A stretch of DNA of 64,000 nucleotides from Flavobacterium sp. GSB-24 (GTDB taxonomy: Bacteria > Bacteroidota > Bacteroidia > Flavobacteriales > Flavobacteriaceae): the NCBI RefSeq assembly GCF_027924665.1, contig NZ_AP027043.1, positions 2,914,001 through 2,978,000 on the forward strand, given 5' to 3'. The translations under genes and the position numbers were made by a program. Numbering within the stretch: position 1 is the first letter of the stretch; each line of letters opens with the position of its first letter. This document shows, piece after piece, positions 1 to 64,000 of this stretch. The notes under the pieces were generated by a model. The model saw only the letters and a program-made list of their open reading frames with translations, did no database searches and was not told the DNA's origin.

Positions 1-692
1 GATCAGTTACTGTAGGTTACCCTAACGGCGGAATCTGGGGATATAAAACAGACGGATATTATGTAGATGCAGCAGATGTAGCTAATTCTCCTAAATTATC
101 TAACGCAGCAAAACCAGGTTATGTGAAGTATGTAAAAATGGATCCGACTGGAGCAAATCCAACTCTTATTACAGAAAATGATAAAGTGTATTTAGGAGAT
201 CCTTTTCCACACTATGAATACGGAGTTAACCTGACGGCAAGTTATAAAAATTTCGATCTTACTTGTTTCTTTCAGGGAGTTGGAGAACGAAAAGTGCTAA
301 TGAGCGGTATTGGAGTTAGACCATTCTTTAACGGATCAAATTTATTTGCACACCAAGTTGATTCTTGGACACCAGAAAACCAAGATGCCGCTTACCCAAT
401 TTTAGTGCCAGAGGCGAACTCAGCAGATAACTTTGTAGCTTCTGATAAATGGGTAAAAAATGGAGCTTATCTAAGATTGAAGAACGTTGTTATTGGATAC
501 AGTCTTCCAAAAACATTCTTAGAAAAAGCACATATTGATGGTCTTCGTCTTTATGTAAGCGGACAAAACTTATGGACACTAAGTAATTTCTTTGAAGGAT
601 ATGATCCTGAGGTAAATTACGGTGGAAATCTTGGAGGGGAATTTTACCCAATTATGCAGACGGTTACTGTAGGTGCTAACTTAAAATTTTAA
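1..692 (+). CDS. SusC-like TonB-dependent outer-membrane transporter, C-terminal part (5' end outside window)
   Basis: This is the last ~230 codons of a SusC/RagA-type TonB-dependent transporter; the first complete codon in frame is at position 3 and the start lies upstream of the window. The visible part is typical of the end of the beta-barrel: alternating aromatic strands, a segment with SWTPENQDAAYP, then the LRLKNVVIGYSLP and LYVSGQNLWTLSNFFEGYDPE signatures and a terminal aromatic strand ending in LKF. SusC proteins import oligosaccharides through the outer membrane with SusD as the lid. The SusD partner begins 4 bases after the stop, so the two are co-transcribed. Family assignment is very secure; the substrate cannot be read from this fragment. 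Confidence 0.95.
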   Translation, partial: SVTVGYPNGGIWGYKTDGYYVDAADVANSPKLSNAAKPGYVKYVKMDPTGANPTLITENDKVYLGDPFPHYEYGVNLTASYKNFDLTCFFQGVGERKVLMSGIGVRPFFNGSNLFAHQVDSWTPENQDAAYPILVPEANSADNFVASDKWVKNGAYLRLKNVVIGYSLPKTFLEKAHIDGLRLYVSGQNLWTLSNFFEGYDPEVNYGGNLGGEFYPIMQTVTVGANLKF

Positions 693-696
693 CAAA

Positions 697-2553
697 ATGA
701 ATTTAATCAAAAAAACAATTCTCGGATTAACCCTTATCATTGGGTTAGGATCTTGTGAAGACTATATAGACAAAGAGCCTTTGAGTGATTATTTGTCCTC
801 AAATTTTTATAACAATGAAGCGGCGATCGAACAGGGAACAAACGGATCTTACCAAGGTCTGTATATGGAGAGCAGCCAGTTGCCATTTTTCACGCTTTAT
901 GATATGTACACGCCAATGGGTATCGAAAGAGCCGACAATAACTCGATTGGCGTAAACAATGTTAACTTAGAAAATAACTTTATTGTGGAGGGACAGTGGG
1001 CTAATTTCTACAAAGGAATAGCAAGAGCCAATACCGTTATCGAAGGTTCTGCCCCTTATATTGACGGTTTAAGCGATAAAGCAAAACAATATGTTGCAGA
1101 AAATAAAGTAATTAGAGCAACACATTACCATTATCTAGTTTCATTGTACGGAGATGTGCCTTTCTTTACAAAATCGGTAACTCCAGAAGAGCAAAAAAGT
1201 GCTACAAGAAAACCTTGGATGGAAATCGTTGATTATTTATTGAACGATCTTGAAGAAGCGAGTACACAATTGCCTTGGCAGGCTGCAGAATTAGGGCGCG
1301 TAGACAAATCGTATGCTTTGGGTCTAAAAGCTAGAATTGCTTTGTACGCAGGATCATGGTGCAAAGAAGGTTTTGGTATGAAAGGAACGAAGGATGCAGC
1401 AAAAGCGGCTGTTTATTTTGACATTGCAGCACAGACTTCAAGAAGAATTATTCAGGAATCTGGAAGATCTTTAGCACCAAACTTCGACGATTTATTTACA
1501 AGAGCGGGACAGCTTACTGGGCCAGTTAAAAAAGAAAATATTTTTGCACTTTCTTATTCAGATCAGGCATCAAAAAAGACACATTACCAATCTTTTGGTG
1601 AAATGGCAAGAACAGTTGGAGGACAGTCAGGAAGATTCCCAACCCAGTTATTAGTAGATACTTTTGAAATGACAAACGGAAAAAGAATCGATGAGCCAGG
1701 TTCTGGTTACGATCCTAAAAATCCGTTTGTCAACAGAGATCCGCGTTTGAAAATGTCTATTTACACACATAAATCGAACATCATTGCAAATAATGGAGGA
1801 GTAAAGCTGAATATCTTAATGGAATTATACAAGCCAACGACTACAGCATTTGACGCGGCAAACAATGCAACTTCAATTACGAATTTAGATTACACAGGAT
1901 CTGTAGCACAATACGGTTACATTCAGAGTGGAGTTGGATACCTATGGAGAAAATACAATTACTTTAATGACGAAATTGTTTCAGAGCCTTCATACAACAT
2001 TTTAATGATGCGTTATGCAGAAATTTTATTAATGTACGCTGAAGCAAAAATCGAATTAAACCAAATTGACGGTACCGTTACTGGAGCGATCAACGAAGTT
2101 AGAGCCAGAGTAAACATGCCGGCAACAACATTGGCAGATCAGGCAAAATTAAGACAATTGGTTCGCAGAGAACGTAAAGTAGAACTTATTAGAGAAGCAG
2201 GATTACACTTCTTCGATATGAGAAGATGGAGAACTGGAGCATTGGAAAATGCAGAAAGAACATACGGATTCCCAATTGCAACAGGAGTAATCCCAGCTAC
2301 GGGTAATAATCCTGGTACTTATCCCGACGGATTTACTCAAGTAACTGCAGATATGGTTCCATCCTATGGGACACCAGGTTCTGAGAGAGATTTGAATGAC
2401 TTAGCACTTTATGCTGCTTACGGAAGCAAACTACGCCAGAGAGATGCAGACAGACCAAACAACTGGAATGATAAATTCTATTTATGGCCGATTCCTCAGG
2501 TTGAAAGAAACAAGGCGCCTCAGCTTACGCAAAATGATGGTTACGGTCAATAA
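697..2553 (+). CDS. SusD/RagB-family glycan-binding lipoprotein
   Basis: A 618-residue SusD-type outer-membrane lipoprotein that binds oligosaccharide and caps the SusC barrel. The N-terminus has a short basic region, a hydrophobic stretch and a lipobox ending at Cys20 (LIIGLGSC). The SusD fold is evident: an early EDYIDKEPLSDY block, TPR-like helices with the RATHYHYLVSLYGDVPFF signature (~residues 147-165), the RYAEILLMYAEAKIELN helix (~residues 448-464), the RRERKVELIREAGLHFFDMRRW block (~residues 498-519), and the C-terminal YLWPIPQVERNKAPQLTQN motif. It follows the upstream SusC gene by 4 bases and precedes a surface lipoprotein gene, the standard order susC-susD-surface glycan-binding protein. 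Confidence 0.96.
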   Translation: MNLIKKTILGLTLIIGLGSCEDYIDKEPLSDYLSSNFYNNEAAIEQGTNGSYQGLYMESSQLPFFTLYDMYTPMGIERADNNSIGVNNVNLENNFIVEGQWANFYKGIARANTVIEGSAPYIDGLSDKAKQYVAENKVIRATHYHYLVSLYGDVPFFTKSVTPEEQKSATRKPWMEIVDYLLNDLEEASTQLPWQAAELGRVDKSYALGLKARIALYAGSWCKEGFGMKGTKDAAKAAVYFDIAAQTSRRIIQESGRSLAPNFDDLFTRAGQLTGPVKKENIFALSYSDQASKKTHYQSFGEMARTVGGQSGRFPTQLLVDTFEMTNGKRIDEPGSGYDPKNPFVNRDPRLKMSIYTHKSNIIANNGGVKLNILMELYKPTTTAFDAANNATSITNLDYTGSVAQYGYIQSGVGYLWRKYNYFNDEIVSEPSYNILMMRYAEILLMYAEAKIELNQIDGTVTGAINEVRARVNMPATTLADQAKLRQLVRRERKVELIREAGLHFFDMRRWRTGALENAERTYGFPIATGVIPATGNNPGTYPDGFTQVTADMVPSYGTPGSERDLNDLALYAAYGSKLRQRDADRPNNWNDKFYLWPIPQVERNKAPQLTQNDGYGQ

Positions 2554-2646
2554 TTGTTTCCTTTTAGAAATTAGATTATTGTCAAATAAATTAAGCGAAG
2601 ATTGACTTTACTAGTTAATCGAAGTAAAAAATATAAACATAGAAAA

Positions 2647-4473
2647 ATGAGAAAAATATTTTATTTGCTTATGAGTCTTATTCTATTGTCCTCATGTGAT
2701 GATAGTTTTAAAGACGATCGCAGCTATCAATCGGCCAGGATTGTAGCCGTTAAATTGAATAATGTTTTATACAACATTGCGCAGAATGATATGAATGAGG
2801 CAAAGGTTGTTTTGCCAGCAGGTACAAACCTTAAAGACGTTAAAACAGAAATTTTAGTATCAAACGGAACCGTAGTAACTCCAGAAAATAATGTTAACCG
2901 CGATTTGACAAAACCAATTGATGTTAGCATTTATGGACAAGATGGACAGAGCAGTGTTTGGAAACTTATTGTACAGTCTCCACCAAGTTTAACGAGTTTG
3001 ACTGTAGCTGGCCTTCCAATTGCAAAAGATAAGATTTTCTTCGGAAAAACTTCAATTATTGTTCAGATTCCGGTTGGAACAGACATTACAAAACTGGCTG
3101 TTTCTTACGAATTTAAAAACGGAACATTAAACAATTATGTAAACGGAACAGAGAAAGATTATACATTTAATCTGCCTAGTAAAGCTCCGTTTAGTTTAGA
3201 AGTTTTAGGAGCCGATGGTGTAACGATTTACAAATACGATGTCGTGTTTACTTCTGAAAAAGTTGGTCCGGCAAAAATCAACAGTATGGTAATTAATGGA
3301 GACACAACTTCAGAAATTATTATAGTAGATGCTGATAAAAATATCATTCAGCCAGTAGTTCCTTACTTGACTAATTTCTCAGATGCGACCGTTGTAATCA
3401 ATGCAGCTTTTGGAAATACAGTTGATCCTAATTTTAAAGGAACTAATGTAAATACTTTGTTAGGATTTAAAGTAAAAGCAACGGGAACAGACGGAATCGA
3501 ACGTGAGTTTACAGTTAAAAACCCGATTATTAAAATGAACCCGCTTTTAGAAAAATCGCATGCTCAATTTAATTTCTCTGCCAATGCAGGTTCTTCAGCA
3601 GCATTTTCTAACGGGAAAATTGTTATTGCTACTAATGCTGTGCCAACAGGATCAAATCCTCCTGCAGGAATTCAGGTATTTGATCTTTCAGGGAATTATT
3701 TAAATAATTTAGATAAAGGAGCTAACACTTTTGATACAGGAGCACTTTTTGGAATTAGAAAATTAGCAACTGATGACAATGGAAAAATTCTTGGGGTACA
3801 TTTAGGTAATTTAGCTGCACCAACAGATATGATATCAATCGTAAAATGGAATTCTGCTACAGATACAGCCCCAACAAAATATATTACATTCTCACAAACT
3901 AGTTTAGGATTAACATCTGCGCCTAGAACAGCTGGTATCAGCATTTCTGGATCATTAGATGGAGATGCAACGATTACAGTGCCGCTTGCGCAAAAAACAA
4001 ACGTATTAATCTGGAAAGTTACAGGCGGAGTTTTAAATCCAACACCAACACAGCAGTCATTCCCTTATTCTGGAACTGGTTTCTACTACAGCGTACAGCC
4101 AGACGATTCAGGATTTGTCGGGGCTTCTGTAGGAACATCTTACAGTGGATTAAACTTGTTAAGCAGTTCTTTCTCTGAAACATTCAAAACGGCATCAGGA
4201 AATGTAACAACAGATTGTAAAACTATTGTTTACAAAGGAAGAAAATATATTGCTTATGTTGCTTTTATAGGCGGAAAACACGTTTTCAGACTGGTAGACT
4301 ACACAACGGCAAGTACAACAGCTCTTGAAAGTCCAATTTTAGAAGTGACAGGAGCCGCCGTTTCAAATGCCAATAATACTACCGATGCAGATTTTGCAGT
4401 AATAAATGGTAAACTGCACGTATTGTATTATGGTACAAACGATAAACTAGCTGTATATAAATTAGAACAATAA
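2647..4473 (+). CDS. Surface lipoprotein with tandem Ig-like (DUF5018-type) domains, probable surface glycan-binding protein
   Basis: The ATG at 2647 is preferred over an in-frame TTG at 2602, because it places a standard signal directly at the N-terminus (MRKIFYLLMSLILLSSC, lipobox Cys17). The mature part starts with about three beta-sandwich repeats of roughly 80-90 residues. Each follows a pattern like 'I..v.lNN..Y.I......A.V.lP.GT....' and resembles DUF5018-type domains. A C-terminal ~300-residue beta-rich region follows, which may be propeller-like (recurrent GKIVIATN, GFVGASVG and KYIAYVAF strands). Position right after susD is that of surface glycan-binding proteins in PULs. The domain identification comes from pattern recognition only. 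A terminator-like hairpin follows the gene. Confidence 0.75.
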   Translation: MRKIFYLLMSLILLSSCDDSFKDDRSYQSARIVAVKLNNVLYNIAQNDMNEAKVVLPAGTNLKDVKTEILVSNGTVVTPENNVNRDLTKPIDVSIYGQDGQSSVWKLIVQSPPSLTSLTVAGLPIAKDKIFFGKTSIIVQIPVGTDITKLAVSYEFKNGTLNNYVNGTEKDYTFNLPSKAPFSLEVLGADGVTIYKYDVVFTSEKVGPAKINSMVINGDTTSEIIIVDADKNIIQPVVPYLTNFSDATVVINAAFGNTVDPNFKGTNVNTLLGFKVKATGTDGIEREFTVKNPIIKMNPLLEKSHAQFNFSANAGSSAAFSNGKIVIATNAVPTGSNPPAGIQVFDLSGNYLNNLDKGANTFDTGALFGIRKLATDDNGKILGVHLGNLAAPTDMISIVKWNSATDTAPTKYITFSQTSLGLTSAPRTAGISISGSLDGDATITVPLAQKTNVLIWKVTGGVLNPTPTQQSFPYSGTGFYYSVQPDDSGFVGASVGTSYSGLNLLSSSFSETFKTASGNVTTDCKTIVYKGRKYIAYVAFIGGKHVFRLVDYTTASTTALESPILEVTGAAVSNANNTTDADFAVINGKLHVLYYGTNDKLAVYKLEQ

Positions 4474-4479
4474 AGCTTT

Positions 4480-4514
4480 GGGGATTTTCTCTGAAAAGAG
4501 AAAATCTCCTTTTA
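4480..4514 (+). terminator. Intercistronic terminator/attenuator hairpin
   Basis: A 12-bp inverted repeat (left arm 4480-4491, right arm 4498-4509, one G-T pair, 6-base loop) is followed by a short T run. It sits between the SusC/SusD/surface-lipoprotein genes and the enzyme genes. Partial read-through here would lower expression of the downstream enzymes. Confidence 0.65.
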
Positions 4515-4526
4515 AAATTATACAAA

Positions 4527-5657
4527 ATGAAAAAATTATTAATCTTATCTATTGCCATATTGTTTTTTTCATGCAATAGTGAAGAACCGCCTAGAGTATA
4601 CCCAAACAATCCAGTTCAAACTACAAAAGGAATAAAAGGAATTTGGGTTACCAATGTGGCGTCTACGGCATTAAGTTCCTTAAATGCGATAAAAGAAACA
4701 GTACAGACCTGTAAAAAATCGAATATTACAGATATTTATGTTGTGGTTTGGAATAAAGGACGAACACTTTATCCAAGTGAAATCATGAATAAAGAATTTG
4801 GGATCCCAATTATGGAAAGTTATGCAGGAAGAGATCCCCTGCTGGAAATGATTACCGAAGCGCATAAAGAAAAAATGAAAGTTCATGCATGGTTTGAATA
4901 TGGTTTTGCCGCTTCAAATGGACAGCAGGGCGGTGTGATTTTACAGAAGTACCCGCAATGGGCAGCCAAAGACGTTTCTAAAAATTTATTGGTTTCATCT
5001 AATGGATTTGAATGGATGAACGGAATTAATCCTGACGTTCAGAATTTCATGAAATCTTTGATTTTGGAAGTTGTAAAAAAATATGAAGTTGATGGAGTTC
5101 AAGGTGATGACAGACTCCCAGCAATGCCAATAAAAGGAGGTTATGACGATTACACTGTGCAGCTTTATAAAACGGAAAAAGGAACTGATCCGCCGGCAAA
5201 TGAAAATGATGCTGCCTGGAAAGATTGGAGAGCTAATAAACTGACAGAATTTTTAGGTGATTTATACAAAGCTGTAAAGGCAGTAAAACCTAATGTAATC
5301 GTTTCTATGGCGCCAAGTGTACACCCATGGGCTAAGGACAATTATTTGCAGGACTGGCCAACATGGCTGGATAAAAAATATTGTGATTATGTAATTCCAC
5401 AGATTTACCGTTATGATTTTTCAGCTTATTCGCAGACATTAAAATCCCAGGTTTCTTATGTTAAGAATAGTGCAGATCGTTCAAAATTGTATGCAGGAGT
5501 TTTAATTCAATCTGGAACTTACAATGCTTCTAATCAGTTTTTAGAACAAATGGTAAACGAGAACCGAAACAATTATGTAAGCGGTGAAATTTTCTTCTTT
5601 TTTGAAGGATTAAAATACAATTCAGAATATTTTACTACTAAATACGCTTCAAAATAA
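4527..5657 (+). CDS. GHL10 (DUF187) family glycoside-hydrolase-like lipoprotein
   Basis: A 376-residue lipoprotein (lipobox FFSC, Cys16) with one TIM-barrel domain of the GHL10/DUF187 type. Landmarks are the N-terminal GIKGIWVTNVAS strand (~36-46), ITDIYVVVWNKGRTLYPS (~67-84), VHAWFEYGF (~119-127) and the probable catalytic strand VDGVQGDDRLP with Asp194-Asp195. Later come VIVSMAPSVHPWAKD and YCDYVIPQIYRYDF. The family contains E. coli DigH/YddW, which cleaves denuded peptidoglycan glycan strands, but other members act on different glycans. Lipidation suggests attachment to the outer membrane. It lies directly after the surface lipoprotein gene, with a hairpin on each side. The family is secure; the substrate is not. 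Confidence 0.85.
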   Translation: MKKLLILSIAILFFSCNSEEPPRVYPNNPVQTTKGIKGIWVTNVASTALSSLNAIKETVQTCKKSNITDIYVVVWNKGRTLYPSEIMNKEFGIPIMESYAGRDPLLEMITEAHKEKMKVHAWFEYGFAASNGQQGGVILQKYPQWAAKDVSKNLLVSSNGFEWMNGINPDVQNFMKSLILEVVKKYEVDGVQGDDRLPAMPIKGGYDDYTVQLYKTEKGTDPPANENDAAWKDWRANKLTEFLGDLYKAVKAVKPNVIVSMAPSVHPWAKDNYLQDWPTWLDKKYCDYVIPQIYRYDFSAYSQTLKSQVSYVKNSADRSKLYAGVLIQSGTYNASNQFLEQMVNENRNNYVSGEIFFFFEGLKYNSEYFTTKYASK

Positions 5658-5669
5658 TTTTAAAAAATG

Positions 5670-5705
5670 CTACTGCCGGAAATAGATTTTGGCAGTAGTG
5701 TTTAT
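5670..5705 (+). terminator. Intercistronic hairpin, possible weak terminator or mRNA processing structure
   Basis: Perfect 8-bp inverted repeat (5670-5677 with 5691-5698, 13-base loop) followed by TGTTTATA. The U tract is short, so this may be a partial terminator or a 3'-end stabilising stem between the GHL10 gene and the next gene. Confidence 0.4.
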
Positions 5706-5734
5706 ATAAACACTAAGCAGAGAAAAAGTTCACT

Positions 5735-6964
5735 ATGCGCCAGAAAAAAAATATACCATTATTTTTGATACTCATTTTTTTAATGAGCTTTACTGGTTTT
5801 GCACAGCAACAATCTTTTGTTTTTGCATCAAAAAAATCAAGAGCAGATCTGCTTATAAAACTAAAAGACTCCATAATCAATCATCAAGCCGAAGCTTACC
5901 TAAAATTTGATAAACCTGTAAACTGGAATAGTTATGCATGGGCAACTTCATTTTTAATCGATAATTCACAACAGAATTTTAGCGTTTTAAAAAAGGCATT
6001 ATCAAATTATAAACAGTTATCAAAATACGATTTAAAGAAAATTTTTGAATCCGTATTTGCTTGTTTTCCAAAAGATTTTGTTTTAGAAATGACTGATATT
6101 GCAGAAAATGAAAATGAAAACGCTTCAATCTTTGCAACATCAATACATTATTTAGTTCAAAATAAAAAAGAGGTTAAACAGCTTTTAAATACGAAGTTTA
6201 CTGATAATGATAACGCTGTAATTCAGGCTTTGCGAAATGAATTAAAACCTGAATATAAGTCTATTTCTATTTCGGATCTTATTGAATTAATACAATACAA
6301 CATTACTAAAAAAACTAAATTTTTATACTCTGTTCAGCACAAAAACAGAGATTTGCCAGGCAAAGTTTTTGTTCAGGATGAAAACGGAATTTTACTAAAA
6401 GAAAATGGAAAAGTTGTTTTAGTAGATCAATTGGCAAGAAGCTCTACCAATCTGCCTATGTATATTACCAACGGAAACACGCCAACCGGTTTATTTAAAA
6501 TTGAAAGTCTTGCCAAATCTAAGAATGTTTTTATCGGACCGACTTTGAGTTTTGTTACGTTTTTGCCTTTTGAATGCGAAGCTTCTGTTTTTTATAATAA
6601 TGAAAAAAAGGATTTTCTATTGGAAGATTATATGCAGTTTTTTCCAAAAAAGTTGCAATCGAATCTAAATATTCAACAAACGTATTGGGCAGGAAAAGCA
6701 GGAAGAGGTGAAATTCATTTTCATGGAACAACCATCGATCAGGAAATTTACAAAAAACAGATTTTTTATGGACAGACTCCTTCAATGGGATGTTTGTGCA
6801 CAAAAGAAATTTGGGATAAAAATGGTAATCTATTGCAAAGTGATCAGCAAAAAATTGTAAATATGTGGCAGAAAACTAAAACAGAGAAAGGCTACGCTTA
6901 TGTTTTAGAACTTAATGAATCAGACTGGAAAATGTTTGAAAAAAATATAAATACATTATTATAA
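5735..6964 (+). CDS. Exported protein with a divergent L,D-transpeptidase (YkuD)-like active site
   Basis: A 409-residue protein with a Sec signal (hydrophobic residues ~8-20, likely cleavage after GFAQ). Residues ~35-190 are helical and unassigned. The C-terminal half carries the layout of an L,D-transpeptidase: a glycine-rich strand with NTPTGLFKI (~248-256), then HFHGT (His330) and, 20 residues later, SMGCLC with Ser350, Gly352 and Cys353. This matches the HG...S(H/x)GC motif in which Cys is the nucleophile; the usual His/Arg around the Cys are replaced. Known members crosslink peptidoglycan or attach lipoproteins to it. The gene ends 1 base before the GH92 start, so it belongs to the PUL operon, an unusual place for such a fold. 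Catalytic activity is inferred. Confidence 0.6.
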   Translation: MRQKKNIPLFLILIFLMSFTGFAQQQSFVFASKKSRADLLIKLKDSIINHQAEAYLKFDKPVNWNSYAWATSFLIDNSQQNFSVLKKALSNYKQLSKYDLKKIFESVFACFPKDFVLEMTDIAENENENASIFATSIHYLVQNKKEVKQLLNTKFTDNDNAVIQALRNELKPEYKSISISDLIELIQYNITKKTKFLYSVQHKNRDLPGKVFVQDENGILLKENGKVVLVDQLARSSTNLPMYITNGNTPTGLFKIESLAKSKNVFIGPTLSFVTFLPFECEASVFYNNEKKDFLLEDYMQFFPKKLQSNLNIQQTYWAGKAGRGEIHFHGTTIDQEIYKKQIFYGQTPSMGCLCTKEIWDKNGNLLQSDQQKIVNMWQKTKTEKGYAYVLELNESDWKMFEKNINTLL

Positions 6965-6965
6965 A

Positions 6966-9209
6966 ATGAAAAAAAATCTTCCGATACTGTTACTCGCTAT
7001 TTTGAGTTTTTCAATAAAAACAACAGCTCAAAAATTAAAAAATCTAACGCAGTATGTTAATCCATTTATTGGTACTGGCGGGCATGGTCATACTTTTCCG
7101 GGAGCAGTAGTTCCTTTCGGAATGGTGCAGTTAAGTCCGGATACCAGAACGCTGGAATGGGATGCATGTAGCGGTTATTATATTAAAGATACCAGTATTT
7201 TAGGATTCTCACACCGACATTTGAGTGGTACCGGAATGACCGATTTTGCTGATATTCTTTTTACTCCTTTTTCTGGTAAACTGCAATTAGAAAACGGAAG
7301 TCTGAAAGAATATTATCCGCTGAATTTCTCGCATAAAAATGAAAAGGCTTTAGCTGGTTTTTATACGGTTAATTTTGATAATGGCATAAAAGCTTCGATG
7401 ACAGCATCTACACGCGCTGGTTTTCACGAGTATACTTTCCCTTCTAAAGAAGCCGGAATTATTATTGATTTGCATCACAACCTTCACAATCAAAAGGTTT
7501 TGGAATCTTCTATCGAAATTGTAAGCGATACTGAAATTAGAGGAATGCGATTGACAGAAGGCTGGTCTAAAAGGGACTATGTTTATTTTTATGCAAAGTT
7601 CAATAAACCTTTTAAAGTTGAATTGTATAAAAATAATAAGCCAGTATCAGGAAAACTGTTAAAAGCAGATCATATCAAAGCTGTTCTTTATTTTGAAAAT
7701 CCTACTAACATACAAGTAAAAGTTGGAATTTCTCCTGTCGACGAAAGAGGAGCATTGCAGAATCTAGATGCCGAAATTCCGAATTGGGATTTTAATAAAG
7801 CGAAACAGCAGGCCAATGAACTTTGGAAAAAACAGCTCGAGAAAATTAAAATTGAAGGCGGAACAGAAGAACAAAAAACTATTTTTTACACAGGATTGTA
7901 TCATGCTTTTATTCATCCGTCAACTTATTCTGATTTTGACAAGAGATACCGCGGGCAGGATTTAAAAATTCACACATTAGATTCTGGAACTTATTACACT
8001 GTATTTTCACTTTGGGATACCTACAGGGCTCAAATGCCTTTGATCGATTTAATTAGTCCATCTAAAACAAACGAATTTATCAATTCACTTCTGCTAAAAT
8101 ATCAGCAGGGAGGTTTGTTGCCAATGTGGGATTTGGCAGCCAATTATACAGGAACAATGATTGGTGCGCACGCTACATCTGTAATTTCAGATGCTTATAC
8201 CAAAAATATACGTGGTTATGATACCGAACTGGCTTACAAAGCCATGATGCGGTCAATACCTTATGATACAACAGGAGTAAAAGTAAATCATCCTGCTATT
8301 TGGGAATGGCTAATGACGAAAGGGAAAAAATACAATCAAGAAATGGGGTTTATTCCAGCTGATAAAGATGTGATTTTTGCTACTTCAAGAGGTTTAGAAT
8401 ATGCTTATAACGATTGGGCATTGGCGCAGGTTGCGAAAGATATGGGAAAAACAGAAGACTATAAATGGCTTTCGGAACGAGGCATGCGCTACAAAAAATA
8501 TTTCGACAAAGAAACTGGTTTTATGCGCGCCTTAGACAGTAACGGAAAATTTATAGAGCCGTTTAATCCTTCGTTTTCAGATCACATGAACAGTCCATAT
8601 TGTGAAGGAAATGCCTGGCAGTGGACATGGTTTGCACCTCAAGACGTTTCGGGATTAATTGATTTAATGGGAGGAAAAAAAGCTTTTGAAAAAAATCTTG
8701 ATGCCCTTTTTAATACAACTGCAAAAGTGGAAGGATCAGAAGCATCTGCAGATATTTCGGGATTAATCGGGCAGTATGCTCACGGAAACGAGCCAAGCCA
8801 CCATATTATCTATTTTTATAATTACATTGACAAACCTTTTAAAACACAGGAATTGGCAGATAAAATCATGAAAGAGCAGTACAGAAATGCTCCGGATGGT
8901 TTAAGCGGTAATGAAGACTGTGGACAAATGTCGTCCTGGTATATTTTGAATGCCATAGGTTTTTATCAGGTTGCTCCTGCAGATCCAACTTACACGATTT
9001 CAAGACCATTATTTGATAAAGTAACAATCGACTTGGAAAAAGGAAAAAAATTGATCGTAAAGACAATAAACAATAGTCCTCAAAATAAATATGTAGAATC
9101 AGTAACCCTGAACGGAAAAACGTTGAATTCTTTATTTTTTGCACACGATCAGATTGCATCGGGTGGAGAATTGGTTTTTAAAATGACCAATAAAATTCCT
9201 AATAAGTAA
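6966..9209 (+). CDS. GH92 family alpha-mannosidase-type glycoside hydrolase
   Basis: A 747-residue periplasmic enzyme with a Sec signal (~residues 1-21). It has the full set of GH92 signatures: YVNPFIGTGGHGHTFPGA and VPFGMVQLSPDT near the N-terminus, GFSHRHLSGTGMTDFADILF (~80-100), the FSLWDTYRAQMPL strand, GNEPSHH with the probable general acid Glu609, and GNEDCGQMSSWY with Glu650/Asp651. GH92 enzymes are calcium-dependent inverting exo-alpha-mannosidases that act on N-glycans, yeast mannan or mannose phosphodiesters. Length is typical. It starts 1 base after the upstream stop, so translation is probably coupled. Linkage specificity cannot be told from the sequence. Confidence 0.95.
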   Translation: MKKNLPILLLAILSFSIKTTAQKLKNLTQYVNPFIGTGGHGHTFPGAVVPFGMVQLSPDTRTLEWDACSGYYIKDTSILGFSHRHLSGTGMTDFADILFTPFSGKLQLENGSLKEYYPLNFSHKNEKALAGFYTVNFDNGIKASMTASTRAGFHEYTFPSKEAGIIIDLHHNLHNQKVLESSIEIVSDTEIRGMRLTEGWSKRDYVYFYAKFNKPFKVELYKNNKPVSGKLLKADHIKAVLYFENPTNIQVKVGISPVDERGALQNLDAEIPNWDFNKAKQQANELWKKQLEKIKIEGGTEEQKTIFYTGLYHAFIHPSTYSDFDKRYRGQDLKIHTLDSGTYYTVFSLWDTYRAQMPLIDLISPSKTNEFINSLLLKYQQGGLLPMWDLAANYTGTMIGAHATSVISDAYTKNIRGYDTELAYKAMMRSIPYDTTGVKVNHPAIWEWLMTKGKKYNQEMGFIPADKDVIFATSRGLEYAYNDWALAQVAKDMGKTEDYKWLSERGMRYKKYFDKETGFMRALDSNGKFIEPFNPSFSDHMNSPYCEGNAWQWTWFAPQDVSGLIDLMGGKKAFEKNLDALFNTTAKVEGSEASADISGLIGQYAHGNEPSHHIIYFYNYIDKPFKTQELADKIMKEQYRNAPDGLSGNEDCGQMSSWYILNAIGFYQVAPADPTYTISRPLFDKVTIDLEKGKKLIVKTINNSPQNKYVESVTLNGKTLNSLFFAHDQIASGGELVFKMTNKIPNK

Positions 9210-9230
9210 GTTTCATAAAATATATTTAGC

Positions 9231-11552
9231 ATGAAGATATATATAATTTACATAGTTTGTCTTTTTAAAATTGGTTTGGCCGTTGCCCAGACAGATAAAT
9301 ACAATTTGTACAAAACAATTCCATTAGTTCAGGATATTAAAGAAAAGCAAGGCCAATCTTTTGTTCTTAGTTCTGATGTAAAAATATATTATCCAAAAAA
9401 TGATGAAAATCTAAAGCAAACTGCTGTTTTTTTATCAGAATATATAAAATTATCAAACGGATTACAACTTATTGTTTCGGTATCAGCTCCAAAGGGAAAA
9501 GGAATCGTTTTGCAAAACAGCTATAAAAACGAAAATAAAGAAGCGTATAATTTTTCGGTAACTGAAAACCAAATTCTTATAAACGGAGCTTCAAGTGCGG
9601 GCACTTTTTATGGTGTTCAGCTTTTGCGTAAAGTACTGCTGGAAAATGAAACCAAATCACAAATTAAACTTCCGGCTGTTGAGATTACAGATTATCCGAG
9701 ATTTGCGTATCGCGGAATGCATTTGGATGTTGCCCGCCATTTTGCATCGGTAGAATTTGTAAAAAAATATATTGATTTACTGGCCTTGCATAATATTAAT
9801 ACTTTTCATTGGCATTTAACAGATGATCAGGGATGGCGCGTAGAGATTAAAAAATATCCAAAATTAACGCAAATAGGTGCATTTAGAAACGAAACTCAAG
9901 TAGGAAAACAGACAGGAGTTTATGACGGAAAACCTCATGGGGGATTTTATACTCAGGAACAGATAAAAGAAGTGGTAGCCTACGCGCAAAATCGTTTTAT
10001 AACGATTATTCCTGAAATTGACCTGCCAGGTCACATGGTTGCAGCATTGGCATCTTATCCGGAACTCGGCTGTGTTGGGAAAGGTTATGAAGTGTATAAA
10101 AAATGGGGAGTTTCAGATGATGTTCTTTGCATTGGAAACGAACAAACTTTTACTTTTTTAGAAAGAGTTTTTTCAGAATTGATTCCGCTTTTTCCTTCGA
10201 AATATTTTCATATAGGAGGAGACGAATGCCCAAAAAAGAGATGGGAAAAATGTCCTAAATGCCAAGCCAAAATTATTGAATTAGGTTTGAAGAAAGACAG
10301 TCACCATAGTGCTGAAGAAAAGCTGCAGAGTTATTGTATGTCCAGAATTGAAAAATTCTTAAATGCCAAAGGAAAACAAGTAATTGGTTGGGACGAAATA
10401 CTCGAAGGCGGTATTGCACCAAATGCAACTATAATGTCTTGGAGAAGTGCCCAGGCAGGAGTAGATGCTGTAAAACAAGGTCATAAAGCGATTATGACAC
10501 CAAGTTCGCATGTTTATTTTGACTATTATCAAAGTACCGATGCGGCTTCAGAACCTTTAGCAATTGGAGGTTTTACAAACATTGAACGCGTTTATTCTTT
10601 CGAACCAATTCCAAACGGATTGACCGAAAATGAAAAAAAACTTATCATAGGCGCGCAGGCAAATATTTGGAGAGAATATATTAATACCGAAGCACAGACA
10701 GAATATATGGTTTTGCCAAGACTTGCCGCTTTAAGCGAAGTAGTTTGGACAAATGCAGATAAAAAGAATTATGGTGATTTTTTGAATCGATTATCAGATT
10801 TTTTAAAAATCTATGATAAGCTGAATTACAATTATGCAAAACATATTTTGGAGGTTTCCCCAGAATATATAGTAGATACCGAAAATGGTCAATTGATTCT
10901 GAACTTAAAAACATCAAGTAAATCTCCAATTTATTACACTCTAGATGGTGCTGAACCAACTATAAAAAGTAAAAAATATACAGAAAGTATAATTATCAAT
11001 GCTGCTGTGACTGTAAAAGCAGCAGTTATTTCGCAAAATTATCCCAGTAAAGTTTTTACCAAAAAGTTTGAATTCAACAAAGCAACTGCAAAGCCAATCG
11101 TATTAAAAAATGAACCTGTCGAACGGTATCGTTTCAATGGAGGAAAAACATTGGTAGACGGAAGAACAGGAACCACAGCTTTCAGTACCGGAGATTGGAT
11201 AGCGCTTTATAAAGACGATTTTGAAGCCACTATAGATTTAAAATCTGTTCAACAGGTAACAGAAGTCAGCATGAACACTTTTACCTCTCCGAACGACTGG
11301 ATTTTTGGACCTAAACAGTTTCATGTTTTTGTTTCTACAGACGGAATAAATTTTACACAGGTTCATAGCGAAGATTTAAAAATTGCAGAGAAAGGTGACG
11401 GCCCAAAGATTACAAACTTAAAGGCCATTTTTGCTTCGCAGGAAGGAAGATATGTAAAAATCAAAGCGCCAATTTTTGAGAAAATTCCAGAATGGCATTA
11501 TTCTGCTGGACAGCCTACATTTTTATTTGTAGACGAAATTACAATTAAGTAA
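9231..11552 (+). CDS. GH20 beta-N-acetylhexosaminidase with chitobiase-type and F5/8C-type C-terminal domains
   Basis: A 773-residue exported enzyme (signal ends near AVAQ) that removes terminal beta-linked GlcNAc or GalNAc. Residues ~25-155 form the GH20b domain. The TIM barrel begins at YRGMHLDVARHF and contains FHWHLTDDQGWRVEIKKYP, IPEIDLPGHMVAALASYPELGC and the catalytic pair Asp331-Glu332 in FHIGGDECP, so substrate-assisted catalysis is intact. A chitobiase C-type beta domain (YYTLDGAEPT) and a terminal F5/8C-like sandwich (~630-773) follow. It lies 21 bases after the GH92 gene. With GH92 and GHL10 it indicates a glycan that contains HexNAc. Confidence 0.95.
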   Translation: MKIYIIYIVCLFKIGLAVAQTDKYNLYKTIPLVQDIKEKQGQSFVLSSDVKIYYPKNDENLKQTAVFLSEYIKLSNGLQLIVSVSAPKGKGIVLQNSYKNENKEAYNFSVTENQILINGASSAGTFYGVQLLRKVLLENETKSQIKLPAVEITDYPRFAYRGMHLDVARHFASVEFVKKYIDLLALHNINTFHWHLTDDQGWRVEIKKYPKLTQIGAFRNETQVGKQTGVYDGKPHGGFYTQEQIKEVVAYAQNRFITIIPEIDLPGHMVAALASYPELGCVGKGYEVYKKWGVSDDVLCIGNEQTFTFLERVFSELIPLFPSKYFHIGGDECPKKRWEKCPKCQAKIIELGLKKDSHHSAEEKLQSYCMSRIEKFLNAKGKQVIGWDEILEGGIAPNATIMSWRSAQAGVDAVKQGHKAIMTPSSHVYFDYYQSTDAASEPLAIGGFTNIERVYSFEPIPNGLTENEKKLIIGAQANIWREYINTEAQTEYMVLPRLAALSEVVWTNADKKNYGDFLNRLSDFLKIYDKLNYNYAKHILEVSPEYIVDTENGQLILNLKTSSKSPIYYTLDGAEPTIKSKKYTESIIINAAVTVKAAVISQNYPSKVFTKKFEFNKATAKPIVLKNEPVERYRFNGGKTLVDGRTGTTAFSTGDWIALYKDDFEATIDLKSVQQVTEVSMNTFTSPNDWIFGPKQFHVFVSTDGINFTQVHSEDLKIAEKGDGPKITNLKAIFASQEGRYVKIKAPIFEKIPEWHYSAGQPTFLFVDEITIK

Positions 11553-11566
11553 CACCATAAATTACA

Positions 11567-12448
11567 ATGAAAAAGAGCCATTTAATTCAAATATACGCAC
11601 TTTCATCCATGATTTTTCTGGCTGGCTGTTCAGAGAGCAATTCGCAGTCAAAACCAGCTGTAAAAGTGAGTATAGAAGAACAAATCAAAACTAAATTTGA
11701 GAAGGAAATTTTGCCTGCTCCTTTAAGCCCTTGTTTTGCAGGAGCTTATTATAGAAAAGCATATTCCAGCAAAGATTTTTGGTTAGGAATTGGAGGAACG
11801 GTTACGCTTCCAGTTTTAACATATGATCCTTCAAGAACAAACCCTAATAAACCTGGAGCTTATTTAGATAATGCATCAGTCTATTTAGGAGGAAACTCTG
11901 ATGAGCAGGAAACAGATATTGGTTTAACTTGGGAAGTCATTCGTGAAGAAGATGGTTCTATTAGTAAAGAACATAAAGCATTTCGTCCATTTTTGCGCCG
12001 TACAGGCTATAAATCTGGTCAGACCTCACTTTACATTAATGCGCCTGCCGAAGCCAAATATTATTGGTATCCTAGAGAAACGGTTACAATCAGTATTCAG
12101 TTGATCGAAGCTAAAAAAATAAAATTTATTGTTGAAGGCGCTGGCAAAAAATATGAGCAAATTTTTGATGCTGATGGTTACGATCCAAACTTTATGGCGC
12201 AATACAAACGTGTAAATGCAATTGATCAGGTAGCAAATGAAGGAAAACCAGCCCAGCCGACATCAGCAAAAGTGACAGGAGCAAAATGGACTGAAACCTT
12301 TTTATTTCGTTCTGTAAATGGAAATGTTGTAAAAGCGCCAATGCATACGAAACGCTTTACAGATATGCAATGTCCTGCCAAAAGCTACTTTAATTTAAGT
12401 TCATTTGGTGAAAGCGGAGAATCAATTGATATTTTTGGTTCTAGATAA
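11567..12448 (+). CDS. Lipoprotein of unknown function, PUL-associated
   Basis: A 293-residue protein with a clear lipoprotein signal (FLAGC, Cys21). I do not recognise the family. A short helical linker (~35-55) is followed by a compact beta-rich domain containing FAGAYYRKAYSSKDFWLGIGG, a segment with GAYLDNASVYLGGNSDEQETDIGL and strands with WYPRETVTISIQLIEAK. The pattern resembles a jelly-roll binding or hydrolase domain. It sits 14 bases after the GH20 gene and before the DUF4434 gene in the same operon, so a role in binding or processing the same glycan is plausible. No catalytic signature can be named. Confidence 0.55.
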   Translation: MKKSHLIQIYALSSMIFLAGCSESNSQSKPAVKVSIEEQIKTKFEKEILPAPLSPCFAGAYYRKAYSSKDFWLGIGGTVTLPVLTYDPSRTNPNKPGAYLDNASVYLGGNSDEQETDIGLTWEVIREEDGSISKEHKAFRPFLRRTGYKSGQTSLYINAPAEAKYYWYPRETVTISIQLIEAKKIKFIVEGAGKKYEQIFDADGYDPNFMAQYKRVNAIDQVANEGKPAQPTSAKVTGAKWTETFLFRSVNGNVVKAPMHTKRFTDMQCPAKSYFNLSSFGESGESIDIFGSR

Positions 12449-12490
12449 AATTAAAAAAAAATAACTACTAAGCTATAAAAACATAAAAAA

Positions 12491-13591
12491 ATGAAAACCA
12501 GAAGAGATTTTTTGAGCCAATTAGGATTGGGAGCAGCATCTGCAGTGAGTATTCCATTATTGAGTTCTTTTGAGAGTAATTCGTCTATAAAAGATGTTGA
12601 AAAACCGGCAATAATTACAGAAGAACGTCCGGAATTATTAGTTCCACAGGGAAATGCATTACGAATTACAGGAACTTTCTTAGACGAAATTTCACATGAT
12701 ATTCCGCATCAAAATTGGGGAGAAAAAGAGTGGGATCGAGATTTTGCACACATGAAGGCCATAGGTATTGATACGGTTATTATGATTCGTTCAGGTTATA
12801 GAAAATTTATTACTTACAATTCAGATTATTTAATCAATAAAAGAGGCTGTTACAAACCAGGTGTAGATCTTTTAGACATGTACTTACGTTTGGCAGATAA
12901 ACATAAAATGAAATTTTACTTCGGATTATACGATTCTGGAGTTTATTGGGATACAGGAGATATGACGACTGAAATCGAAGCCAATAAATTTGTGATCGAA
13001 GAAGTTTGGAAAAAATATGGACACTATAAAAGTTTTGCCGGCTGGTATTTAAGTGGAGAAATCAGCCGTAAAACCAAAGGAGCGATAGAATCATTCAGAA
13101 CTTTAGGGCAACTATGTAAAGATGTTTCCGGCGGATTGCCAACATTTATGTCGCCTTGGATTGACGGTAAAAAAGCAGTAATGGCAGCATCAGGCAAATT
13201 ATCTAAAGAAGATGCAGTTTCGGTTCAGGAACATGAAAAAGAATGGGGCGAAATATTTGACGGAATCAAAGGTGCAGTTGATGCGTGCGCGTTTCAGGAT
13301 GGACATATTGATTATGATGAATTAGACGCTTTTTTCTCAGTAAATAAAAAATTAGGAGATAAATATGGTTTAGAATGCTGGACAAATGCTGAAACTTTTG
13401 ACAGAGATATGCCAATTAAATTTTTTCCAATCAAATTTGAAAAATTGAGATTAAAACTTGAAGCGGCTCAAAGAGCGGGATATCAAAAAGGAATCACTTT
13501 TGAGTTTTCGCATTTTATGAGTCCGCAGTCTGCTTATTTACAGGCAGGACATTTATACGATCGATATAAAGAGTATTTCGGAATCAAATAA
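12491..13591 (+). CDS. DUF4434 TIM-barrel protein with a Tat-type signal peptide
   Basis: A 366-residue exported protein. The N-terminus has a twin-arginine motif (TRRDFLSQLGLG) and a hydrophobic stretch, suggesting export by Tat after folding. From residue ~55 it matches DUF4434: LRITGTFLDEISHDIPHQNW, GIDTVIMIRSGYR, MKFYFGLYDSG and FAGWYLSGEIS, with GYQKGITFEFSHFMSP near the C-terminus. The strands look like a (beta/alpha)8 barrel related to glycoside hydrolases. Conserved acidic candidates sit in WYLSGEIS and in CWTNAETFDRDMP. The substrate is unknown. It is the last enzyme before the two permease genes and is probably in the same operon. Confidence 0.75.
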   Translation: MKTRRDFLSQLGLGAASAVSIPLLSSFESNSSIKDVEKPAIITEERPELLVPQGNALRITGTFLDEISHDIPHQNWGEKEWDRDFAHMKAIGIDTVIMIRSGYRKFITYNSDYLINKRGCYKPGVDLLDMYLRLADKHKMKFYFGLYDSGVYWDTGDMTTEIEANKFVIEEVWKKYGHYKSFAGWYLSGEISRKTKGAIESFRTLGQLCKDVSGGLPTFMSPWIDGKKAVMAASGKLSKEDAVSVQEHEKEWGEIFDGIKGAVDACAFQDGHIDYDELDAFFSVNKKLGDKYGLECWTNAETFDRDMPIKFFPIKFEKLRLKLEAAQRAGYQKGITFEFSHFMSPQSAYLQAGHLYDRYKEYFGIK

Positions 13592-13634
13592 AAATGAAGA
13601 TTATAATTTTAATTAACCAAAACGACCAATAAAA

Positions 13635-15020
13635 ATGAATCAAAAAGAGAATTTTAAATATATAATCTTCCTGTCTATAATAGGTGCCATCGGCGGATTT
13701 CTTTTCGGCTACGATGTTGCGGTTATATCCGGAACTATCGAACAGGTGGCCAAACAGTTTGCATTAGATAATGTTTCAACGGGCTGGTATGTGGGCTGCG
13801 CATTAATAGGCTCTATTATAGGAGTTGCTTTTGCTGGAAAAATATCAGATGTTTTAGGTCGTAAATGGACGATGCTTTTGGCAGCAACTTTATTTACAAT
13901 TTCTGCAGCTGGCTGTATGTTTGTGAATAGCTTTGAAGCGCTTATTTGGGCTAGAATACTTGGCGGAATGGGGATTGGTGTAGCTTCTGTTGTTTCTCCG
14001 TTATATATATCTGAGGTTTCTCCGGCACGTTTCAGAGGAACATTGGTAACGCTTTATCAATTGGCTATTACAGTTGGCATTGTTGCCTCTTATTTTGCCA
14101 ATGCAAAAGTTTTAAGCTGGGCTATGTCAGGTCAGTTTGAGGCGCAATGGGCAAAAGTCATTTTTCAGACAGAATTTTGGAGAGGAATGTTAGGATTGTG
14201 CGGAGTTCCTTCTTTCTTATTTTTCCTAATTATCTTTTTTATACCAGAAAGTCCGAGATGGCAGATTTCTAAAAATAATCTTGCTGCAGCCGAAAAAACT
14301 CTAACAAAGTTATTTGGTGCTCAGGAAGCGCAAGAGCAGATAGCAAACACAAAGAAATCAATTTCAAATAAAGAAAAATCGGATTGGAGAATTTTATTCC
14401 AGCCTGGCTATAGAACCGCTTTATTCATTGGAATGAGTCTTGCCATTTTAGGACAATTCATGGGTGTAAATGTTATTTTTTATTACGGACCAATTATCTT
14501 TAAAGAAGCCGGAATGGCATCTCAGGGATCATTAGATTTTCAGATTGTAATTGGTGTTGTAAACGTATTATCTACAGTTTTAGGAATGTATCTGGTTGAT
14601 AAAATCGGAAGAAAGCAATTAGTATATATAGGAGTAACAGGAATGTTCGCCATGCTTATTGCTATCGGGTCTTATTTTTATTTAGGATTCAAGAATCCGA
14701 ATATTCTCTTGTATTTAATTATTGGTTACATTTTCTTCTGTGCTATTTCAATCTGTGTAGTTATTTGGGTTTTAATATCTGAGATGTATCCGGTAAAAGT
14801 ACGAGGATTAGCAATGTCAATGGCAGGTTTCTCTCTTTGGATAGGTTCTTATCTTATCGGACAATTAACACCGGTATTATTAGAATCATTAAGTCCGGCA
14901 ATTTCGTTTTGGATTTTTGCCGTAATGTGTATTCCGTATCTATTAATAACACGTTTTTATGTGCCTGAAACTACAGGAAAATCTTTAGAAGAAATTGAAG
15001 ATATTTGGATTGCACATTAA
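13635..15020 (+). CDS. Sugar porter family MFS transporter (XylE/AraE/GlcP type)
   Basis: A 461-residue, 12-helix inner-membrane permease of the sugar porter family, normally proton-coupled monosaccharide uptake. Diagnostic motifs are GGFLFGYDVAVISG in helix 1, GKISDVLGRKWTMLLAA after helix 2, YISEVSPARFRGTLV in helix 4, PESPRWQIS before the central loop, FMGVNVIFYYGPIIF in helix 7 and PETTGKSLEEIEDIW at the C-terminus. Length is typical. It follows the DUF4434 gene by 43 bases and would take up monosaccharides released by the region 1 enzymes. The exact sugar is not deducible. Confidence 0.92.
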   Translation: MNQKENFKYIIFLSIIGAIGGFLFGYDVAVISGTIEQVAKQFALDNVSTGWYVGCALIGSIIGVAFAGKISDVLGRKWTMLLAATLFTISAAGCMFVNSFEALIWARILGGMGIGVASVVSPLYISEVSPARFRGTLVTLYQLAITVGIVASYFANAKVLSWAMSGQFEAQWAKVIFQTEFWRGMLGLCGVPSFLFFLIIFFIPESPRWQISKNNLAAAEKTLTKLFGAQEAQEQIANTKKSISNKEKSDWRILFQPGYRTALFIGMSLAILGQFMGVNVIFYYGPIIFKEAGMASQGSLDFQIVIGVVNVLSTVLGMYLVDKIGRKQLVYIGVTGMFAMLIAIGSYFYLGFKNPNILLYLIIGYIFFCAISICVVIWVLISEMYPVKVRGLAMSMAGFSLWIGSYLIGQLTPVLLESLSPAISFWIFAVMCIPYLLITRFYVPETTGKSLEEIEDIWIAH

Positions 15021-15062
15021 ACCATCGTACTTACTATAAACACTATCAAACCAAAACCAATT

Positions 15063-16325
15063 ATGAAACTCTTTTCAAAGCTTCAGGCAAAAGAACCAAA
15101 GTCAATTTTAAATGCTGCCGTTATTGTGGCTGCTTTAGGTTATTTTGTTGATATATATGATCTTTTACTATTCGGAATTGTCCGTACAGACAGTTTGAAA
15201 GACTTAGGAATAACAGGCGATGCCATTCGGAATCAGGGAGAATATTTAATTAGTATGCAAATGTTCGGAATGCTCTTTGGCGGTATTCTATGGGGAATTT
15301 TAGGCGATAAAAAAGGTAGAATTTCTGTTTTATTTGGTTCGATACTTATTTATTCGGTTGCAAATATTGCAAACGGAATGGTGGACACAATTGGAGCGTA
15401 TGCTTTTTGGAGACTTATTGCAGGAATTGGTCTAGCAGGAGAACTTGGAGCAGGAATTACACTTGTGGCAGAATCCCTTCCGAAAGAAAAACGTGGTTAC
15501 GGAACTATGATTGTAGCTTCTGTTGGAGTTTCTGGAGCGGTTGCAGCCTATATTATTTATGAAATTTTTCAGGATTGGCGCTTATGTTATTACGCAGGAG
15601 GAGTTTTAGGAATCTTATTATTGTTTTTAAGAATTAGTATTACCGAGTCAGGAATTTTCAAAAGAGTTCAAGAGGAGAATGAAAAGAAAGGTGATTTTTT
15701 ATCATTGTTTACTAATAGAAAACGATTTTTTAAATACATAAACTGTATTTTGATTGGAATGCCTTTGTGGTTTTTGGTTGGCGTATTAATTACGTTTTCA
15801 CCTGAATTTGCAAAAGCACTAAACATACCGCAAGCCGAGACTATTGAAGCGGGAAAGGCAATTGCATTTTGTTATGCAGGTTTGGTTTTTGGAGATATTG
15901 CCAGCGGACTTTTGAGCCAATTGCTGAAAAGCAGAAAAAAAGTAATGTACTGGTTTTTGGCTTTCAATTTAGTAATGGTGTTTGTATATCTAAACGTTGC
16001 GGGGATTTCTGCAAATGTATTTTATTTCCTTTGTCTTTTAATGGGCGTTTCTGTTGGATATTGGGTTTTGTTTGTAACAATTGCCGCAGAGCAGTTTGGA
16101 ACCAACATCCGTGCAACAGTTACGACTACTGCACCAAATTTTGTACGCGGTTCACTGCCCTTAATAATATTAGTTTACTCTTATTTTAGAGACTACATTT
16201 TTGACGGTGATATTATCTGCGCAGCAATGGTAGTAGGAACTCTATTGTCATCAATTTCATTGCTGGCCTTATCAAAGCTCAAAGAAACCTTTCATGTAGA
16301 CTTAGATTATTCTGAAAAAGCATAA
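15063..16325 (+). CDS. MFS transporter, predicted sugar or organic-acid permease
   Basis: A 420-residue permease with about 12 hydrophobic helices. It has the MFS loop motif between helices 2 and 3 (GILWGILGDKKGRISVLFGS), then FWRLIAGIGLAGELGAGITLVAES in helices 4-5, as in metabolite:H+ symporter-like proteins. A charged central loop (~195-215) separates the two halves. It is only distantly similar to the sugar porter encoded just upstream and could carry a second product such as an acidic or amino sugar; that is inference. It is the last gene of the region 1 operon and is followed by a good terminator. Confidence 0.85.
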   Translation: MKLFSKLQAKEPKSILNAAVIVAALGYFVDIYDLLLFGIVRTDSLKDLGITGDAIRNQGEYLISMQMFGMLFGGILWGILGDKKGRISVLFGSILIYSVANIANGMVDTIGAYAFWRLIAGIGLAGELGAGITLVAESLPKEKRGYGTMIVASVGVSGAVAAYIIYEIFQDWRLCYYAGGVLGILLLFLRISITESGIFKRVQEENEKKGDFLSLFTNRKRFFKYINCILIGMPLWFLVGVLITFSPEFAKALNIPQAETIEAGKAIAFCYAGLVFGDIASGLLSQLLKSRKKVMYWFLAFNLVMVFVYLNVAGISANVFYFLCLLMGVSVGYWVLFVTIAAEQFGTNIRATVTTTAPNFVRGSLPLIILVYSYFRDYIFDGDIICAAMVVGTLLSSISLLALSKLKETFHVDLDYSEKA

Positions 16326-16480
16326 CAAAAATTTGATGTTAAATTATTTCACTAACCAATTTGAGTGGTTTAAGGGTTTGGTTACCAATTGCACTAGTTG
16401 GATTCAATAAAATGTTTTTTAGTAAATTAATTTTTGCTTGTAGATTATTGATGAAAATTGTTTGTGTTATAATTTAATGT

Positions 16481-16510
16481 AAAAGGAAGGTAGTAATGCC
16501 TTCCTTTTTA
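16481..16510 (+). terminator. Rho-independent terminator of the region 1 operon
   Basis: Perfect 10-bp stem (AAAAGGAAGG at 16481-16490 with its complement at 16499-16508, 8-base loop), closing with a T run. It lies after the second permease gene and 35 bases before the LacI gene. That leaves little room for a LacI promoter, so LacI is probably transcribed by read-through or from an overlapping promoter. Confidence 0.75.
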
Positions 16511-16544
16511 ATATTCTTATACTAAAAGATCTAAATGATTTTAA

Positions 16545-17564
16545 ATGAAAAGTAAACCAGTTTCTATAAAAGATATTGCCGATCACTTGAATATTTCAAT
16601 ATCAACGGTTTCTTTCGTGCTAAATGGCAAAGCGGAAGAAAAACATATTTCAAAAAAAATGACTCAAAAAGTATTGGATTATACTAAATTGATCGGCTAC
16701 AAGCCAAATCAAATTGCGCAGAGCCTTAGAACAGGAAGATCAAAAATTTTAGTCTTCATGGTCGAAGACATTTCAAGCAGTTTTTTCTCGAAGCTTGCTA
16801 GGATTTTTGAAGACATGATTTACAAAAAGGGATATAAAGTTATATTTTGCAGTAACGAAAATAATGATCAGAAGTCAAGAGAACTTATAGATTTGTTTAA
16901 TTTTCGACAGGTTGATGGGTTTATAATTGTTCCTTCTCCAGGTATAAAAGATACGGTTGAGGATCTTATAAATTATAATATCCCAGTTGTTTTGATGGAC
17001 AGGTTTTTTGAGGATTTGCAATGCAATTATGTTGGTATTGATAATGTGAGAGCTTCAAATGATGCGGTTTTACATTTAATTAAAAATAGTTTTAAGAATA
17101 TTGGTTTTATTACAACAACTTCAAACCAGTCTCAAATGAGAGATCGTCTGAATGGCTATGATCAGGCAATTTTTGAATGTGGGCTCAAACCAAACATCCT
17201 TAAGATTCCAGAAAATAAACTTGCGGAAGCAAAAGAATATATACGAGATTTTTTTGTTAAAAATATTAATTTGGATTCTGTTTTTTTTTCAACTAATTAT
17301 CTTGCTCAAAGCGGATTGGAAGTTTTTAAAGAAAATGATTATGTTTTATTGAAAAAACTCGGCATTATTTCTTTTGAGGATCATGATATGTTTAGATTGT
17401 GTCCAACTTCTATTAGCTGCGTTTCTCAGCCGCTTTCTGAGATCTCTGCCAAGCTAATGGAAACAATGTTGTCTCTCCTAGAGAATAGAGATGAGGTTAA
17501 ATCATTTCAAAAAAGCATATTAAAAACTGAATTAATTATTCGTGATTCGTCTCTATCTAAATAA
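16545..17564 (+). CDS. LacI/GalR-family transcriptional regulator
   Basis: A 339-residue regulator. The N-terminal HTH is canonical: VSIKDIADHLNISISTVSFVLNGKAEE, with a recognition helix STVSFVLN, followed by the hinge GYKPNQIAQSLRTG. Residues ~60-335 form the periplasmic-binding-protein-like effector domain (ILVFMVEDISSSFFSKLARIFED, VDGFIIVPSPG, IPVVLMDRFF, VGIDN, LGIISFEDHDMF). It lies just downstream of the region 1 permeases and upstream of the beta-lactamase-like gene, so regulation of either is plausible. No obvious operator was found in the window for it. Confidence 0.93.
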   Translation: MKSKPVSIKDIADHLNISISTVSFVLNGKAEEKHISKKMTQKVLDYTKLIGYKPNQIAQSLRTGRSKILVFMVEDISSSFFSKLARIFEDMIYKKGYKVIFCSNENNDQKSRELIDLFNFRQVDGFIIVPSPGIKDTVEDLINYNIPVVLMDRFFEDLQCNYVGIDNVRASNDAVLHLIKNSFKNIGFITTTSNQSQMRDRLNGYDQAIFECGLKPNILKIPENKLAEAKEYIRDFFVKNINLDSVFFSTNYLAQSGLEVFKENDYVLLKKLGIISFEDHDMFRLCPTSISCVSQPLSEISAKLMETMLSLLENRDEVKSFQKSILKTELIIRDSSLSK

Positions 17565-17593
17565 TTTTAGCGTTCTTTCTAAATACAAAACTT

Positions 17594-18739
17594 ATGAAAA
17601 GATTCTTTTTGTTATTAAGTATTCTATGTTTTTTTTCAGGCTGTAAATCAGTAAATAATAATCCGATCAATCAGGTCTTAAAGAGTGATTCCGAAATTAT
17701 AAAGAAAGTTGCAAACCAGTCTGAATTGTATGAGCTCCAAATTGTTTATACTTCGGTAAAGAGAAAAAATAACGGAAAAGTTATTTTAAAGGATTATAAA
17801 TACAATGTTGATGCTTCAAATTATTATTACCCGGCTAGTACAGTTAAACTTCCTATTGCAGTTTTGGCGTTGGAAAAGCTCAATGCTATGAAAGGGGTTG
17901 ACGTAAATACTGTTTTCACTATAAATAATGATTCAACCAAGTTATCCTTTTCAGATGATTTGCGTAAAATTTTTGCTGTAAGTTCAAACGAGGCAAGTAA
18001 TGATTTTTATGAATTTATGGGACGGGATTATCTTAACAGCAAGCTGAGAGAAAAAGGATTAAAAAAAGTTCGGATAAGTCACCGTTTATCTACCACAAAT
18101 TCTGGTGCAGCAGAAACCAAAGGGATAACGTTTTACAAGAAAGATGGTGGAAACATCATCATTCCAAGGGTTACCGACAGTAAAATTTTGCCTTTAAAAC
18201 TGAATAAAACATCAAAGGGCAAAGGATATTATGAAAATGGTAAATTGATTAATTCTCCTATGGATTTTAGCAGAAAGAATTATCTTCCCTTAGAAACATT
18301 ACACGGAATTATGAAAAGAATTGTTTTTCCTGATAATTTTTCAAGCAAAGAACGTTTTGAGTTATCGGCAGAGAATAGAGAACTTCTTTTGTATGACATG
18401 CAGAATTTACCCAGAAATGCAGGTTTTGATCCAAAAGAGTATTACGATAGCTACTGCAAGTTTTTTATGTTTGGCGATACAAAAGATCCTATACCGAGCA
18501 ACATAAAAATATATAATAAAGTTGGTGACGCTTACGGTACACTAATAGATTGTGCTTATATAATAGATGAGATGAATAAAGTTGAATTCATCATCAGCGC
18601 AACCTTACTGGTTAACAAAGATGAGATATTTAATGATGACATTTATGAATATGATACGGTAGGATTGCCATTTCTTGCTCAACTTGGAAGAGTTTTCTAT
18701 GATTTGAACTTAAAGGAAAAAAAAGGAAATAATTTGTAG
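17594..18739 (+). CDS. Class A beta-lactamase-like serine hydrolase, lipoprotein
   Basis: A 381-residue lipoprotein (FFSGC, Cys17) of the serine beta-lactamase/penicillin-binding-protein fold. The SxxK motif is STVK (Ser82-Lys85) within YYYPASTVKLPIAVLALEKL. A second motif SSN (Ser130-Ser131-Asn132) stands where class A enzymes have SDN. The KTG-like third motif is not obvious; NKVGDAYG near residue 310 is the best candidate. Length is greater than that of resistance enzymes (~290), because of insertions. It may be a peptidase, esterase or peptidoglycan-directed hydrolase rather than an antibiotic-resistance enzyme. It begins 29 bases after the LacI stop and is probably co-transcribed. Confidence 0.75.
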   Translation: MKRFFLLLSILCFFSGCKSVNNNPINQVLKSDSEIIKKVANQSELYELQIVYTSVKRKNNGKVILKDYKYNVDASNYYYPASTVKLPIAVLALEKLNAMKGVDVNTVFTINNDSTKLSFSDDLRKIFAVSSNEASNDFYEFMGRDYLNSKLREKGLKKVRISHRLSTTNSGAAETKGITFYKKDGGNIIIPRVTDSKILPLKLNKTSKGKGYYENGKLINSPMDFSRKNYLPLETLHGIMKRIVFPDNFSSKERFELSAENRELLLYDMQNLPRNAGFDPKEYYDSYCKFFMFGDTKDPIPSNIKIYNKVGDAYGTLIDCAYIIDEMNKVEFIISATLLVNKDEIFNDDIYEYDTVGLPFLAQLGRVFYDLNLKEKKGNNL

Positions 18740-18808
18740 TCATTCTCGCTGCTATTTTTATAAATGTTGGCAAATAAAAAAATACTACCTTTTACAATAT
18801 AAGAAAAC

Positions 18809-19015
18809 GGTTCTGTAGCATCTATGACTAAGTTTTATCTTTAGCTGTTCAAAACTAATAAAAAATGAATACTAAAGGTGATTGCTATCCAAAGTCAATC
18901 ATTCTCCATGCGGTATGTTTCAAGCTTAGGTTTACGTTAAGTTATCGAGATGTTGAAGATAAGGGGGGGGATTGTATATCATGCTACGCTTCTTATTGCC
19001 ACAATAAGTAAGGTT
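18809..19015 (+). pseudogene. Left-end remnant of an IS6-family insertion sequence with broken transposase start
   Basis: An ATG at 18865 opens a 32-codon stretch that reads as the N-terminus of an IS6-family transposase: KGDCYPKSIILHAVCFKLRF followed by TLSYRDVED. At an 8-G run (18963-18970) the frame breaks and the homology continues in another frame as IVYHATLLIAT, matching the family's 'V.VDHATI..W' segment. The rest of the transposase is missing. GGTTCTGTAGCA at 18809-18820, 45 bases before the ATG, looks like the family's left terminal inverted repeat. This is a dead, 3'-truncated element. The surrounding 18740-19136 gap contains no other gene that I can see. Confidence 0.75.
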
Positions 19016-19136
19016 TTTATTTATAATACTTTATTGATTTACAGGTCTTATTTTTACTTGTACTCTATTCAGACATACTTGAGAATTAAATTACAATTAT
19101 AGTGTACGGTAAGGCATTTATCCACCAGAAGTTCCT

Positions 19137-20030
19137 TTATGTTGTCCCAATCCTGAAGTTTTCATTTGCGTGCAGATAATTTTTTCTGAAATTTAAAGGA
19201 CTTTGCTGATAACGTATTTTGAACTGCGAATTGAAATGTGATAAATTATTAAATCCAGATTCCAGACTAATCTCCAAGACACTTTTTTGTGTTTCGATTA
19301 ACATCTTTGTGGCGTAGGTTAATCGTATTTCATTTAAAAAACTAGTAAATGACTGACGGGTTCTTTGACTAAAGTATCTTGAAAATGAATTGTTAGCCAT
19401 ATTAACAAGCCCGGCTACTGTTTCAATTTTAATATCCTGCTTAAAATTCTGGTAAACATAATGCAGTATTTTTTTCATTCTTTCAGACTCAACACCATTT
19501 CTGCCAATTATGAAATTAGTACTGATTAATTCCAAATGGTCTGATTCTGCAATGCAATTTAGAATTTCCAAAAGTTTGAGCCATCTCGCCAGACCATTTA
19601 ATTCTATAAGCTCAAAAAGCATTCTGCTTACAAGTGTATTTGTAAGGCCTGTTATATTTATTCCCTTTGACGATTGAATTAAAAGCTGGTTAAGATTTTT
19701 ACTTTCCGGCAGAGAAAGAAATCCATCACTAAAAGTTTCACGATTAAAATGCACCACAATTGATTTGGCCCTAAGTTCAGTGTTAGGCAGATAGAATTCA
19801 GGATTGTTCCTGTAAAGATGTGGCAGATCAGGTCCTATTAATACAAGATTTCCGGGGCCAAATTCACTCCTGTGGTCTCCTATAATTCTTGTACCAGTGC
19901 TTTCCACTACCAGAACTAATTCATACTCTGGATGGAAATGCCAGGGTGTAGGAAAATAATTGTAATTGAATAATCTTGTAGCAAAAGATTCATCAAAATT
20001 TTTAGCCAGATAATCTAAGACAGGTTTCAT
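19137..20030 (-). CDS. AraC-family transcriptional regulator with N-terminal cupin domain
   Basis: A 297-residue regulator. The N-terminal cupin contains WHFHPEYELVLVVES (~30-44) and GDHRSEFGPGNLVLIGPDLPHLYRN, a sugar-sensing sandwich. The C-terminal ~100 residues are two HTH units (IKIETVAGLVNMANNSFSRYFSQ, then VLEISLESGFNNLSHFNSQFK followed by QSPLNFRKNY). It is transcribed away from the dioxygenase gene at 20167, with 136 bases between, and probably controls that locus. It has the layout of activators that respond to a small sugar or sugar-derived ligand. Confidence 0.93.
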   Translation of the reverse strand: MKPVLDYLAKNFDESFATRLFNYNYFPTPWHFHPEYELVLVVESTGTRIIGDHRSEFGPGNLVLIGPDLPHLYRNNPEFYLPNTELRAKSIVVHFNRETFSDGFLSLPESKNLNQLLIQSSKGINITGLTNTLVSRMLFELIELNGLARWLKLLEILNCIAESDHLELISTNFIIGRNGVESERMKKILHYVYQNFKQDIKIETVAGLVNMANNSFSRYFSQRTRQSFTSFLNEIRLTYATKMLIETQKSVLEISLESGFNNLSHFNSQFKIRYQQSPLNFRKNYLHANENFRIGTT

Positions 20031-20049
20031 TATTTATTGTTTAGCTAAT

Positions 20050-20081
20050 CAAATATAGATGAAACTATTTTCAGACGCAAA
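20050..20081 (-). promoter_or_regulatory. Bacteroidota-type promoter for the AraC gene
   Basis: Read on the minus strand, TATATTTG (20057-20050) matches the -7 consensus TAnnTTTG. A TTTG (20081-20078) lies 20 bases upstream, close to the expected -33 spacing of about 19. The AraC ATG is at 20030, giving a very short leader. Confidence 0.5.
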
Positions 20082-20166
20082 AAATGTTAGAAAACCATCA
20101 GTTTTGAACAGATATCTGGTAGATTTCATCATTGCAGCTAGTCTATCTTAGCAAAAAAAAAGCAAC

Positions 20167-21012
20167 ATGAGAAATGAAATAACAGAAAAACAGATTGCGG
20201 AGTATCACGATAAAGGATTTATTATAGTGAAAAACTTTTGCAGTAAGGAAGAAATTGACCTGCTTTACCAAACTGCCGTGAATGATCAGGCAATGGCAAA
20301 AAATGCACTTGATTTAAACGATCAATCTGGAAAGAAAACCAAACTTTCACTATGGTTTACACCCGGAAATGATGTTTTTGGCTATCTCACACGTTCCAAT
20401 AAAGTTGTTAAGGCCGTAAGTCAGATTTTAGGAAACAGTGCTCCAGTTTGCCATTACCACTCTAAGCTTATGCAGAAAGAACCAAAAGTGGGAGGTGCAT
20501 GGGAATGGCATCAGGATTATGGATACTGGTATAAAAATCAGTTTATGTTTCCTGAACAAATGATGAGTGTACTTATAGCACTCACACCGGCGAATAAAGA
20601 GAACGGCTGTCTGCAGGTTATTAGTGAATCTCATAAGATGGGCAGAATTAATCACGGCTTTGCTGGCGAGCAAGTTGGAGCTGATATGCAGATGGTTGAT
20701 AATGCACTTAAAACAATGGATCTGGTTTATGCAGAACTGCAGCCGGGCGACGCCCTTCTTTTTCACAGTAATCTGCTTCACAGGTCAGAAGCAAATTTAT
20801 CAGATTATCCAAGATGGTCCTTAATATCTTGTTATACCCTTCAGTCTAATATTGCGTATAATGAAACATCTGAATCTTGGAAAACACCCGTAGATATTGT
20901 TCCGGATGAAGCTATTTTGACTTGGGATCATGAATCCTTGTCATCTGCTGATTTCTTAAAAAAAGAAAATGATCCTGCTCTAAAAGAGACTGGTTGGGAA
21001 GACAAGGTTTGA
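20167..21012 (+). CDS. Phytanoyl-CoA dioxygenase (PhyH) family Fe(II)/2-oxoglutarate oxygenase
   Basis: A 281-residue cytoplasmic protein of the PhyH superfamily of non-heme iron oxygenases. The iron ligands are visible: His115 and Asp117 in WEWHQDYGYW, and the distal His205 in LLFHSNLLHRSEAN, followed by Arg216 in YPRWSLI, the usual 2-oxoglutarate contact. There is no signal peptide. In catabolic clusters, relatives hydroxylate or demethylate small molecules. Here it is the first gene after the divergent AraC promoter and precedes a sugar isomerase-like gene, so the substrate may be a modified sugar or polyol. That part is inference. Confidence 0.85.
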   Translation: MRNEITEKQIAEYHDKGFIIVKNFCSKEEIDLLYQTAVNDQAMAKNALDLNDQSGKKTKLSLWFTPGNDVFGYLTRSNKVVKAVSQILGNSAPVCHYHSKLMQKEPKVGGAWEWHQDYGYWYKNQFMFPEQMMSVLIALTPANKENGCLQVISESHKMGRINHGFAGEQVGADMQMVDNALKTMDLVYAELQPGDALLFHSNLLHRSEANLSDYPRWSLISCYTLQSNIAYNETSESWKTPVDIVPDEAILTWDHESLSSADFLKKENDPALKETGWEDKV

Positions 21013-21113
21013 AATTTAAAGATATCATCTTTGAATTAGTTAAATTTAATTGCTAAAGAGAAGCAGAATAAAAAATATTTTGTCTTTTCAAGGATAGCCA
21101 TATAAAAACTATA

Positions 21114-21935
21114 ATGAAAATAAAATTCTTTTGCCCAAGATGGGGTTCCGAAAATTTACAATGGGATGAGTTTGCCCATAAGGTTAGAGCTGCAGGTTAT
21201 GATGGAATTGAAAGTCCAATACCGTTTGAAGAAAAGGAGAAGCTTGAAATAAAAGAAGCCTTAAAAAGTGAAGGTCTGGAATTAATAGGACAATATTATC
21301 AATCCTTTGAAGAAGAATTTGGAGCTCATAAAGATAACTTTAAAAGACACTTAGAGAGCATTGCAGAATTAAAACCAATATTGATTGTTTCACAAACCGG
21401 AAAAGATTATTTTTCAGCTGCACAGAATAAAAATCTTTTTCAGGCCGCAAGTGAAATCAGCAATAATACCGGAATTACGATATCACATGAGACACATCGT
21501 AACAAAGCCTTGTTTGCTGCGCACATTGCGAAGAATTTATTGCAAGAAAATCAAGAGGTGAGAATAACAGCAGATTTTTCGCATTGGTGTGTTGTTTCTG
21601 AAAGTTTATTAGAGCAGCAAAAAGATGCAGTCAACCTTGCTATTTCCAGAACTATTCACATACATGCTCGAGTAGGACAGCCTGAATCACCACAGGTTGG
21701 CGACCCACGATCCCCTGAATGGAAAATAGCATTTGAAGCACATTTGAAATGGTGGGATCAAATAGTAAAGGAAAGATTCGAAGCCGTAGCAGATTTTTTA
21801 ACCATTACTCCAGAATTTGGCCCAGAGCCTTATATGCAGACAATTCCGTTTTCAGGAATGCCGGTTGCCAATCAATGGGATATTAATATTTATATGATGA
21901 ACTTCCTTAAAAAGCGTTATGCAGAATTCTTATAA
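21114..21935 (+). CDS. Xylose isomerase-like TIM-barrel protein (sugar phosphate isomerase/epimerase family)
   Basis: A 273-residue cytoplasmic protein of the AP-endonuclease-2/xylose isomerase-like barrel family. Landmarks are IKFFCPRWGSENLQWDEFAHKVRAAGYDGIE in two blocks at the N-terminus, HETHRNKALFA (~122-132), ITADFSHWCVVSE, IHIHARVGQPESPQVGDPRS and LTITPEFGPEPYMQT. The conserved Glu, Asp and His residues on barrel strands would bind a divalent metal. Members isomerise or epimerise sugars, keto-acids or inositols. It lies 101 bases after the dioxygenase gene, likely in one unit with it. The substrate cannot be specified. Confidence 0.82.
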   Translation: MKIKFFCPRWGSENLQWDEFAHKVRAAGYDGIESPIPFEEKEKLEIKEALKSEGLELIGQYYQSFEEEFGAHKDNFKRHLESIAELKPILIVSQTGKDYFSAAQNKNLFQAASEISNNTGITISHETHRNKALFAAHIAKNLLQENQEVRITADFSHWCVVSESLLEQQKDAVNLAISRTIHIHARVGQPESPQVGDPRSPEWKIAFEAHLKWWDQIVKERFEAVADFLTITPEFGPEPYMQTIPFSGMPVANQWDINIYMMNFLKKRYAEFL

Positions 21936-22019
21936 TATATATTGCACAAATAAAGAATTTTCTTTTATTGAGTATAATCATTTAAACGAATTTGTCTAGT
22001 CAAAACAAAAAATAAAACC

Positions 22020-24278
22020 ATGTTAAAAAAAATAATTCTTTTGGTAATTTTAATCATACCGTTAACTGCGGTAAAGAGTAACGGGATTGGCGATTGGGGA
22101 TTTACACCCTTGGGGCTCCCTTTTTATCAATATACAGGTAATCTTCCATTTTATGCCAAAGATAAAACCGGTCAGGATTCTGGATTGCCGAGTGACCCTT
22201 ATTTCTTGCTTGGAAATTATAAAATGTCCTTGATAACGCATACTAGTGGAATATATGAGCTATTCAACGCACAAAGAGTATGGACAAGAATAAACGCATC
22301 TTCCCAACCCAATTATGGATGGAACGATGCAAGTATTGTTTTAAATAAAAAGAAACGGATTAATTTGGTTGGGTTAAACTCAATATCAACTGACAATAAT
22401 CTGGTCAAAAAATATTTTGGAGTGGGCTTTGCACGGTACAGTTATCAAGTACAAAAGGATATCATCTGCAACAGATTAATTTCTGTCAAACCATCAAAAG
22501 CTATAAATTCTGGAAATCCTTCTTTTGTTGTTTCGGTACTTCTTAAAAACAATAGTCAGACGACTCAGAATTTAGTATATAAGGAATGCATGCTTGTTAA
22601 CTCGGTGGCAAATGCTTTACAATATATACCAATTGCTAAGCGTCCAATAGTCTATAACACCACAACCTCAGTAGATGAAAAAAAACAAATAGCAATAGGT
22701 AAGATCAATTCTGTTCCCAACAATTTTTTGCTGTTTCCTTCTAAGAACGAGAGATATGTGCATGATGTAAATCCTTCATCTGTATTTATGTACTGTAAAA
22801 AAAATGATTTAAAAGAGAGCAGTGTAAGTGTCAGTAAGGACACACTGGTAACAAATATTGAAGTGAAGTTAAAGCCAAATGAGAGCAGAACATTTCATAT
22901 TGTGATAGGCCTTCAGGAATTAAACAATTTATCTGAAATCGAAAATCAGATAAATGATTTATTTCAGGATGCCGATTTAAATGAGCAGTCTGAAGGTGTT
23001 TTTGCAAAAATGTGGAAAAGTAAATTACCTGATTTGTCACATGAAAGTAATCCTATACTTAAAAGAGAAATGTTATGGAACAGCCATTTTATAGAAGCTT
23101 CTTCAAAATACAATGACTATTACAAAGAAACATTTATTCCTCAGGGATCTGTTTACAGTTATCATTTTGGAGACAATATTTCAAACAGGGACCATTTGCA
23201 GGCAGCACTCGCGGCCTGTTATATTAATCCTGAATTGGCGAAATCATCTATTCGTTATGTAATCAAGCACTCAGAAACTGATGGAGAAATTAAGAGAGGA
23301 AATTCCGGATATGGATATTCTGCACCTTCTATTTTTAAGGAAAGTGATGAGCAGCTGTTTTTCTTTAATACAATTTCTGAATATCTGCTGATTACAAAAG
23401 ATTATGGATTTTTGAATGAACAGCTAACCTACTTTCCTGCCGAATATGGAAAGAGTGATATACTTTTGAATATTTTAAAAAAATATTTTATTTACTTACG
23501 AGATGAAGTGGGTACTGGCCCAAACGGCTTGGTAAAGATGTTAAACTCAGATTGGAGCGACAGTTTTTTTCATAAGTATTCTCCAAATGTATTTGCAGGA
23601 TCTGCAGAATCTCATTTAAACTCGGCGATGGTCCTGGCTATTTTGCCAAAACTCGAAGATGTACTTAAAAAATCAGGAAATAAGGAAGCATTATCTTTTA
23701 TTTCCGCTTTGGAAGATTATCGCCTTAAAATTGAAATGGCATATTTAAAAGATCTTGGAGACAGAAAATTCTCGGCGAGGGCCTACCTAAATCACAAACT
23801 AAAGTTTGGTATTGAAAATGTTTGTATCGAGCCTCAGGGATATTTGCTTCAGATTCCAAATTTACCAGTAGAAAGAAAAAAAGAGATCTATGAGTATGTT
23901 AAAGCAAAGTTATTGGACCCTGAAAAAATAGGAATAAGAACCAGGGAAGAACCTTTATGGGGAGGAAAAGCAGATGGTGAGGATGGCGGGATATGGTTTT
24001 CATTAGAATATCCTGTCTTGCTGGGGGTCGCTACTTTCGATAAACAAGAGGCCCAATCTTTGTTGCTCAAATTTTCTTTTGATAATTTTGCCAGGCAATA
24101 TCCTGAATATTGGATAGGGCAGTGGACGGCTGCTGATGAAGTAAATTCAACCTTATATCGTGAAGGGCTTTATAGTTTTTGGGTTGCTCCAAATGAAACC
24201 AAAACGGCATTCCAGGGCTACTGTTCTCATCCGCATACATGGCCATTGTACTGCTATTTCAAACTTAAGGAATATTGA
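22020..24278 (+). CDS. Exported (alpha/alpha)6-barrel glycosidase/phosphorylase-like protein of uncertain family
   Basis: A 752-residue protein with a Sec-type signal (~1-20). Residues ~25-300 are beta-rich, like the N-terminal super-sandwich of GH94-type enzymes. From ~340 the sequence alternates helices with loop motifs typical of (alpha/alpha)6 barrels: ISNRDHLQAALAACYINPELA, DEQLFFFNTISEYLLITKDYGFL, LNSDWSDSF (compare the GDWND loop that bears the catalytic Asp in GH94), AESHLNSAMVLAILPKL, DGEDGGIWFSLEYP and WTAADEVNSTLYREGLY. I cannot give a firm family. It lies 84 bases after the isomerase gene and ends the AraC-linked locus. Confidence 0.6.
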   Translation: MLKKIILLVILIIPLTAVKSNGIGDWGFTPLGLPFYQYTGNLPFYAKDKTGQDSGLPSDPYFLLGNYKMSLITHTSGIYELFNAQRVWTRINASSQPNYGWNDASIVLNKKKRINLVGLNSISTDNNLVKKYFGVGFARYSYQVQKDIICNRLISVKPSKAINSGNPSFVVSVLLKNNSQTTQNLVYKECMLVNSVANALQYIPIAKRPIVYNTTTSVDEKKQIAIGKINSVPNNFLLFPSKNERYVHDVNPSSVFMYCKKNDLKESSVSVSKDTLVTNIEVKLKPNESRTFHIVIGLQELNNLSEIENQINDLFQDADLNEQSEGVFAKMWKSKLPDLSHESNPILKREMLWNSHFIEASSKYNDYYKETFIPQGSVYSYHFGDNISNRDHLQAALAACYINPELAKSSIRYVIKHSETDGEIKRGNSGYGYSAPSIFKESDEQLFFFNTISEYLLITKDYGFLNEQLTYFPAEYGKSDILLNILKKYFIYLRDEVGTGPNGLVKMLNSDWSDSFFHKYSPNVFAGSAESHLNSAMVLAILPKLEDVLKKSGNKEALSFISALEDYRLKIEMAYLKDLGDRKFSARAYLNHKLKFGIENVCIEPQGYLLQIPNLPVERKKEIYEYVKAKLLDPEKIGIRTREEPLWGGKADGEDGGIWFSLEYPVLLGVATFDKQEAQSLLLKFSFDNFARQYPEYWIGQWTAADEVNSTLYREGLYSFWVAPNETKTAFQGYCSHPHTWPLYCYFKLKEY

Positions 24279-24320
24279 TAAATAATTAAAGGATATTATA
24301 GTAAATTTGTTCTTGATGCT

Positions 24321-24355
24321 GCGAAAGAAAGTCCATATTTTGGGCTTTTTTTCGC
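24321..24355. terminator. Bidirectional terminator between convergent genes
   Basis: A 14-bp imperfect stem (GCGAAAGAAAGTCC at 24321-24334 with its near-complement at 24342-24355; 7-base loop) with A-rich and T-rich arms. It lies between the 752-residue protein gene and the convergent LacI gene. A second 8-bp perfect inverted repeat at 24406-24425 may terminate the minus-strand LacI transcript. Confidence 0.65.
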
Positions 24356-24484
24356 TATTTGAATTTCAAAAATTATTGTGAATGGAAAGATGAAAAATAT
24401 GCTTAAAAACTTATATTTAAGTTTTCTGGTTCATTTCAATAGCCTTCAATCTATGAACTTTAATAGTGATGTTAAATTTGGATT

Positions 24485-25555
24485 TTAGGCAGAAGTTTTT
24501 TCTTTGTCGGTAAAGTCGCTCTCCTCATCAAAAGTCAGATTTTCGATTGTTATGACCTCTGCAGGTATATTAATAATTTTCTGTGGTTCCTGAAAAGTTG
24601 CAAGATATCTGTAAAGAAGTTCAACACCTCTATATCCCTGCTCATAAGGTTTTTGATTGATTAGAAAATCAATAACGCCTTCTTTTAAATATTGTATATT
24701 ATCCTTTACAAGATCAAAAGCCAAAAAGCGTACTTTATTTTCTTTGGTCAATAGTTTAGCAACTATGTGTGCTCTTGAGTTTGGAATAAAAATACCATCA
24801 TTTTTAGTAAGGGTACTTAATTTCTCCATTATTTTAGCCGATAGGTTTTCATCATTGATACTCAGATTAATCAGATCCGTTTTTATTTTTTTGTTTTCTT
24901 TAAAATAGGATTTGAAGCCTTCAATTCTGCTTACAACATTAGGGTTGATATTTTGTTCGTTATAGATGTTAAAGATGAGGTATTTAGCTTTGGATTCCTG
25001 CCCGTAATTAATCAGCTTTCCTGCCAGTCTTCCTCCTTGTGTGGCATCTTGTCCCAAACTGGATAATGCACCATATTTAGTATTATTAGTTCCCAGCAAT
25101 ACAAAAGGAATTTTCTTAGTTGTACATTTTCGAAGAAAAGCTTTTATAGAAGCATTTTGAGGTTGTGAGGTTATAATGGCACTGTATTTTTCAATAAAAA
25201 CCGTCTTTTCTATATTCTTAAAACTATCAATATTATTCTGGTCATAAAAATAATAGCTTATTTTCAAACCGAAAGGCAAATAGTTTCTTCCTGCTGTTTC
25301 TGTTGAATTTACAATTGGCTCCCAATATTCTCCCACTGTATGCTCAGGTAAGATTACAGCAACTTTAAGGCTCTTGCTTAATGCTAGATTTCTGGCATGG
25401 GTATTGGGTGTAAAATTATATTCTTTTATAATTTTCTCAATTTGTTTTTGTTTGTCTTCTGCCACATAACCACGTTTATTAACTACACGGTCAACGGTAC
25501 CTCTGGATACATTTGCAATTTTTGCAATTTCATTAATTGTTAAGTTTTTTTTCAT
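24485..25555 (-). CDS. LacI-family transcriptional regulator, probable regulator of the region 3 locus
   Basis: The ATG at 25555 is chosen over an upstream ATG at 25630, because it places the HTH at the extreme N-terminus (MKKNLTINEIAKIANVSRGT, then VDRVVNKRGYV). The recognition helix carries TVDRVV rather than the usual TVSRVL. The hinge (NFTPNTHARNLALS) and a periplasmic-binding-protein domain follow (LKVAVILPEH, IPFVLLGTNN, LGQDATQGGRLAGKLI, FLAFDLVKDNIQYLKEG, INQKPYEQGYRGVELL). It is divergent from the GH39-like gene; the 370-base intergenic region contains a TGTGC-N4-GCACA palindrome that recurs before two other transcription units of region 3. It is the best candidate for the protein binding that motif; this is inference. 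Confidence 0.92.
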   Translation of the reverse strand: MKKNLTINEIAKIANVSRGTVDRVVNKRGYVAEDKQKQIEKIIKEYNFTPNTHARNLALSKSLKVAVILPEHTVGEYWEPIVNSTETAGRNYLPFGLKISYYFYDQNNIDSFKNIEKTVFIEKYSAIITSQPQNASIKAFLRKCTTKKIPFVLLGTNNTKYGALSSLGQDATQGGRLAGKLINYGQESKAKYLIFNIYNEQNINPNVVSRIEGFKSYFKENKKIKTDLINLSINDENLSAKIMEKLSTLTKNDGIFIPNSRAHIVAKLLTKENKVRFLAFDLVKDNIQYLKEGVIDFLINQKPYEQGYRGVELLYRYLATFQEPQKIINIPAEVITIENLTFDEESDFTDKEKTSA

Positions 25556-25587
25556 AGTAATCTGGCTAAGTTTATTGACTCGATTGA

Positions 25588-25595
25588 CAAAAGTA
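25588..25595 (-). promoter_or_regulatory. Candidate -7 promoter box of the minus-strand LacI gene
   Basis: On the minus strand this reads TACTTTTG, a match to TAnnTTTG, 32 bases upstream of the LacI ATG. No -33 element at ideal spacing is clear. The rest of the 25556-25925 gap is AT-rich, with a second TAnnTTTG (TATCTTTG, plus strand, near 25730) and the palindrome at 25860. Confidence 0.35.
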
Positions 25596-25859
25596 AATAG
25601 TTCGCAGACTATTATCGAATATTCCATCAAAAATACATAAAAATAAAAATATTCTAGGATAACAGTACAATTCGAGTTTAGTGATTAGAATATAATCATA
25701 CATGCAGGAATGAACTTAGATTGAATATTATCTTTGGTATTGTTTTATTTGTTTTTTTTTGTGCTTAAATTTATCAAAAGGAAAATTTATTCATTTTTTT
25801 ATTGCTGTATTCAAAAAAAATTAGATATTTGCTACAAATATATATTTTTTTGCGTAATC

Positions 25860-25873
25860 TGTGCACGGGCACA
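25860..25873. promoter_or_regulatory. Operator-like palindrome TGTGCACGGGCACA (site A)
   Basis: A 14-bp palindrome with 5-bp perfect half-sites TGTGC/GCACA around a CG-centred core, 52 bases upstream of the GH39-like start. The same half-sites with the same spacing recur at 37982, 55341 and 55397, always in leaders of region 3 units. Even symmetry and the central CG agree with LacI-family operators. Confidence 0.7.
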
Positions 25874-25925
25874 CAATAAAAAAAATTATTTTATAATAAT
25901 TTGTTGAATAAAATTGCTAACCATC

Positions 25926-27458
25926 ATGTTTAAAACCACCAGTCATATTATTTGCGCCTTCTTCTCAAAAAAGTTACCATTATCAATATACCTTTTATTG
26001 GTAGTACAATTAATTTGGAGTCAAAGTACGGCTTCACTAAATAATACAAATTTTGAGGTACCGTTAGAGTTCATTGGAACAGTGCAAAATCGTGATGCCA
26101 AAGAAATAAAGACTTCTAATTGGATTATTGGCTGTGAGACGCTCGATCGAGACATGACCGATTACCATCAATATAAAGAATATTTAGGGCCTCTTGGAAT
26201 AAAAAGATTAAGAATGCAGGCTGGCTGGGCCAAAACAGAAAAGGAAAAAGGGAAATATGACTGGAGCTGGCTGGACAAAATTGTTGATGACGCTGTAAAA
26301 CGCGGTTTAGAAATATGGCTGGAAACTTCTTATGGAAATCCAATCTATGAAGGCGGCGGAGGTATTAATTTAAGCGCAGGGATTCCTACTTCTGATGAAG
26401 CTCTTGTTGCCTGGGATAAATGGGTTAAAGCTTTAGTAATTAGATATAAGGATAAAATTCACGAATGGGAAGTGTGGAATGAACCTAATTTTGGCGATAA
26501 TAAAATAAATTCACCAGAAAAAGTAGCTGGATTAAATATTCGCACAGCCGAAATTATAAAGAGTATTCAGCCCCAGGCAATAATCTCTGGACTATCCCTC
26601 GGACATATTGATCTGCAGTATGCCGATAAGTTTTTTAAAGTTCTTCACGATAAAAAGAAACTTAATCTATTTGATAATATGACCTACCATGATTATGTGT
26701 ATAATCCGGATTCTAATTACGGACGTGTATCTGAATTACGTTCTGTTCTTAATAAGTACAGCACTAAAATTAAATTAAGACAAGGAGAAAATGGAGCCCC
26801 GTCATTTGGTGGTGGTGGAAGAGGAGCATTAGGTGATTATGACTGGACAGAACTCTCTCAGGCTAAATGGAATTCACGACGAATGCTTGGCAATCTTGGG
26901 CATGATATCCAATGTAGTATACTGGGAATTATTGATATGAATTATGGTATGGCCGGAAGCCCTATTACTAAACTGAATGTAAAGGGAATTATTGAATCCG
27001 ATGCAACAAGAAAAGCAGTCCGTCCAAAAATGGCGTATTATGCCATGCAAAATATAGCTTCCATTTTTGATGATTCGCTGCAGCGTATAACAGACCTGCA
27101 TCACACCTATAATATAACTGGAGCAGAAAAAGGAGAACACCGATACAGTTGTGGTACCGACAGGAGTATATCAGTTTATGGTTATGAGCATAAAGATTCC
27201 AAAAAACAGGTTTACACAATTTGGATGGACGAGAATATTCCTTTGAATTCAAACACAGGCAAACTTCAGGATTTTTCATTTTCCAATGCAAATTTTGAAA
27301 ACCCAGTATATGTTGATATTTTATCTGGAAAAGTTTACAGTATACCTGCTGATAAATGGAGTAAAAAAGGAGATATTTTTACTTTCAAAGATATTTTAAT
27401 CTATGATTCCCCTGTTTTGATAATTGAAAAAAGTCTCCTGAAAATCAAGACACCTTAG
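25926..27458 (+). CDS. Clan GH-A glycoside hydrolase, GH39-like
   Basis: Start at ATG 25926 (510 residues) is preferred over an in-frame TTG at 25914. It gives a basic N-terminus and a hydrophobic signal ending near LIWSQ. The TIM barrel shows both catalytic glutamates of clan GH-A: acid/base Glu186 in WEVWNEPNF and probable nucleophile Glu288 in LRQGENGAPS. Other landmarks are KRLRMQAGWAKTEKEKGKYDWSWL in two blocks, LEIWLETSYGNP and MTYHDYVYNPDS. The layout fits GH39 (beta-xylosidases, iduronidases) or a near relative. The C-terminal ~70 residues form a small beta domain. It opens the region 3 enzyme run, right after operator site A. Confidence 0.75.
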   Translation: MFKTTSHIICAFFSKKLPLSIYLLLVVQLIWSQSTASLNNTNFEVPLEFIGTVQNRDAKEIKTSNWIIGCETLDRDMTDYHQYKEYLGPLGIKRLRMQAGWAKTEKEKGKYDWSWLDKIVDDAVKRGLEIWLETSYGNPIYEGGGGINLSAGIPTSDEALVAWDKWVKALVIRYKDKIHEWEVWNEPNFGDNKINSPEKVAGLNIRTAEIIKSIQPQAIISGLSLGHIDLQYADKFFKVLHDKKKLNLFDNMTYHDYVYNPDSNYGRVSELRSVLNKYSTKIKLRQGENGAPSFGGGGRGALGDYDWTELSQAKWNSRRMLGNLGHDIQCSILGIIDMNYGMAGSPITKLNVKGIIESDATRKAVRPKMAYYAMQNIASIFDDSLQRITDLHHTYNITGAEKGEHRYSCGTDRSISVYGYEHKDSKKQVYTIWMDENIPLNSNTGKLQDFSFSNANFENPVYVDILSGKVYSIPADKWSKKGDIFTFKDILIYDSPVLIIEKSLLKIKTP

Positions 27459-27488
27459 TTCACTTTCCTAATTTTATTTTATTAAATC

Positions 27489-29294
27489 ATGAAATACAAA
27501 AAAGTATTTGTACTTCTTCTGCTAGTTTGTGCAGGAGCTAGTGCACAGAGAAGCTATAAGCTTACTTCAGATCTTGAAGCATTAAAACCAACCAATATTT
27601 TTCCTGAAAATGCCCAGACTGATTTTGTTCTCAGAGATGGATCAAAAGCCGATAAGAAAGCCACTTTCGAGGGTAAAACAGATAAGGATGGCAATACAAT
27701 TTTTACAGCTGAAGTTTTTGCAACAGCAAAATCACATTACGATGTCAATGTAAAATGGATTTGCAGTAAGCCCGTAAAAAAAGGAGATGTTATTTTAGCA
27801 AAGCTGGCTATGCGAGCACTTTATGCAAGGCAGGAATCTGGGGAAGCTGTGGTGAATTTTTACATGAGCCGCAAAAACTATGATGGTGATAAAAGTATTA
27901 TTATCCAGCTTGGCGCCGGACCTGAATGGAAAGAATATGATATTCCGTTTACAGCTTTAACTGATATACCTTTGGGAGAGGGCGAAATTTATCTTTCACT
28001 TGGAGCGCTACCGCAAAAGGTAGAAATAAAAGACGTGGTTGTTTTAAATTTTGAGAATAAAATTTCTTTGGAAAAACTGCCAGTAACGCGTTTTACTTAT
28101 TTAGGACGCGAGAAGAATGCGGCATGGAGAACTAAAGCCTTAAAAAAAATCGAAGAAATCAGAACAGCACCAATTGCTATTCATATAACAGACTCAAAAG
28201 GTAATGCTGTTAAGGGGGCAAAAGTTGAGGTCAAAATGAAAACTTCAGAATTTATTTGGGGAACCGCTGTTAACGAAGAAATTTTAGCTGAAGATCTGCC
28301 AGATTCAAATGAATACGAGAAAAATCTTTTAGAACTTTTTAATACAGCAGTTATAGAAAACGGATTTAAAGGAGGCTCCTGGAAACAAAATGAAAAGAAG
28401 CAGCAACAAACCATAAAAGCATTTGAATGGCTGGAAAAAAATGGATTCAGGCAACGTGGACATAATTTAGTCTGGCCGGCATGGAAATTTAATCCTGCAA
28501 GTGTTAAAACACTTGCAGAGAAGGATCCCAAGGCATTCGAAAAATACATTGAAGATGAAATACGCGAAAAAACATCTATCTTAAAAGGAAGAGTAATTGG
28601 ATGGGATGTTATAAATGAACTAGTGCATGAAAAAGAATTTTTTGCATATCTGCCAAAAGATATTGAAGTAAAATGGTTTCAGATTGCTAAATCTATAGAT
28701 CCTCAGGCCCAAATGTTTATTAATGAATATGGGATGCTTAACAGTATCGCCAGCCCGAAAAACATTAAGGAATACCTGCAATTAATTAGTGAATTGAGAA
28801 CTAAAGGAGCTCCTGTTGATGCAATAGGAATTCAGGGCCATGTGGGAAGACAGCCAAGGAACCCAGAGCAGGTAATTTCCGATCTTGAATTATTTAAATC
28901 TTCTGGGCTTCCTGTTCAGATTACAGAGTTTGATATCAACATGAAAGATGAGGAACTGCAGGCGGACTATACACGAGACTTTTTAATTGCATGTTACAGT
29001 TCTCCAGTTGTAACAGGATTTACGATTTGGGGTTTCTGGCAACCCAAACACTGGAAACCTGATGCCGCTATGTTTAGAAAAGACTGGACTGCAAAACCAA
29101 ATGCCCAGGCTTGGCGTGATCTGGTAACCAAGGAGTGGAAAACCAATTTTATAAAGCAATCTGACAGCAAAGGCGATGTTAGTTCACGAGGACATTTTGG
29201 ACTTTATGAAATAACGGTAACAAATGGAAGTGTGGTAAAAAAAGTAATGTATCAGTTGAATAAGGAAAGCCAAAAATTGGACATAAAATTATAA
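27489..29294 (+). CDS. GH10 family endo-beta-1,4-xylanase-like enzyme
   Basis: A 601-residue exported enzyme (signal ending ASAQ). Residues ~25-190 form an N-terminal beta-sandwich of carbohydrate-binding type, then a short SKGNAVKGAKVEVKMK linker strand. The GH10 barrel spans ~245-555, with GHNLVWPAWKFNP, acid/base Glu377 in WDVINELVHE, MFINEYGML, AIGIQGHVG and nucleophile Glu480 in QITEFDINM. GH10 enzymes cleave xylan main chains; some relatives with this N-terminal domain act on other beta-glycans. No lipobox, so probably periplasmic. It is 30 bases downstream of the GH39-like gene. Confidence 0.92.
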   Translation: MKYKKVFVLLLLVCAGASAQRSYKLTSDLEALKPTNIFPENAQTDFVLRDGSKADKKATFEGKTDKDGNTIFTAEVFATAKSHYDVNVKWICSKPVKKGDVILAKLAMRALYARQESGEAVVNFYMSRKNYDGDKSIIIQLGAGPEWKEYDIPFTALTDIPLGEGEIYLSLGALPQKVEIKDVVVLNFENKISLEKLPVTRFTYLGREKNAAWRTKALKKIEEIRTAPIAIHITDSKGNAVKGAKVEVKMKTSEFIWGTAVNEEILAEDLPDSNEYEKNLLELFNTAVIENGFKGGSWKQNEKKQQQTIKAFEWLEKNGFRQRGHNLVWPAWKFNPASVKTLAEKDPKAFEKYIEDEIREKTSILKGRVIGWDVINELVHEKEFFAYLPKDIEVKWFQIAKSIDPQAQMFINEYGMLNSIASPKNIKEYLQLISELRTKGAPVDAIGIQGHVGRQPRNPEQVISDLELFKSSGLPVQITEFDINMKDEELQADYTRDFLIACYSSPVVTGFTIWGFWQPKHWKPDAAMFRKDWTAKPNAQAWRDLVTKEWKTNFIKQSDSKGDVSSRGHFGLYEITVTNGSVVKKVMYQLNKESQKLDIKL

Positions 29295-29383
29295 TACTGG
29301 CAGTATTGCGAACAAAGTACTTGTTATGATTTTTTAAGATAATAGAATCGCTTTTAAATTTAAAATACTAATAAAATAAAAAT

Positions 29384-31042
29384 ATGAAACGGACTATCTT
29401 TATAAATTTGATTTTACTGCTGGCTATTCTGACAACATCTGTTTCAGGTGCCAGAAATATTTACGTGGCAACAACCGGCAATGATTCTCCCAATGACGGC
29501 ACGATTGAGAAGCCTTATCTGACGATAAATAAAGCTGCACAAGTTGCAGTGGCAGGAGATGTGGTAATCATAAAATCTGGTACCTATTCTCCAACGGCAC
29601 AGATTGATATGGCAAATTCCGGCACAGCGCTCCTTCCTATTACTTACAAGGCAGAAATTCCGGGGGAAGTAATCATAGATGGTGCAGCTTCAGCAACCCC
29701 TACAGTCTCAAACAGGCGCGGACTTATTACGATCGCAGGAACAAATGCGACAAATTTGAAAAGCTGGATTATAGTTGAAGGCCTCCGTCTTATAAATTCA
29801 AAATGGGCTGGCATTATAGCAATTAATAGCTCAAACATTACCATAAAAAATTGCAGTACCTACAATACCGGAGCCTCCGGAATAATCGGCGCTACATCAT
29901 CAAATATCCAGGTATTAAACAATAAAGTGCAGCAGGCCTGCGTATATCCTGATAAAGCAGCCGGGACAAATGAATGTATTACAATGGCAAGCGTGGATAC
30001 CTTTGAGGTTGGATACAATACGGTTTCTGATCGGCCTACAGATCCGTCTAACGGAGGAGAGGGAATTGATGCAAAAAATGCCTGCAGTAACGGGAGCATA
30101 CACCACAATACGGTTTTTAATTTGTACCGTGTTGGTATTTATGTAGATGCCTATCAAAAAAACATCAATAATATAGAAGTATATGCCAACAAAGTTTATG
30201 ATATTGGAGGTGGGGGAATTACTATAGCCAGCGAGGAAGGCGGTACGGCAAAAGGTATTAGGGTCCACGATAATGTTGTATATAATATAAAAAGAGTAGG
30301 TATCAGAATTGCAGGCTATCTTAACAATGGGCCTTTGCAGGAGATTGATGTATATCAAAATACTATTGTTAACTGCGGTACAAGTGGAGGCAATTGGGAG
30401 AACTGCGGTCTGTTGATTGAAGCTACAAATGCAGCAAACTACGGATTTAATATAAGAAACAATATAATAGCCTCATCGCCTGTACAAATAAGGGGAAACA
30501 ATCAGACCTATCCTATTGTTATAGATAATAATATTTTATTCGGATCAACTTTGCTCTCCGGGACAAATGCAATTACACAGGATCCTAAATTTACAGATCC
30601 GGCATCAAATGATTATAGATTAAAAGAAGGGTCGCCTGCTATAAATAAAGTGGCAGGATCTCCTTTGTCGACTAAAGATTTTAACGATGTGGTGAGAGCA
30701 GCAGGAAATCAGGGTGATATTGGAGCGTTTGAATATAGTCCTAATCTTAGCACAGGTAATGTAATTCAAAAAGAATCAGGACGAGGATTAAGAGTATATC
30801 CCAATCCTGCTAAAGAGGCCATAACCATAAAAATACCATCGGATGAGGCTGATAAGTACAATGTATTTATATATGACCTACAGGGCAGATTAGTTTACAG
30901 TGAAAATGACACTCGTTTGTTGGTTCCAGGAACGGATTTAATTAGTATTAACACCAATAAATTTACCAACGGCCTATATGTATTAAAAGTTGCTGGCGAG
31001 ACTGGTAAAAATTTCTTATCCAAATTTCTCATTCAAAAATAA
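29384..31042 (+). CDS. Right-handed beta-helix protein with T9SS C-terminal sorting domain
   Basis: A 552-residue secreted protein. The Sec signal covers residues ~1-22. The body opens with NIYVATTGNDSPNDGTIEKP and GDVVIIKSGTYSPT, the usual entry to parallel beta-helix proteins (polysaccharide lyase-like and DUF1565-type). About ten coils with N-x-[IV]-x-N ladders follow (ITIKNCSTYN, IRVHDNVVYNIKRVGIRI, IDVYQNTIVN). The last ~80 residues are a type A T9SS sorting domain (LRVYPNPAKEAITIKIP ... NGLYVLKV ... KFLIQK), so it is exported across the outer membrane and probably surface-attached. It may be a lyase or epimerase-like enzyme for a uronate-containing polymer; catalytic residues are not identified. 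Confidence 0.82.
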   Translation: MKRTIFINLILLLAILTTSVSGARNIYVATTGNDSPNDGTIEKPYLTINKAAQVAVAGDVVIIKSGTYSPTAQIDMANSGTALLPITYKAEIPGEVIIDGAASATPTVSNRRGLITIAGTNATNLKSWIIVEGLRLINSKWAGIIAINSSNITIKNCSTYNTGASGIIGATSSNIQVLNNKVQQACVYPDKAAGTNECITMASVDTFEVGYNTVSDRPTDPSNGGEGIDAKNACSNGSIHHNTVFNLYRVGIYVDAYQKNINNIEVYANKVYDIGGGGITIASEEGGTAKGIRVHDNVVYNIKRVGIRIAGYLNNGPLQEIDVYQNTIVNCGTSGGNWENCGLLIEATNAANYGFNIRNNIIASSPVQIRGNNQTYPIVIDNNILFGSTLLSGTNAITQDPKFTDPASNDYRLKEGSPAINKVAGSPLSTKDFNDVVRAAGNQGDIGAFEYSPNLSTGNVIQKESGRGLRVYPNPAKEAITIKIPSDEADKYNVFIYDLQGRLVYSENDTRLLVPGTDLISINTNKFTNGLYVLKVAGETGKNFLSKFLIQK

Positions 31043-31043
31043 T

Positions 31044-32996
31044 ATGAGAGCTCTTTTTTTATATTGCTATTTGACTTTCTGCTCAGTATTTTTATGTCAT
31101 GCACAACAAACAAATACTTCCTATGATGTTAGGCACATTATCAAATCAGTTTACGAGCAGGGTATACAGCATACTGAATTGGATTTTTATGCCGGTACCT
31201 TGCTTTTGCACGGAATAAGTGAGTTTTCGCTACTGCCGGGAAATGAAGATATTCTTAAAAATACCATTTCAACCTATAAACTGTTTTCAGACGGTTCCAT
31301 AAATGCAAAGGGAAGCATTATATCCTATGAAGCAGGCGGCTCTGGAGCGTCTTATCTGGCATGGAAAAATGTTGCGCCTGACCTTGATAAGCAAATTTAC
31401 ACTACAGCAGAGAAGATGATGCAGCTGCAAAACCGTTCTCCTGAAGGTTTAATGACTGCTAATTTTGCAACTGGTGATAAAATTTTTATAGACGTTGCAT
31501 TTGCTGTAAGTCCATATCTATTATACGCTGGACTTAAAAAAGGAAATCAGCAATTTATAAACATGGCTGTAGATGAAACACTGGGTCTGTTCCAAATATT
31601 AAAAGATAAAAGGACAGGTCTGCTTCATCAGGCCAGAGGATTTGCCAGACCAGGAAGCATCTCTGAGGATAATTGGAGCAGGGGAAACGGTTGGGGTGCA
31701 TTTGCATTGGCGATTTTAGTTCGTGATCTGCCGCATACACATCCTAAATATAAGGAGGTCGAAGAATTAGGCAGACAATTTTTTACAGATGTAATAAAAT
31801 ATCAAAATAAAGAAGGTTTGTGGCATCAGGAAATGACGGATAAGACTTCTTATGTTGAAACTTCAGGAAGCGGATTGCTTTTGTATGGTTTGGGGATTAT
31901 GCTTGAAAAAAAAGTACTTGATCAAAAATACATGAAGGATTTCAAACTTGGCCTTGCAGGCTACCTGTCTTATATAGGTACAGATGGTTCTGTGAGTCAT
32001 ACCTGTTTCAGCTGTCTCGCGCCAAATAATGGAACAAAACAAGACTACAAATCCCGCCCATGGGTATTTAATGATCATCATGCTTTTGGTCCCGCTGTTC
32101 TGGCTTTCAGTCAGGCAGCCAAAATGGGCATCGCCAATGTAAAACCTTTAAAAAGAATGGGAATTTATTCTATTGCTGATTCACCAAAAACAGTAAGAAC
32201 CTATATGAAATTTGAAAGGGGAAGTGATATAGCATGGGAGAATGACAGAATTGCATACAGGCTTTATGGGCCTTCCGTAAGGTCTAAAGTCGGCAATGGC
32301 ATAGATGTTTGGACTAAAAAAGTAGATTATCCAGTTATAGATAATTGGTACAAACTAAATGATCAGGGAAAGGATTATCATATCGACAGGGGAGAAGGTC
32401 TTGATTTTTATCATATGGGCAAACTCAGAGGCTGTGGCGCTATAGCGGTTTGGATAGATGGAAAACCTTATCCTTCAGCAACTTTTGACAGCTATAAATT
32501 TCTTAAAAATCAAACGGATGGTATTGGTGTACAGCTTAATTATCAAACGTGGAATGTTCCGGGTATTACTGCCTTGGAAGAAAAAAAAGTCATTGAAATG
32601 GGACTCGGAACCAATCTTTTTAAAGTAACAAGCACCATAAAAAGCGATAAAGATATTGAGCTTACTATTGGCATTGGAATAACGACCTATGGACATCCCG
32701 AAGTTGACAAAGATCAAAAATCGGCAACAGTAAGTACATGGGAAAATATCAGTACTGAGAATGGAAGCATAGGTTCAGCAGTTTTGGCTGATCCTAAGAA
32801 TTTTATTGGCTATGGCTGGTATGAGGGTGACCAATATGTTCTGATTAAGATAAAAACCAATGTTCCCTTTGTTTATTACGCGGGAGCAGGATGGGATCAT
32901 AGTTCTTTTTTTAAGAACAAGGAAGATTGGTTCAGCTATATCAAGTTACAAGCCAGTGTAATTGACTTCATGGACAGGACAGCTGTTTACAAATAG
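31044..32996 (+). CDS. GH105-type unsaturated uronyl hydrolase fused to a DUF4861 domain
   Basis: The ATG at 31044, one base after the previous stop, gives a good signal (MRALFLYCYLTFCSVFLCHA). A longer in-frame start inside the upstream gene would bury it. Residues ~25-365 are a GH88/GH105-like (alpha/alpha)6 barrel, with the candidate acid Asp150 in KIFIDVAFAVSPYLLYAG, His195 in LLHQARG, DNWSRGNGWGAFALA and VETSGSGLLLYGLGIML. Residues ~375-650 match DUF4861 (FERGSDIAWENDRIAYRLYG, YPVIDNWYKLN, GCGAIAVWIDGKPYP). GH105 removes 4,5-unsaturated uronic acids produced by lyases, which fits the lyase-like neighbours and the uronate genes downstream. Translation with the upstream gene is likely coupled. 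Confidence 0.82.
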   Translation: MRALFLYCYLTFCSVFLCHAQQTNTSYDVRHIIKSVYEQGIQHTELDFYAGTLLLHGISEFSLLPGNEDILKNTISTYKLFSDGSINAKGSIISYEAGGSGASYLAWKNVAPDLDKQIYTTAEKMMQLQNRSPEGLMTANFATGDKIFIDVAFAVSPYLLYAGLKKGNQQFINMAVDETLGLFQILKDKRTGLLHQARGFARPGSISEDNWSRGNGWGAFALAILVRDLPHTHPKYKEVEELGRQFFTDVIKYQNKEGLWHQEMTDKTSYVETSGSGLLLYGLGIMLEKKVLDQKYMKDFKLGLAGYLSYIGTDGSVSHTCFSCLAPNNGTKQDYKSRPWVFNDHHAFGPAVLAFSQAAKMGIANVKPLKRMGIYSIADSPKTVRTYMKFERGSDIAWENDRIAYRLYGPSVRSKVGNGIDVWTKKVDYPVIDNWYKLNDQGKDYHIDRGEGLDFYHMGKLRGCGAIAVWIDGKPYPSATFDSYKFLKNQTDGIGVQLNYQTWNVPGITALEEKKVIEMGLGTNLFKVTSTIKSDKDIELTIGIGITTYGHPEVDKDQKSATVSTWENISTENGSIGSAVLADPKNFIGYGWYEGDQYVLIKIKTNVPFVYYAGAGWDHSSFFKNKEDWFSYIKLQASVIDFMDRTAVYK

Positions 32997-33188
32997 GAAT
33001 TCAATTACTAATAAATTTTTTTCGACAACTAATCAATTTTACAGATGTTGTTTTCAAAGGGAATGATGTTGTCTCGGTAATAAGCTATTTTTTCTATTTT
33101 CTGAACGATGCGTCTTACCGCGATGAAGAGCATGCTGATATATTTGAAATGTATTTTTTTAATCATTATAAACAAAATACTAATGACT

Positions 33189-33211
33189 GGAAAAAATGTT
33201 TTTCCTTTTTT
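33189..33211 (+). terminator. Rho-independent terminator after the GH105-DUF4861 gene
   Basis: Stem GGAAAAA (33189-33195) with TTTTTCC (33199-33205), 3-base loop, followed directly by a six-T run. It separates the GH39/GH10/GH105 unit from the downstream GH92 gene. Confidence 0.55.
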
Positions 33212-33230
33212 AAAAACATAATTTTTAACA

Positions 33231-33246
33231 TAGAAACAAGTTTCTA
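33231..33246. promoter_or_regulatory. Inverted repeat TAGAAAC-AA-GTTTCTA upstream of GH92
   Basis: Perfect 7-bp arms around 2 bases, between the terminator at 33189 and the GH92 start at 33261. Its position suggests an operator or part of a short leader. It differs from the TGTGC palindrome. Function is not established. Confidence 0.35.
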
Positions 33247-33260
33247 CAATACTTCTTATT

Positions 33261-35483
33261 ATGATTTATAAGTGCTTTAAGAATGCTGCATCGGCTAGAA
33301 TAATACTGATTTGCCTGTTTTTAAATAGTTTCATTGGATATTCACAGCAGGGAGAGAAAATCGCAGTTGATTATGTGGACAATTTTATAGGTGTCCGAGA
33401 TAAAAACACTAGTTGCATATTAGGGCCACAGCTTCCTAATGCGTCTATAAGTCCAAGTCCGCAGACGGCTCCCGGAGCTGTAAATTATGATATGGACGGA
33501 TACATTATGGGAGAGCCGATAAGAGGATTTGCCCAGTTGCATGTCAGCGGAACGGGATGGGGCAAATACGGTCAAATTTTGTTTTCACCACAGATTGGAC
33601 TGGCTATAGGAGAAGCTGAACACGATTCTCCTAAAACAGCTGAAACGGCACTTCCTTTTGAGTATTCGGTGTCTTTGACCCGCTATGGAATCAAAACTCA
33701 AATCGCACCACAGCAGCATTCTGCAATCTACAGATTTACTTTTCCGAAGTCAGACAAATCAAATATTCTCTTTGACCTCAGTCATAATATTACGGATATC
33801 GCAACTGTAATGAAGATTCCAAAGGGAAATTTTTTAGAAGGAAAAGTAGCTTTCAGTAACTCAGACGGTACAGAATTAAGAGGTTACGGTCAATACATTG
33901 GCGGTTTTTCCAACGGTCCTTATAAAATTTTCTTTTGCATAAGACTAAGCAAAGTGCCTCAGTCAAAAGGTACATTTAGTAATGGCAGTATAAATAAAGG
34001 AAGCGCTGAGCAGGTTACAGATAAAGTGGAAGACCGTATTGGCGCCTATGCACACTATACTACGCAAGAAGATGAGGCTGTTTATTTGAAAGTTGCCGTT
34101 TCGATGCAGAGTACAGAGAACGCAGCAGCCTGGCTTGATACCGAAATTCCTCATTGGGATTATGATCAGGTAAGGGAAAATGCCAGAAAAAAATGGAATC
34201 AGGAATTGGGAAAAATCCAGATACAAGGAGGAACAGAAGCAGAAAGGCGTATTTTTTATACTGCTTTATATCATAGCTCTATTATGCCGCGTGACAAAAC
34301 AAACGATATGGTTGGTTTTGGCAAAGACACTGCAGTATGGGATGACCATCTGGCGGTATGGGATACCTGGCGTACGCTTTATCCGCTAAAAGTACTCACC
34401 AATCCTGAGATGGTTAGCGGAACAATTAACTCGTTTATAGCCCGCCTGAAAAAAAATGGCAGGGTCAAAGATGCGTATGTCGCAGGGAACGACATGATGT
34501 CTGAACAGGGAGGAAATAACATTGATAACATAATAGCAGATGCTTTTGTTAAAGGCGTTAAAGGAGTGGATTGGAAGCAGGCTTATGAAGTTGTTAAATT
34601 TAATGCAGATAACGAGCGAAACGGCATCAGCTATGGAAAGCCTGACAACAGCAGAATGTATAAAGAACTCGGCTGGATTCCGGCAGGAAAAATGAGCTGT
34701 TCCGTGACTTTAGAATACGCTTATAATGATTTTTGCGCATCACAAATGGCAAAATCCCTTGGGAGCAAAGAGGATTATAAAAAATACTTTGACAGAAGCA
34801 CGAAATGGATAAATCTTTGGGATAAAAACGCGCAAAGCAATGCATTTAATGGCTTTATAGTTCCTAAGAATTTAGATGGACAATTTGTAACCATAGACAT
34901 AAAAAAGAACTGGGGATCCTGGAAGGACTATTTTTATGAAGGAAGTTCCTGGACCTATTCTTATTTTACTCCACATCAGTTTGAAAGGCTGGTTGAAATA
35001 AGCGGAGGAAAAGAAGCATTTGCCAAAAAGCTGCAATATGCATTTGACAACAATCTGATTGATTATGGAAATGAGCCCGCTTTTTTGGCAGTGCATGCAT
35101 TTCATTATGCTGACCGTACAGATCTCGCGAGTTTTTATATCAGAAAATTAATGAAAGAAAGATTTACTCTTGAAGGCAATGCAGAGAATGACGACAGTGG
35201 TGCGATGAGCAGCTGGTATGTGTTTTCAGCAATGGGATTTTTTCCTAATGCGGGTCAAAATATCTATTACCTGACGGGATCTCCTTTTGAGAAAACGGTA
35301 CTGACCCTTGGTAACGGAAAAAAAGTAATAATAACAGCAAAAAATGCCTCGGATAAAAATGTCTATATCCAGTCATGCAAAATTAATGGCAAGACATGGA
35401 AAAACTCAATTTTTACTCATAAGGAGATTGAAAATGGAGGTACCATTGAATTTGTAATGGGAGAAAAACCAGTTTTGCTTTAA
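33261..35483 (+). CDS. GH92 family glycoside hydrolase, divergent second copy
   Basis: A 740-residue exported protein (signal ending near IGYSQ). GH92 features in the catalytic domain are present: AVWDTWRTLYPL, DYGNEPAF with Glu605, and the NDDSGAMSSWYVFSAMGFFP block with Asp644/Asp645. The N-terminal domain differs from the copy at 6966: in place of HTFPGAVVPFGMVQLSPD it has LPNASISPSPQTAPGAVNYD, and GFAQLHVSGTGWGKYGQI replaces the usual GFSHTHLSGTG. The HH after GNEPS is also missing. It therefore belongs to a distinct GH92 subgroup, and its specificity may not be ordinary alpha-mannoside. It lies between a terminator and the beta-helix lipoprotein gene, probably as a separate unit. Confidence 0.9.
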   Translation: MIYKCFKNAASARIILICLFLNSFIGYSQQGEKIAVDYVDNFIGVRDKNTSCILGPQLPNASISPSPQTAPGAVNYDMDGYIMGEPIRGFAQLHVSGTGWGKYGQILFSPQIGLAIGEAEHDSPKTAETALPFEYSVSLTRYGIKTQIAPQQHSAIYRFTFPKSDKSNILFDLSHNITDIATVMKIPKGNFLEGKVAFSNSDGTELRGYGQYIGGFSNGPYKIFFCIRLSKVPQSKGTFSNGSINKGSAEQVTDKVEDRIGAYAHYTTQEDEAVYLKVAVSMQSTENAAAWLDTEIPHWDYDQVRENARKKWNQELGKIQIQGGTEAERRIFYTALYHSSIMPRDKTNDMVGFGKDTAVWDDHLAVWDTWRTLYPLKVLTNPEMVSGTINSFIARLKKNGRVKDAYVAGNDMMSEQGGNNIDNIIADAFVKGVKGVDWKQAYEVVKFNADNERNGISYGKPDNSRMYKELGWIPAGKMSCSVTLEYAYNDFCASQMAKSLGSKEDYKKYFDRSTKWINLWDKNAQSNAFNGFIVPKNLDGQFVTIDIKKNWGSWKDYFYEGSSWTYSYFTPHQFERLVEISGGKEAFAKKLQYAFDNNLIDYGNEPAFLAVHAFHYADRTDLASFYIRKLMKERFTLEGNAENDDSGAMSSWYVFSAMGFFPNAGQNIYYLTGSPFEKTVLTLGNGKKVIITAKNASDKNVYIQSCKINGKTWKNSIFTHKEIENGGTIEFVMGEKPVLL

Positions 35484-35738
35484 TAATATTATTTAGATAA
35501 AGGCAGAATCTGTATATAAAATTTATATAAAGCAAAATACAGTATATTCCTAGGGCAGTACAGCTTAGTTTTAGATTTTAGTTTGATAAGACATCGAAGA
35601 TTCAGTTTCAAATTAGAGTTGCGAAAATTGCCTTAAATGCAAAATATTAAAGCCGACAATACAAATAACCACAACAATCTGGGCGAGCGTACGGCCGCAA
35701 GCTATAAAACTATTACTAACTATCAAGAAAAAACCATT

Positions 35739-37328
35739 ATGAAAATTAACACTTTAAAAAAAGTATTTTACCTCACTGCTATCTTCGTGGGGTTTACCAA
35801 CTGTGAAAAATTAGAGGAAACTGGAGAAGTACAAATTGAAAAAAACAGCATCTCAGCAAAAACTGCTGTGTTAGCCTCTGCGGGTGTGCTAACAGTACCT
35901 CCAATTATTAGCCAGACTACTATTGACAATTTTAACGCTGCAAACAGTTCTAACCCGCTTAAGCATTTGACCATTTCTAATGATTATCGGGTTGAAGTAA
36001 AATTAAGCTCTTCTAGTATCTATCAGGAAGTGCAGGTTTTTAAGACAGATAATTATGCTGTAGCAAATGGTTCTGACAGACGGCCTCAAACCTCTGCTTC
36101 TTTTGCGAACTTTTCTTTTGCCAGCGGGAACACAATAGATATTCGCGTAACAGGCATTCAGGCCTTATCGGGTTGTGTAGTTAGACCTAATCGATTAGGC
36201 ATCATCCCAGTAAAATTAAATACTTACCAATATACATTCTCTATCAATGCGAATCAAAAGCTTTCTCTAGACATGAATGGCAATAGGCTAAACCCGCTTT
36301 TCATATTTGGCAACCCTCCTGAACCAACTTTAGAAACTGCTGCGCCAGGAGCTGTCAACTTTGCACCAGGAACTATTACAAATGTGGACCATATGGTTAT
36401 TAATTCAGGTGCCAGAATAAATATTCCGGCCGGAGCCATTGTTCAGGGAAATTTTGTATTGCCAAAAGGCACAAATAATGTAAAGTTTCTTGGACAGGGA
36501 ATCATAACAAGCGGTAACCTTAATTTTAGTTCAACCGGAAATATCAAATGGGACAATTCCACTTTCGCTCCAGATCAGGGGCACCGTGCCTGGAATGGCG
36601 TTAACAATGTTACATGGGAGGGGCTTACCATAGTAAATGCCGCTCAATGGGTTTTTGCCTGTACTTATGGTAATGAAGGTACTAACAACGAAACCCATTC
36701 CAGCCATCATAATACTTTTAGGGATCTAAAAGAAGTACACTGGAACCCAGAAACAGATCCGATTTGGTTTGACGGTGATTATAATACTGTCAACGATTGC
36801 TTCTTATTTGCTAACGATGATGTAACTTCACATGGTTCTAATAATTGTACTCTGTCTAATATTGTAATCTGGCAGGGTGGAAATGGGGGACATCTGCTTA
36901 TGCTCGATAATTATAGTTCTTCGAATACCATTACTTATGATAATATAGATCTTATAGGGCAGGAAAATGTTATGGAAACAGTGCTTTTAAAGGCTACACA
37001 ACCCACAAATAGAACATTCAATAATATATCCATTAAAAACGTATTTGTAGAGCAACGTACTGCCCCAAGCTCGTATTGGAAAAATAGGTTTTTTAGTCTA
37101 TATGCCCCTACTAATACAGGCAAATATTCAGTATCTAATTTTGTGTTTGATAACGTACGTCTTCCCAATCAAAACTCGGCCACAGATGGTGAAGGTATTC
37201 TGGCGCCCGCTTTAAGTGTTACTGGATTAAAATTCACTAACCTTTATATGGGTGGCAGTAAGATGATGAGTCTCAGCGCAGCGCACATTACTAAAAATGC
37301 ATACGTAACCGGTGAGGTGTTCGAGTAA
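35739..37328 (+). CDS. Beta-helix lipoprotein resembling clan GH-N (GH28/GH49) enzymes
   Basis: ATG at 35739 is chosen, because it gives a lipoprotein signal (AIFVGFTNC, Cys20); an upstream in-frame ATG at 35637 would add 34 polar residues. The protein has 529 residues. The N-terminal ~190 form a beta-sandwich, as in GH49. A parallel beta-helix follows, with MVINSGARINIPAGAIVQG, WEGLTIVNAAQW and the key region IWFDGDYNTVNDCFLFANDD (Asp345, Asp360, Asp361), then IVIWQGGNGGHLLML. The Asp and DD placement is that of clan GH-N polygalacturonases and dextranases. The family (GH28, GH49 or an undefined relative) is uncertain. Confidence 0.65.
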   Translation: MKINTLKKVFYLTAIFVGFTNCEKLEETGEVQIEKNSISAKTAVLASAGVLTVPPIISQTTIDNFNAANSSNPLKHLTISNDYRVEVKLSSSSIYQEVQVFKTDNYAVANGSDRRPQTSASFANFSFASGNTIDIRVTGIQALSGCVVRPNRLGIIPVKLNTYQYTFSINANQKLSLDMNGNRLNPLFIFGNPPEPTLETAAPGAVNFAPGTITNVDHMVINSGARINIPAGAIVQGNFVLPKGTNNVKFLGQGIITSGNLNFSSTGNIKWDNSTFAPDQGHRAWNGVNNVTWEGLTIVNAAQWVFACTYGNEGTNNETHSSHHNTFRDLKEVHWNPETDPIWFDGDYNTVNDCFLFANDDVTSHGSNNCTLSNIVIWQGGNGGHLLMLDNYSSSNTITYDNIDLIGQENVMETVLLKATQPTNRTFNNISIKNVFVEQRTAPSSYWKNRFFSLYAPTNTGKYSVSNFVFDNVRLPNQNSATDGEGILAPALSVTGLKFTNLYMGGSKMMSLSAAHITKNAYVTGEVFE

Positions 37329-37380
37329 ATTAATATTCAAATAAAATAGTTAGAAATCGGGTACATTTTAATCTTGAACT

Positions 37381-37413
37381 AAAAAGCAGCAGAGTAGTCT
37401 CTGCTGCTTTTTG
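37381..37413 (+). terminator. Strong rho-independent terminator after the GH28/GH49-like gene
   Basis: A 14-bp perfect stem (37381-37394 with 37399-37412, core AGCAGCAGAG), TAGT loop and a T run. It is the clearest terminator in the window. Confidence 0.9.
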
Positions 37414-37435
37414 TTAAGCCAATATCATTAAAATT

Positions 37436-37671
37436 TGTGATTTGATTGCCAACAAACACTTCTCAAATTCTAACAGAAATAAGTCGTTGAAGATTATTGC
37501 CAAGAATCTAAGTGATAAAAATAGAGATATAAATCTGCTACTCTTAATAATAAATCTTTCAATAAATCCTGGATTTAGCATGATGAAGTCATGCAGGGAG
37601 GAATTTTAGTTTTTGAGATGGCTGATAAGCCCGGTGATTGGTCAAGTAAAACGTTACTACTTTCTAAATAG
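37436..37671 (+). pseudogene. 3' relic of a third GH92 gene
   Basis: This AT-rich gap still encodes the C-terminal tail of a GH92 enzyme, in two frames. Frame 2 from about 37436 reads FSNSNRNKSLKIIAKNLSDK. After a one-base shift near 37526, frame 1 reads KSATLNNKSFNKSWI, then an in-frame TAG (37576-37578), then HDEVMQGGILVFEMADKPGD to a TAG at 37669. GH92 proteins end in this pattern ('GK.l.I.akn.s..N.YIqs.tLNGk....wi.HddIm.GG.L.FeM..kPn'), as do the intact copies at 6966 and 33261. Its own terminator follows at 37684. All sequence 5' of this tail has been lost. Confidence 0.8.
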
Positions 37672-37683
37672 ATTAATAAAAGT

Positions 37684-37712
37684 AAAAGCTATGATTTTTC
37701 ATGGCTTTTTTT
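37684..37712 (+). terminator. Rho-independent terminator left behind by the GH92 relic
   Basis: 11-bp stem (37684-37694 with 37699-37709, one G-T pair), TTTT loop and T tract, 12 bases after the relic's final stop codon. A terminator this close to the stop supports the view that the relic was once a real gene end. Confidence 0.7.
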
Positions 37713-37981
37713 ATAATATTCTTTATCTCATAGTTTTTTTTGACAATAAATTTCTTTTAAACTAAATGTTCCATTGGAAAATGGAACTGATGGCATTGAA
37801 GGGCTTTTAAAATGCTGATGATTTTTTAGTTGTTTTAAGGAATGAATAAAGGATTGTGAAAATTATAAAAAAAAATGGTTATTTCTTATTAGAATCTCAA
37901 AAATTAGGTTTTTAATAAAAAAACACTCTTTATTTAAAAGTAAATATAAAAAATAGTTGATATTTGTATGTTTTTAAATTC

Positions 37982-37995
37982 TGTGCAGGGGCACA
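37982..37995. promoter_or_regulatory. Operator-like palindrome TGTGCAGGGGCACA (site B)
   Basis: Same half-sites and spacing as site A, 54 bases before the ATG of the beta-helix lipoprotein gene. A GATATTTG sequence about 15 bases upstream is a near match to the -7 box TAnnTTTG, which would place the palindrome close to the transcription start. Confidence 0.7.
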
Positions 37996-38049
37996 TAGTT
38001 AATTTTTTTACTTTATTCGCTGATTACTAACTAAATTAAATAACCACAA

Positions 38050-39417
38050 ATGAAAAAAAAGACCATCTTTCAAACATTATTATTTACCATATTATTAGCA
38101 TATAGCTGTAGCGACAACAATGATCCAGTTAAAGATGAAACTACAACGGTTAATACAGAGGTACAAACTCCCATAACAGGAAAAACATATTATGTGGACG
38201 CTTCTGTTACTGCAAGTGGAAACGGATTAACTGAAGCAACAGCATTTAAAACACTTTCAGAGGCAGCCGCTGTTACTGCTCCCGGGGACGGTGTTTTGGT
38301 AAAAAATGGAACTTATTCAAATTTCGAAGAAAAAACATCAGGTACCCCTACGGCTTGGGTGGTTTGGAGAAATTTTCCGGGCCACAAACCAAAAATCACT
38401 TATACAAGCTGGGTGGGTATTTACATTAAGGGATCTTATATTGAAATAGATGGTTTTACTGTACAGGGAAATAATGATAATATAACGCTTACCGATGCGT
38501 TAAATCAGCCCGGCGGATGCAAAGTTACAGGTGCTCCTCAATCAATTTACAATGGCAATGGAATTTTAGCAGATAGCAGAACTTCTGCATTTAATAATCC
38601 TTTGGGAGAATTTTATCATCATATCAATATAAAAAATTGTATTGTTTACGATTGTGGAGGTGCAGGAGTAGCCGCCATAAATTGTGATTATATCAAAATT
38701 GAAAATTGTACCATATATGATAACGCATGGTATTCAATTTATGGTACCAGCGGTATCAGTTTATTGGAATTAAAAAATTTCAATACAGATACAGATGCTA
38801 ATAGAAATATTATACGTAACAATATTCTTTATAATAACAAAATGCTAGTTCCATGGCGAGATGGTGGCTGTAAATTTACTGACGGTAACGGGATTATTAT
38901 TGATTATGCTAATGTAAATGATTACAGTGGTAAAACACTAATTGAGAATAATGTTGTATATAATAATGGTGGCAGAGGAATCCATGTTTACAATTCAAGT
39001 AATGTCAATATTGTAAATAATACTTGCTATCAAAATTGTTCAACTCCTGAAATTAGCGAAGGAGAAATTACAATTATTGGAAAATCAGCCACTATTAAAA
39101 GCAAAAATTGCTCCGTTTATAATAATATCCTTTACGCAAGAACAGGAGAGAAAGTAAATACTGTAGCGAATGCTGAAAACTATAGCCAGCGAAATAACAT
39201 TTATTTCAATAGTACTTTAGGAGATGACTTGCCAACGTTAGGGAGTACAGTAAATCCGATGTTTGTGAATGCGGAAGCTGGTGATTTTAAACTCAAAGAG
39301 AATAGCAAAGCAATAGATTTTGGTTACATAAAAAAATACTATCCAGCTTTTGATATTTTAGGTAATGCACGATACAAAGGGGCAAGTATTGACTGCGGTG
39401 CTTACGAAATTAAATAA
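38050..39417 (+). CDS. Right-handed beta-helix lipoprotein (DUF1565/lyase-like)
   Basis: A 455-residue lipoprotein (lipobox LAYSC, Cys19). A threonine-rich linker (~22-45) leads to KTYYVDASVTASGNGLTEAT and GDGVLVKNGTYSNF, the entry of parallel beta-helix proteins. Regular coils follow (HINIKNCIVYDCGGAGVAAI, IKIENCTIYDN, TLIENNVVYNNGGRGIHVYN, VNIVNNTCYQN). The end SKAIDFGY ... IDCGAYEIK is typical of this group. Many relatives are polysaccharide lyases or epimerases, but no catalytic residues can be named here. Its leader carries operator site B. It starts the second enzyme run of region 3 and is probably co-expressed with the genes downstream. Confidence 0.78.
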   Translation: MKKKTIFQTLLFTILLAYSCSDNNDPVKDETTTVNTEVQTPITGKTYYVDASVTASGNGLTEATAFKTLSEAAAVTAPGDGVLVKNGTYSNFEEKTSGTPTAWVVWRNFPGHKPKITYTSWVGIYIKGSYIEIDGFTVQGNNDNITLTDALNQPGGCKVTGAPQSIYNGNGILADSRTSAFNNPLGEFYHHINIKNCIVYDCGGAGVAAINCDYIKIENCTIYDNAWYSIYGTSGISLLELKNFNTDTDANRNIIRNNILYNNKMLVPWRDGGCKFTDGNGIIIDYANVNDYSGKTLIENNVVYNNGGRGIHVYNSSNVNIVNNTCYQNCSTPEISEGEITIIGKSATIKSKNCSVYNNILYARTGEKVNTVANAENYSQRNNIYFNSTLGDDLPTLGSTVNPMFVNAEAGDFKLKENSKAIDFGYIKKYYPAFDILGNARYKGASIDCGAYEIK

Positions 39418-39545
39418 CTGTTTTTTTATAAAGATATATCTCAAAAAAGATTAGGAAATGAGCAAATCTCACACCATTAGGGCTCGTTTTTCAATTCTCT
39501 ATTCTGCCCAAAAAATAATATACTATTCATCTTTAAAATATCATT

Positions 39546-40382
39546 TTGAGAACTTTTTATTTCTTCTTCTTCTTCTTCTTTATGGGTTCTCTGTGTTTTT
39601 ACACAGCAGGATCCCTATTTGCACAAAGTGACAGGAAGCAGAAATCTTCAGCAGTTTTAAAAAATCTGCCCGAAAATTATTCGAAATCAAATACTTGGGT
39701 TTTTGTACTGGCAGGCCAGTCCAATATGGCGGGCCGTGCAAAAGTGAGTCCTTTGGATACCATTAGCAGCCCTCGCATCCTTACAATAAATAAGGATGGA
39801 AATTTAATTAAGGCCAGGGAGCCGTTGCATGATTTTGAAGAGAGCATGAAAGGGCTGGACTGTGGAGTTTCTTTTGCAAATGAAATTCTTGCACATGCAA
39901 ATGATTCTGTCAATATAATTTTAATTCCAGTAGCAGTTGGCGGAAGTTCGATAAATAAATGGATTGGAGATTCTATTCACAGAAATATAAAATTGCTATC
40001 AAATTTTCGTGACAAACTGCAAATGGGAGCGAATTACGGAACTGTAAAAGCCATCCTGTGGCACCAGGGAGAAAGCGACGCTACAGCGCAGGGAAGTAAG
40101 GATTATCATTTAAAACTAAAAAATATTATTGCTTCCTTCAGAAGTATTGCCGATAACCAGCAAATTACTGTTATAACGGGCCACATTGGTGAATTCACTG
40201 ATAATAAATATATAAAAAACATTAATAAGGCAATAGATGCGGTGGATTCGGAGGATGAAAATGTATATACGATACCTACAGATGACTTTACCAATATAGG
40301 AGACAATTTGCATTTTGATGCTCCATCCCAAAGAAAAATGGGTATCCGAATGGCTCAAAAATATCTTGAAACATTAAAATAA
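39546..40382 (+). CDS. SASA/CE6-type carbohydrate acetylesterase
   Basis: A 278-residue exported SGNH-like esterase. The start is a TTG at 39546: the only nearby ATG (39582) would cut the signal peptide in half, whereas the TTG gives MRTFYFFFFFFFMGSLCFYT ending in LFAQ. The catalytic set is visible: Ser59 in LAGQSNM, HQGESD (His173-Asp178) and Asp253/His256 in GDNLHFDAP. This is the layout of the SASA domain, found in sialate O-acetylesterases and CE6 acetylxylan esterases. Next to xylanase and xylosidase genes, removal of acetyl groups from xylan is the simplest role. Confidence 0.85.
   Translation: MRTFYFFFFFFFMGSLCFYTAGSLFAQSDRKQKSSAVLKNLPENYSKSNTWVFVLAGQSNMAGRAKVSPLDTISSPRILTINKDGNLIKAREPLHDFEESMKGLDCGVSFANEILAHANDSVNIILIPVAVGGSSINKWIGDSIHRNIKLLSNFRDKLQMGANYGTVKAILWHQGESDATAQGSKDYHLKLKNIIASFRSIADNQQITVITGHIGEFTDNKYIKNINKAIDAVDSEDENVYTIPTDDFTNIGDNLHFDAPSQRKMGIRMAQKYLETLK
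39561..39578 (+). repeat. (TTC)6 microsatellite in a signal-peptide coding region
   Basis: Six perfect TTC units followed by TTT encode a run of Phe in the hydrophobic core of the acetylesterase signal. Length changes would be in frame, altering signal hydrophobicity rather than switching the gene off. Confidence 0.9.
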
Positions 40383-40403
40383 ATATCATAATTAACCCTG
40401 GCA

Positions 40404-42029
40404 ATGAAAAAAAATAAAATTTTTACCCTTGTGCTCTTGATTTACTCATTTGGATTATCGGCACAAAATATACTTTCAACCGTTACCTCCCTTCCTAATG
40501 AAAAATGGTATGGAGCGTATACCGCAAAGGCATTCTGCAACACACCGCTGAAGGATATTACCTTTCAGCCCTACGGACCGGATGAAAAATTAAACAATTT
40601 GGGTACAGACAATCGCGGTAACCAGGCAGCACCACTTTTAATTTCCAATAAAGGACGCTATATTTGGAGCGACCAACCTTTTGCTTTTGAATTGAAGCAA
40701 GGCAATGTGGTCCTTCATTCCGATTTTGAAAAGATAAATGCAGTTTCTTCTGGTTCATCGCTTCGTGATGCCTATCTGGGGGCAATGAAACTACATTTTC
40801 CTGCCTCGGGCAAAACTCCTGATGAACTGATGTTCAAAATGCCACAATACAATATGTGGATTGAGCTAAATTACAATCAGGACCAGCCAAAAATATTAAA
40901 ATATGCAGCGGATATTCTAGCCAATAATTTTCCTTCAGGCGTCTTTATGATTGATGATATCTGGTCGAAAGACTATGGAAACTTTGATTTTGATACTTCT
41001 AAATTCTCTGATCCCAAAGGCATGGTGGAAGAACTTCATCAAAAAGGTTTTAAAGTTATGTTATGGCTAACCCCTTTTGTCAGCCCTGATGGGAAAGAGT
41101 TTGGATATTTGTCAAAAAACAAAGCCCTTGTGCTGAAGAAAGACTCAGCCAGACCTGCCATTATTAAATGGTGGAATGGATACAGTGGCTGTTTGGACTT
41201 AAGCCAGCCGTTTGCTGTTGATTGGTTGAGGTCTAAACTGACCAAACTCCAGACATCCTATAATATTGACGGCTTTAAGTTCGATGCCGTTGATTCTGAT
41301 TTCTACACAAAAGGATCAAAGGTGTTCTCTAATGAAGACACCAATACCAGCGGTCCTGTGCAGGCAGAACTATTTGGAAAACTGGGAGCGGAGTTTAAAT
41401 TTAATGAATTTAGAGCAGGATGGAAAAACGGAAATCAGCCTCTCGCGCAACGTCTTCAGGATAAGGGATATTCGTGGGATGAATTAAAAATATTAATTCC
41501 CGATATGGTATCTGCTGGATTAATAGGGCATCCTTTTACGTGTCCGGATATGATAGGAGGAGGTCTACTGTCTAATTTCGAGAATATTGATTATTCAAAA
41601 TTCGATCAGGAATTGATGGTTCGTTCAGCTCAGATTCAGGCATTAATGCCAATGATGCAGTTTTCTGTTGCTCCATGGAGGGTCTTGGATGAAAAACATT
41701 TAGTAATTGTAAGAGAAGCTGCTCAGCTGCATGCGAAAATGGGTGATTACATAGTTGGGTTGGCACAAAAAGCCGCGATTGATGGTGAGCCAATTGTGCG
41801 TCATCTTGAATATTCGTTTCCTAATCAGGGTTTTGAGTCTTGTGACACGCAGTTTATGCTAGGTGAAAAATATTTGGTTGCTCCTATGGTAGTAAAAGGA
41901 AATACAAGATCTGTAAAACTGCCTAAAGGAAATTGGATAGATGATTTAGGAAAGAAATATAAAGGAGGTCAGGCTATCACTATTGAAGTCCCTTTAAACC
42001 GTCTGCCGTATTTTATACTGCAGAAATAA
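40404..42029 (+). CDS. GH31 family alpha-glycosidase (alpha-xylosidase/alpha-glucosidase type)
   Basis: A 541-residue exported enzyme (signal ending GLSAQ). The N-terminal beta domain is short. The barrel contains MWIELNYNQDQPKILKYA, GVFMIDDIWSKDYGNFDFD, KVMLWLTPFVSPDG, the nucleophile strand DGFKFDAVDSDFY with Asp294, and the IPDMVSAGLIGHPFTCPDMIGG block that follows the acid/base loop. A final beta domain includes KYLVAPMVVKGNTRSVKLPKGNW. It is shorter than most GH31 enzymes (650-900), mainly because the N-terminal domain is reduced. It lies 21 bases after the esterase gene. Substrate specificity cannot be fixed. Confidence 0.9.
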   Translation: MKKNKIFTLVLLIYSFGLSAQNILSTVTSLPNEKWYGAYTAKAFCNTPLKDITFQPYGPDEKLNNLGTDNRGNQAAPLLISNKGRYIWSDQPFAFELKQGNVVLHSDFEKINAVSSGSSLRDAYLGAMKLHFPASGKTPDELMFKMPQYNMWIELNYNQDQPKILKYAADILANNFPSGVFMIDDIWSKDYGNFDFDTSKFSDPKGMVEELHQKGFKVMLWLTPFVSPDGKEFGYLSKNKALVLKKDSARPAIIKWWNGYSGCLDLSQPFAVDWLRSKLTKLQTSYNIDGFKFDAVDSDFYTKGSKVFSNEDTNTSGPVQAELFGKLGAEFKFNEFRAGWKNGNQPLAQRLQDKGYSWDELKILIPDMVSAGLIGHPFTCPDMIGGGLLSNFENIDYSKFDQELMVRSAQIQALMPMMQFSVAPWRVLDEKHLVIVREAAQLHAKMGDYIVGLAQKAAIDGEPIVRHLEYSFPNQGFESCDTQFMLGEKYLVAPMVVKGNTRSVKLPKGNWIDDLGKKYKGGQAITIEVPLNRLPYFILQK

Positions 42030-42064
42030 ATTGAAAATAGTATTTCTTAATAACAAATTACATT

Positions 42065-44080
42065 ATGAACAGTAATAAGATAAACAGGAAGGGTATGCCT
42101 TATATGTATATGCTGCTGTTCTTGTTGGTAAGCATTGCAGGTATCAAAGCACAGGAGAGACTGCTTAAAACTCCGGGTACTTTTGCAGTTGGGGTTAATT
42201 ATTGGTCCTCACATGCAGGAACTCACATGTGGAAGGACTGGAAACCCGAGATTATAGAAAAAGATTTCAAACAGCTTTCTGAAAACGGAATCAAGGTCTT
42301 AAGGGTGTTTCCGCTCTGGCCGGATTTCCAACCGCTGCATATAGTCTATGGTGGCCGTGGAGAGGTTAAATATTTTGCCGACAAGAACGAGCAACCACTG
42401 CCTTTGGCAGACAACGGAAGCGATGGCATGAGCGAAGAGCAATTAAAGCATTTTGAGATTTTGGCTGATCTGGCACAGAAGTATAACTTAAAATTAGTTG
42501 TGGGACTTATTACAGGATGGATGAGCGGACAATTATATGTTCCGCCTGCTTTGGAAGGAAAGGATATCATGACCGATCCAGCAGCATTGGTCTGGCAACA
42601 GAAATTTGTTGCTTCTTTTGTCAAACGTTTAAAAAACAAACCTGCTATTATTGCGTGGGATTTTGGAAATGAATGTAATGAAATGCAGAAATTAGAAAAT
42701 AATAATCAGGCCTATTTATGGTCGTCTGTTATTTCCGGTGCCATTAAAAGTGAAGACACTACAAGACCTGTCATATCGGGTATGCACAGCTTGCAGGCAG
42801 AGAAAAATGCCGTATGGAGAATTATAGACCAGGCCGCAACAACCGATATTTTAACCACCCATCCGTATTCTTTATGGACCAGGTTTACTAGTCAGGACCC
42901 AATTAATTCTATGCGGACGATTTTACATGCCGCGGCTGAAACAAGATTGTACGGAGATATTGGCGGGAAACCAGCCCTGACAGAAGAAACAGGAGTTATG
43001 GGACCTATGACAGGTGGTGAAAAAGAAAAGGCTGCTTTTGCCAGAACTGCTTTGTTTTCTAATTGGGCACATGATTGTATGGGTACATTTTGGTGGTGCG
43101 CGTATGATCAGCTCAGTTTTAAATATCCGCCTTACAATTATGCTTCTGTTGAAGCTGAGTTAGGACTTATTAAAGAAGATAGAACACTTAAACCGGTTAT
43201 GAACGTCTTTAAGGATTTCAGCAGCTTCATTGATAAGCTTCCCTTTAAAACACTGCCAGCGAGAAAAACAGAGGCGGTATGTATTTTAACCGAGGGACAG
43301 GACATATGGTCTGTAGCCTATTCCAGTTTTGTTCTCGCTAAGCAGGCAGGCTTTGATTTTCAATTCCAAAAGGCCGATAAGGAAATAGTTGATGCCCCAT
43401 TATATTTGCTGCCTTCCCTAAAAGGAATCGATCCTTTTTACAAGGATTACTGGTTTAAGCTTTTGGAAAAGGTTAAAAATGGCGCGACATTATATATGTC
43501 ACTGGATGATGCCTATCTGCCTACGTTTAATGAACCTTTGGATATTGAAGTTCTAACCAATATGAAACGCAGGGGGTCGGTGGGTTTTAATGCCATTATA
43601 GATGGATCAGTGCTGAATTTCAGTACAAAATCAGAACGTAAATTAGCAATAAATCCTAAAAATGCAACCGTACTGGCTTCCGAGGAAGATGGTAATCCGT
43701 TGTTTTTAAAAACCAGTTATGGAAAAGGTTTTATTTACCTGCTGACCTTTCCGCTTGAAAACAACCTTACCACCACCGTTGGGGCTTTTGATAAAGAACA
43801 GCCTGCCTATGCAGCGATATATAAAGAAATTGCCAAACCGCTAATCAACAAGCGCATTTTAAAGCAGTCTAATTCTTTTATTGGTACAACTGAGCATGAG
43901 ATTTCTGCCGGTGAGAAAGTAGTTATTCTTATTAATTACAGTGCAGAGAATAGTACTGCTGAAATTAAAATAAAAGAGGGCTGGAATGTAAAATCAGCAT
44001 TATACGGCAGTAAGCCTTCAGGATCATCTTTAACTATCGCTGCTAATGATGCAGTTGTTTTGATGTTGAAAAAGCAATAG
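42065..44080 (+). CDS. Clan GH-A glycoside hydrolase, GH5-like, with C-terminal beta domain
   Basis: A 671-residue exported protein (signal ending near GIKAQ). Residues ~35-400 form a TIM barrel with FAVGVNYWSSHAGTHMWKDW, GIKVLRVFPLWPDF, acid/base Glu203 in AWDFGNECN, TTHPYSLWTRF and the nucleophile region ALTEETGVMG (Glu307/Glu308). FWWCAYDQL closes the barrel. The remainder is a Rossmann-like then beta-sandwich region (AVCILTEG, LPSLKGIDPF, KVVILINYSAENSTAEIKI) seen in several large GH5- and GH42-like enzymes. It could be a beta-mannanase, beta-galactosidase or exo-beta-glycosidase. Clan membership is firm, family moderate. Confidence 0.75.
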   Translation: MNSNKINRKGMPYMYMLLFLLVSIAGIKAQERLLKTPGTFAVGVNYWSSHAGTHMWKDWKPEIIEKDFKQLSENGIKVLRVFPLWPDFQPLHIVYGGRGEVKYFADKNEQPLPLADNGSDGMSEEQLKHFEILADLAQKYNLKLVVGLITGWMSGQLYVPPALEGKDIMTDPAALVWQQKFVASFVKRLKNKPAIIAWDFGNECNEMQKLENNNQAYLWSSVISGAIKSEDTTRPVISGMHSLQAEKNAVWRIIDQAATTDILTTHPYSLWTRFTSQDPINSMRTILHAAAETRLYGDIGGKPALTEETGVMGPMTGGEKEKAAFARTALFSNWAHDCMGTFWWCAYDQLSFKYPPYNYASVEAELGLIKEDRTLKPVMNVFKDFSSFIDKLPFKTLPARKTEAVCILTEGQDIWSVAYSSFVLAKQAGFDFQFQKADKEIVDAPLYLLPSLKGIDPFYKDYWFKLLEKVKNGATLYMSLDDAYLPTFNEPLDIEVLTNMKRRGSVGFNAIIDGSVLNFSTKSERKLAINPKNATVLASEEDGNPLFLKTSYGKGFIYLLTFPLENNLTTTVGAFDKEQPAYAAIYKEIAKPLINKRILKQSNSFIGTTEHEISAGEKVVILINYSAENSTAEIKIKEGWNVKSALYGSKPSGSSLTIAANDAVVLMLKKQ

Positions 44081-44106
44081 CATAAAATTAAATCTGAACA
44101 ATAATT

Positions 44107-46671
44107 ATGAAAATATTTAATACCGGCATTTTAATTTTAGTTTTTTGTCTGACAGCAATAAAGGCTTCAGCACAAAACTTCGTTATAGAAGGACCCTGGA
44201 AAATTTCTTTTGAGGATAAAAGCGAATTCAGCCAGATGCAATATAATGATCTTTCCTGGGAAGAGTTAAAGGATCTGCAGTGGAGCGACGATCATAAGAC
44301 AACTGCAAACAGGACGCTTTGGATTCGCAAGAAAGTCATAATTCCATCTTCACTTCAGTCAGAATTCAAAAAAACAGGATTGCTTACCTTGAGCATGGGT
44401 AAAATTCTGCAGACAGACGACACTTACTTAAATGGAAAGCTGCTGGGTTCTACCGGATCAGGGGATACCTATAGAAATTACCTTGTTTCCAGAGAGGATA
44501 TTTTATGGGACAAGGAAAATACAATTGCCATCAGGGTAGGACATTGGGGATCCTTTAAAATTTCAAAAACGCCTGCCTTTATCGCTGCTGCACCTGCCAA
44601 TTTTTTTGCTTATAAAACAAACCTCAGCAATGCAGACACAAAAGCGCCAATCCAGAATAAAGATTTGGAGTACCAATTGATTGTGGCAAACAAATCCCCA
44701 AATATCATTTCAGGAGTAATACAGGCAGATTTTTATAATTTTCAGGGCAATAAGATTTATACTGCACAAAAACAAACATCACTTGTCGTTGGAGAGACTC
44801 AAATAGGATTTCCTTATAAAACCAAAACTTCTTTTGTGAAAGTAGTTTACACTGTGTCTATTGCTTCAATGGAATATATTAAGAAGTGGAATGCAGAGTA
44901 TGGGTTTGAAGACATCGTTTATAAAAGGGCTCTGCCTGCGGTCAATTATAAAGCCGAGCAAAAATATGTTCCGTCTGACTTAAACAAGATTGCGATTCAG
45001 GGCTGGCTTGGCGAAAAAATAAAAGCAAATACAGAGAAGCGCCTTTATCAAGTAGATGAGGATGCATTGCTGGCAGGTTTTATCAATCGTCCGGGAAATC
45101 ATTCGTGGATAGGGGAACACGTTGGCAAATTTTTGGAAGCAGCCTGCAATTCGTATGAAAACCATCCCACGACTGTATTGAAAAATCAGATCGACAGGAC
45201 TGCCCAACAGCTTATAGGGGCACAGTTATCAGACGGTTATTTGGGAACATATGATATGGACAGCCATTGGACCAGCTGGGATGTCTGGAGCCACCGTTAT
45301 GATCTGATGGGATTACTACGTTATTATGAACTGTCGGGATTCAAACCAGCACTCAATTCCAGTGAGAAAATAGGCGATCTGATCATGAAAACCTTTGGCA
45401 CTGAGAAAGGACAGAAAGACATCGTAAAGGCAGGAGGCCATGTGGGCATGGCAGCAACTTGTATTTTGGAATCTATGGCCGAACTGTATCGCTTTTCGGG
45501 CGATAAAAAATACCTGGATTATTGTTATACGGTGATCAAAGCTTTTGATAATGCAGGCGGACCGAAAATCATAACCACGTTGAATGCAGAACAAAGAGTC
45601 GATAAAGTTGCCAATGCCAAAGCCTATGAAATGATGTCGAACTTTTTAGGTATAACAAAATTGTATCGTCTCACGGGCGATCAGCAATTTCTGGAGCCTA
45701 TACTGACCGCTTGGAATGATATTGTTGCCAACAGGTTGTATATAACCGGCACGACAAGCTCTTTTGAACATTTTCAGGATGATCATGTTCTCCCTGCAAG
45801 TGATAAGGACAATATGGGAGAAGGCTGTGTAACCACTACCTGGGTACAGCTCAATTACCAATTATTCTGCATTACAGGGCAGATTAAATATCTCGACGAA
45901 TTGGAACGTTCAATTTATAATCATCTAACAGGGGCAGAAAACCCGCAGACAGGAGCAGTCAGTTATTATACGCCTTTGGTGGGTAAAAAACCATATCGCA
46001 GTGTCATTACCTGTTGCATGAGCAGTGTGCCAAGAGGAATTGCCATGATACCGCTGTTTGGTAACGGAAGCCTAAACCACAACCCGGTTTTTCTATTGTA
46101 TCAGCCTGGAACATATAGCACGACTTCAGGAAGTGATAAAATTTCTTTTACCACGACAGGAGATTTTCTTAAAGATGAAAAAGTACTTATTACTGTGAAC
46201 AATAATGCTAAAAGTCACTTTCCAGTTGAATTTAGAAAGCCATACTGGACTGCTGATTTTACTATCAAGGTAAATGGTCAAAAGCAAACAGAGACTAATA
46301 CTGAAATCATTTCTATCGACAGGGTTTGGAAAAAAGGGGATCAAATAGAGATCTGGTTTCATTTGCCAATTATACTACTTCAGGGAGGTAAAAGCTACCC
46401 CGATCAGGTAGCCTTGCAGCGCGGTCCTCAAATACTGGCCTTCGATAAGAGCCTTAACGGTGATCTGGATTTGAGCGCTATTAGCGTAAATCCAAAAGAT
46501 CTTGAATTGCAGTTCTCGGGTTTTTCTTTGCCGAAGAATTGGATAGGAGGTGAAATATTTAAAGTGAAAGCAGAAGCTAAAAATGGCCCGCAAGATGTTT
46601 TGTTAGTGCCCTATGCTGATGCGGGGCAAAGTGGCGGGGTTATTTCCACGTGGATTAAAACAATAAAATAA
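44107..46671 (+). CDS. GH127-family beta-L-arabinofuranosidase-like enzyme
   Basis: An 854-residue exported protein (signal ending ASAQ). Residues ~25-165 are a galactose-binding-like sandwich (NRTLWIRKKVIIP, DTYLNGKLLGSTGSGD). The (alpha/alpha)6 barrel begins near residue 335 with HVGKFLEAACNSYENHP and LSDGYLGTYD. The GH127 catalytic set can be traced: candidate acid/base Glu554 in SSFEHF, the zinc ligands Glu572 and Cys574 in GEGCVTTTW (usually ETC), and Cys636-Cys637 in ITCCMSSVPR, one of which is the nucleophile. Known members release beta-L-arabinofuranose or related sugars. It lies 26 bases after the GH5-like gene. Confidence 0.85.
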   Translation: MKIFNTGILILVFCLTAIKASAQNFVIEGPWKISFEDKSEFSQMQYNDLSWEELKDLQWSDDHKTTANRTLWIRKKVIIPSSLQSEFKKTGLLTLSMGKILQTDDTYLNGKLLGSTGSGDTYRNYLVSREDILWDKENTIAIRVGHWGSFKISKTPAFIAAAPANFFAYKTNLSNADTKAPIQNKDLEYQLIVANKSPNIISGVIQADFYNFQGNKIYTAQKQTSLVVGETQIGFPYKTKTSFVKVVYTVSIASMEYIKKWNAEYGFEDIVYKRALPAVNYKAEQKYVPSDLNKIAIQGWLGEKIKANTEKRLYQVDEDALLAGFINRPGNHSWIGEHVGKFLEAACNSYENHPTTVLKNQIDRTAQQLIGAQLSDGYLGTYDMDSHWTSWDVWSHRYDLMGLLRYYELSGFKPALNSSEKIGDLIMKTFGTEKGQKDIVKAGGHVGMAATCILESMAELYRFSGDKKYLDYCYTVIKAFDNAGGPKIITTLNAEQRVDKVANAKAYEMMSNFLGITKLYRLTGDQQFLEPILTAWNDIVANRLYITGTTSSFEHFQDDHVLPASDKDNMGEGCVTTTWVQLNYQLFCITGQIKYLDELERSIYNHLTGAENPQTGAVSYYTPLVGKKPYRSVITCCMSSVPRGIAMIPLFGNGSLNHNPVFLLYQPGTYSTTSGSDKISFTTTGDFLKDEKVLITVNNNAKSHFPVEFRKPYWTADFTIKVNGQKQTETNTEIISIDRVWKKGDQIEIWFHLPIILLQGGKSYPDQVALQRGPQILAFDKSLNGDLDLSAISVNPKDLELQFSGFSLPKNWIGGEIFKVKAEAKNGPQDVLLVPYADAGQSGGVISTWIKTIK

Positions 46672-46674
46672 GCC

Positions 46675-47583
46675 ATGAACAAGAGTAAAATAATTGTAGT
46701 AGGAAGTTCTAATACCGATATGGTTTTAAGAACAGAAAGATTTCCAAAACCAGGCGAGACGATTCTTGGAGGTGATTTTTACATTTTTCAAGGAGGAAAA
46801 GGTGCCAACCAGGCTGTTGCAGCTGCCAGAGCCGGAGCCGATGTTAAATTTATCTGCAGAGTCGGAAGCGATACTTTTGGATACAATGCCATGGCGCATT
46901 ATAATCAGGAAAATATTGATATAAGCTGTATTGCACAGGATCAGGATGCACCTACGGGTGTGGCTGTAATAACAGTTAATTCTGAGGGTGAGAATTCCAT
47001 CATAGTGGCGTCAGGAGCCAATGCATTACTTAGACCAAATGATGTATTGGCGGGGATTGAAAAAGCAGCTGATTCCAAATGGATTATTACACAGCTGGAA
47101 TCGCCTATAGAGGTTGTTGCAGACCTTGCAAGACATGCTAAAATAAACAATAAATACCTGATATTAAATCCTGCTCCTGCAGCGATTTTACCTAATGAAG
47201 TGTATGATGGATTATTTCTAATTACACCCAATCAGACCGAAACAGAACTGCTGACAGGAATTAAAGTTACCGATGCCATTTCAGCGGGAAAGGCTGCAGA
47301 AATTTTCAAATCAAGAGGAGTACAAAATACCATCATTACCATGGGAAGCAAAGGCGCTTACGTGTCTGCTGAATCTTTTAAGGATCTTATTGAATCTCCA
47401 AGAGTAAATGCAGTTGATACAACAGCTGCCGGAGATATTTTTAACGGTGCCCTTATTGTTGCTTTGTCTGAAGATAGAGGCTGGAAAGAAGCAGTTGAAT
47501 TTGCCTGCAAGGCTGCCGCGGTATCAGTAACAAGAATGGGAGCCCAAATATCTGCACCTTTTAGAGAAGAAATTACAATATAA
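46675..47583 (+). CDS. rbsK: Ribokinase-type PfkB carbohydrate kinase
   Basis: A 302-residue cytoplasmic kinase. PfkB signatures are complete: VGSSNTDMVLRTERFPKPGE at the N-terminus, GGKGANQAVAAARAGADV, ILNPAPA, ITPNQTETELLTG and the C-terminal DTTAAGDIFNGAL with the catalytic base Asp254. These match bacterial ribokinases best (ribose to ribose 5-phosphate). It starts 3 bases after the GH127 stop and 6 bases before the ADP-ribosylglycohydrolase gene, so it belongs to the same operon. A kinase of another sugar, such as arabinose or a deoxysugar, is possible. Confidence 0.88.
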   Translation: MNKSKIIVVGSSNTDMVLRTERFPKPGETILGGDFYIFQGGKGANQAVAAARAGADVKFICRVGSDTFGYNAMAHYNQENIDISCIAQDQDAPTGVAVITVNSEGENSIIVASGANALLRPNDVLAGIEKAADSKWIITQLESPIEVVADLARHAKINNKYLILNPAPAAILPNEVYDGLFLITPNQTETELLTGIKVTDAISAGKAAEIFKSRGVQNTIITMGSKGAYVSAESFKDLIESPRVNAVDTTAAGDIFNGALIVALSEDRGWKEAVEFACKAAAVSVTRMGAQISAPFREEITI

Positions 47584-47589
47584 AGTTCT

Positions 47590-49185
47590 ATGAAATTACT
47601 TCCATCAATATTCACATTATTATTTTGTACTGTCGCCTTCGGACAAGATATAAAACAACGAAACAGCAGCGATACACATAAAGAAGTTTTTAAGATATCC
47701 CTTGAGGATTATGAGGATAGGGTTCACGCTATATGGGCTGGACAGATCATCGCCACACTTATGGCATTGCCTTCTGAGCACACTGTGGCCTCTGTTAAAT
47801 GGATTGATCAAATCCAGCCACAATTGCGTTCCAGACTTCTTGATGATGATTGGTATTATGAGATGATTGCCATCAAAGGCTTTGAAAAATATGGTACCGA
47901 AATGACTGCAGCAGAGCTTGGGGAAATGTGGAAGGAAAATAAATGCGGTTCATGGGGATCCAGTGCTGAAGCCAGAAAACTGCTTGATGAAGGAGTAAAG
48001 GCACCTTTAACAGGCCATCCTCTTTATAATAGATTCTGGTTTACAATTGGCCCTCAGTTCAGTGCAGATGTTTATGGTGCATTATCACCCGGAAGGCCTA
48101 ATCTTGCTGGTCGGATGGCAAGGCAATATGGTCATGTCAACGGATATGCAGAGGGTGCTGACGGGGCAGTTTTTGTAGCTACAGCCATTAGTCTGGGATT
48201 TATAGAGAAGGATACCAAAACAATCGTACGTAAAGCAGCTTCGATACTTGATGACAAATCCCCGTACAAAAAATGTCTGAACATGGTCATTGCTATGGCT
48301 GAAGGGGGCACACCAGTGCAGGAAATTCTGGAAACTATAGAGCAGAAGTGGCATATTGAATACCCTAATACAAACAATGCTGTTGCAAATGGCGGCATCA
48401 TAGCAGCCTGCCTGTGGTTTGGAGAGGGGGATTTTTTAAAAACGGTTAATCTGGCATCCAGAAGTCTTGATTTTACAGATTCTGACTGTAATGCTGCCAA
48501 TGCTGCGGGAGTTATTATGGCAATGAAAGGAACTTCGGGAATCCCTTCCGGATTAATGCAGCAATTAGGTGACAGAATAATTGGAGATAAAATGGGCAAG
48601 ATTGAATTTGTGCCGGCTATCGATGAAAGTATTACTGAGCTTTCAAAACGGACTGCTTTGATTGGTCAGAAAATTTTATTAAAAAATGGAGCTTCGATAT
48701 CAGCAAAAGGTCTTTCTATTCCCCTTGATCAAATTATTCCCCAGCCTGCAGAGCTTTTTAGTCTTGCCGAATATACAAAGACTTGGAATCCGGCATGGCA
48801 GCTTGCAGGTGCAGGTTTTTTTGGACCAAAGGGCGGCACCTATTTAGATCTTGACCAAAATGTGTTAGTTACTTACCCAAGAGATGAAGTGCGCAGGCTC
48901 AATCTAAGCCGTATAATTAATTTAAAACAACAAAAGGAACTAAAAATTATAGCGGGTTCAGATACGGATCGGCCATGGGAACTAGTAGTTTATGTAGACG
49001 ATGAAAAAGTTAATAGTACTGTTATTGAATCTGTTTCAGAAAACCAAAAATGGCAGGAAGTACTAGTTGATTTGAAAAAATATCAGGGTCAGGAGGTAAA
49101 GATAAGAATATTCCAAAATGTATTAATTAAGGCAAGCAACAAGCTTGGCGGGAGTGCCTACTGGAAAAATATCACAATTTTATAA
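47590..49185 (+). CDS. Exported ADP-ribosylglycohydrolase-fold protein
   Basis: A 531-residue protein with a Sec signal (ending TVAFGQ). Residues ~35-350 show the ADP-ribosylglycohydrolase (DraG/ARH) all-helical fold: RVHAIWAGQIIATLMALPSE, YAEGADGAVFVATAISLGF, NNAVANGGIIAACLWFGEGD and the metal-binding TDSDCNAANAAGV segment. The C-terminal ~140 residues form a beta-sandwich (LIAGSD-type strands, VLVDLKKYQGQEVKIRIFQN), suggestive of carbohydrate binding. ARH enzymes hydrolyse ADP-ribose or related ribosyl bonds. Export plus a ribokinase and a sugar permease gene on either side points to ribose or ribosyl scavenging, as in Bacteroidetes ribose-utilization systems. Confidence 0.82.
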   Translation: MKLLPSIFTLLFCTVAFGQDIKQRNSSDTHKEVFKISLEDYEDRVHAIWAGQIIATLMALPSEHTVASVKWIDQIQPQLRSRLLDDDWYYEMIAIKGFEKYGTEMTAAELGEMWKENKCGSWGSSAEARKLLDEGVKAPLTGHPLYNRFWFTIGPQFSADVYGALSPGRPNLAGRMARQYGHVNGYAEGADGAVFVATAISLGFIEKDTKTIVRKAASILDDKSPYKKCLNMVIAMAEGGTPVQEILETIEQKWHIEYPNTNNAVANGGIIAACLWFGEGDFLKTVNLASRSLDFTDSDCNAANAAGVIMAMKGTSGIPSGLMQQLGDRIIGDKMGKIEFVPAIDESITELSKRTALIGQKILLKNGASISAKGLSIPLDQIIPQPAELFSLAEYTKTWNPAWQLAGAGFFGPKGGTYLDLDQNVLVTYPRDEVRRLNLSRIINLKQQKELKIIAGSDTDRPWELVVYVDDEKVNSTVIESVSENQKWQEVLVDLKKYQGQEVKIRIFQNVLIKASNKLGGSAYWKNITIL

Positions 49186-49204
49186 TCATTAAAAACATTA
49201 AATT

Positions 49205-50203
49205 ATGTTTGTAATTCATTCATATAACACAGCAATTTTATTTTGTTTTATCACCATGCTTTGCTGGGGATCGTGGGCCAATACCACCAAATTAAGTTCT
49301 TCGCACTGGCGTTTTGAGCTTTTTTATTGGGATTATGCAATAGGCATTTTGCTTTTGTCATTATTGATGGCCTTTACTATGGGAAGTTACGGCAATACCG
49401 GAATGCCATTTTTAGAGAACATGGCACAGGCCAATAAAGAAAATATATTTTCTGCACTTATTGGCGGTATTGTTTTTAATCTCGCCAATATCCTTTTAGT
49501 TTCAGCTATTGCCCTAGCCGGTATGAGCGTTGCATTCCCGGTGGGGATAGGAATAGCTTTAATATTAGGAGTTCTGGTAAACTATGCTGACAATCCACAG
49601 GGCAATGCAATACTGCTTTTTGGCGGGGTTGCATTAATTGCAATAGCCATTTTACTCAATGCAAACGCCTATAAGAAGGTTTCCACAATTGCAGGATCAT
49701 TTTCAGTTAAAGGACTTTTGCTTGCTATTATTGCTGGAGTCCTGATGGGCTTTTTCTATAAATATGTTGCTGCTTCGATATATGCTGATTTTACAGTTCC
49801 TGAATCGGGTAAACTCACTCCGTACACTGCGCTGGTATTTTTTGCACTGGGTATAGTGGGGAGCAATTTTATTTTTAATGGGCTGTTAATGCGTTTTCCT
49901 TTTTCGGGAACCCGCTTAAGTGCCCGTGATTATTTTAAAGGTTCTGCCAAAGATCATCTAATAGGAATTTTTGGTGGTGCTGTCTGGCATCTTGGAATGT
50001 CTTTTAATATAATAGCATCTGGCATGGCTGGTTCTGCCATATCGTATGGATTAGGGCAGGGAGCAACAATTATTGCGGCAATCTGGGGAATTTTTATATG
50101 GAAAGAATTTGCAGATGCTTCTCCGGGAACCACAAGAAAATTGTATTTAATGCTTGCATTATATCTTGTTGGAATTCTTTTAATCATTCTAGCAAAAAAA
50201 TAA
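49205..50203 (+). CDS. GRP/RhaT-type sugar permease (DMT superfamily)
   Basis: A 332-residue inner-membrane protein with about ten hydrophobic helices. It opens with a helix containing TMLCWGSWANTTKLSSSHWR and continues with FYWDYAIGILLLSLLMAFT, AIALAGMSVAFPVGIGIALI and a final IWKEFADASPGTTRKLYLML. The pattern is that of the GRP/RhaT sugar transporters, often labelled DMT permeases in Bacteroidota. It lies 19 bases after the ADP-ribosylglycohydrolase gene and 11 before a GH3 gene. Uptake of ribose or another pentose is inferred from context. Confidence 0.82.
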   Translation: MFVIHSYNTAILFCFITMLCWGSWANTTKLSSSHWRFELFYWDYAIGILLLSLLMAFTMGSYGNTGMPFLENMAQANKENIFSALIGGIVFNLANILLVSAIALAGMSVAFPVGIGIALILGVLVNYADNPQGNAILLFGGVALIAIAILLNANAYKKVSTIAGSFSVKGLLLAIIAGVLMGFFYKYVAASIYADFTVPESGKLTPYTALVFFALGIVGSNFIFNGLLMRFPFSGTRLSARDYFKGSAKDHLIGIFGGAVWHLGMSFNIIASGMAGSAISYGLGQGATIIAAIWGIFIWKEFADASPGTTRKLYLMLALYLVGILLIILAKK

Positions 50204-50214
50204 TAACAATTATT

Positions 50215-52413
50215 ATGAGACCTACTATAATTCAAACAATGGTTGTGATTTTTACACTGAACCTGGTAAGTGGACAAGTGCCATTATATAAGGATAAGTC
50301 AGTAAAAGTCCAGGAAAGAGTCGCTGATTTAGTTAAACGGATGACTTTTGAGGAAAAAGTACTTCAGCTTAATCAATATACTTTCGGACTCAACAGTAAT
50401 CCCAATAATATTGGGCCAGAGATTAAAAAACTTCCTGCGGGAATAGGTTCTTTAATCTATTTCAGTGCTGATCCGGTTTTAAGAAACGCAGTTCAAAAGA
50501 AAGCAATGGAGGAGACCCGTCTTGGAATTCCGGTTCTTTTTGGCTTTGATGTTATTCATGGTTTTCGCACCGTTTATCCAATTTCAATTGCGCAAGCCTG
50601 TTCGTGGAATCCGGAGCTTGTAAAATTAAATTGCGCCGAAGCGGCAAGAGAGTCTGTTTTATCCGGTGTAGACTGGACTTTTTCGCCTATGATTGATGTT
50701 GCAAGAGATCCCAGATGGGGACGAGTTTCTGAAGGTTATGGAGAAGATCCATATGTAAACGCTGTCTTTGGCGCCGCATCTGTAAGAGGCTATCAGGGAG
50801 CCAAACTTTCAGATCCTTTTTCTATCGCCGCCTGTCTTAAGCACTATGTAGGTTATGGAATGAGCGAAGGCGGACGCGATTATCGTTTTAGTGATGTATC
50901 GCCTCAATCACTGTGGGAAACCTATTTACCACCTTATAAAGCCTGTATTGATGCTGGTGCCGCCACTGTTATGAGCGGTTTCAACGATATCAGCGGAGTT
51001 CCGGCTACATCTAATTATTACACATTAACTGAAATCCTTAAAAACCGCTGGAAATTTGAAGGCTTTGTCCTATCAGACTGGAATGCAGTAGAGCAATTAA
51101 CATATCAGGGAGTTGCAAAAGATAAAAAAGAAGCAGCTCAGAAAGCTTTTATGGCAGGAGTAGAAATGGACATGAAAGATAATATTTACCTTGAAAATTT
51201 TACGGCACTACTCGCAGAAAAAAAAATCACAATAAAGGCCATTGACGAAGCTGTAGGCCGTGTGCTGAAAGTTAAGTTTGAGCTTGGATTGTTTGACAAT
51301 CCATACACAGAAATTATAGATGAGAATCTGCGCTATCTTCAGCCACAGAGCAAACAGTTGGCAGCAAATCTGGCAGCAGAATCCATGGTACTTCTAAAAA
51401 ATAACAACAATATTCTGCCGCTTAAAAATGAAACTAAAAAAATTGCTTTAATTGGCCCTATGGCTAAAGACAAGGAAAACATAATTGGATCATGGTCTTT
51501 TAACGGACAAGCAAAAGATGCTGAATCAATTTTTGAGGGCATAGCAAATGAATTTAAAAATGTTTCTGTTAATTATGCGAAAGGCTGTGATTTTGACGGA
51601 TCAGATGAGCAAGGCTTTGCTGAGGCTCTTTCTATAGCGCAGCAGTCAGATGTTATTGTACTTTGTTTAGGAGAGAAAAAGACGTGGAGCGGGGAGAACG
51701 CCTCAAGATCTACAATTGCGCTTCCTGAAATACAGGAAAAGCTTGCACAGGCCCTGCAAAAGACAGGCAAGCCAATTGTACTGGTTTTATCCAGTGGCCG
51801 CCCACTAGAATTGGCAAGACTTGAGAAAACTGCAGCTGCGGTCATTGAGATATGGCAGCCAGGAATTGAAGGAGGAACTCCTTTGGCAGGAATTCTTTCA
51901 GGAAGACTGAATCCTTCAGGCAAATTAGCTATAACTTTTCCGCTCACTACAGGACAGATACCTGTCTATTACGGTATGCGCCAAAGTGCCAGACCTTTTG
52001 ATAAACAAGGCGATTATCAGGATATTTCAACCCAGCCGTTATATAATTTCGGACATGGTTTAAGCTATACAGACTATAAGTACAGCCCTGTAGAATCGTC
52101 AGCGGTAAAAGTCAGCAAAAAACAAAAAATTAAGTTTCAGGTCATTATTTCCAATGAAGGAAAATACGATGGAAAAGAAACGGTGTTATGGTATGTTTCT
52201 GATCCTGTTGCATCGATTTCAAGACCTTTAAAGGAACTGAAGTTTTTCGAGAAAAAAGAGATAAAATCTGGACAAAAAACGGTTTACACCTACGAGATAG
52301 ACCCAATACGCGATTTAAGCTTTCCCGATTCAGACGGAAAACTTTTATTTGAACCCGGAGAGTTTTATTTATATGCAAATGATCAAAAGATAAAATTCGA
52401 AGTTACTGAGTAA
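50215..52413 (+). CDS. GH3 family beta-glycosidase (beta-glucosidase-like)
   Basis: ATG at 50215, 11 bases after the permease stop, gives a signal ending near LVSGQ; a longer in-frame start inside the permease gene is rejected. The 732-residue protein has the two GH3 domains and a C-terminal Fn3-like domain. Landmarks are VADLVKRMTFEEKVLQLNQ, FGFDVIHGFRTVYPI, DPRWGRVSEGYGEDPYV, CLKHYVGYGMSEGGRDY, nucleophile Asp288 in VLSDWNAVEQL, AAESMVLLKNNNNILPL and LYNFGHGLSYTDYKYS. It resembles periplasmic BglX-type enzymes. Probable role: trimming of beta-linked oligosaccharides. Confidence 0.93.
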   Translation: MRPTIIQTMVVIFTLNLVSGQVPLYKDKSVKVQERVADLVKRMTFEEKVLQLNQYTFGLNSNPNNIGPEIKKLPAGIGSLIYFSADPVLRNAVQKKAMEETRLGIPVLFGFDVIHGFRTVYPISIAQACSWNPELVKLNCAEAARESVLSGVDWTFSPMIDVARDPRWGRVSEGYGEDPYVNAVFGAASVRGYQGAKLSDPFSIAACLKHYVGYGMSEGGRDYRFSDVSPQSLWETYLPPYKACIDAGAATVMSGFNDISGVPATSNYYTLTEILKNRWKFEGFVLSDWNAVEQLTYQGVAKDKKEAAQKAFMAGVEMDMKDNIYLENFTALLAEKKITIKAIDEAVGRVLKVKFELGLFDNPYTEIIDENLRYLQPQSKQLAANLAAESMVLLKNNNNILPLKNETKKIALIGPMAKDKENIIGSWSFNGQAKDAESIFEGIANEFKNVSVNYAKGCDFDGSDEQGFAEALSIAQQSDVIVLCLGEKKTWSGENASRSTIALPEIQEKLAQALQKTGKPIVLVLSSGRPLELARLEKTAAAVIEIWQPGIEGGTPLAGILSGRLNPSGKLAITFPLTTGQIPVYYGMRQSARPFDKQGDYQDISTQPLYNFGHGLSYTDYKYSPVESSAVKVSKKQKIKFQVIISNEGKYDGKETVLWYVSDPVASISRPLKELKFFEKKEIKSGQKTVYTYEIDPIRDLSFPDSDGKLLFEPGEFYLYANDQKIKFEVTE

Positions 52414-52439
52414 GTAAGGTTCATTAAAAAATACTAACT

Positions 52440-55061
52440 ATGAATATTCATTTCTCAATGCCTCTTAACTTCAATAAAATAATAGTGTTCTTTTTTATTT
52501 TAGTTTGCCAGTTTAAACTACAGGCACAAAATAGCTACAACAATCCTAAATACACCATCGAGCAGCGGGTAGAGGATCTGCTCTCCAAAATGACTCTGGA
52601 TGAAAAACTGAGCCAGATGGTAAACAATTCACCTGCTATTGAAAGATTGAATATTCCAGCCTATAATTGGTGGAATGAGAGCCTTCATGGCGTAGCGCGA
52701 ACACCTTATAATGTAACTTCCTATCCACAGGCAATTGCTATGGCAGCCTCTTGGAATCCCAAGTCTATTCATCAGATGGCAGAGTACTGTGCCGTTGAGG
52801 GACGGGCTATATATAATGACTCAAGAAAGAAAGGAAAATCAGGTATTTATCTCGGACTTACCTACTGGTCTCCCAATATCAATATATTTCGCGACCCACG
52901 ATGGGGAAGAGGACAGGAAACCTATGGAGAAGATCCGTTCCTGACTAGCTCACTTGGCAAGGCATTCGTAGAGGGACTTCAGGGTGATGACCCTGTCTAT
53001 CTTAATGCGTCGGCTTGTGCCAAACATTTTGCCGTGCACAGTGGACCAGAATGGAGTCGTAGTACCTACAATGCCCAGGTTTCAAAACATGATTTGTGGG
53101 ATACCTATCTGCCTGCTTTTCGTGATTTAATAGTAGATGCGAAGGTAAGCGGTGTTATGTGCGCTTATAACCAATTTGAAGGCAAACCTTGTTGCGGAAG
53201 TGATATTCTTATGCAGGATATTCTTCGAAAACAATGGAACTTCAAAGGTTACGTTACCTCAGACTGCGGAGGAATTAGCATGTTCTGGAAAACGCATAAA
53301 ACGCATTCGAATAAGGAAACCGCGGCCGCAGATGCAGTTTTAAACGGAACGGATTGCGAATGTTCTTCAGATCCTACTTATAAAGCATTAAAAAGCGCAA
53401 TTGCTCAGGGACTTCTTTCGGAACAAAGTGTAGATGTTTCGGTTAAAAGACTGCTGACGATACGTTTTCGATTGGGAATGTTTGACCCAGAAGGATCAGC
53501 TCCGATGTCAAAGATCAATATTTCAGCTTTGGAAAGTCCTTCGCATAAAGCTCATGCTTTAAAAATGGCGCAGGAGTCAATGGTGCTTCTTAAAAACGAA
53601 AACAACCTGCTGCCACTAAGTAAGAAGATAAAAAAAATAGCAGTGGTCGGTCCAAATGCAAATGATAAGTCGGTTATGTTGGCTAACTATTATGGTTATC
53701 CTTCACATATTAGCACCCTTTTGGAAGGAATAAAAAGTAAGGTTGGTGGCAATGTGCTGTTTGAACAGGGAATTAACTTAGTCGACAATAAAGTATTCAA
53801 GTCGCGTTATAATGAAAAAGAATTTGTCTCCGAAGGAAAGTTAGGTTTTAAAGCCTCCTATTTTCAAAACACAAAATTTGAAGGCAGCCCGCTTATTGAG
53901 AAACTTGATAAAAATGTCGATTTTAAATGGGGAGACGGACATCTTATTGATAATAAGGTTGTAATAAGAGATATTTCAGTTCGATGGACAACTGATTTTG
54001 TACCTAATGATACCAAAGAAACAACATTTAGCCTGATGGGAGACGATCATGCGGTTTTATATCTTGACGGAAATAAAGTCATAGATACGGATTTAAAAAC
54101 CTCCTACTATACCTTTAAGGCTGAAAAGGGAAAAAAATACAAGCTTGTTATAGAATATGTGCAGTATAATGATAATGCTGAGGTAAAATTCGATATAGGG
54201 GTAACCGAAGCTATTTCTCCTGAGGCTTTGGCCGAAAAAGTAAAAGATGCTGATGTTATTATTTTTGCTGGTGGTATATCGGCGCAGCTTGAAGGAGAAT
54301 CAATGCCGGTTTCAGTCGATGGATTTAAAGGAGGCGACAGAACTAATATCAATCTTCCGGCCTTGCAGACACAAACTATGCAGGCTTTAAAGGCAACAGG
54401 AAAACCAGTAATTTATATCAACATGTCAGGCAGTGCAATGGGATTTGAGTGGGAAGCTAAAAATCTTCCTGCTATTATTCAGGCATGGTATCCTGGACAG
54501 GAGGGAGGTCAGGCAATTGCAGATGTATTGTTTGGAGATTATAATCCGGCAGGAAGACTTCCTGTTACTTTTTACAAAAATGTGGGAGATCTTCCGGATT
54601 TCGAAAATTATTCAATGGATAACAGGACCTACCGATATTATAGAGGCGAACCTTTGTATCCTTTTGGCTTTGGTCTTAGCTACACCAGTTTTAGATATAG
54701 TAATCTGCAGGCAGTTTCAAGTGTTAAAAAAGGGGAGGATATTTCTATCTCTGTTAAAGTAGAAAATACCGGCAAGCGAGCAGGAGATGAGGTTGCTCAA
54801 TTGTATATTTCACATAATGGTACTGATGTAAAGGTGCCTATTCGTTCCCTGAAAGGTTTTCAAAGAATTCATTTGAAGGCAGGGGAAATTCAGACTCTTA
54901 CATTTAAAGTTTCCGCAAAAGATTTAAGTGTAATAGATGAAAACGGTCTGGCAATAGAATGGACTGGAAATATTGTAATTTCAGTTGGCGGCGCTCAGCC
55001 TTCATCACAATTTCTTAAAAATGGAACTGTTGCCGAAAAATCAATAAAAATTTTACCGTAG
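52440..55061 (+). CDS. GH3 family enzyme with inserted PA14 domain, beta-xylosidase-like
   Basis: An 873-residue exported enzyme (signal ending KLQAQ). It carries YNWWNESLHGVAR and TYWSPNINIFRDPRWGRGQE, the pattern of GH3 beta-xylosidases, then CAKHFAVHSGPEWSR and nucleophile Asp275 in VTSDCGGISMF. A PA14-like sandwich is inserted in the second domain (~460-600: FKASYFQNTKFEGSPL, FSLMGDDHAVLYLDGNKVID). The end is Fn3-like (YPFGFGLSYTSFRYS, VKVPIRSLKGFQRIHLKAGE). PA14 inserts in GH3 often shape specificity. It is the last enzyme gene before the SusC leader; nothing terminator-like was seen immediately after it. Confidence 0.92.
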   Translation: MNIHFSMPLNFNKIIVFFFILVCQFKLQAQNSYNNPKYTIEQRVEDLLSKMTLDEKLSQMVNNSPAIERLNIPAYNWWNESLHGVARTPYNVTSYPQAIAMAASWNPKSIHQMAEYCAVEGRAIYNDSRKKGKSGIYLGLTYWSPNINIFRDPRWGRGQETYGEDPFLTSSLGKAFVEGLQGDDPVYLNASACAKHFAVHSGPEWSRSTYNAQVSKHDLWDTYLPAFRDLIVDAKVSGVMCAYNQFEGKPCCGSDILMQDILRKQWNFKGYVTSDCGGISMFWKTHKTHSNKETAAADAVLNGTDCECSSDPTYKALKSAIAQGLLSEQSVDVSVKRLLTIRFRLGMFDPEGSAPMSKINISALESPSHKAHALKMAQESMVLLKNENNLLPLSKKIKKIAVVGPNANDKSVMLANYYGYPSHISTLLEGIKSKVGGNVLFEQGINLVDNKVFKSRYNEKEFVSEGKLGFKASYFQNTKFEGSPLIEKLDKNVDFKWGDGHLIDNKVVIRDISVRWTTDFVPNDTKETTFSLMGDDHAVLYLDGNKVIDTDLKTSYYTFKAEKGKKYKLVIEYVQYNDNAEVKFDIGVTEAISPEALAEKVKDADVIIFAGGISAQLEGESMPVSVDGFKGGDRTNINLPALQTQTMQALKATGKPVIYINMSGSAMGFEWEAKNLPAIIQAWYPGQEGGQAIADVLFGDYNPAGRLPVTFYKNVGDLPDFENYSMDNRTYRYYRGEPLYPFGFGLSYTSFRYSNLQAVSSVKKGEDISISVKVENTGKRAGDEVAQLYISHNGTDVKVPIRSLKGFQRIHLKAGEIQTLTFKVSAKDLSVIDENGLAIEWTGNIVISVGGAQPSSQFLKNGTVAEKSIKILP

Positions 55062-55321
55062 TCTAATTAAGACTTAAATCGAAAACCCTTTCTTTAAGAT
55101 TTTCTAATTTATTACATTTTTCTTACTAATTCCATGTTTAATCGATAATTATTTAATGTAATAGCGGTAAAATTGTTGAATGTCTAGCAATAAATTCGTA
55201 AATATTAGTTTGTATTTTATTTAATTATTATTTAAATGTGTTTATTATTGATGTATTCATTTTTTTTATTTACATTTTTTAAGTTATTAGAAATTAAATT
55301 AGGAAACTAAAATTTTAAATA

Positions 55322-55329
55322 TATATTTG
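55322..55329 (+). promoter_or_regulatory. Candidate -7 promoter box for the SusC operon
   Basis: TATATTTG, an exact match to TAnnTTTG, 11 bases upstream of operator site C. Transcription would start at about 55335, placing site C at the start of the transcript. No convincing -33 box was seen. The rest of 55062-55320 is very AT-rich and holds no gene. Confidence 0.45.
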
Positions 55330-55340
55330 TATTTATAATA

Positions 55341-55354
55341 TGTGCAGGGGCACA
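55341..55354. promoter_or_regulatory. Operator-like palindrome TGTGCAGGGGCACA (site C)
   Basis: Identical to site B. It is positioned just downstream of the TATATTTG box, as expected for a repressor site. In RNA it would fold as a 5-bp stem with an AGGG loop. Confidence 0.7.
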
Positions 55355-55358
55355 GATT

Positions 55359-55384
55359 AAAAAAGCTTCTAAAGAGCTTTTTTT
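55359..55384 (+). terminator. Terminator-like hairpin in the SusC leader
   Basis: 9-bp perfect stem (AAAAAAGCT at 55359-55367 with AGCTTTTTT at 55375-55383, 7-base loop), ending in a T run. It lies between sites C and D and 68 bases before the SusC ATG, so it would sit inside the leader transcript. It could act as an attenuator, or end read-through from upstream genes. Confidence 0.55.
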
Positions 55385-55396
55385 AAAAAACATTTC

Positions 55397-55410
55397 TGTG
55401 CCCGAGCACA
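55397..55410. promoter_or_regulatory. Operator-like palindrome TGTGCCCGAGCACA (site D)
   Basis: Fourth copy of the TGTGC-N4-GCACA motif, with arms extended to CTGTGC/GCACAG, 42 bases before the SusC ATG. Centre-to-centre distance to site C is 56 bases, close to five helical turns, compatible with DNA looping by a tetrameric or paired dimeric regulator. Confidence 0.7.
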
Positions 55411-55451
55411 GATCAAAAAAACTAACTAACTTATTATTTAACCAACTTATT

Positions 55452-58400
55452 ATGAAAATGAAAAAGCAGTTTAATTTATTTATTTCATTTGTTTTGTTTT
55501 TGGTTGTTCATTCTATGAATGCACAAGAAAAAATGGTAAATGGAGTAGTTGTTGATTCGCAAGGTCAGCCAATTCCCGGCGTAAATATCCTAGAGAAGGG
55601 AACCACAAATAGTGGCTCGTCAGATTTTGACGGTAAGTTTACAATGAAGGTGCAGGATTCAAAATCTATACTAATATTTACTTATGTAGGTTTTAAAACT
55701 AAGGAAACTGCGGCAGGTCAGGGAACATCTTTAAAGATAGTTCTTGTCGAGGCAGGAACAGCCTTGGATGAGGTCGTAGTTGTAGGTTATGGTACTCAAA
55801 AGAAGAAGGATTTGACAGGCGCGGTTGGTTCTGCAAATTTAAAACAATTTGAAGATTCTCCTAATACCAGTATTTTACAATCACTTCAGGGGTCTCTTCC
55901 TGGAGTAACCATCGGACAAACCGCTACAGCAGGTACCGATCAAACAATTACAGTTCGTGGAAGAAATACTCTTGGAGGTAATACCGGAGTTTTAGTTATT
56001 CTGGATGGTGCAGTATACCGCGGGGCTTTTACAGATTTAAATCCGGCAGATATTCAATCTGTAGATGTTTTGAAAGATCCAAGCAGCAAGGCAATCTATG
56101 GTGCTCAGGCAGCAAATGGTATCATTATGGTGACATCAAAAAAGGGTAAAAAAAGCCAGAAAACAGAGGTGAGTTATTCTACTTTTTACTCTATTCAATC
56201 TCCTATTAAAAACAGAAAAACTTTAAATAGAGAGGACTTTATAGAATCCTCAAGATTAAACCAATATACAAAAGGATTTTTAGCACCTGATTATATTACA
56301 CCAAATCCAAATTACAACTATTTAACTGATAGTGGTATAGCAGCTAATCTTGATATTCAAAATTCTATTAATAACGGAACTGATTTTAATTGGTTTGAGG
56401 CAGGTCAGAATAACAGTCCTTTTATAGTAGATCATCAGTTAAGTGTACGAGGAGGAAGTGAAAACACTACTTTCTTTTTATCTGCTGGTTATACCGATCA
56501 GCTTGGCTGGATTCTAAATGATAATTATAAACGTAATTCTGTACGTATAAATATTGATACGCAGGTGAATAAGTGGCTAAAAGTTGGAGTTAATGCTTTT
56601 GGAGTTTTTTCTGATCGTTCCGGAGTTTCACCAAGTCTTTCGGATTTTATTTTAATGAGTCCGTTGAATACTTCTTATAATACAGATGGCAGCTTGCGAT
56701 TAAACCCTGCAGGAAATGCTTTGCAAAATCCATTTTTATCAGTTCTGTCCGATGATTTGGATAAGCAAAATAATATCGGCGCTCAGGCCTATGCTTCTAT
56801 TGATATCCCAGGAATCAAAGGGCTAAACTATCGAATAAATTATAATAACAATTACCGATGGAATCAAAGATTTAATTCGAATCCAAACGGAGCCAACAAA
56901 CAAGGGACCGCTTATAAGAATAATTCAAGTACCTATGATACTGCTCTGGATAATATCCTGAGTTATGTTACTCATTTAGATGAAAAACATATGCATGGGT
57001 TAAATGCCACCTTGGTTTATGGATGGAACAGAATTGAAAATGAATTCACCGATGCATCTGCAAGCCAATTTTCAAATCAGACTTTAGGATACAATAACCT
57101 AGGAGTAGGGCTTATTCCAAAAGTAGGTTCAGGAGGTTATAAAGAATCTTTCCTATCCACAACAGCCAGAATTATTTATGATTACGATGGTAAATACCTA
57201 TTTAATGCAAGTATTCGCAGGGACGGCCATTCTGCTTTTGCAGAAGGAAATAAAATAGGCTATTTCCCTGCAGTTTCTGTGGGCTGGGTTATGTCAAAGG
57301 AAGATTTTCTATCTAAATATTCGCAGATTAACCTGCTTAAATTGAGAGCTAGCTACGGTTTAAATGGTAATACTTCACCACGTTATTCATCACAGTATAC
57401 TTATTCTTCGAGTACCAATAATCAATATGTTTTTGGAGATAATACACAAACAGTGAATAGCTTTACCTTAAATGGATTGGTAAGTCCGGATTTAACATGG
57501 GAAAAAACAGAAGGTTATAATATTGGACTGGATTTCGCATTTTTTAATAACCGTATTTCAGGTAGTGCAGATTATTACCTCTCATCAACTAACGACATGC
57601 TATTTGACAGAGCTTTAAGTGCTACCTCGGGTGTTAATTCCGTAAGGGTAAATATTGGAGAAGTTCAAAATACAGGATTTGAGTTTAACTTAAGTTTTAA
57701 CCCTGTTAGATCCAAAGACTGGAATTGGGATCTGGGTTTCAATTTTTCACATAATGACAATAAAATTACTCACTTAACAGGTGAAGATTTAAATAATGAT
57801 GGTAAAGAAGATGACTTAGTTCAAAATAACTTTTTTATTGGAAAATCAATAGGAACGGTATATACTTATGTTCAGGATGGAATTTATCAGCTTGGTGATG
57901 CGATACCTGCGGGCTCAGAGCCAGGATCTTACAGATTTAAAGATTTGGACGATAATGGAATAATTGATGCAAAAGACAGGACATTTATCGGACATACAGA
58001 GGCAAATTATCAATTTGGTATCAGTAATAATTTAACTTACAAAAATTTTTCGCTTAAATTCTTTATCAGTTCAATTCAGGGAGGTATTGCCTTAAATGAT
58101 CCATGGTCAAATAATGGAGGATATTATGGTTTGACTACCTATGTTGCAAATAATCATTTTAGTGATATTGATTCCTGGGCTCCAAATAATCCTAATGCAG
58201 AATATGCCAGACCTAACTCCATCTCTCCAGTATCTGACTTTTCACCATATAAAGACAGAAGTTTTGTGAGGTTGCAGGATATATCATTTGCCTATACAAT
58301 GGACAAAGATCTTGTAAAGAAAGCAGGGCTTGCTAATGTAAAATTATATGTAAGCGGAAAGAATCTTGCAACCTGGACCAAGTGGAAAGGCTGGGACCCG

Positions 58401-58514
58401 GAAACAGTTTCAGGATTGGGTATTTCTCCAAAAATTCCTGGCACTCAAAATGATCTTTATCCTGCCCTGCCAGTTATGAAGAGTGTTAATTTAGGACTGG
58501 ACCTTACTTTCTAA
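55452..58514 (+). CDS. SusC-like TonB-dependent outer-membrane glycan transporter
   Basis: The start at ATG 55452 is chosen. A more upstream in-frame codon (55398) lies inside operator site D, and its added residues are polar. The 1020-residue protein has a signal ending SMNAQ, then a carboxypeptidase-regulatory-like domain (~25-100: VNGVVVDSQGQPIPGVNILE), the SusC box DEVVVVGYGTQKKKDLTGAV, a plug (~115-235; SLQGSLPGVTIGQ, VDVLKDPSSKAIYGAQAANG) and a 22-strand barrel ending in an aromatic residue (LGLDLTF). It imports oligosaccharides released by the region 3 enzymes. SusD follows 21 bases later. Confidence 0.97.
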   Translation: MKMKKQFNLFISFVLFLVVHSMNAQEKMVNGVVVDSQGQPIPGVNILEKGTTNSGSSDFDGKFTMKVQDSKSILIFTYVGFKTKETAAGQGTSLKIVLVEAGTALDEVVVVGYGTQKKKDLTGAVGSANLKQFEDSPNTSILQSLQGSLPGVTIGQTATAGTDQTITVRGRNTLGGNTGVLVILDGAVYRGAFTDLNPADIQSVDVLKDPSSKAIYGAQAANGIIMVTSKKGKKSQKTEVSYSTFYSIQSPIKNRKTLNREDFIESSRLNQYTKGFLAPDYITPNPNYNYLTDSGIAANLDIQNSINNGTDFNWFEAGQNNSPFIVDHQLSVRGGSENTTFFLSAGYTDQLGWILNDNYKRNSVRINIDTQVNKWLKVGVNAFGVFSDRSGVSPSLSDFILMSPLNTSYNTDGSLRLNPAGNALQNPFLSVLSDDLDKQNNIGAQAYASIDIPGIKGLNYRINYNNNYRWNQRFNSNPNGANKQGTAYKNNSSTYDTALDNILSYVTHLDEKHMHGLNATLVYGWNRIENEFTDASASQFSNQTLGYNNLGVGLIPKVGSGGYKESFLSTTARIIYDYDGKYLFNASIRRDGHSAFAEGNKIGYFPAVSVGWVMSKEDFLSKYSQINLLKLRASYGLNGNTSPRYSSQYTYSSSTNNQYVFGDNTQTVNSFTLNGLVSPDLTWEKTEGYNIGLDFAFFNNRISGSADYYLSSTNDMLFDRALSATSGVNSVRVNIGEVQNTGFEFNLSFNPVRSKDWNWDLGFNFSHNDNKITHLTGEDLNNDGKEDDLVQNNFFIGKSIGTVYTYVQDGIYQLGDAIPAGSEPGSYRFKDLDDNGIIDAKDRTFIGHTEANYQFGISNNLTYKNFSLKFFISSIQGGIALNDPWSNNGGYYGLTTYVANNHFSDIDSWAPNNPNAEYARPNSISPVSDFSPYKDRSFVRLQDISFAYTMDKDLVKKAGLANVKLYVSGKNLATWTKWKGWDPETVSGLGISPKIPGTQNDLYPALPVMKSVNLGLDLTF

Positions 58515-58535
58515 TAATTTAAAAATACATCTAAA

Positions 58536-60272
58536 ATGAAAAATTCTAATTATACAAAACTTTTTGCCGCATTGTTGTTATTTGGCACATTTGCATCATG
58601 CAATGAGGACGAGTTTCTTAAGGAAGATCCTATAGCGCTTTATACTGCAGAAAATGTGTTTTCAAATAGTGCAGGAATCGAAGGGGTTATTGCCAATTTT
58701 TATGTAAAGGAAAGATATATATATTACATTGGTACCTCTGATGTTTCGTATTCTTTACTTTATGCAACAGATTCTTATTTTTCTTCCAGAGGAACTGGAA
58801 CAAATGAAAAAATGGGCTCTTTAGTTACTGCTTTGGTACCTTCTAATTATGCCCCGACTTTTTTTTATCAGGAAAATTTTAAAATTATAGCACTGGCTAA
58901 CCTATTAATTGATAATGTCAATAAATCAAGCTTAACTCCCGAGCAGAAAATACCGGTAATTGCGGAAGCTAAGTTTTTTAGAGGAAAAGCTTATCGTGAC
59001 ATGGTATATCTATATGGCGGGGTTCCGCTTGTTACCGAATTTTCACAAACTCCGGTTCTGGACAGGGTAAGAGCAACCAGAGAAGAAATTCTAAATCAGA
59101 TGGCGCTTGATTTTAAAGACGCCGCTGATGGCATGCTGCCGATCAACAAAGTGAAAGACGGTAGGGTTTCTAACATAGTGGCCAGTTTTTATTTAGGTGA
59201 AACTTTAATATCATTAGGGCGCCATGCAGAAGCAGTTACTGAAATTTCAAAAGTGGTCAATGATCCTAATGTGGCTTTAATGAAAGCACGTTTTGGAACC
59301 CGTTCTACAGTTTTTGGAAAGGATGTTTTTTGGGATTTATGGCAGAGGGGAAATCAAAACAGATCGTCTGGTAATAAGGAAGCACTTTGGGTAGCCCAGT
59401 TTGAGACCGATGTACCAGGAGGTATTATCAAATCGACAGATGCAGGAGGAGCTAATATGTTTGAGCGTAATTGCAATCCTGCTGTTTGGAGTATTACAGA
59501 TCCGGATGGTAAGCCCGGCTTCTTGGGAAGACGCTCTGATGATAATGTAGGCGGAAACGGAGTATCGTTTTTACAGCCTACAGCTTACACTACAAATACT
59601 GTAAATGATACAGGTGGCGGATTATGGCCAGCAAATTATGCAGGTGATATCCGCTGTAATGATGCTAATTTAATAAAAGATGCCGTCTATGATAATCCAG
59701 CTTCTGCCTATTTTGGAAAAAAAGTATCGCAGTTTAGAGGAAAAAATATGGGAAGCGGCGTGGGTACTCCGTTGCAGGTGGCAAATGCCGGAGGCTGGAG
59801 ATTTTATAAGTGGTTTGTTAAAGCAACAACTCCAGGAGACCATCCGGCTGGTTTATATGATCCAGCAAATCCACTTCTTTTAGGAAGCGGAGCTGCAGCA
59901 ACATATCATGATACGTATATTCTTCGTTTACCAGAAGCCTATTTATTAAGAGCTGAGGCATATCTGGCTTTAGGTAATTTATCTGCAGCTGCTGATGATA
60001 TTAATGTTGTGCGTGCTAGAGCAGGTGCAGTAAATGTTACCCCTGGAAATGTTAACATAGACTACATTTTGGATGAGAGAACAAGGGAAATGGTTTTTGA
60101 GGAACAGCGTCAAATTACGTTGCGCCGTGTTGGAAAATATGGAGAGCGTGTAGTTAAATATAATTGGCTTACTGGACCTACCTACGCACCTAAATATGAC
60201 TTATGGCCGATTCCCCAAAAGGAAATTGAAGCCAATACAGGGGCCGTACTAGCCCAAAATCCTGGATATTAA
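58536..60272 (+). CDS. SusD/RagB-family glycan-binding lipoprotein
   Basis: A 578-residue outer-membrane lipoprotein (lipobox FGTFASC, Cys22). SusD features include FLKEDPIALYTAENVF at the mature N-terminus, EAKFFRGKAYRDMVYLYGGVPLV (~147-169), YILRLPEAYLLRAEAYLALG, the DERTREMVFEEQRQITLRRV block and LWPIPQKEIEANTGAVLAQN at the C-terminus. It pairs with the SusC encoded immediately upstream. The sequence is clearly different from the SusD at 697, so the two pairs should bind different ligands. Confidence 0.96.
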   Translation: MKNSNYTKLFAALLLFGTFASCNEDEFLKEDPIALYTAENVFSNSAGIEGVIANFYVKERYIYYIGTSDVSYSLLYATDSYFSSRGTGTNEKMGSLVTALVPSNYAPTFFYQENFKIIALANLLIDNVNKSSLTPEQKIPVIAEAKFFRGKAYRDMVYLYGGVPLVTEFSQTPVLDRVRATREEILNQMALDFKDAADGMLPINKVKDGRVSNIVASFYLGETLISLGRHAEAVTEISKVVNDPNVALMKARFGTRSTVFGKDVFWDLWQRGNQNRSSGNKEALWVAQFETDVPGGIIKSTDAGGANMFERNCNPAVWSITDPDGKPGFLGRRSDDNVGGNGVSFLQPTAYTTNTVNDTGGGLWPANYAGDIRCNDANLIKDAVYDNPASAYFGKKVSQFRGKNMGSGVGTPLQVANAGGWRFYKWFVKATTPGDHPAGLYDPANPLLLGSGAAATYHDTYILRLPEAYLLRAEAYLALGNLSAAADDINVVRARAGAVNVTPGNVNIDYILDERTREMVFEEQRQITLRRVGKYGERVVKYNWLTGPTYAPKYDLWPIPQKEIEANTGAVLAQNPGY

Positions 60273-60306
60273 GTTTTGGTTTACTTAGTTTTTGTTTTTA
60301 GAGTAG

Positions 60307-60334
60307 CCCCGTATATGTAACTGTATACGGGGTT
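60307..60334 (+). terminator. Hairpin between SusD and the uronate genes
   Basis: Perfect 9-bp GC-rich stem (CCCCGTATA at 60307-60315 with TATACGGGG at 60324-60332, 8-base loop) followed by only TTATAT. It may be a partial terminator that lowers expression of uxaC and later genes relative to SusC/SusD. Confidence 0.55.
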
Positions 60335-60418
60335 ATATACAATACCAATTTCTTATGGACAGCCTTTGAATATTTATTCAGACATATAAATGACTTTGAA
60401 TTACATACACTACTATAA

Positions 60419-61825
60419 ATGTCAAACTTTAATTTTCTTGGACAAGATTATTTTCTGGAAAATCCTATGGCTTTATTTCTTTTTCATGAAATAGCCGAAA
60501 GACTTCCAATTGTGGATTACCACAACCATATCAATGCAGACCATTTGGCAAGCAACAAAAAGTTCAGCAATATCGCCGAATTATGGGTATGCAATGATCC
60601 TTACAAACACAGGGCAATGCGTATTAACGGTATAGCAGAGCATTATATTTCAGGTGACGCAAGTGACAAGGAAAAATTTATGGCTTGGGCCAGAACATTT
60701 CCAAAAACAATGGGCAACCCTCTTTTTCACTGGTCGTATTTAGAACTTAAAAATATTTTTGGAATTGAAGAACTGCTTAATGAGGAAAGTGCCGAGACTA
60801 TCTGGAACCGCTGTAATGAGCTGCTAAAAAGTGATGAATTCTCTGCCAGATCTTTAATGGAAAAATTCAATGTAGATACTTTATGTACCTCAGACAATTG
60901 GTTTGATGATTTAACAGTGCACAAAGAGGCTTCAGAAAATTCTAATTTTACAGTACTGCCTTCACTGCGATGTGATCTCGCATTACAAATCGATGCATGG
61001 GAAACGGCTGGTTTTCTACAGAATTTATCCAAACATTCAGGGATAGCAATAAACAATTACGCTGACTTTAGGTCTGCGATCCAATTCCAGCTTGATCATT
61101 TTCATGAAAATGGCTGCAGGCTGGCAGATCAGGCGCTTGATGCTGGCTTTACTTTCTTAGAGGTATCAGAACAAGATGCTTCGGAACTTTTTGAATTTGT
61201 ACTGAACAGTAAGACATTAGATGAAGATCAAAAACTGCAACTTCAGTCGCATATTTTAGTAGTACTTGGAGCAGAATTTGCGTCACGAAAATGGACTTTA
61301 CAATTGCATATAGGTGCACAGCGATACACCAGTTCACGCCTTAGAAACCTGGCTGGAGCTGCTGGAGGGTACGCCTCCATTGGAAGTTGTGCTGCCGTAG
61401 CCAGCATCTGCAGTTTTTTAGATACACTGGAACAAAATAATAGGCTGCCAAATATATTGCTTTTTACATTGAATCCATCTGATAACGAAGCTTTTGCTAC
61501 AATTACGGGCTCTTTTGCAGAAGACGGCACGCCTGGAAAAGTTCAGTTCGGACCTGCCTGGTGGTTTAATGACCATATTGAAGGCATTAAGGCGCAGTTA
61601 TTGGCTTCTGCCAATTATTCGCTGCTAAGTCGTTTTGTAGGGATGACCACAGATTCAAGAAGCATACTATCATTCTCCAGACATGATTATTTCAGAAGAA
61701 TTTTGTGCAATATAATTGGTGAATGGGTAGAGAAAGGATTACTGCCAAAAAATGACTTGTACTTAAAAGAATTAATAACCGATATATGCTATAACAATAG
61801 TAAAATAATGATATCAAATGAATAA
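60419..61825 (+). CDS. uxaC: Uronate (glucuronate) isomerase
   Basis: A 468-residue cytoplasmic enzyme that converts D-glucuronate to D-fructuronate (and galacturonate to tagaturonate). UxaC signatures are clear: FHEIAERLPIVDYHNHINAD with the metal-site HxH, IAELWVCNDPYKHRAMRING, VDTLCTSDNWFDDL, WTLQLHIGAQRYTSSRLRN, LPNILLFTLNPSDNEAFATI and FGPAWWFNDHIEGIKAQL. Length equals the family norm (~470). The stop overlaps the next start by 8 bases, so it is translationally coupled to the fructuronate reductase. The neighbouring mannonate dehydratase shows that the glucuronate branch is intended. Confidence 0.96.
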   Translation: MSNFNFLGQDYFLENPMALFLFHEIAERLPIVDYHNHINADHLASNKKFSNIAELWVCNDPYKHRAMRINGIAEHYISGDASDKEKFMAWARTFPKTMGNPLFHWSYLELKNIFGIEELLNEESAETIWNRCNELLKSDEFSARSLMEKFNVDTLCTSDNWFDDLTVHKEASENSNFTVLPSLRCDLALQIDAWETAGFLQNLSKHSGIAINNYADFRSAIQFQLDHFHENGCRLADQALDAGFTFLEVSEQDASELFEFVLNSKTLDEDQKLQLQSHILVVLGAEFASRKWTLQLHIGAQRYTSSRLRNLAGAAGGYASIGSCAAVASICSFLDTLEQNNRLPNILLFTLNPSDNEAFATITGSFAEDGTPGKVQFGPAWWFNDHIEGIKAQLLASANYSLLSRFVGMTTDSRSILSFSRHDYFRRILCNIIGEWVEKGLLPKNDLYLKELITDICYNNSKIMISNE

Positions 61826-62657
61826 TACACAATCAAAAGTTGCGGTGGTTACAGGCGCGGGTGGAACATTATGCTCGGAGATGGCCCGTAATCTGGCATC
61901 TCAGGGATATAAGTTAGCACTGCTTGGCAGAACACTTGAGAAATTAAAATTAGTAGAGGAACAGATTAAAGAACAGGGCGGTACTGCTATTTCTATAGCT
62001 GTTGATGTTTCCAATACCCAATCCGTTGCTGAGGCTAAAGAAATTATAAAAAAAGAATTAGGCACCTGCAGCGTACTTATAAACGGAGCGGGTGGCAATC
62101 AAATGGATGCCCTTACAAATACTACTGAATTTCAGGAAGACGAACTTAATGGTAAAGATGGCGTTAAGGGTTTTTTTAATCTAAATATGGACGTCTTTCA
62201 AAATGTAATTAATGTCAATACCATGGGTACAGTCATTCCTTCCTTTGTTTTCGGAAGAGATATGGCGTCACAAAAATCGGGTGTGATCATCAATATTGCC
62301 TCTATGAACAGTTACCGTCCTTTGACAAAAGTAGGAGCATACGGAATGGCAAAAGCCGGAATAGCCAATTTTACACAATGGCTTGCCACTTATCTTGCAC
62401 CAGCCAATGTGAGAGTAAATGCAATTGCACCGGGATTTTTCTTAAATGAAAGAAGCAAAAAAATCATGTACAATGAGGATGGCTCCCAGACAGCCCGTGC
62501 TGAAAATGTGTTGGGGCATACTCCAATGAAACGTTTTGGAGAAGCGTCGGAATTAATCGGATGCATGAACTGGCTTATCGATGATAAGGCCGCTTCATTT
62601 GTAACTGGAATTGTTGTTCCTATAGATGGCGGTTTTTTATCATCATCAGGAGTTTAA
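61818..62657 (+). CDS. uxuB: SDR-type D-mannonate oxidoreductase (fructuronate reductase)
   Basis: A 279-residue short-chain dehydrogenase, predicted to reduce D-fructuronate to D-mannonate with NAD(P)H. The nucleotide motif TGAGGTLC begins at Thr12; Cys19 replaces the last Gly usually seen there. The catalytic Ser162 and Y175-x-x-x-K179 (AYGMAK) are intact. The insert with GAGGNQMDALTN and NLNMDVFQNVINVNTMGTV is typical of mannonate-type SDRs, as is VRVNAIAPGFFLNERSKKIM. It sits between uxaC and a mannonate dehydratase, exactly the expected pathway order. This SDR type is unrelated to E. coli UxuB but serves the same step. Confidence 0.9.
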   Translation: MNNTQSKVAVVTGAGGTLCSEMARNLASQGYKLALLGRTLEKLKLVEEQIKEQGGTAISIAVDVSNTQSVAEAKEIIKKELGTCSVLINGAGGNQMDALTNTTEFQEDELNGKDGVKGFFNLNMDVFQNVINVNTMGTVIPSFVFGRDMASQKSGVIINIASMNSYRPLTKVGAYGMAKAGIANFTQWLATYLAPANVRVNAIAPGFFLNERSKKIMYNEDGSQTARAENVLGHTPMKRFGEASELIGCMNWLIDDKAASFVTGIVVPIDGGFLSSSGV

Positions 62658-62680
62658 ACTAAATTTAAAATTAAAAAGAT

Positions 62681-63424
62681 ATGAGTACAGATCAATACAA
62701 AAAAGAAGTAAGCATGATGAAGCTTGATAAGCTTATTGAAATGCGCGAGAATATTTCGAAGGCAACCTTTCCGGTTTCAGATGATGAATTACTAAACAGG
62801 TTCCAGGAATTATATACAGGTGCTATTAATGATGTGCTTAGAGAATTCTGTTTGATGAATCAGGCCCTGCCAAATTATATTTTGCCTTTAAGAGAATATA
62901 GAACTGTAGCCGGATTTGCCTTCACCGTTAAGAGTTCAACAAGTACAAAAGTATCAGGAGAAATGGAATTTCGTACTCAGATGCTTGATGAAATGCATGA
63001 AAATGCTTTTGTAGTATGGGACAGCAGCAAGGACGAAGAATCAACTTCATGGGGCGGTGTAATGACCGCGACTGCAAAGGGAAAAAAAATCAGGGCAGCT
63101 TGTCTGGATGGAGGCATTCGTGATACCCACCAGATTCTTGAAGCTGATTTCCCTGTTTTCTATAAATACCGTTCCTCTAATGGAAGTCTTGGACGTTGTC
63201 TGATTACAGATTATCAGGTGCCGCTTCAGATCGGACATGTAATTATAAAGCCAGGTGATATCGTTCTGGGTGATGTTGATGGCGTACTAGTAGTTCCAAG
63301 AGATATTGCGTTTGAGGTACTTGTGCGTGCTGAGGAAATTAAGGAAAACGAGAAAAAAATATTCGGGTGGGTTGCTGAAGGACAGAGTGTAAGAGATATT
63401 ACAGACAAGGGAGGCTATTTTTAA
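62681..63424 (+). CDS. RraA-like protein (HMG/CHA aldolase-fold family)
   Basis: A 247-residue cytoplasmic protein of the RraA/4-hydroxy-4-methyl-2-oxoglutarate aldolase fold. Key segments are the N-terminal helix with ELYTGAINDVLREF, the metal/substrate loop with AACLDGGIRDTHQI (Asp-x-x-Ile-Arg-Asp) and the C-terminal signature IKPGDIVLGDVDGVLVVPRD. It also has an ~15-residue N-terminal extension. RraA-like genes recur in sugar-acid clusters, where they may act as aldolases or decarboxylases on keto-acids; the exact reaction is not settled. It lies between the SDR and mannonate dehydratase genes in the same operon. Confidence 0.85.
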   Translation: MSTDQYKKEVSMMKLDKLIEMRENISKATFPVSDDELLNRFQELYTGAINDVLREFCLMNQALPNYILPLREYRTVAGFAFTVKSSTSTKVSGEMEFRTQMLDEMHENAFVVWDSSKDEESTSWGGVMTATAKGKKIRAACLDGGIRDTHQILEADFPVFYKYRSSNGSLGRCLITDYQVPLQIGHVIIKPGDIVLGDVDGVLVVPRDIAFEVLVRAEEIKENEKKIFGWVAEGQSVRDITDKGGYF

Positions 63425-63440
63425 TTTCTAATAAAATACA

Positions 63441-64000
63441 ATGAAATTATCATTTTTATTTTTTGGCAATACCCCTGATGAAAAATGGGAGCTGTGCAGA
63501 CAGATGGGGATTGACTATGCGATTGCAAAATTAGCACCTGAAATTACAGGAATGCCTTCTATTGACAATTTTGATTCTTTTGAAAAGTCAAAGGAAATTT
63601 ATACCAATGCAGGCTTTGAGTTATACGGACTGGAAGGAGATCAGTTTGATATGACCCGAATAAAATTAGGGCTTCCGGGCAAAGAACAGGATATTGAAAA
63701 ATACTGCCGAATGCTTGAAAATATGAACAGACTGGACGTGAGATTGCTCTGTTACAATTTTATGGTGACCGGCTGGTACAGAACCCGCAAAGATATTAAG
63801 GAAAGAGGAGGTGCGATTGTCAGCGGATTTTCCATGAAAGAGGCTGCTCTTGAGCCGGCATCGCAATATGGAATATTTACTGAAAATCAAATTTGGGAAA
63901 ATTACCAGTGGTTTGTAGAGCAGATTATGCCCGTGGCGGAGTCAAACGGAATAAAAATGGCGCTTCATCCTGATGATCCGCCTATTACCCCGCTGCACGG
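63441..64000 (+). CDS. uxuA: Mannonate dehydratase, N-terminal part (runs off the window)
   Basis: The ATG at 63441 starts an open frame that continues past the window end; 186 complete codons are visible. The N-terminus (MKLSFLFFGNTPDEKWELCR), the CYNFMVTGWYRTRKDI block and NGIKMALHPDDPPITPLHG are highly characteristic of UxuA, the Fe/Mn-dependent D-mannonate dehydratase that makes 2-keto-3-deoxygluconate. It begins 16 bases after the RraA-like gene. Together with uxaC and the SDR it gives glucuronate to KDG. The KDG kinase and aldolase are not in the window. Confidence 0.95.
   Translation, partial: MKLSFLFFGNTPDEKWELCRQMGIDYAIAKLAPEITGMPSIDNFDSFEKSKEIYTNAGFELYGLEGDQFDMTRIKLGLPGKEQDIEKYCRMLENMNRLDVRLLCYNFMVTGWYRTRKDIKERGGAIVSGFSMKEAALEPASQYGIFTENQIWENYQWFVEQIMPVAESNGIKMALHPDDPPITPLH

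Follow-up and report, generated by a model that had tools for sequence, protein, structure and literature searches.

The half-site of the E. coli lac operator is reportedly TGTGAGC, and the centre of O1 is said to lie at +11. Also comparable are UxuR, UxaR and KdgR of Bacteroides, LacI-family regulators from Bacteroidota that act in glucuronate and KDG catabolism (PMC3878776; PMC4052901); the portions of PMC3878776 that concern them describe monosaccharide regulators that, as with KdgR and others, cover few extracellular or periplasmic genes. The same account also presents ManR and AraR of Bacteroides, each a single monosaccharide regulator that covers cytoplasmic enzymes together with SusC/D and extracellular enzymes, as members of the GntR and NrtR families dealing with mannose and arabinose (PMC3878776).

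The locus considered here lies in Flavobacterium sp. GSB-24, in a 64-kb stretch of DNA that was analysed as a whole and is called the window below. As in the pair formed by E. coli LacI and lac O1, the half-site keeps its register from the dyad (TGTGAGC versus TGTGCNC here), the site occupies a repressor-type position just 3' of the start (here a predicted one), and the protein has the R20, A51 and L54 residues. Unlike in that pair, the operator has C at NT-3, the protein combines an RGTVDR recognition helix with a Peripla_BP_4 effector domain, and its gene belongs to a SusC/D locus with a TAnnTTTG promoter. Compared by description rather than by sequence or motif, the locus differs from those of UxuR, UxaR and KdgR in that the sites of one regulator also precede SusC/D and many extracellular enzymes, a breadth that is found with ManR and AraR. 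A further relative is present in the same genome: the clade III LacI (C1:2589403-2590455) likewise has a GTVDR helix, and sites of the TGTGYTCGARCACA type with a CG centre precede its susC, but it is only 28% identical, its sites are paired 23 bp apart and occur also at its own promoter, and its gene cargo is different. A literature search for the motif string, whose reach stopped short of figures, supplements and subscription journals, gave no match, and among the papers listed by a search for Flavobacterium LacI operators none is on such a regulon, as judged by title or by the start of the abstract. The local regulon described here is a new, well-supported case of a known type, and its LacI switch is ordinary in kind and unusually well linked to its sites.

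Four palindromes and the units that they precede

Four exact copies of TGTGC-N4-GCACA, with perfect 5+5 half-sites, are found in the window, where 0.02 are expected; none of 100 shuffles reaches four, and allowing one mismatch adds no further site. The sequence-only reading had reported these copies, had assigned them to the leaders of three units and had seen no other intergenic copy in the window, and the searches agree with it on each of these points. Very probably, the palindromes serve as operators for the LacI-family protein whose gene lies at 24485-25555; bound as a dimer, this protein would keep all three units of the polysaccharide-to-glucuronate locus repressed until a uronate-derived ligand releases it. 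The features concerned are the following.

24485..25555, minus strand: LacI-family regulator (HTH LacI and Peripla_BP_4), proposed binder from Pfam and from co-occurrence with the sites
25860..25873, plus strand: candidate operator A, TGTGCACGGGCACA, exact motif match in the leader of the GH39/42-like, GH10, beta-helix, GH88/105 unit
25914..37328, plus strand: unit A, with GH39/42-like, GH10, beta-helix protein, GH88/105+DUF4861, GH92 and one protein without Pfam match
37982..37995, plus strand: candidate operator B, TGTGCAGGGGCACA, exact motif match in the leader of the beta-helix-to-GH3 unit
38050..55061, plus strand: unit B, with beta-helix, SASA esterase, GH31, GH2/5-like and GH127, then ribokinase-like PfkB, ADP-ribosylglycohydrolase, sugar permease and two GH3
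55322..55329, plus strand: TATATTTG, predicted as the -7 box of the susC promoter, with transcription expected to begin at about 55334
55341..55354, plus strand: candidate operator C, TGTGCAGGGGCACA, exact motif match in the susC leader, 11 nt 3' of the -7 box
55397..55410, plus strand: candidate operator D, TGTGCCCGAGCACA, exact motif match, second site in the susC leader, 56 bp after C
55452..64000, plus strand: unit C/D, with susC, susD, uxaC, uxuB-type mannonate oxidoreductase, RraA-like and uxuA

Each site precedes the start of its unit, the end of the site being separated from the first ATG by 52 nt for A (ATG 25926), 54 nt for B (ATG 38050), 97 nt for C and 41 nt for D; some sites of genomes G073 and G256 lie farther from the start than this range of 41-97 nt. 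Given ATG 55452 as the susC start, all four sites are noncoding. The ORF caller chose an alternative GTG start for susC, at 55398, which would overlap site D. Site A stands in the divergent spacer between the LacI gene and the GH39/42-like gene, at a distance of 305 bp from the start codon of LacI and closer to the latter gene.

The polysaccharide-degrading island is strain-variable. Its susC unit continues beyond the window with an FAD oxidase, an SSF symporter, a GH3, a kdgK-like PfkB, eda and a CE2, and uxuA, which starts at 63441, extends past the window end. This unit is predicted to encode a complete uxaC-uxuB-uxuA-kdgK-eda route, which the regulon combines with extracellular enzymes. 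Because of this predicted route, glucuronate, KDG or a uronate-bearing oligosaccharide can be proposed as the inducer.

In the whole genome, the TGTGCN4GCACA pattern has six exact copies and its backward control none. Besides the four of the locus, one copy lies inside an ORF (C1:80049) and the other (C1:2260204) has an AGAT centre and falls outside ORFs of at least 60 aa. Without a rule on the centre the pattern proved too loose, with at least one match in 75 of 121 genomes of the genus. All four exact copies of the refined motif TGTGCNSGNGCACA in the 5.35-Mb genome fall within this locus. Since a one-mismatch genome search gives 77 forward matches versus 26 in the backward control, it is not usable alone.

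Distribution of the sites and of the divergent LacI protein

Co-occurrence was scored in one draw of 398 Flavobacterium genomes, with the best five LacI candidates per genome; as TGTGCNSGNGCACA was defined after inspection of the window and of the first orthologs, this larger draw tests it independently only in genomes that had not been inspected before. An ortholog of the divergent LacI occurs in six genomes (56-100% identity, the next best match being at 40%), with 4, 1, 3, 3, 6 and 7 forward TGTGCNSGNGCACA matches, the 6 and the 7 each including one coding match. Two exact matches (G073 C194:3706 and G256 C14:38837) were dropped as coding coincidences, as they correspond to CARAQ codons near the protein start, in what by eye are likely signal peptides. 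At least three copies are found in five of the six genomes with the ortholog versus none of the 392 without it, of which 30 have any match and none more than two. With relatedness ignored, the Fisher p is about 7e-11 for three or more matches and about 4e-7 when any match counts. A genomic frequency at chance level, which had been named beforehand as an outcome that would speak against the regulon, is thus not what is seen. In the 121-genome set, two genomes have eight loose matches, and only one of them, G073, has a LacI ortholog; in the other, G147, the centres are mixed, one of the matches conforms, on one strand, to the refined motif, and the genome is absent from those matching TGTGCNSGNGCACA.

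In G213, which has one match, the LacI and GH39/42-like genes remain, as does a GH10 gene that is cut, and a susC ortholog is absent; since the susC unit is missing, the single site accompanies the single remaining unit. At the syntenic place, genome G259, from the same species, is missing the segment corresponding to own-coordinates 18,960-75,192, with LacI, sites and units; genome-wide, the refined motif and orthologs of LacI and of susC (best match 35%) are all absent from it.

Conservation at orthologous loci, whose failure would likewise have weighed against the regulon, is observed. The susC leader carries a site in 5/5 lineages with a susC ortholog and the GH39/42-like leader in 5/6. 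For site A, orthologous leader sites exist in G060, G061/G062, G063 and G256, with a two-mismatch form in G073; site B was not found at its place in G061/G062. The C/D pair is kept at 57 bp in G061/G062, and a single exact site is present in G063, G073 and G256. The G060 locus is cut inside GH10 on its contig, and this genome is without a susC ortholog. Altogether, the 28,837 intergenic bases of the orthologous loci hold 23 exact sites, and up to two mismatches with any centre add only four (one with one mismatch, three with two), one of them inside uxuA. With the centre restricted to CG, GG or CC, the counts are 23 exact, no one-mismatch and one two-mismatch intergenic sites, the extra one-mismatch site obtained without this rule being G063:53948. 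Where the regulator occurs, conserved sites are found ahead of the orthologous units; where it is lacking, so are the sites.

The initial suggestion of LacI-type symmetry is retained in part. The symmetry is even, as proposed. A CG centre, given for 1173 of 1303 LacI-family regulators in the part of PMC4052901 that reports it, is found in sites A and D; B and C have GG. Among the 23 intergenic sites, duplicates and coding sites being dropped, 15 have CG and the other eight GG or CC.

Autoregulation is reported for more than three quarters of local LacI regulators, and is usual rather than defining, in the corresponding part of PMC4052901. Here the closest exact sites stand some 290-310 bp away from the start codon of LacI in the window and in G060 and G061/G062, and at a greater distance in G063, a spacing that lends autoregulation no support. 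In G073 and G256, no exact site is found upstream of LacI in its spacer.

The predicted susC promoter and alternative readings

In F. psychrophilum, the -7 box is placed at -12 to -5 in the relevant part of PMC9723704. In 5/5 lineages, the distance from the end of a perfect TATATTTG to the susC site is exactly 11 nt, and site C would extend from about +8 to +21 relative to the predicted start. A perfect box 7-17 nt upstream is found for 6/23 sites versus 0.5 in shuffles (maximum 3 in 1000 shuffles), five of these six being orthologous susC sites and so not independent. Since no perfect TAnnTTTG box was found at this distance for 17/23 sites, the promoter geometry can be relied on only for susC. 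A sigma-70 promoter scan gave a shuffle-level result; the sigma-70 model is ill-suited to this phylum. Because the susC site is located just 3' of the -7 box, LacI bound to it would block initiation or early elongation, and sites C and D, 56 bp apart, would jointly strengthen repression.

Some LacI-family proteins activate transcription, and the C/D pair could loop DNA. It is nevertheless unlikely that the divergent LacI (clade I below) binds the sites mainly as an activator or an architectural protein, as the position of the susC site 3' of the predicted start favours a block.

The predicted susC start also places C and D within the transcript, so that the palindromes might be RNA hairpins (TGTGC/GCACA stem, 4-nt loop) acting in 5' leaders, for instance in attenuation or mRNA stability. 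The four sites do fold as hairpins (-5.8 to -10 kcal/mol), C and D can cross-pair, and two near-matches (G073 C84:10124 and C193:15066) differ only by changes that preserve G-U pairing. This reading is very unlikely, however. An RNA element was rejected because an Rfam search over 24400-64000 gave no family match and because, among intergenic near-matches with at most two mismatches, no pair is swapped for another Watson-Crick pair. Moreover, cross-pairing is not conserved, three lineages having one exact site only in the susC leader, and the half-sites change along with the protein from one LacI clade to another.

The choice of the divergent LacI over other proteins, suggested by its position in the sequence-only reading, is borne out by co-occurrence: of the five genes tested (LacI, LacI2, AraC, Crp-like and SusC), it alone accompanies the sites in every lineage, and it likely binds them. 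Less probable still than a hairpin is binding by another nearby regulator, such as the AraC protein encoded at 19137 or the Crp-like protein just beyond the island. TGTG...CACA resembles Crp half-sites, but in the Crp consensus the half-sites are two bases farther apart, and the exact sites are confined to one locus, unlike what a global regulator would show. Both proteins were discarded as binders, as neither has a match at 1e-10 in the orthologous loci examined; the Crp-like protein has only a 23% match in G259. There is next to no chance that the binder is the second LacI-family protein (LacI2, 16545-17564), for although its gene is some 8 kb away from site A and relatives at 56-68% identity occur in G345 and G213, partly near the orthologous locus, the co-occurrence pattern rules against it, G259 keeping it at 99% without any refined motif, G229, G256 and G073 having 3, 6 and 7 forward matches with best LacI2 matches of only 29-30%, and its recognition helix being different (SISTVSFVLN).

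LacI clades and their candidate operators

The divergent LacI has the domain composition of its family, with an N-terminal HTH and a C-terminal periplasmic-binding-type domain: a Pfam scan of ORF 24485-25630 gave PF00356 (LacI HTH) at 48.8 bits (cut-off 27) and PF13407 (Peripla_BP_4) at 106.5 bits (cut-off 35.1). Residues R23, A54 and L57 of the protein correspond, with an offset of 3, to the family residues Arg20, Ala51 and Leu54 in the numbering used in the relevant part of PMC2978694. A contact of the Arg20 position with G at NT-6 is predicted; the even palindrome TGTGCNN/NNGCACA has this G in every exact site, by definition of the match.

In the loci examined, three LacI clades each adjoin their own operator type. 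Clade I goes with TGTGCN(C/G)GNGCACA, clade II with CGTGTNCGNACACG in 16/16 distinct loci (the motif was first seen in three and then found in the other 13) and clade III with TGTGYTCGARCACA and one-base variants in 9/9 loci, and none of these LacI-bearing loci had the motif of another clade. These counts were made without a coding filter, because some clade II sites fall within called ORFs. Because motifs I and III overlap, clades I and III may cross-react: TGTGCTCGAGCACA fits both and occurs in G080 and G121, which have a clade III relative. A fourth LacI type (L041 and L042, 42% identical) has none of the three operator kinds in the flanks examined, and the general GTGnnCGnnCAC rule gave no match outside coding sequence in L041, L042 and L043.

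The published LacI code is limited, in the part of PMC2978694 that sets it out, to the TVSR subgroup. From the sequences compared here, the chances seem about even that the GTVDR-branch LacI proteins of Flavobacterium follow a readable DNA code of their own, and that such repressors, together with operators that match them, form self-contained circuits on strain-variable polysaccharide islands. In this joint reading, GTG would be constant at NT-6 to NT-4; for clades I, II and III, respectively, NT-7 would be T, C and T, NT-3 would be C, T and C or T, and NT-2 would be free, free and T; and operator changes would track protein changes at published positions 15, 21-23 and 27. If this reading is true, one local switch per strain-variable island would command a whole extracellular-to-central pathway. 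Three clades with distinct operators in one genus, moreover, constitute a natural data set for LacI specificity beyond the TVSR subgroup.

The motif can also serve to annotate regulons in new genomes, G073 having been chosen by site count, with four others, before its LacI ortholog was sought. For a Flavobacterium polysaccharide locus, the analysis provides a candidate repressor, a candidate operator and a promoter geometry, all specific and open to direct testing. It suggests that outer-membrane uptake, cleavage of the polymer and the glucuronate route answer to a single local LacI switch, whereas Bacteroides often divides them among several regulators.

Proposed palindromic operators and the units behind them

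The sequence-only reading had claimed four 14-bp palindromes TGTGC-N4-GCACA in gene leaders, and all four are exact. Each lies 41-97 nt 5' of an ATG. A search allowing one mismatch adds no further copy in the window. Four exact copies compare with 0.02 expected, and this number was reached in none of 100 shuffles. The sites, the proposed binding protein and the units concerned are as follows.

24485-25555, minus strand: LacI, proposed binder (clade I)
25860: site A
37982: site B
55341 and 55397: sites C and D, both in the susC leader
25914..37328: unit A, with GH39/42-like, GH10, beta-helix, GH88/105 and GH92 proteins
38050..55061: unit B, with beta-helix, esterase, GH31, GH2/5-like and GH127 proteins, a ribokinase-like kinase, a permease and two GH3 proteins
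55452 to past the window end: unit C, with SusC, SusD, glucuronate isomerase, mannonate oxidoreductase and an RraA-like protein in the window and, across its end, mannonate dehydratase, FAD oxidase, SSF symporter, GH3, KDG-kinase-like PfkB, KDPG aldolase and CE2 esterase

Strand and spacing suggest that each unit is one operon. The GH39 label comes from the sequence-only reading; Pfam has only a weak GH42 match for this protein. From the gene content of unit C, operators C and D precede a predicted complete uxaC-uxuB-uxuA-kdgK-eda route. Its mannonate dehydratase has a Pfam match and an NCBIfam score just at the cut-off, and its PfkB scores below the cut-off in NCBIfam kinase models. Between units A and B, a strong stem-loop read by eye at 37381-37412 (AAAAAGCAGCAGA...TCTGCTGCTTTTT; absent from the scan output) is likely a terminator. 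An A/T-rich inverted repeat, AAAAAAGCTTCTAAAGAGCTTTTTT, lies between operators C and D (55355-55396); visual inspection of the other susC leaders compared showed no clear counterpart.

Across the whole genome (5.35 Mb, of which the window is G000:C1:2914001-2978000), 6 exact copies of the loose pattern were counted, versus 0 in the backward control. The genome-wide search that had been suggested, run with the refined motif TGTGCNSGNGCACA, whose centre was taken from the window and the first orthologs, returns exactly the four exact sites and none beyond this locus. One extra loose copy (C1:80049) is within an ORF. The other (G000:C1:2260204-2260217) is lone and exact, with centre AGAT, outside listed ORFs in an unrelated locus. 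One-mismatch matches of the genome include four sites flanking another LacI gene (C1:2589403-2590455); this gene and its susC are each preceded by a pair of operators with a 23-bp spacing:

L069 4228-4264 and 6517-6553 (G000:C1:2588227-2590552): operator pairs of this other LacI locus, the two pairs near mirror images

Conservation, co-occurrence and loss

The nearest LacI relatives with a name come from Flavobacterium records, which suggests this genus for the window. Orthologs of LacI are 90% (G060, F. psychroterrae), 83% (G061, F. cupreum, and G062), 60% (G063, F. fryxellicola), 58% (G256) and 56% (G073) identical; G061 and G062, ~99% identical across the locus, were counted as one lineage. 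Genomes G213, G345 and G229 agree with G060, G061 and G063, respectively, in contig numbers, places and scores. The expected conservation is found: the susC leader carries a site in 5/5 lineages with a susC ortholog (window, G061/G062, G063, G073, G256), and the GH39/42-like leader in 5/6, the sixth, G073, having a form with two mismatches. The C/D pair is spaced by 57 bp in G061/G062 versus 56 in the window. The loci scanned hold 28 exact sites (26 intergenic, 2 coding); removal of G061's three duplicates and the 2 coding sites leaves a set of 23. The proposed CG-type centre applies to 15 of these, the other 8 having GG or CC. Among 28,837 intergenic bases, a search allowing up to two mismatches finds 23 exact sites, 1 place with a single mismatch and 3 with two; of these last three, one is inside uxuA, a gene missed by the ORF list; with the centre rule, these numbers become 23, 0 and 1.

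G063 has an additional site with one mismatch, CGTGCTTGTGCACA (C15:53948, L080), located between LacI and the exact susC site, 376 bp from the latter. In F. cupreum and F. circumlabens (L038/L039 9670-9703), site A is part of a longer inverted repeat, which covers at least 34 bp around a 4-base centre. An exact operator is also spelled by Cys-Ala-Arg-Ala-Gln codons near protein starts (G073 C194:3706, G256 C14:38837), likely in signal peptides; such codons are a source of false motif matches.

The loose pattern occurs in 75 of 121 genus genomes drawn, with 8 copies each in G073 and G147. Among the five genomes inspected (G073, G080, G086, G116, G147), G073 has mostly one shared centre type, located in this locus with the LacI ortholog, and G147 has scattered sites with mixed centres. 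In a draw of 398 genomes, the six with a LacI ortholog have 4, 1, 3, 3, 6 and 7 forward refined-motif matches (one coding match in each of the last two), and 30 of the remaining 392 have a match, at most 2 apiece; the Fisher test on these co-occurrence counts takes no account of relatedness. The two-match genomes without ortholog, G080 and G121, both carry TGTGCTCGAGCACA and a LacI relative at 29-30%. G080 has TGTGCTCGAGCACA in two susC leaders that are nearly identical to each other (C1:8000-24000 and 3812000-3831999), and the SusC reading frame of the second copy appears split into pieces.

A natural deletion is seen in G259, a genome labelled as the same species. Over the 80 kb of G259 used, this genome aligns with own coordinates 1-18,959 at 97.4% and, from 75,193, in short pieces only, so that the right edge is not clean. 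The ~56-kb block 18960-75192 (L070), which contains LacI, all four sites and the units, is missing from its syntenic place. Neither the refined motif nor a LacI ortholog nor a susC ortholog (best 35%) occurs anywhere in the G259 genome; LacI2, the second LacI of the window (16545-17564), is kept at 99%. No tRNA gene was found in the window. In F. psychroterrae (G060/G213), LacI and site A are retained together with the GH39/42-like gene and a cut GH10 gene, and the genome lacks a susC ortholog (best 35%). Its locus (L082 8572-12625), cut within GH10, is a reduced form of the island.

LacI clades and their putative operators

In the loci examined, clade I LacI proteins (SRGTVDRVVN.RGY) are accompanied by TGTGCN(C/G)GNGCACA. 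For the other two clades, 16 (II) and 9 (III) distinct loci were used, out of many more relatives. Clade II is accompanied by CGTGTNCGNACACG, first noticed in three loci and located ~90-120 bp 5' of its own LacI gene in 15/16 (~260 bp past the gene end in G016). Clade III is accompanied by TGTGYTCGARCACA and one-base variants, often in pairs with a spacing of 21-24 bp, near the 22-bp peak that PMC4052901 describes for tandem LacI sites. No motif of another clade was found in the LacI-bearing loci of clades I-III examined; motifs I and III nevertheless overlap, TGTGCTCGAGCACA matching both patterns. In the loci examined for a fourth LacI type (L041, L042), none of the three motifs occurs.

Predicted promoter geometry and proposed mechanism

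F. psychrophilum start sites are described with a TAnnTTTG box at -12 to -5 (PMC9723704). In each of the five lineages, TATATTTG ends exactly 11 nt 5' of the operator before susC; with the box at -12 to -5, this operator would span roughly +8 to +21. Of the 23 sites, 6 have a perfect box within 7-17 nt on their 5' side, versus 0.5 in shuffles, and none was found at the other 17; five of the six are the orthologous susC sites.

It can be proposed that a LacI dimer binds each site. Following the LacI family, where PMC2978694 describes Arg20 on G at NT-6 (the half-site position counted from the dyad) and the hinge leucine at the centre, the same contacts would be made here. The operator position favours a steric block of transcription at susC, and operator D (about +64 to +77 in the window) may act together with C. 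A putative ligand is suggested by the encoded pathway.

In Bacteroides, as described in PMC3878776, LacI-type UxuR, UxaR and KdgR serve uronates, while SusC/D and cytoplasmic steps are already combined in the regulons of ManR and AraR. Thus, this kind of regulon is already known; the regulator, the motif and the locus form a new example of it. The value of the finding lies in a clean protein-operator link and in a three-clade specificity set.
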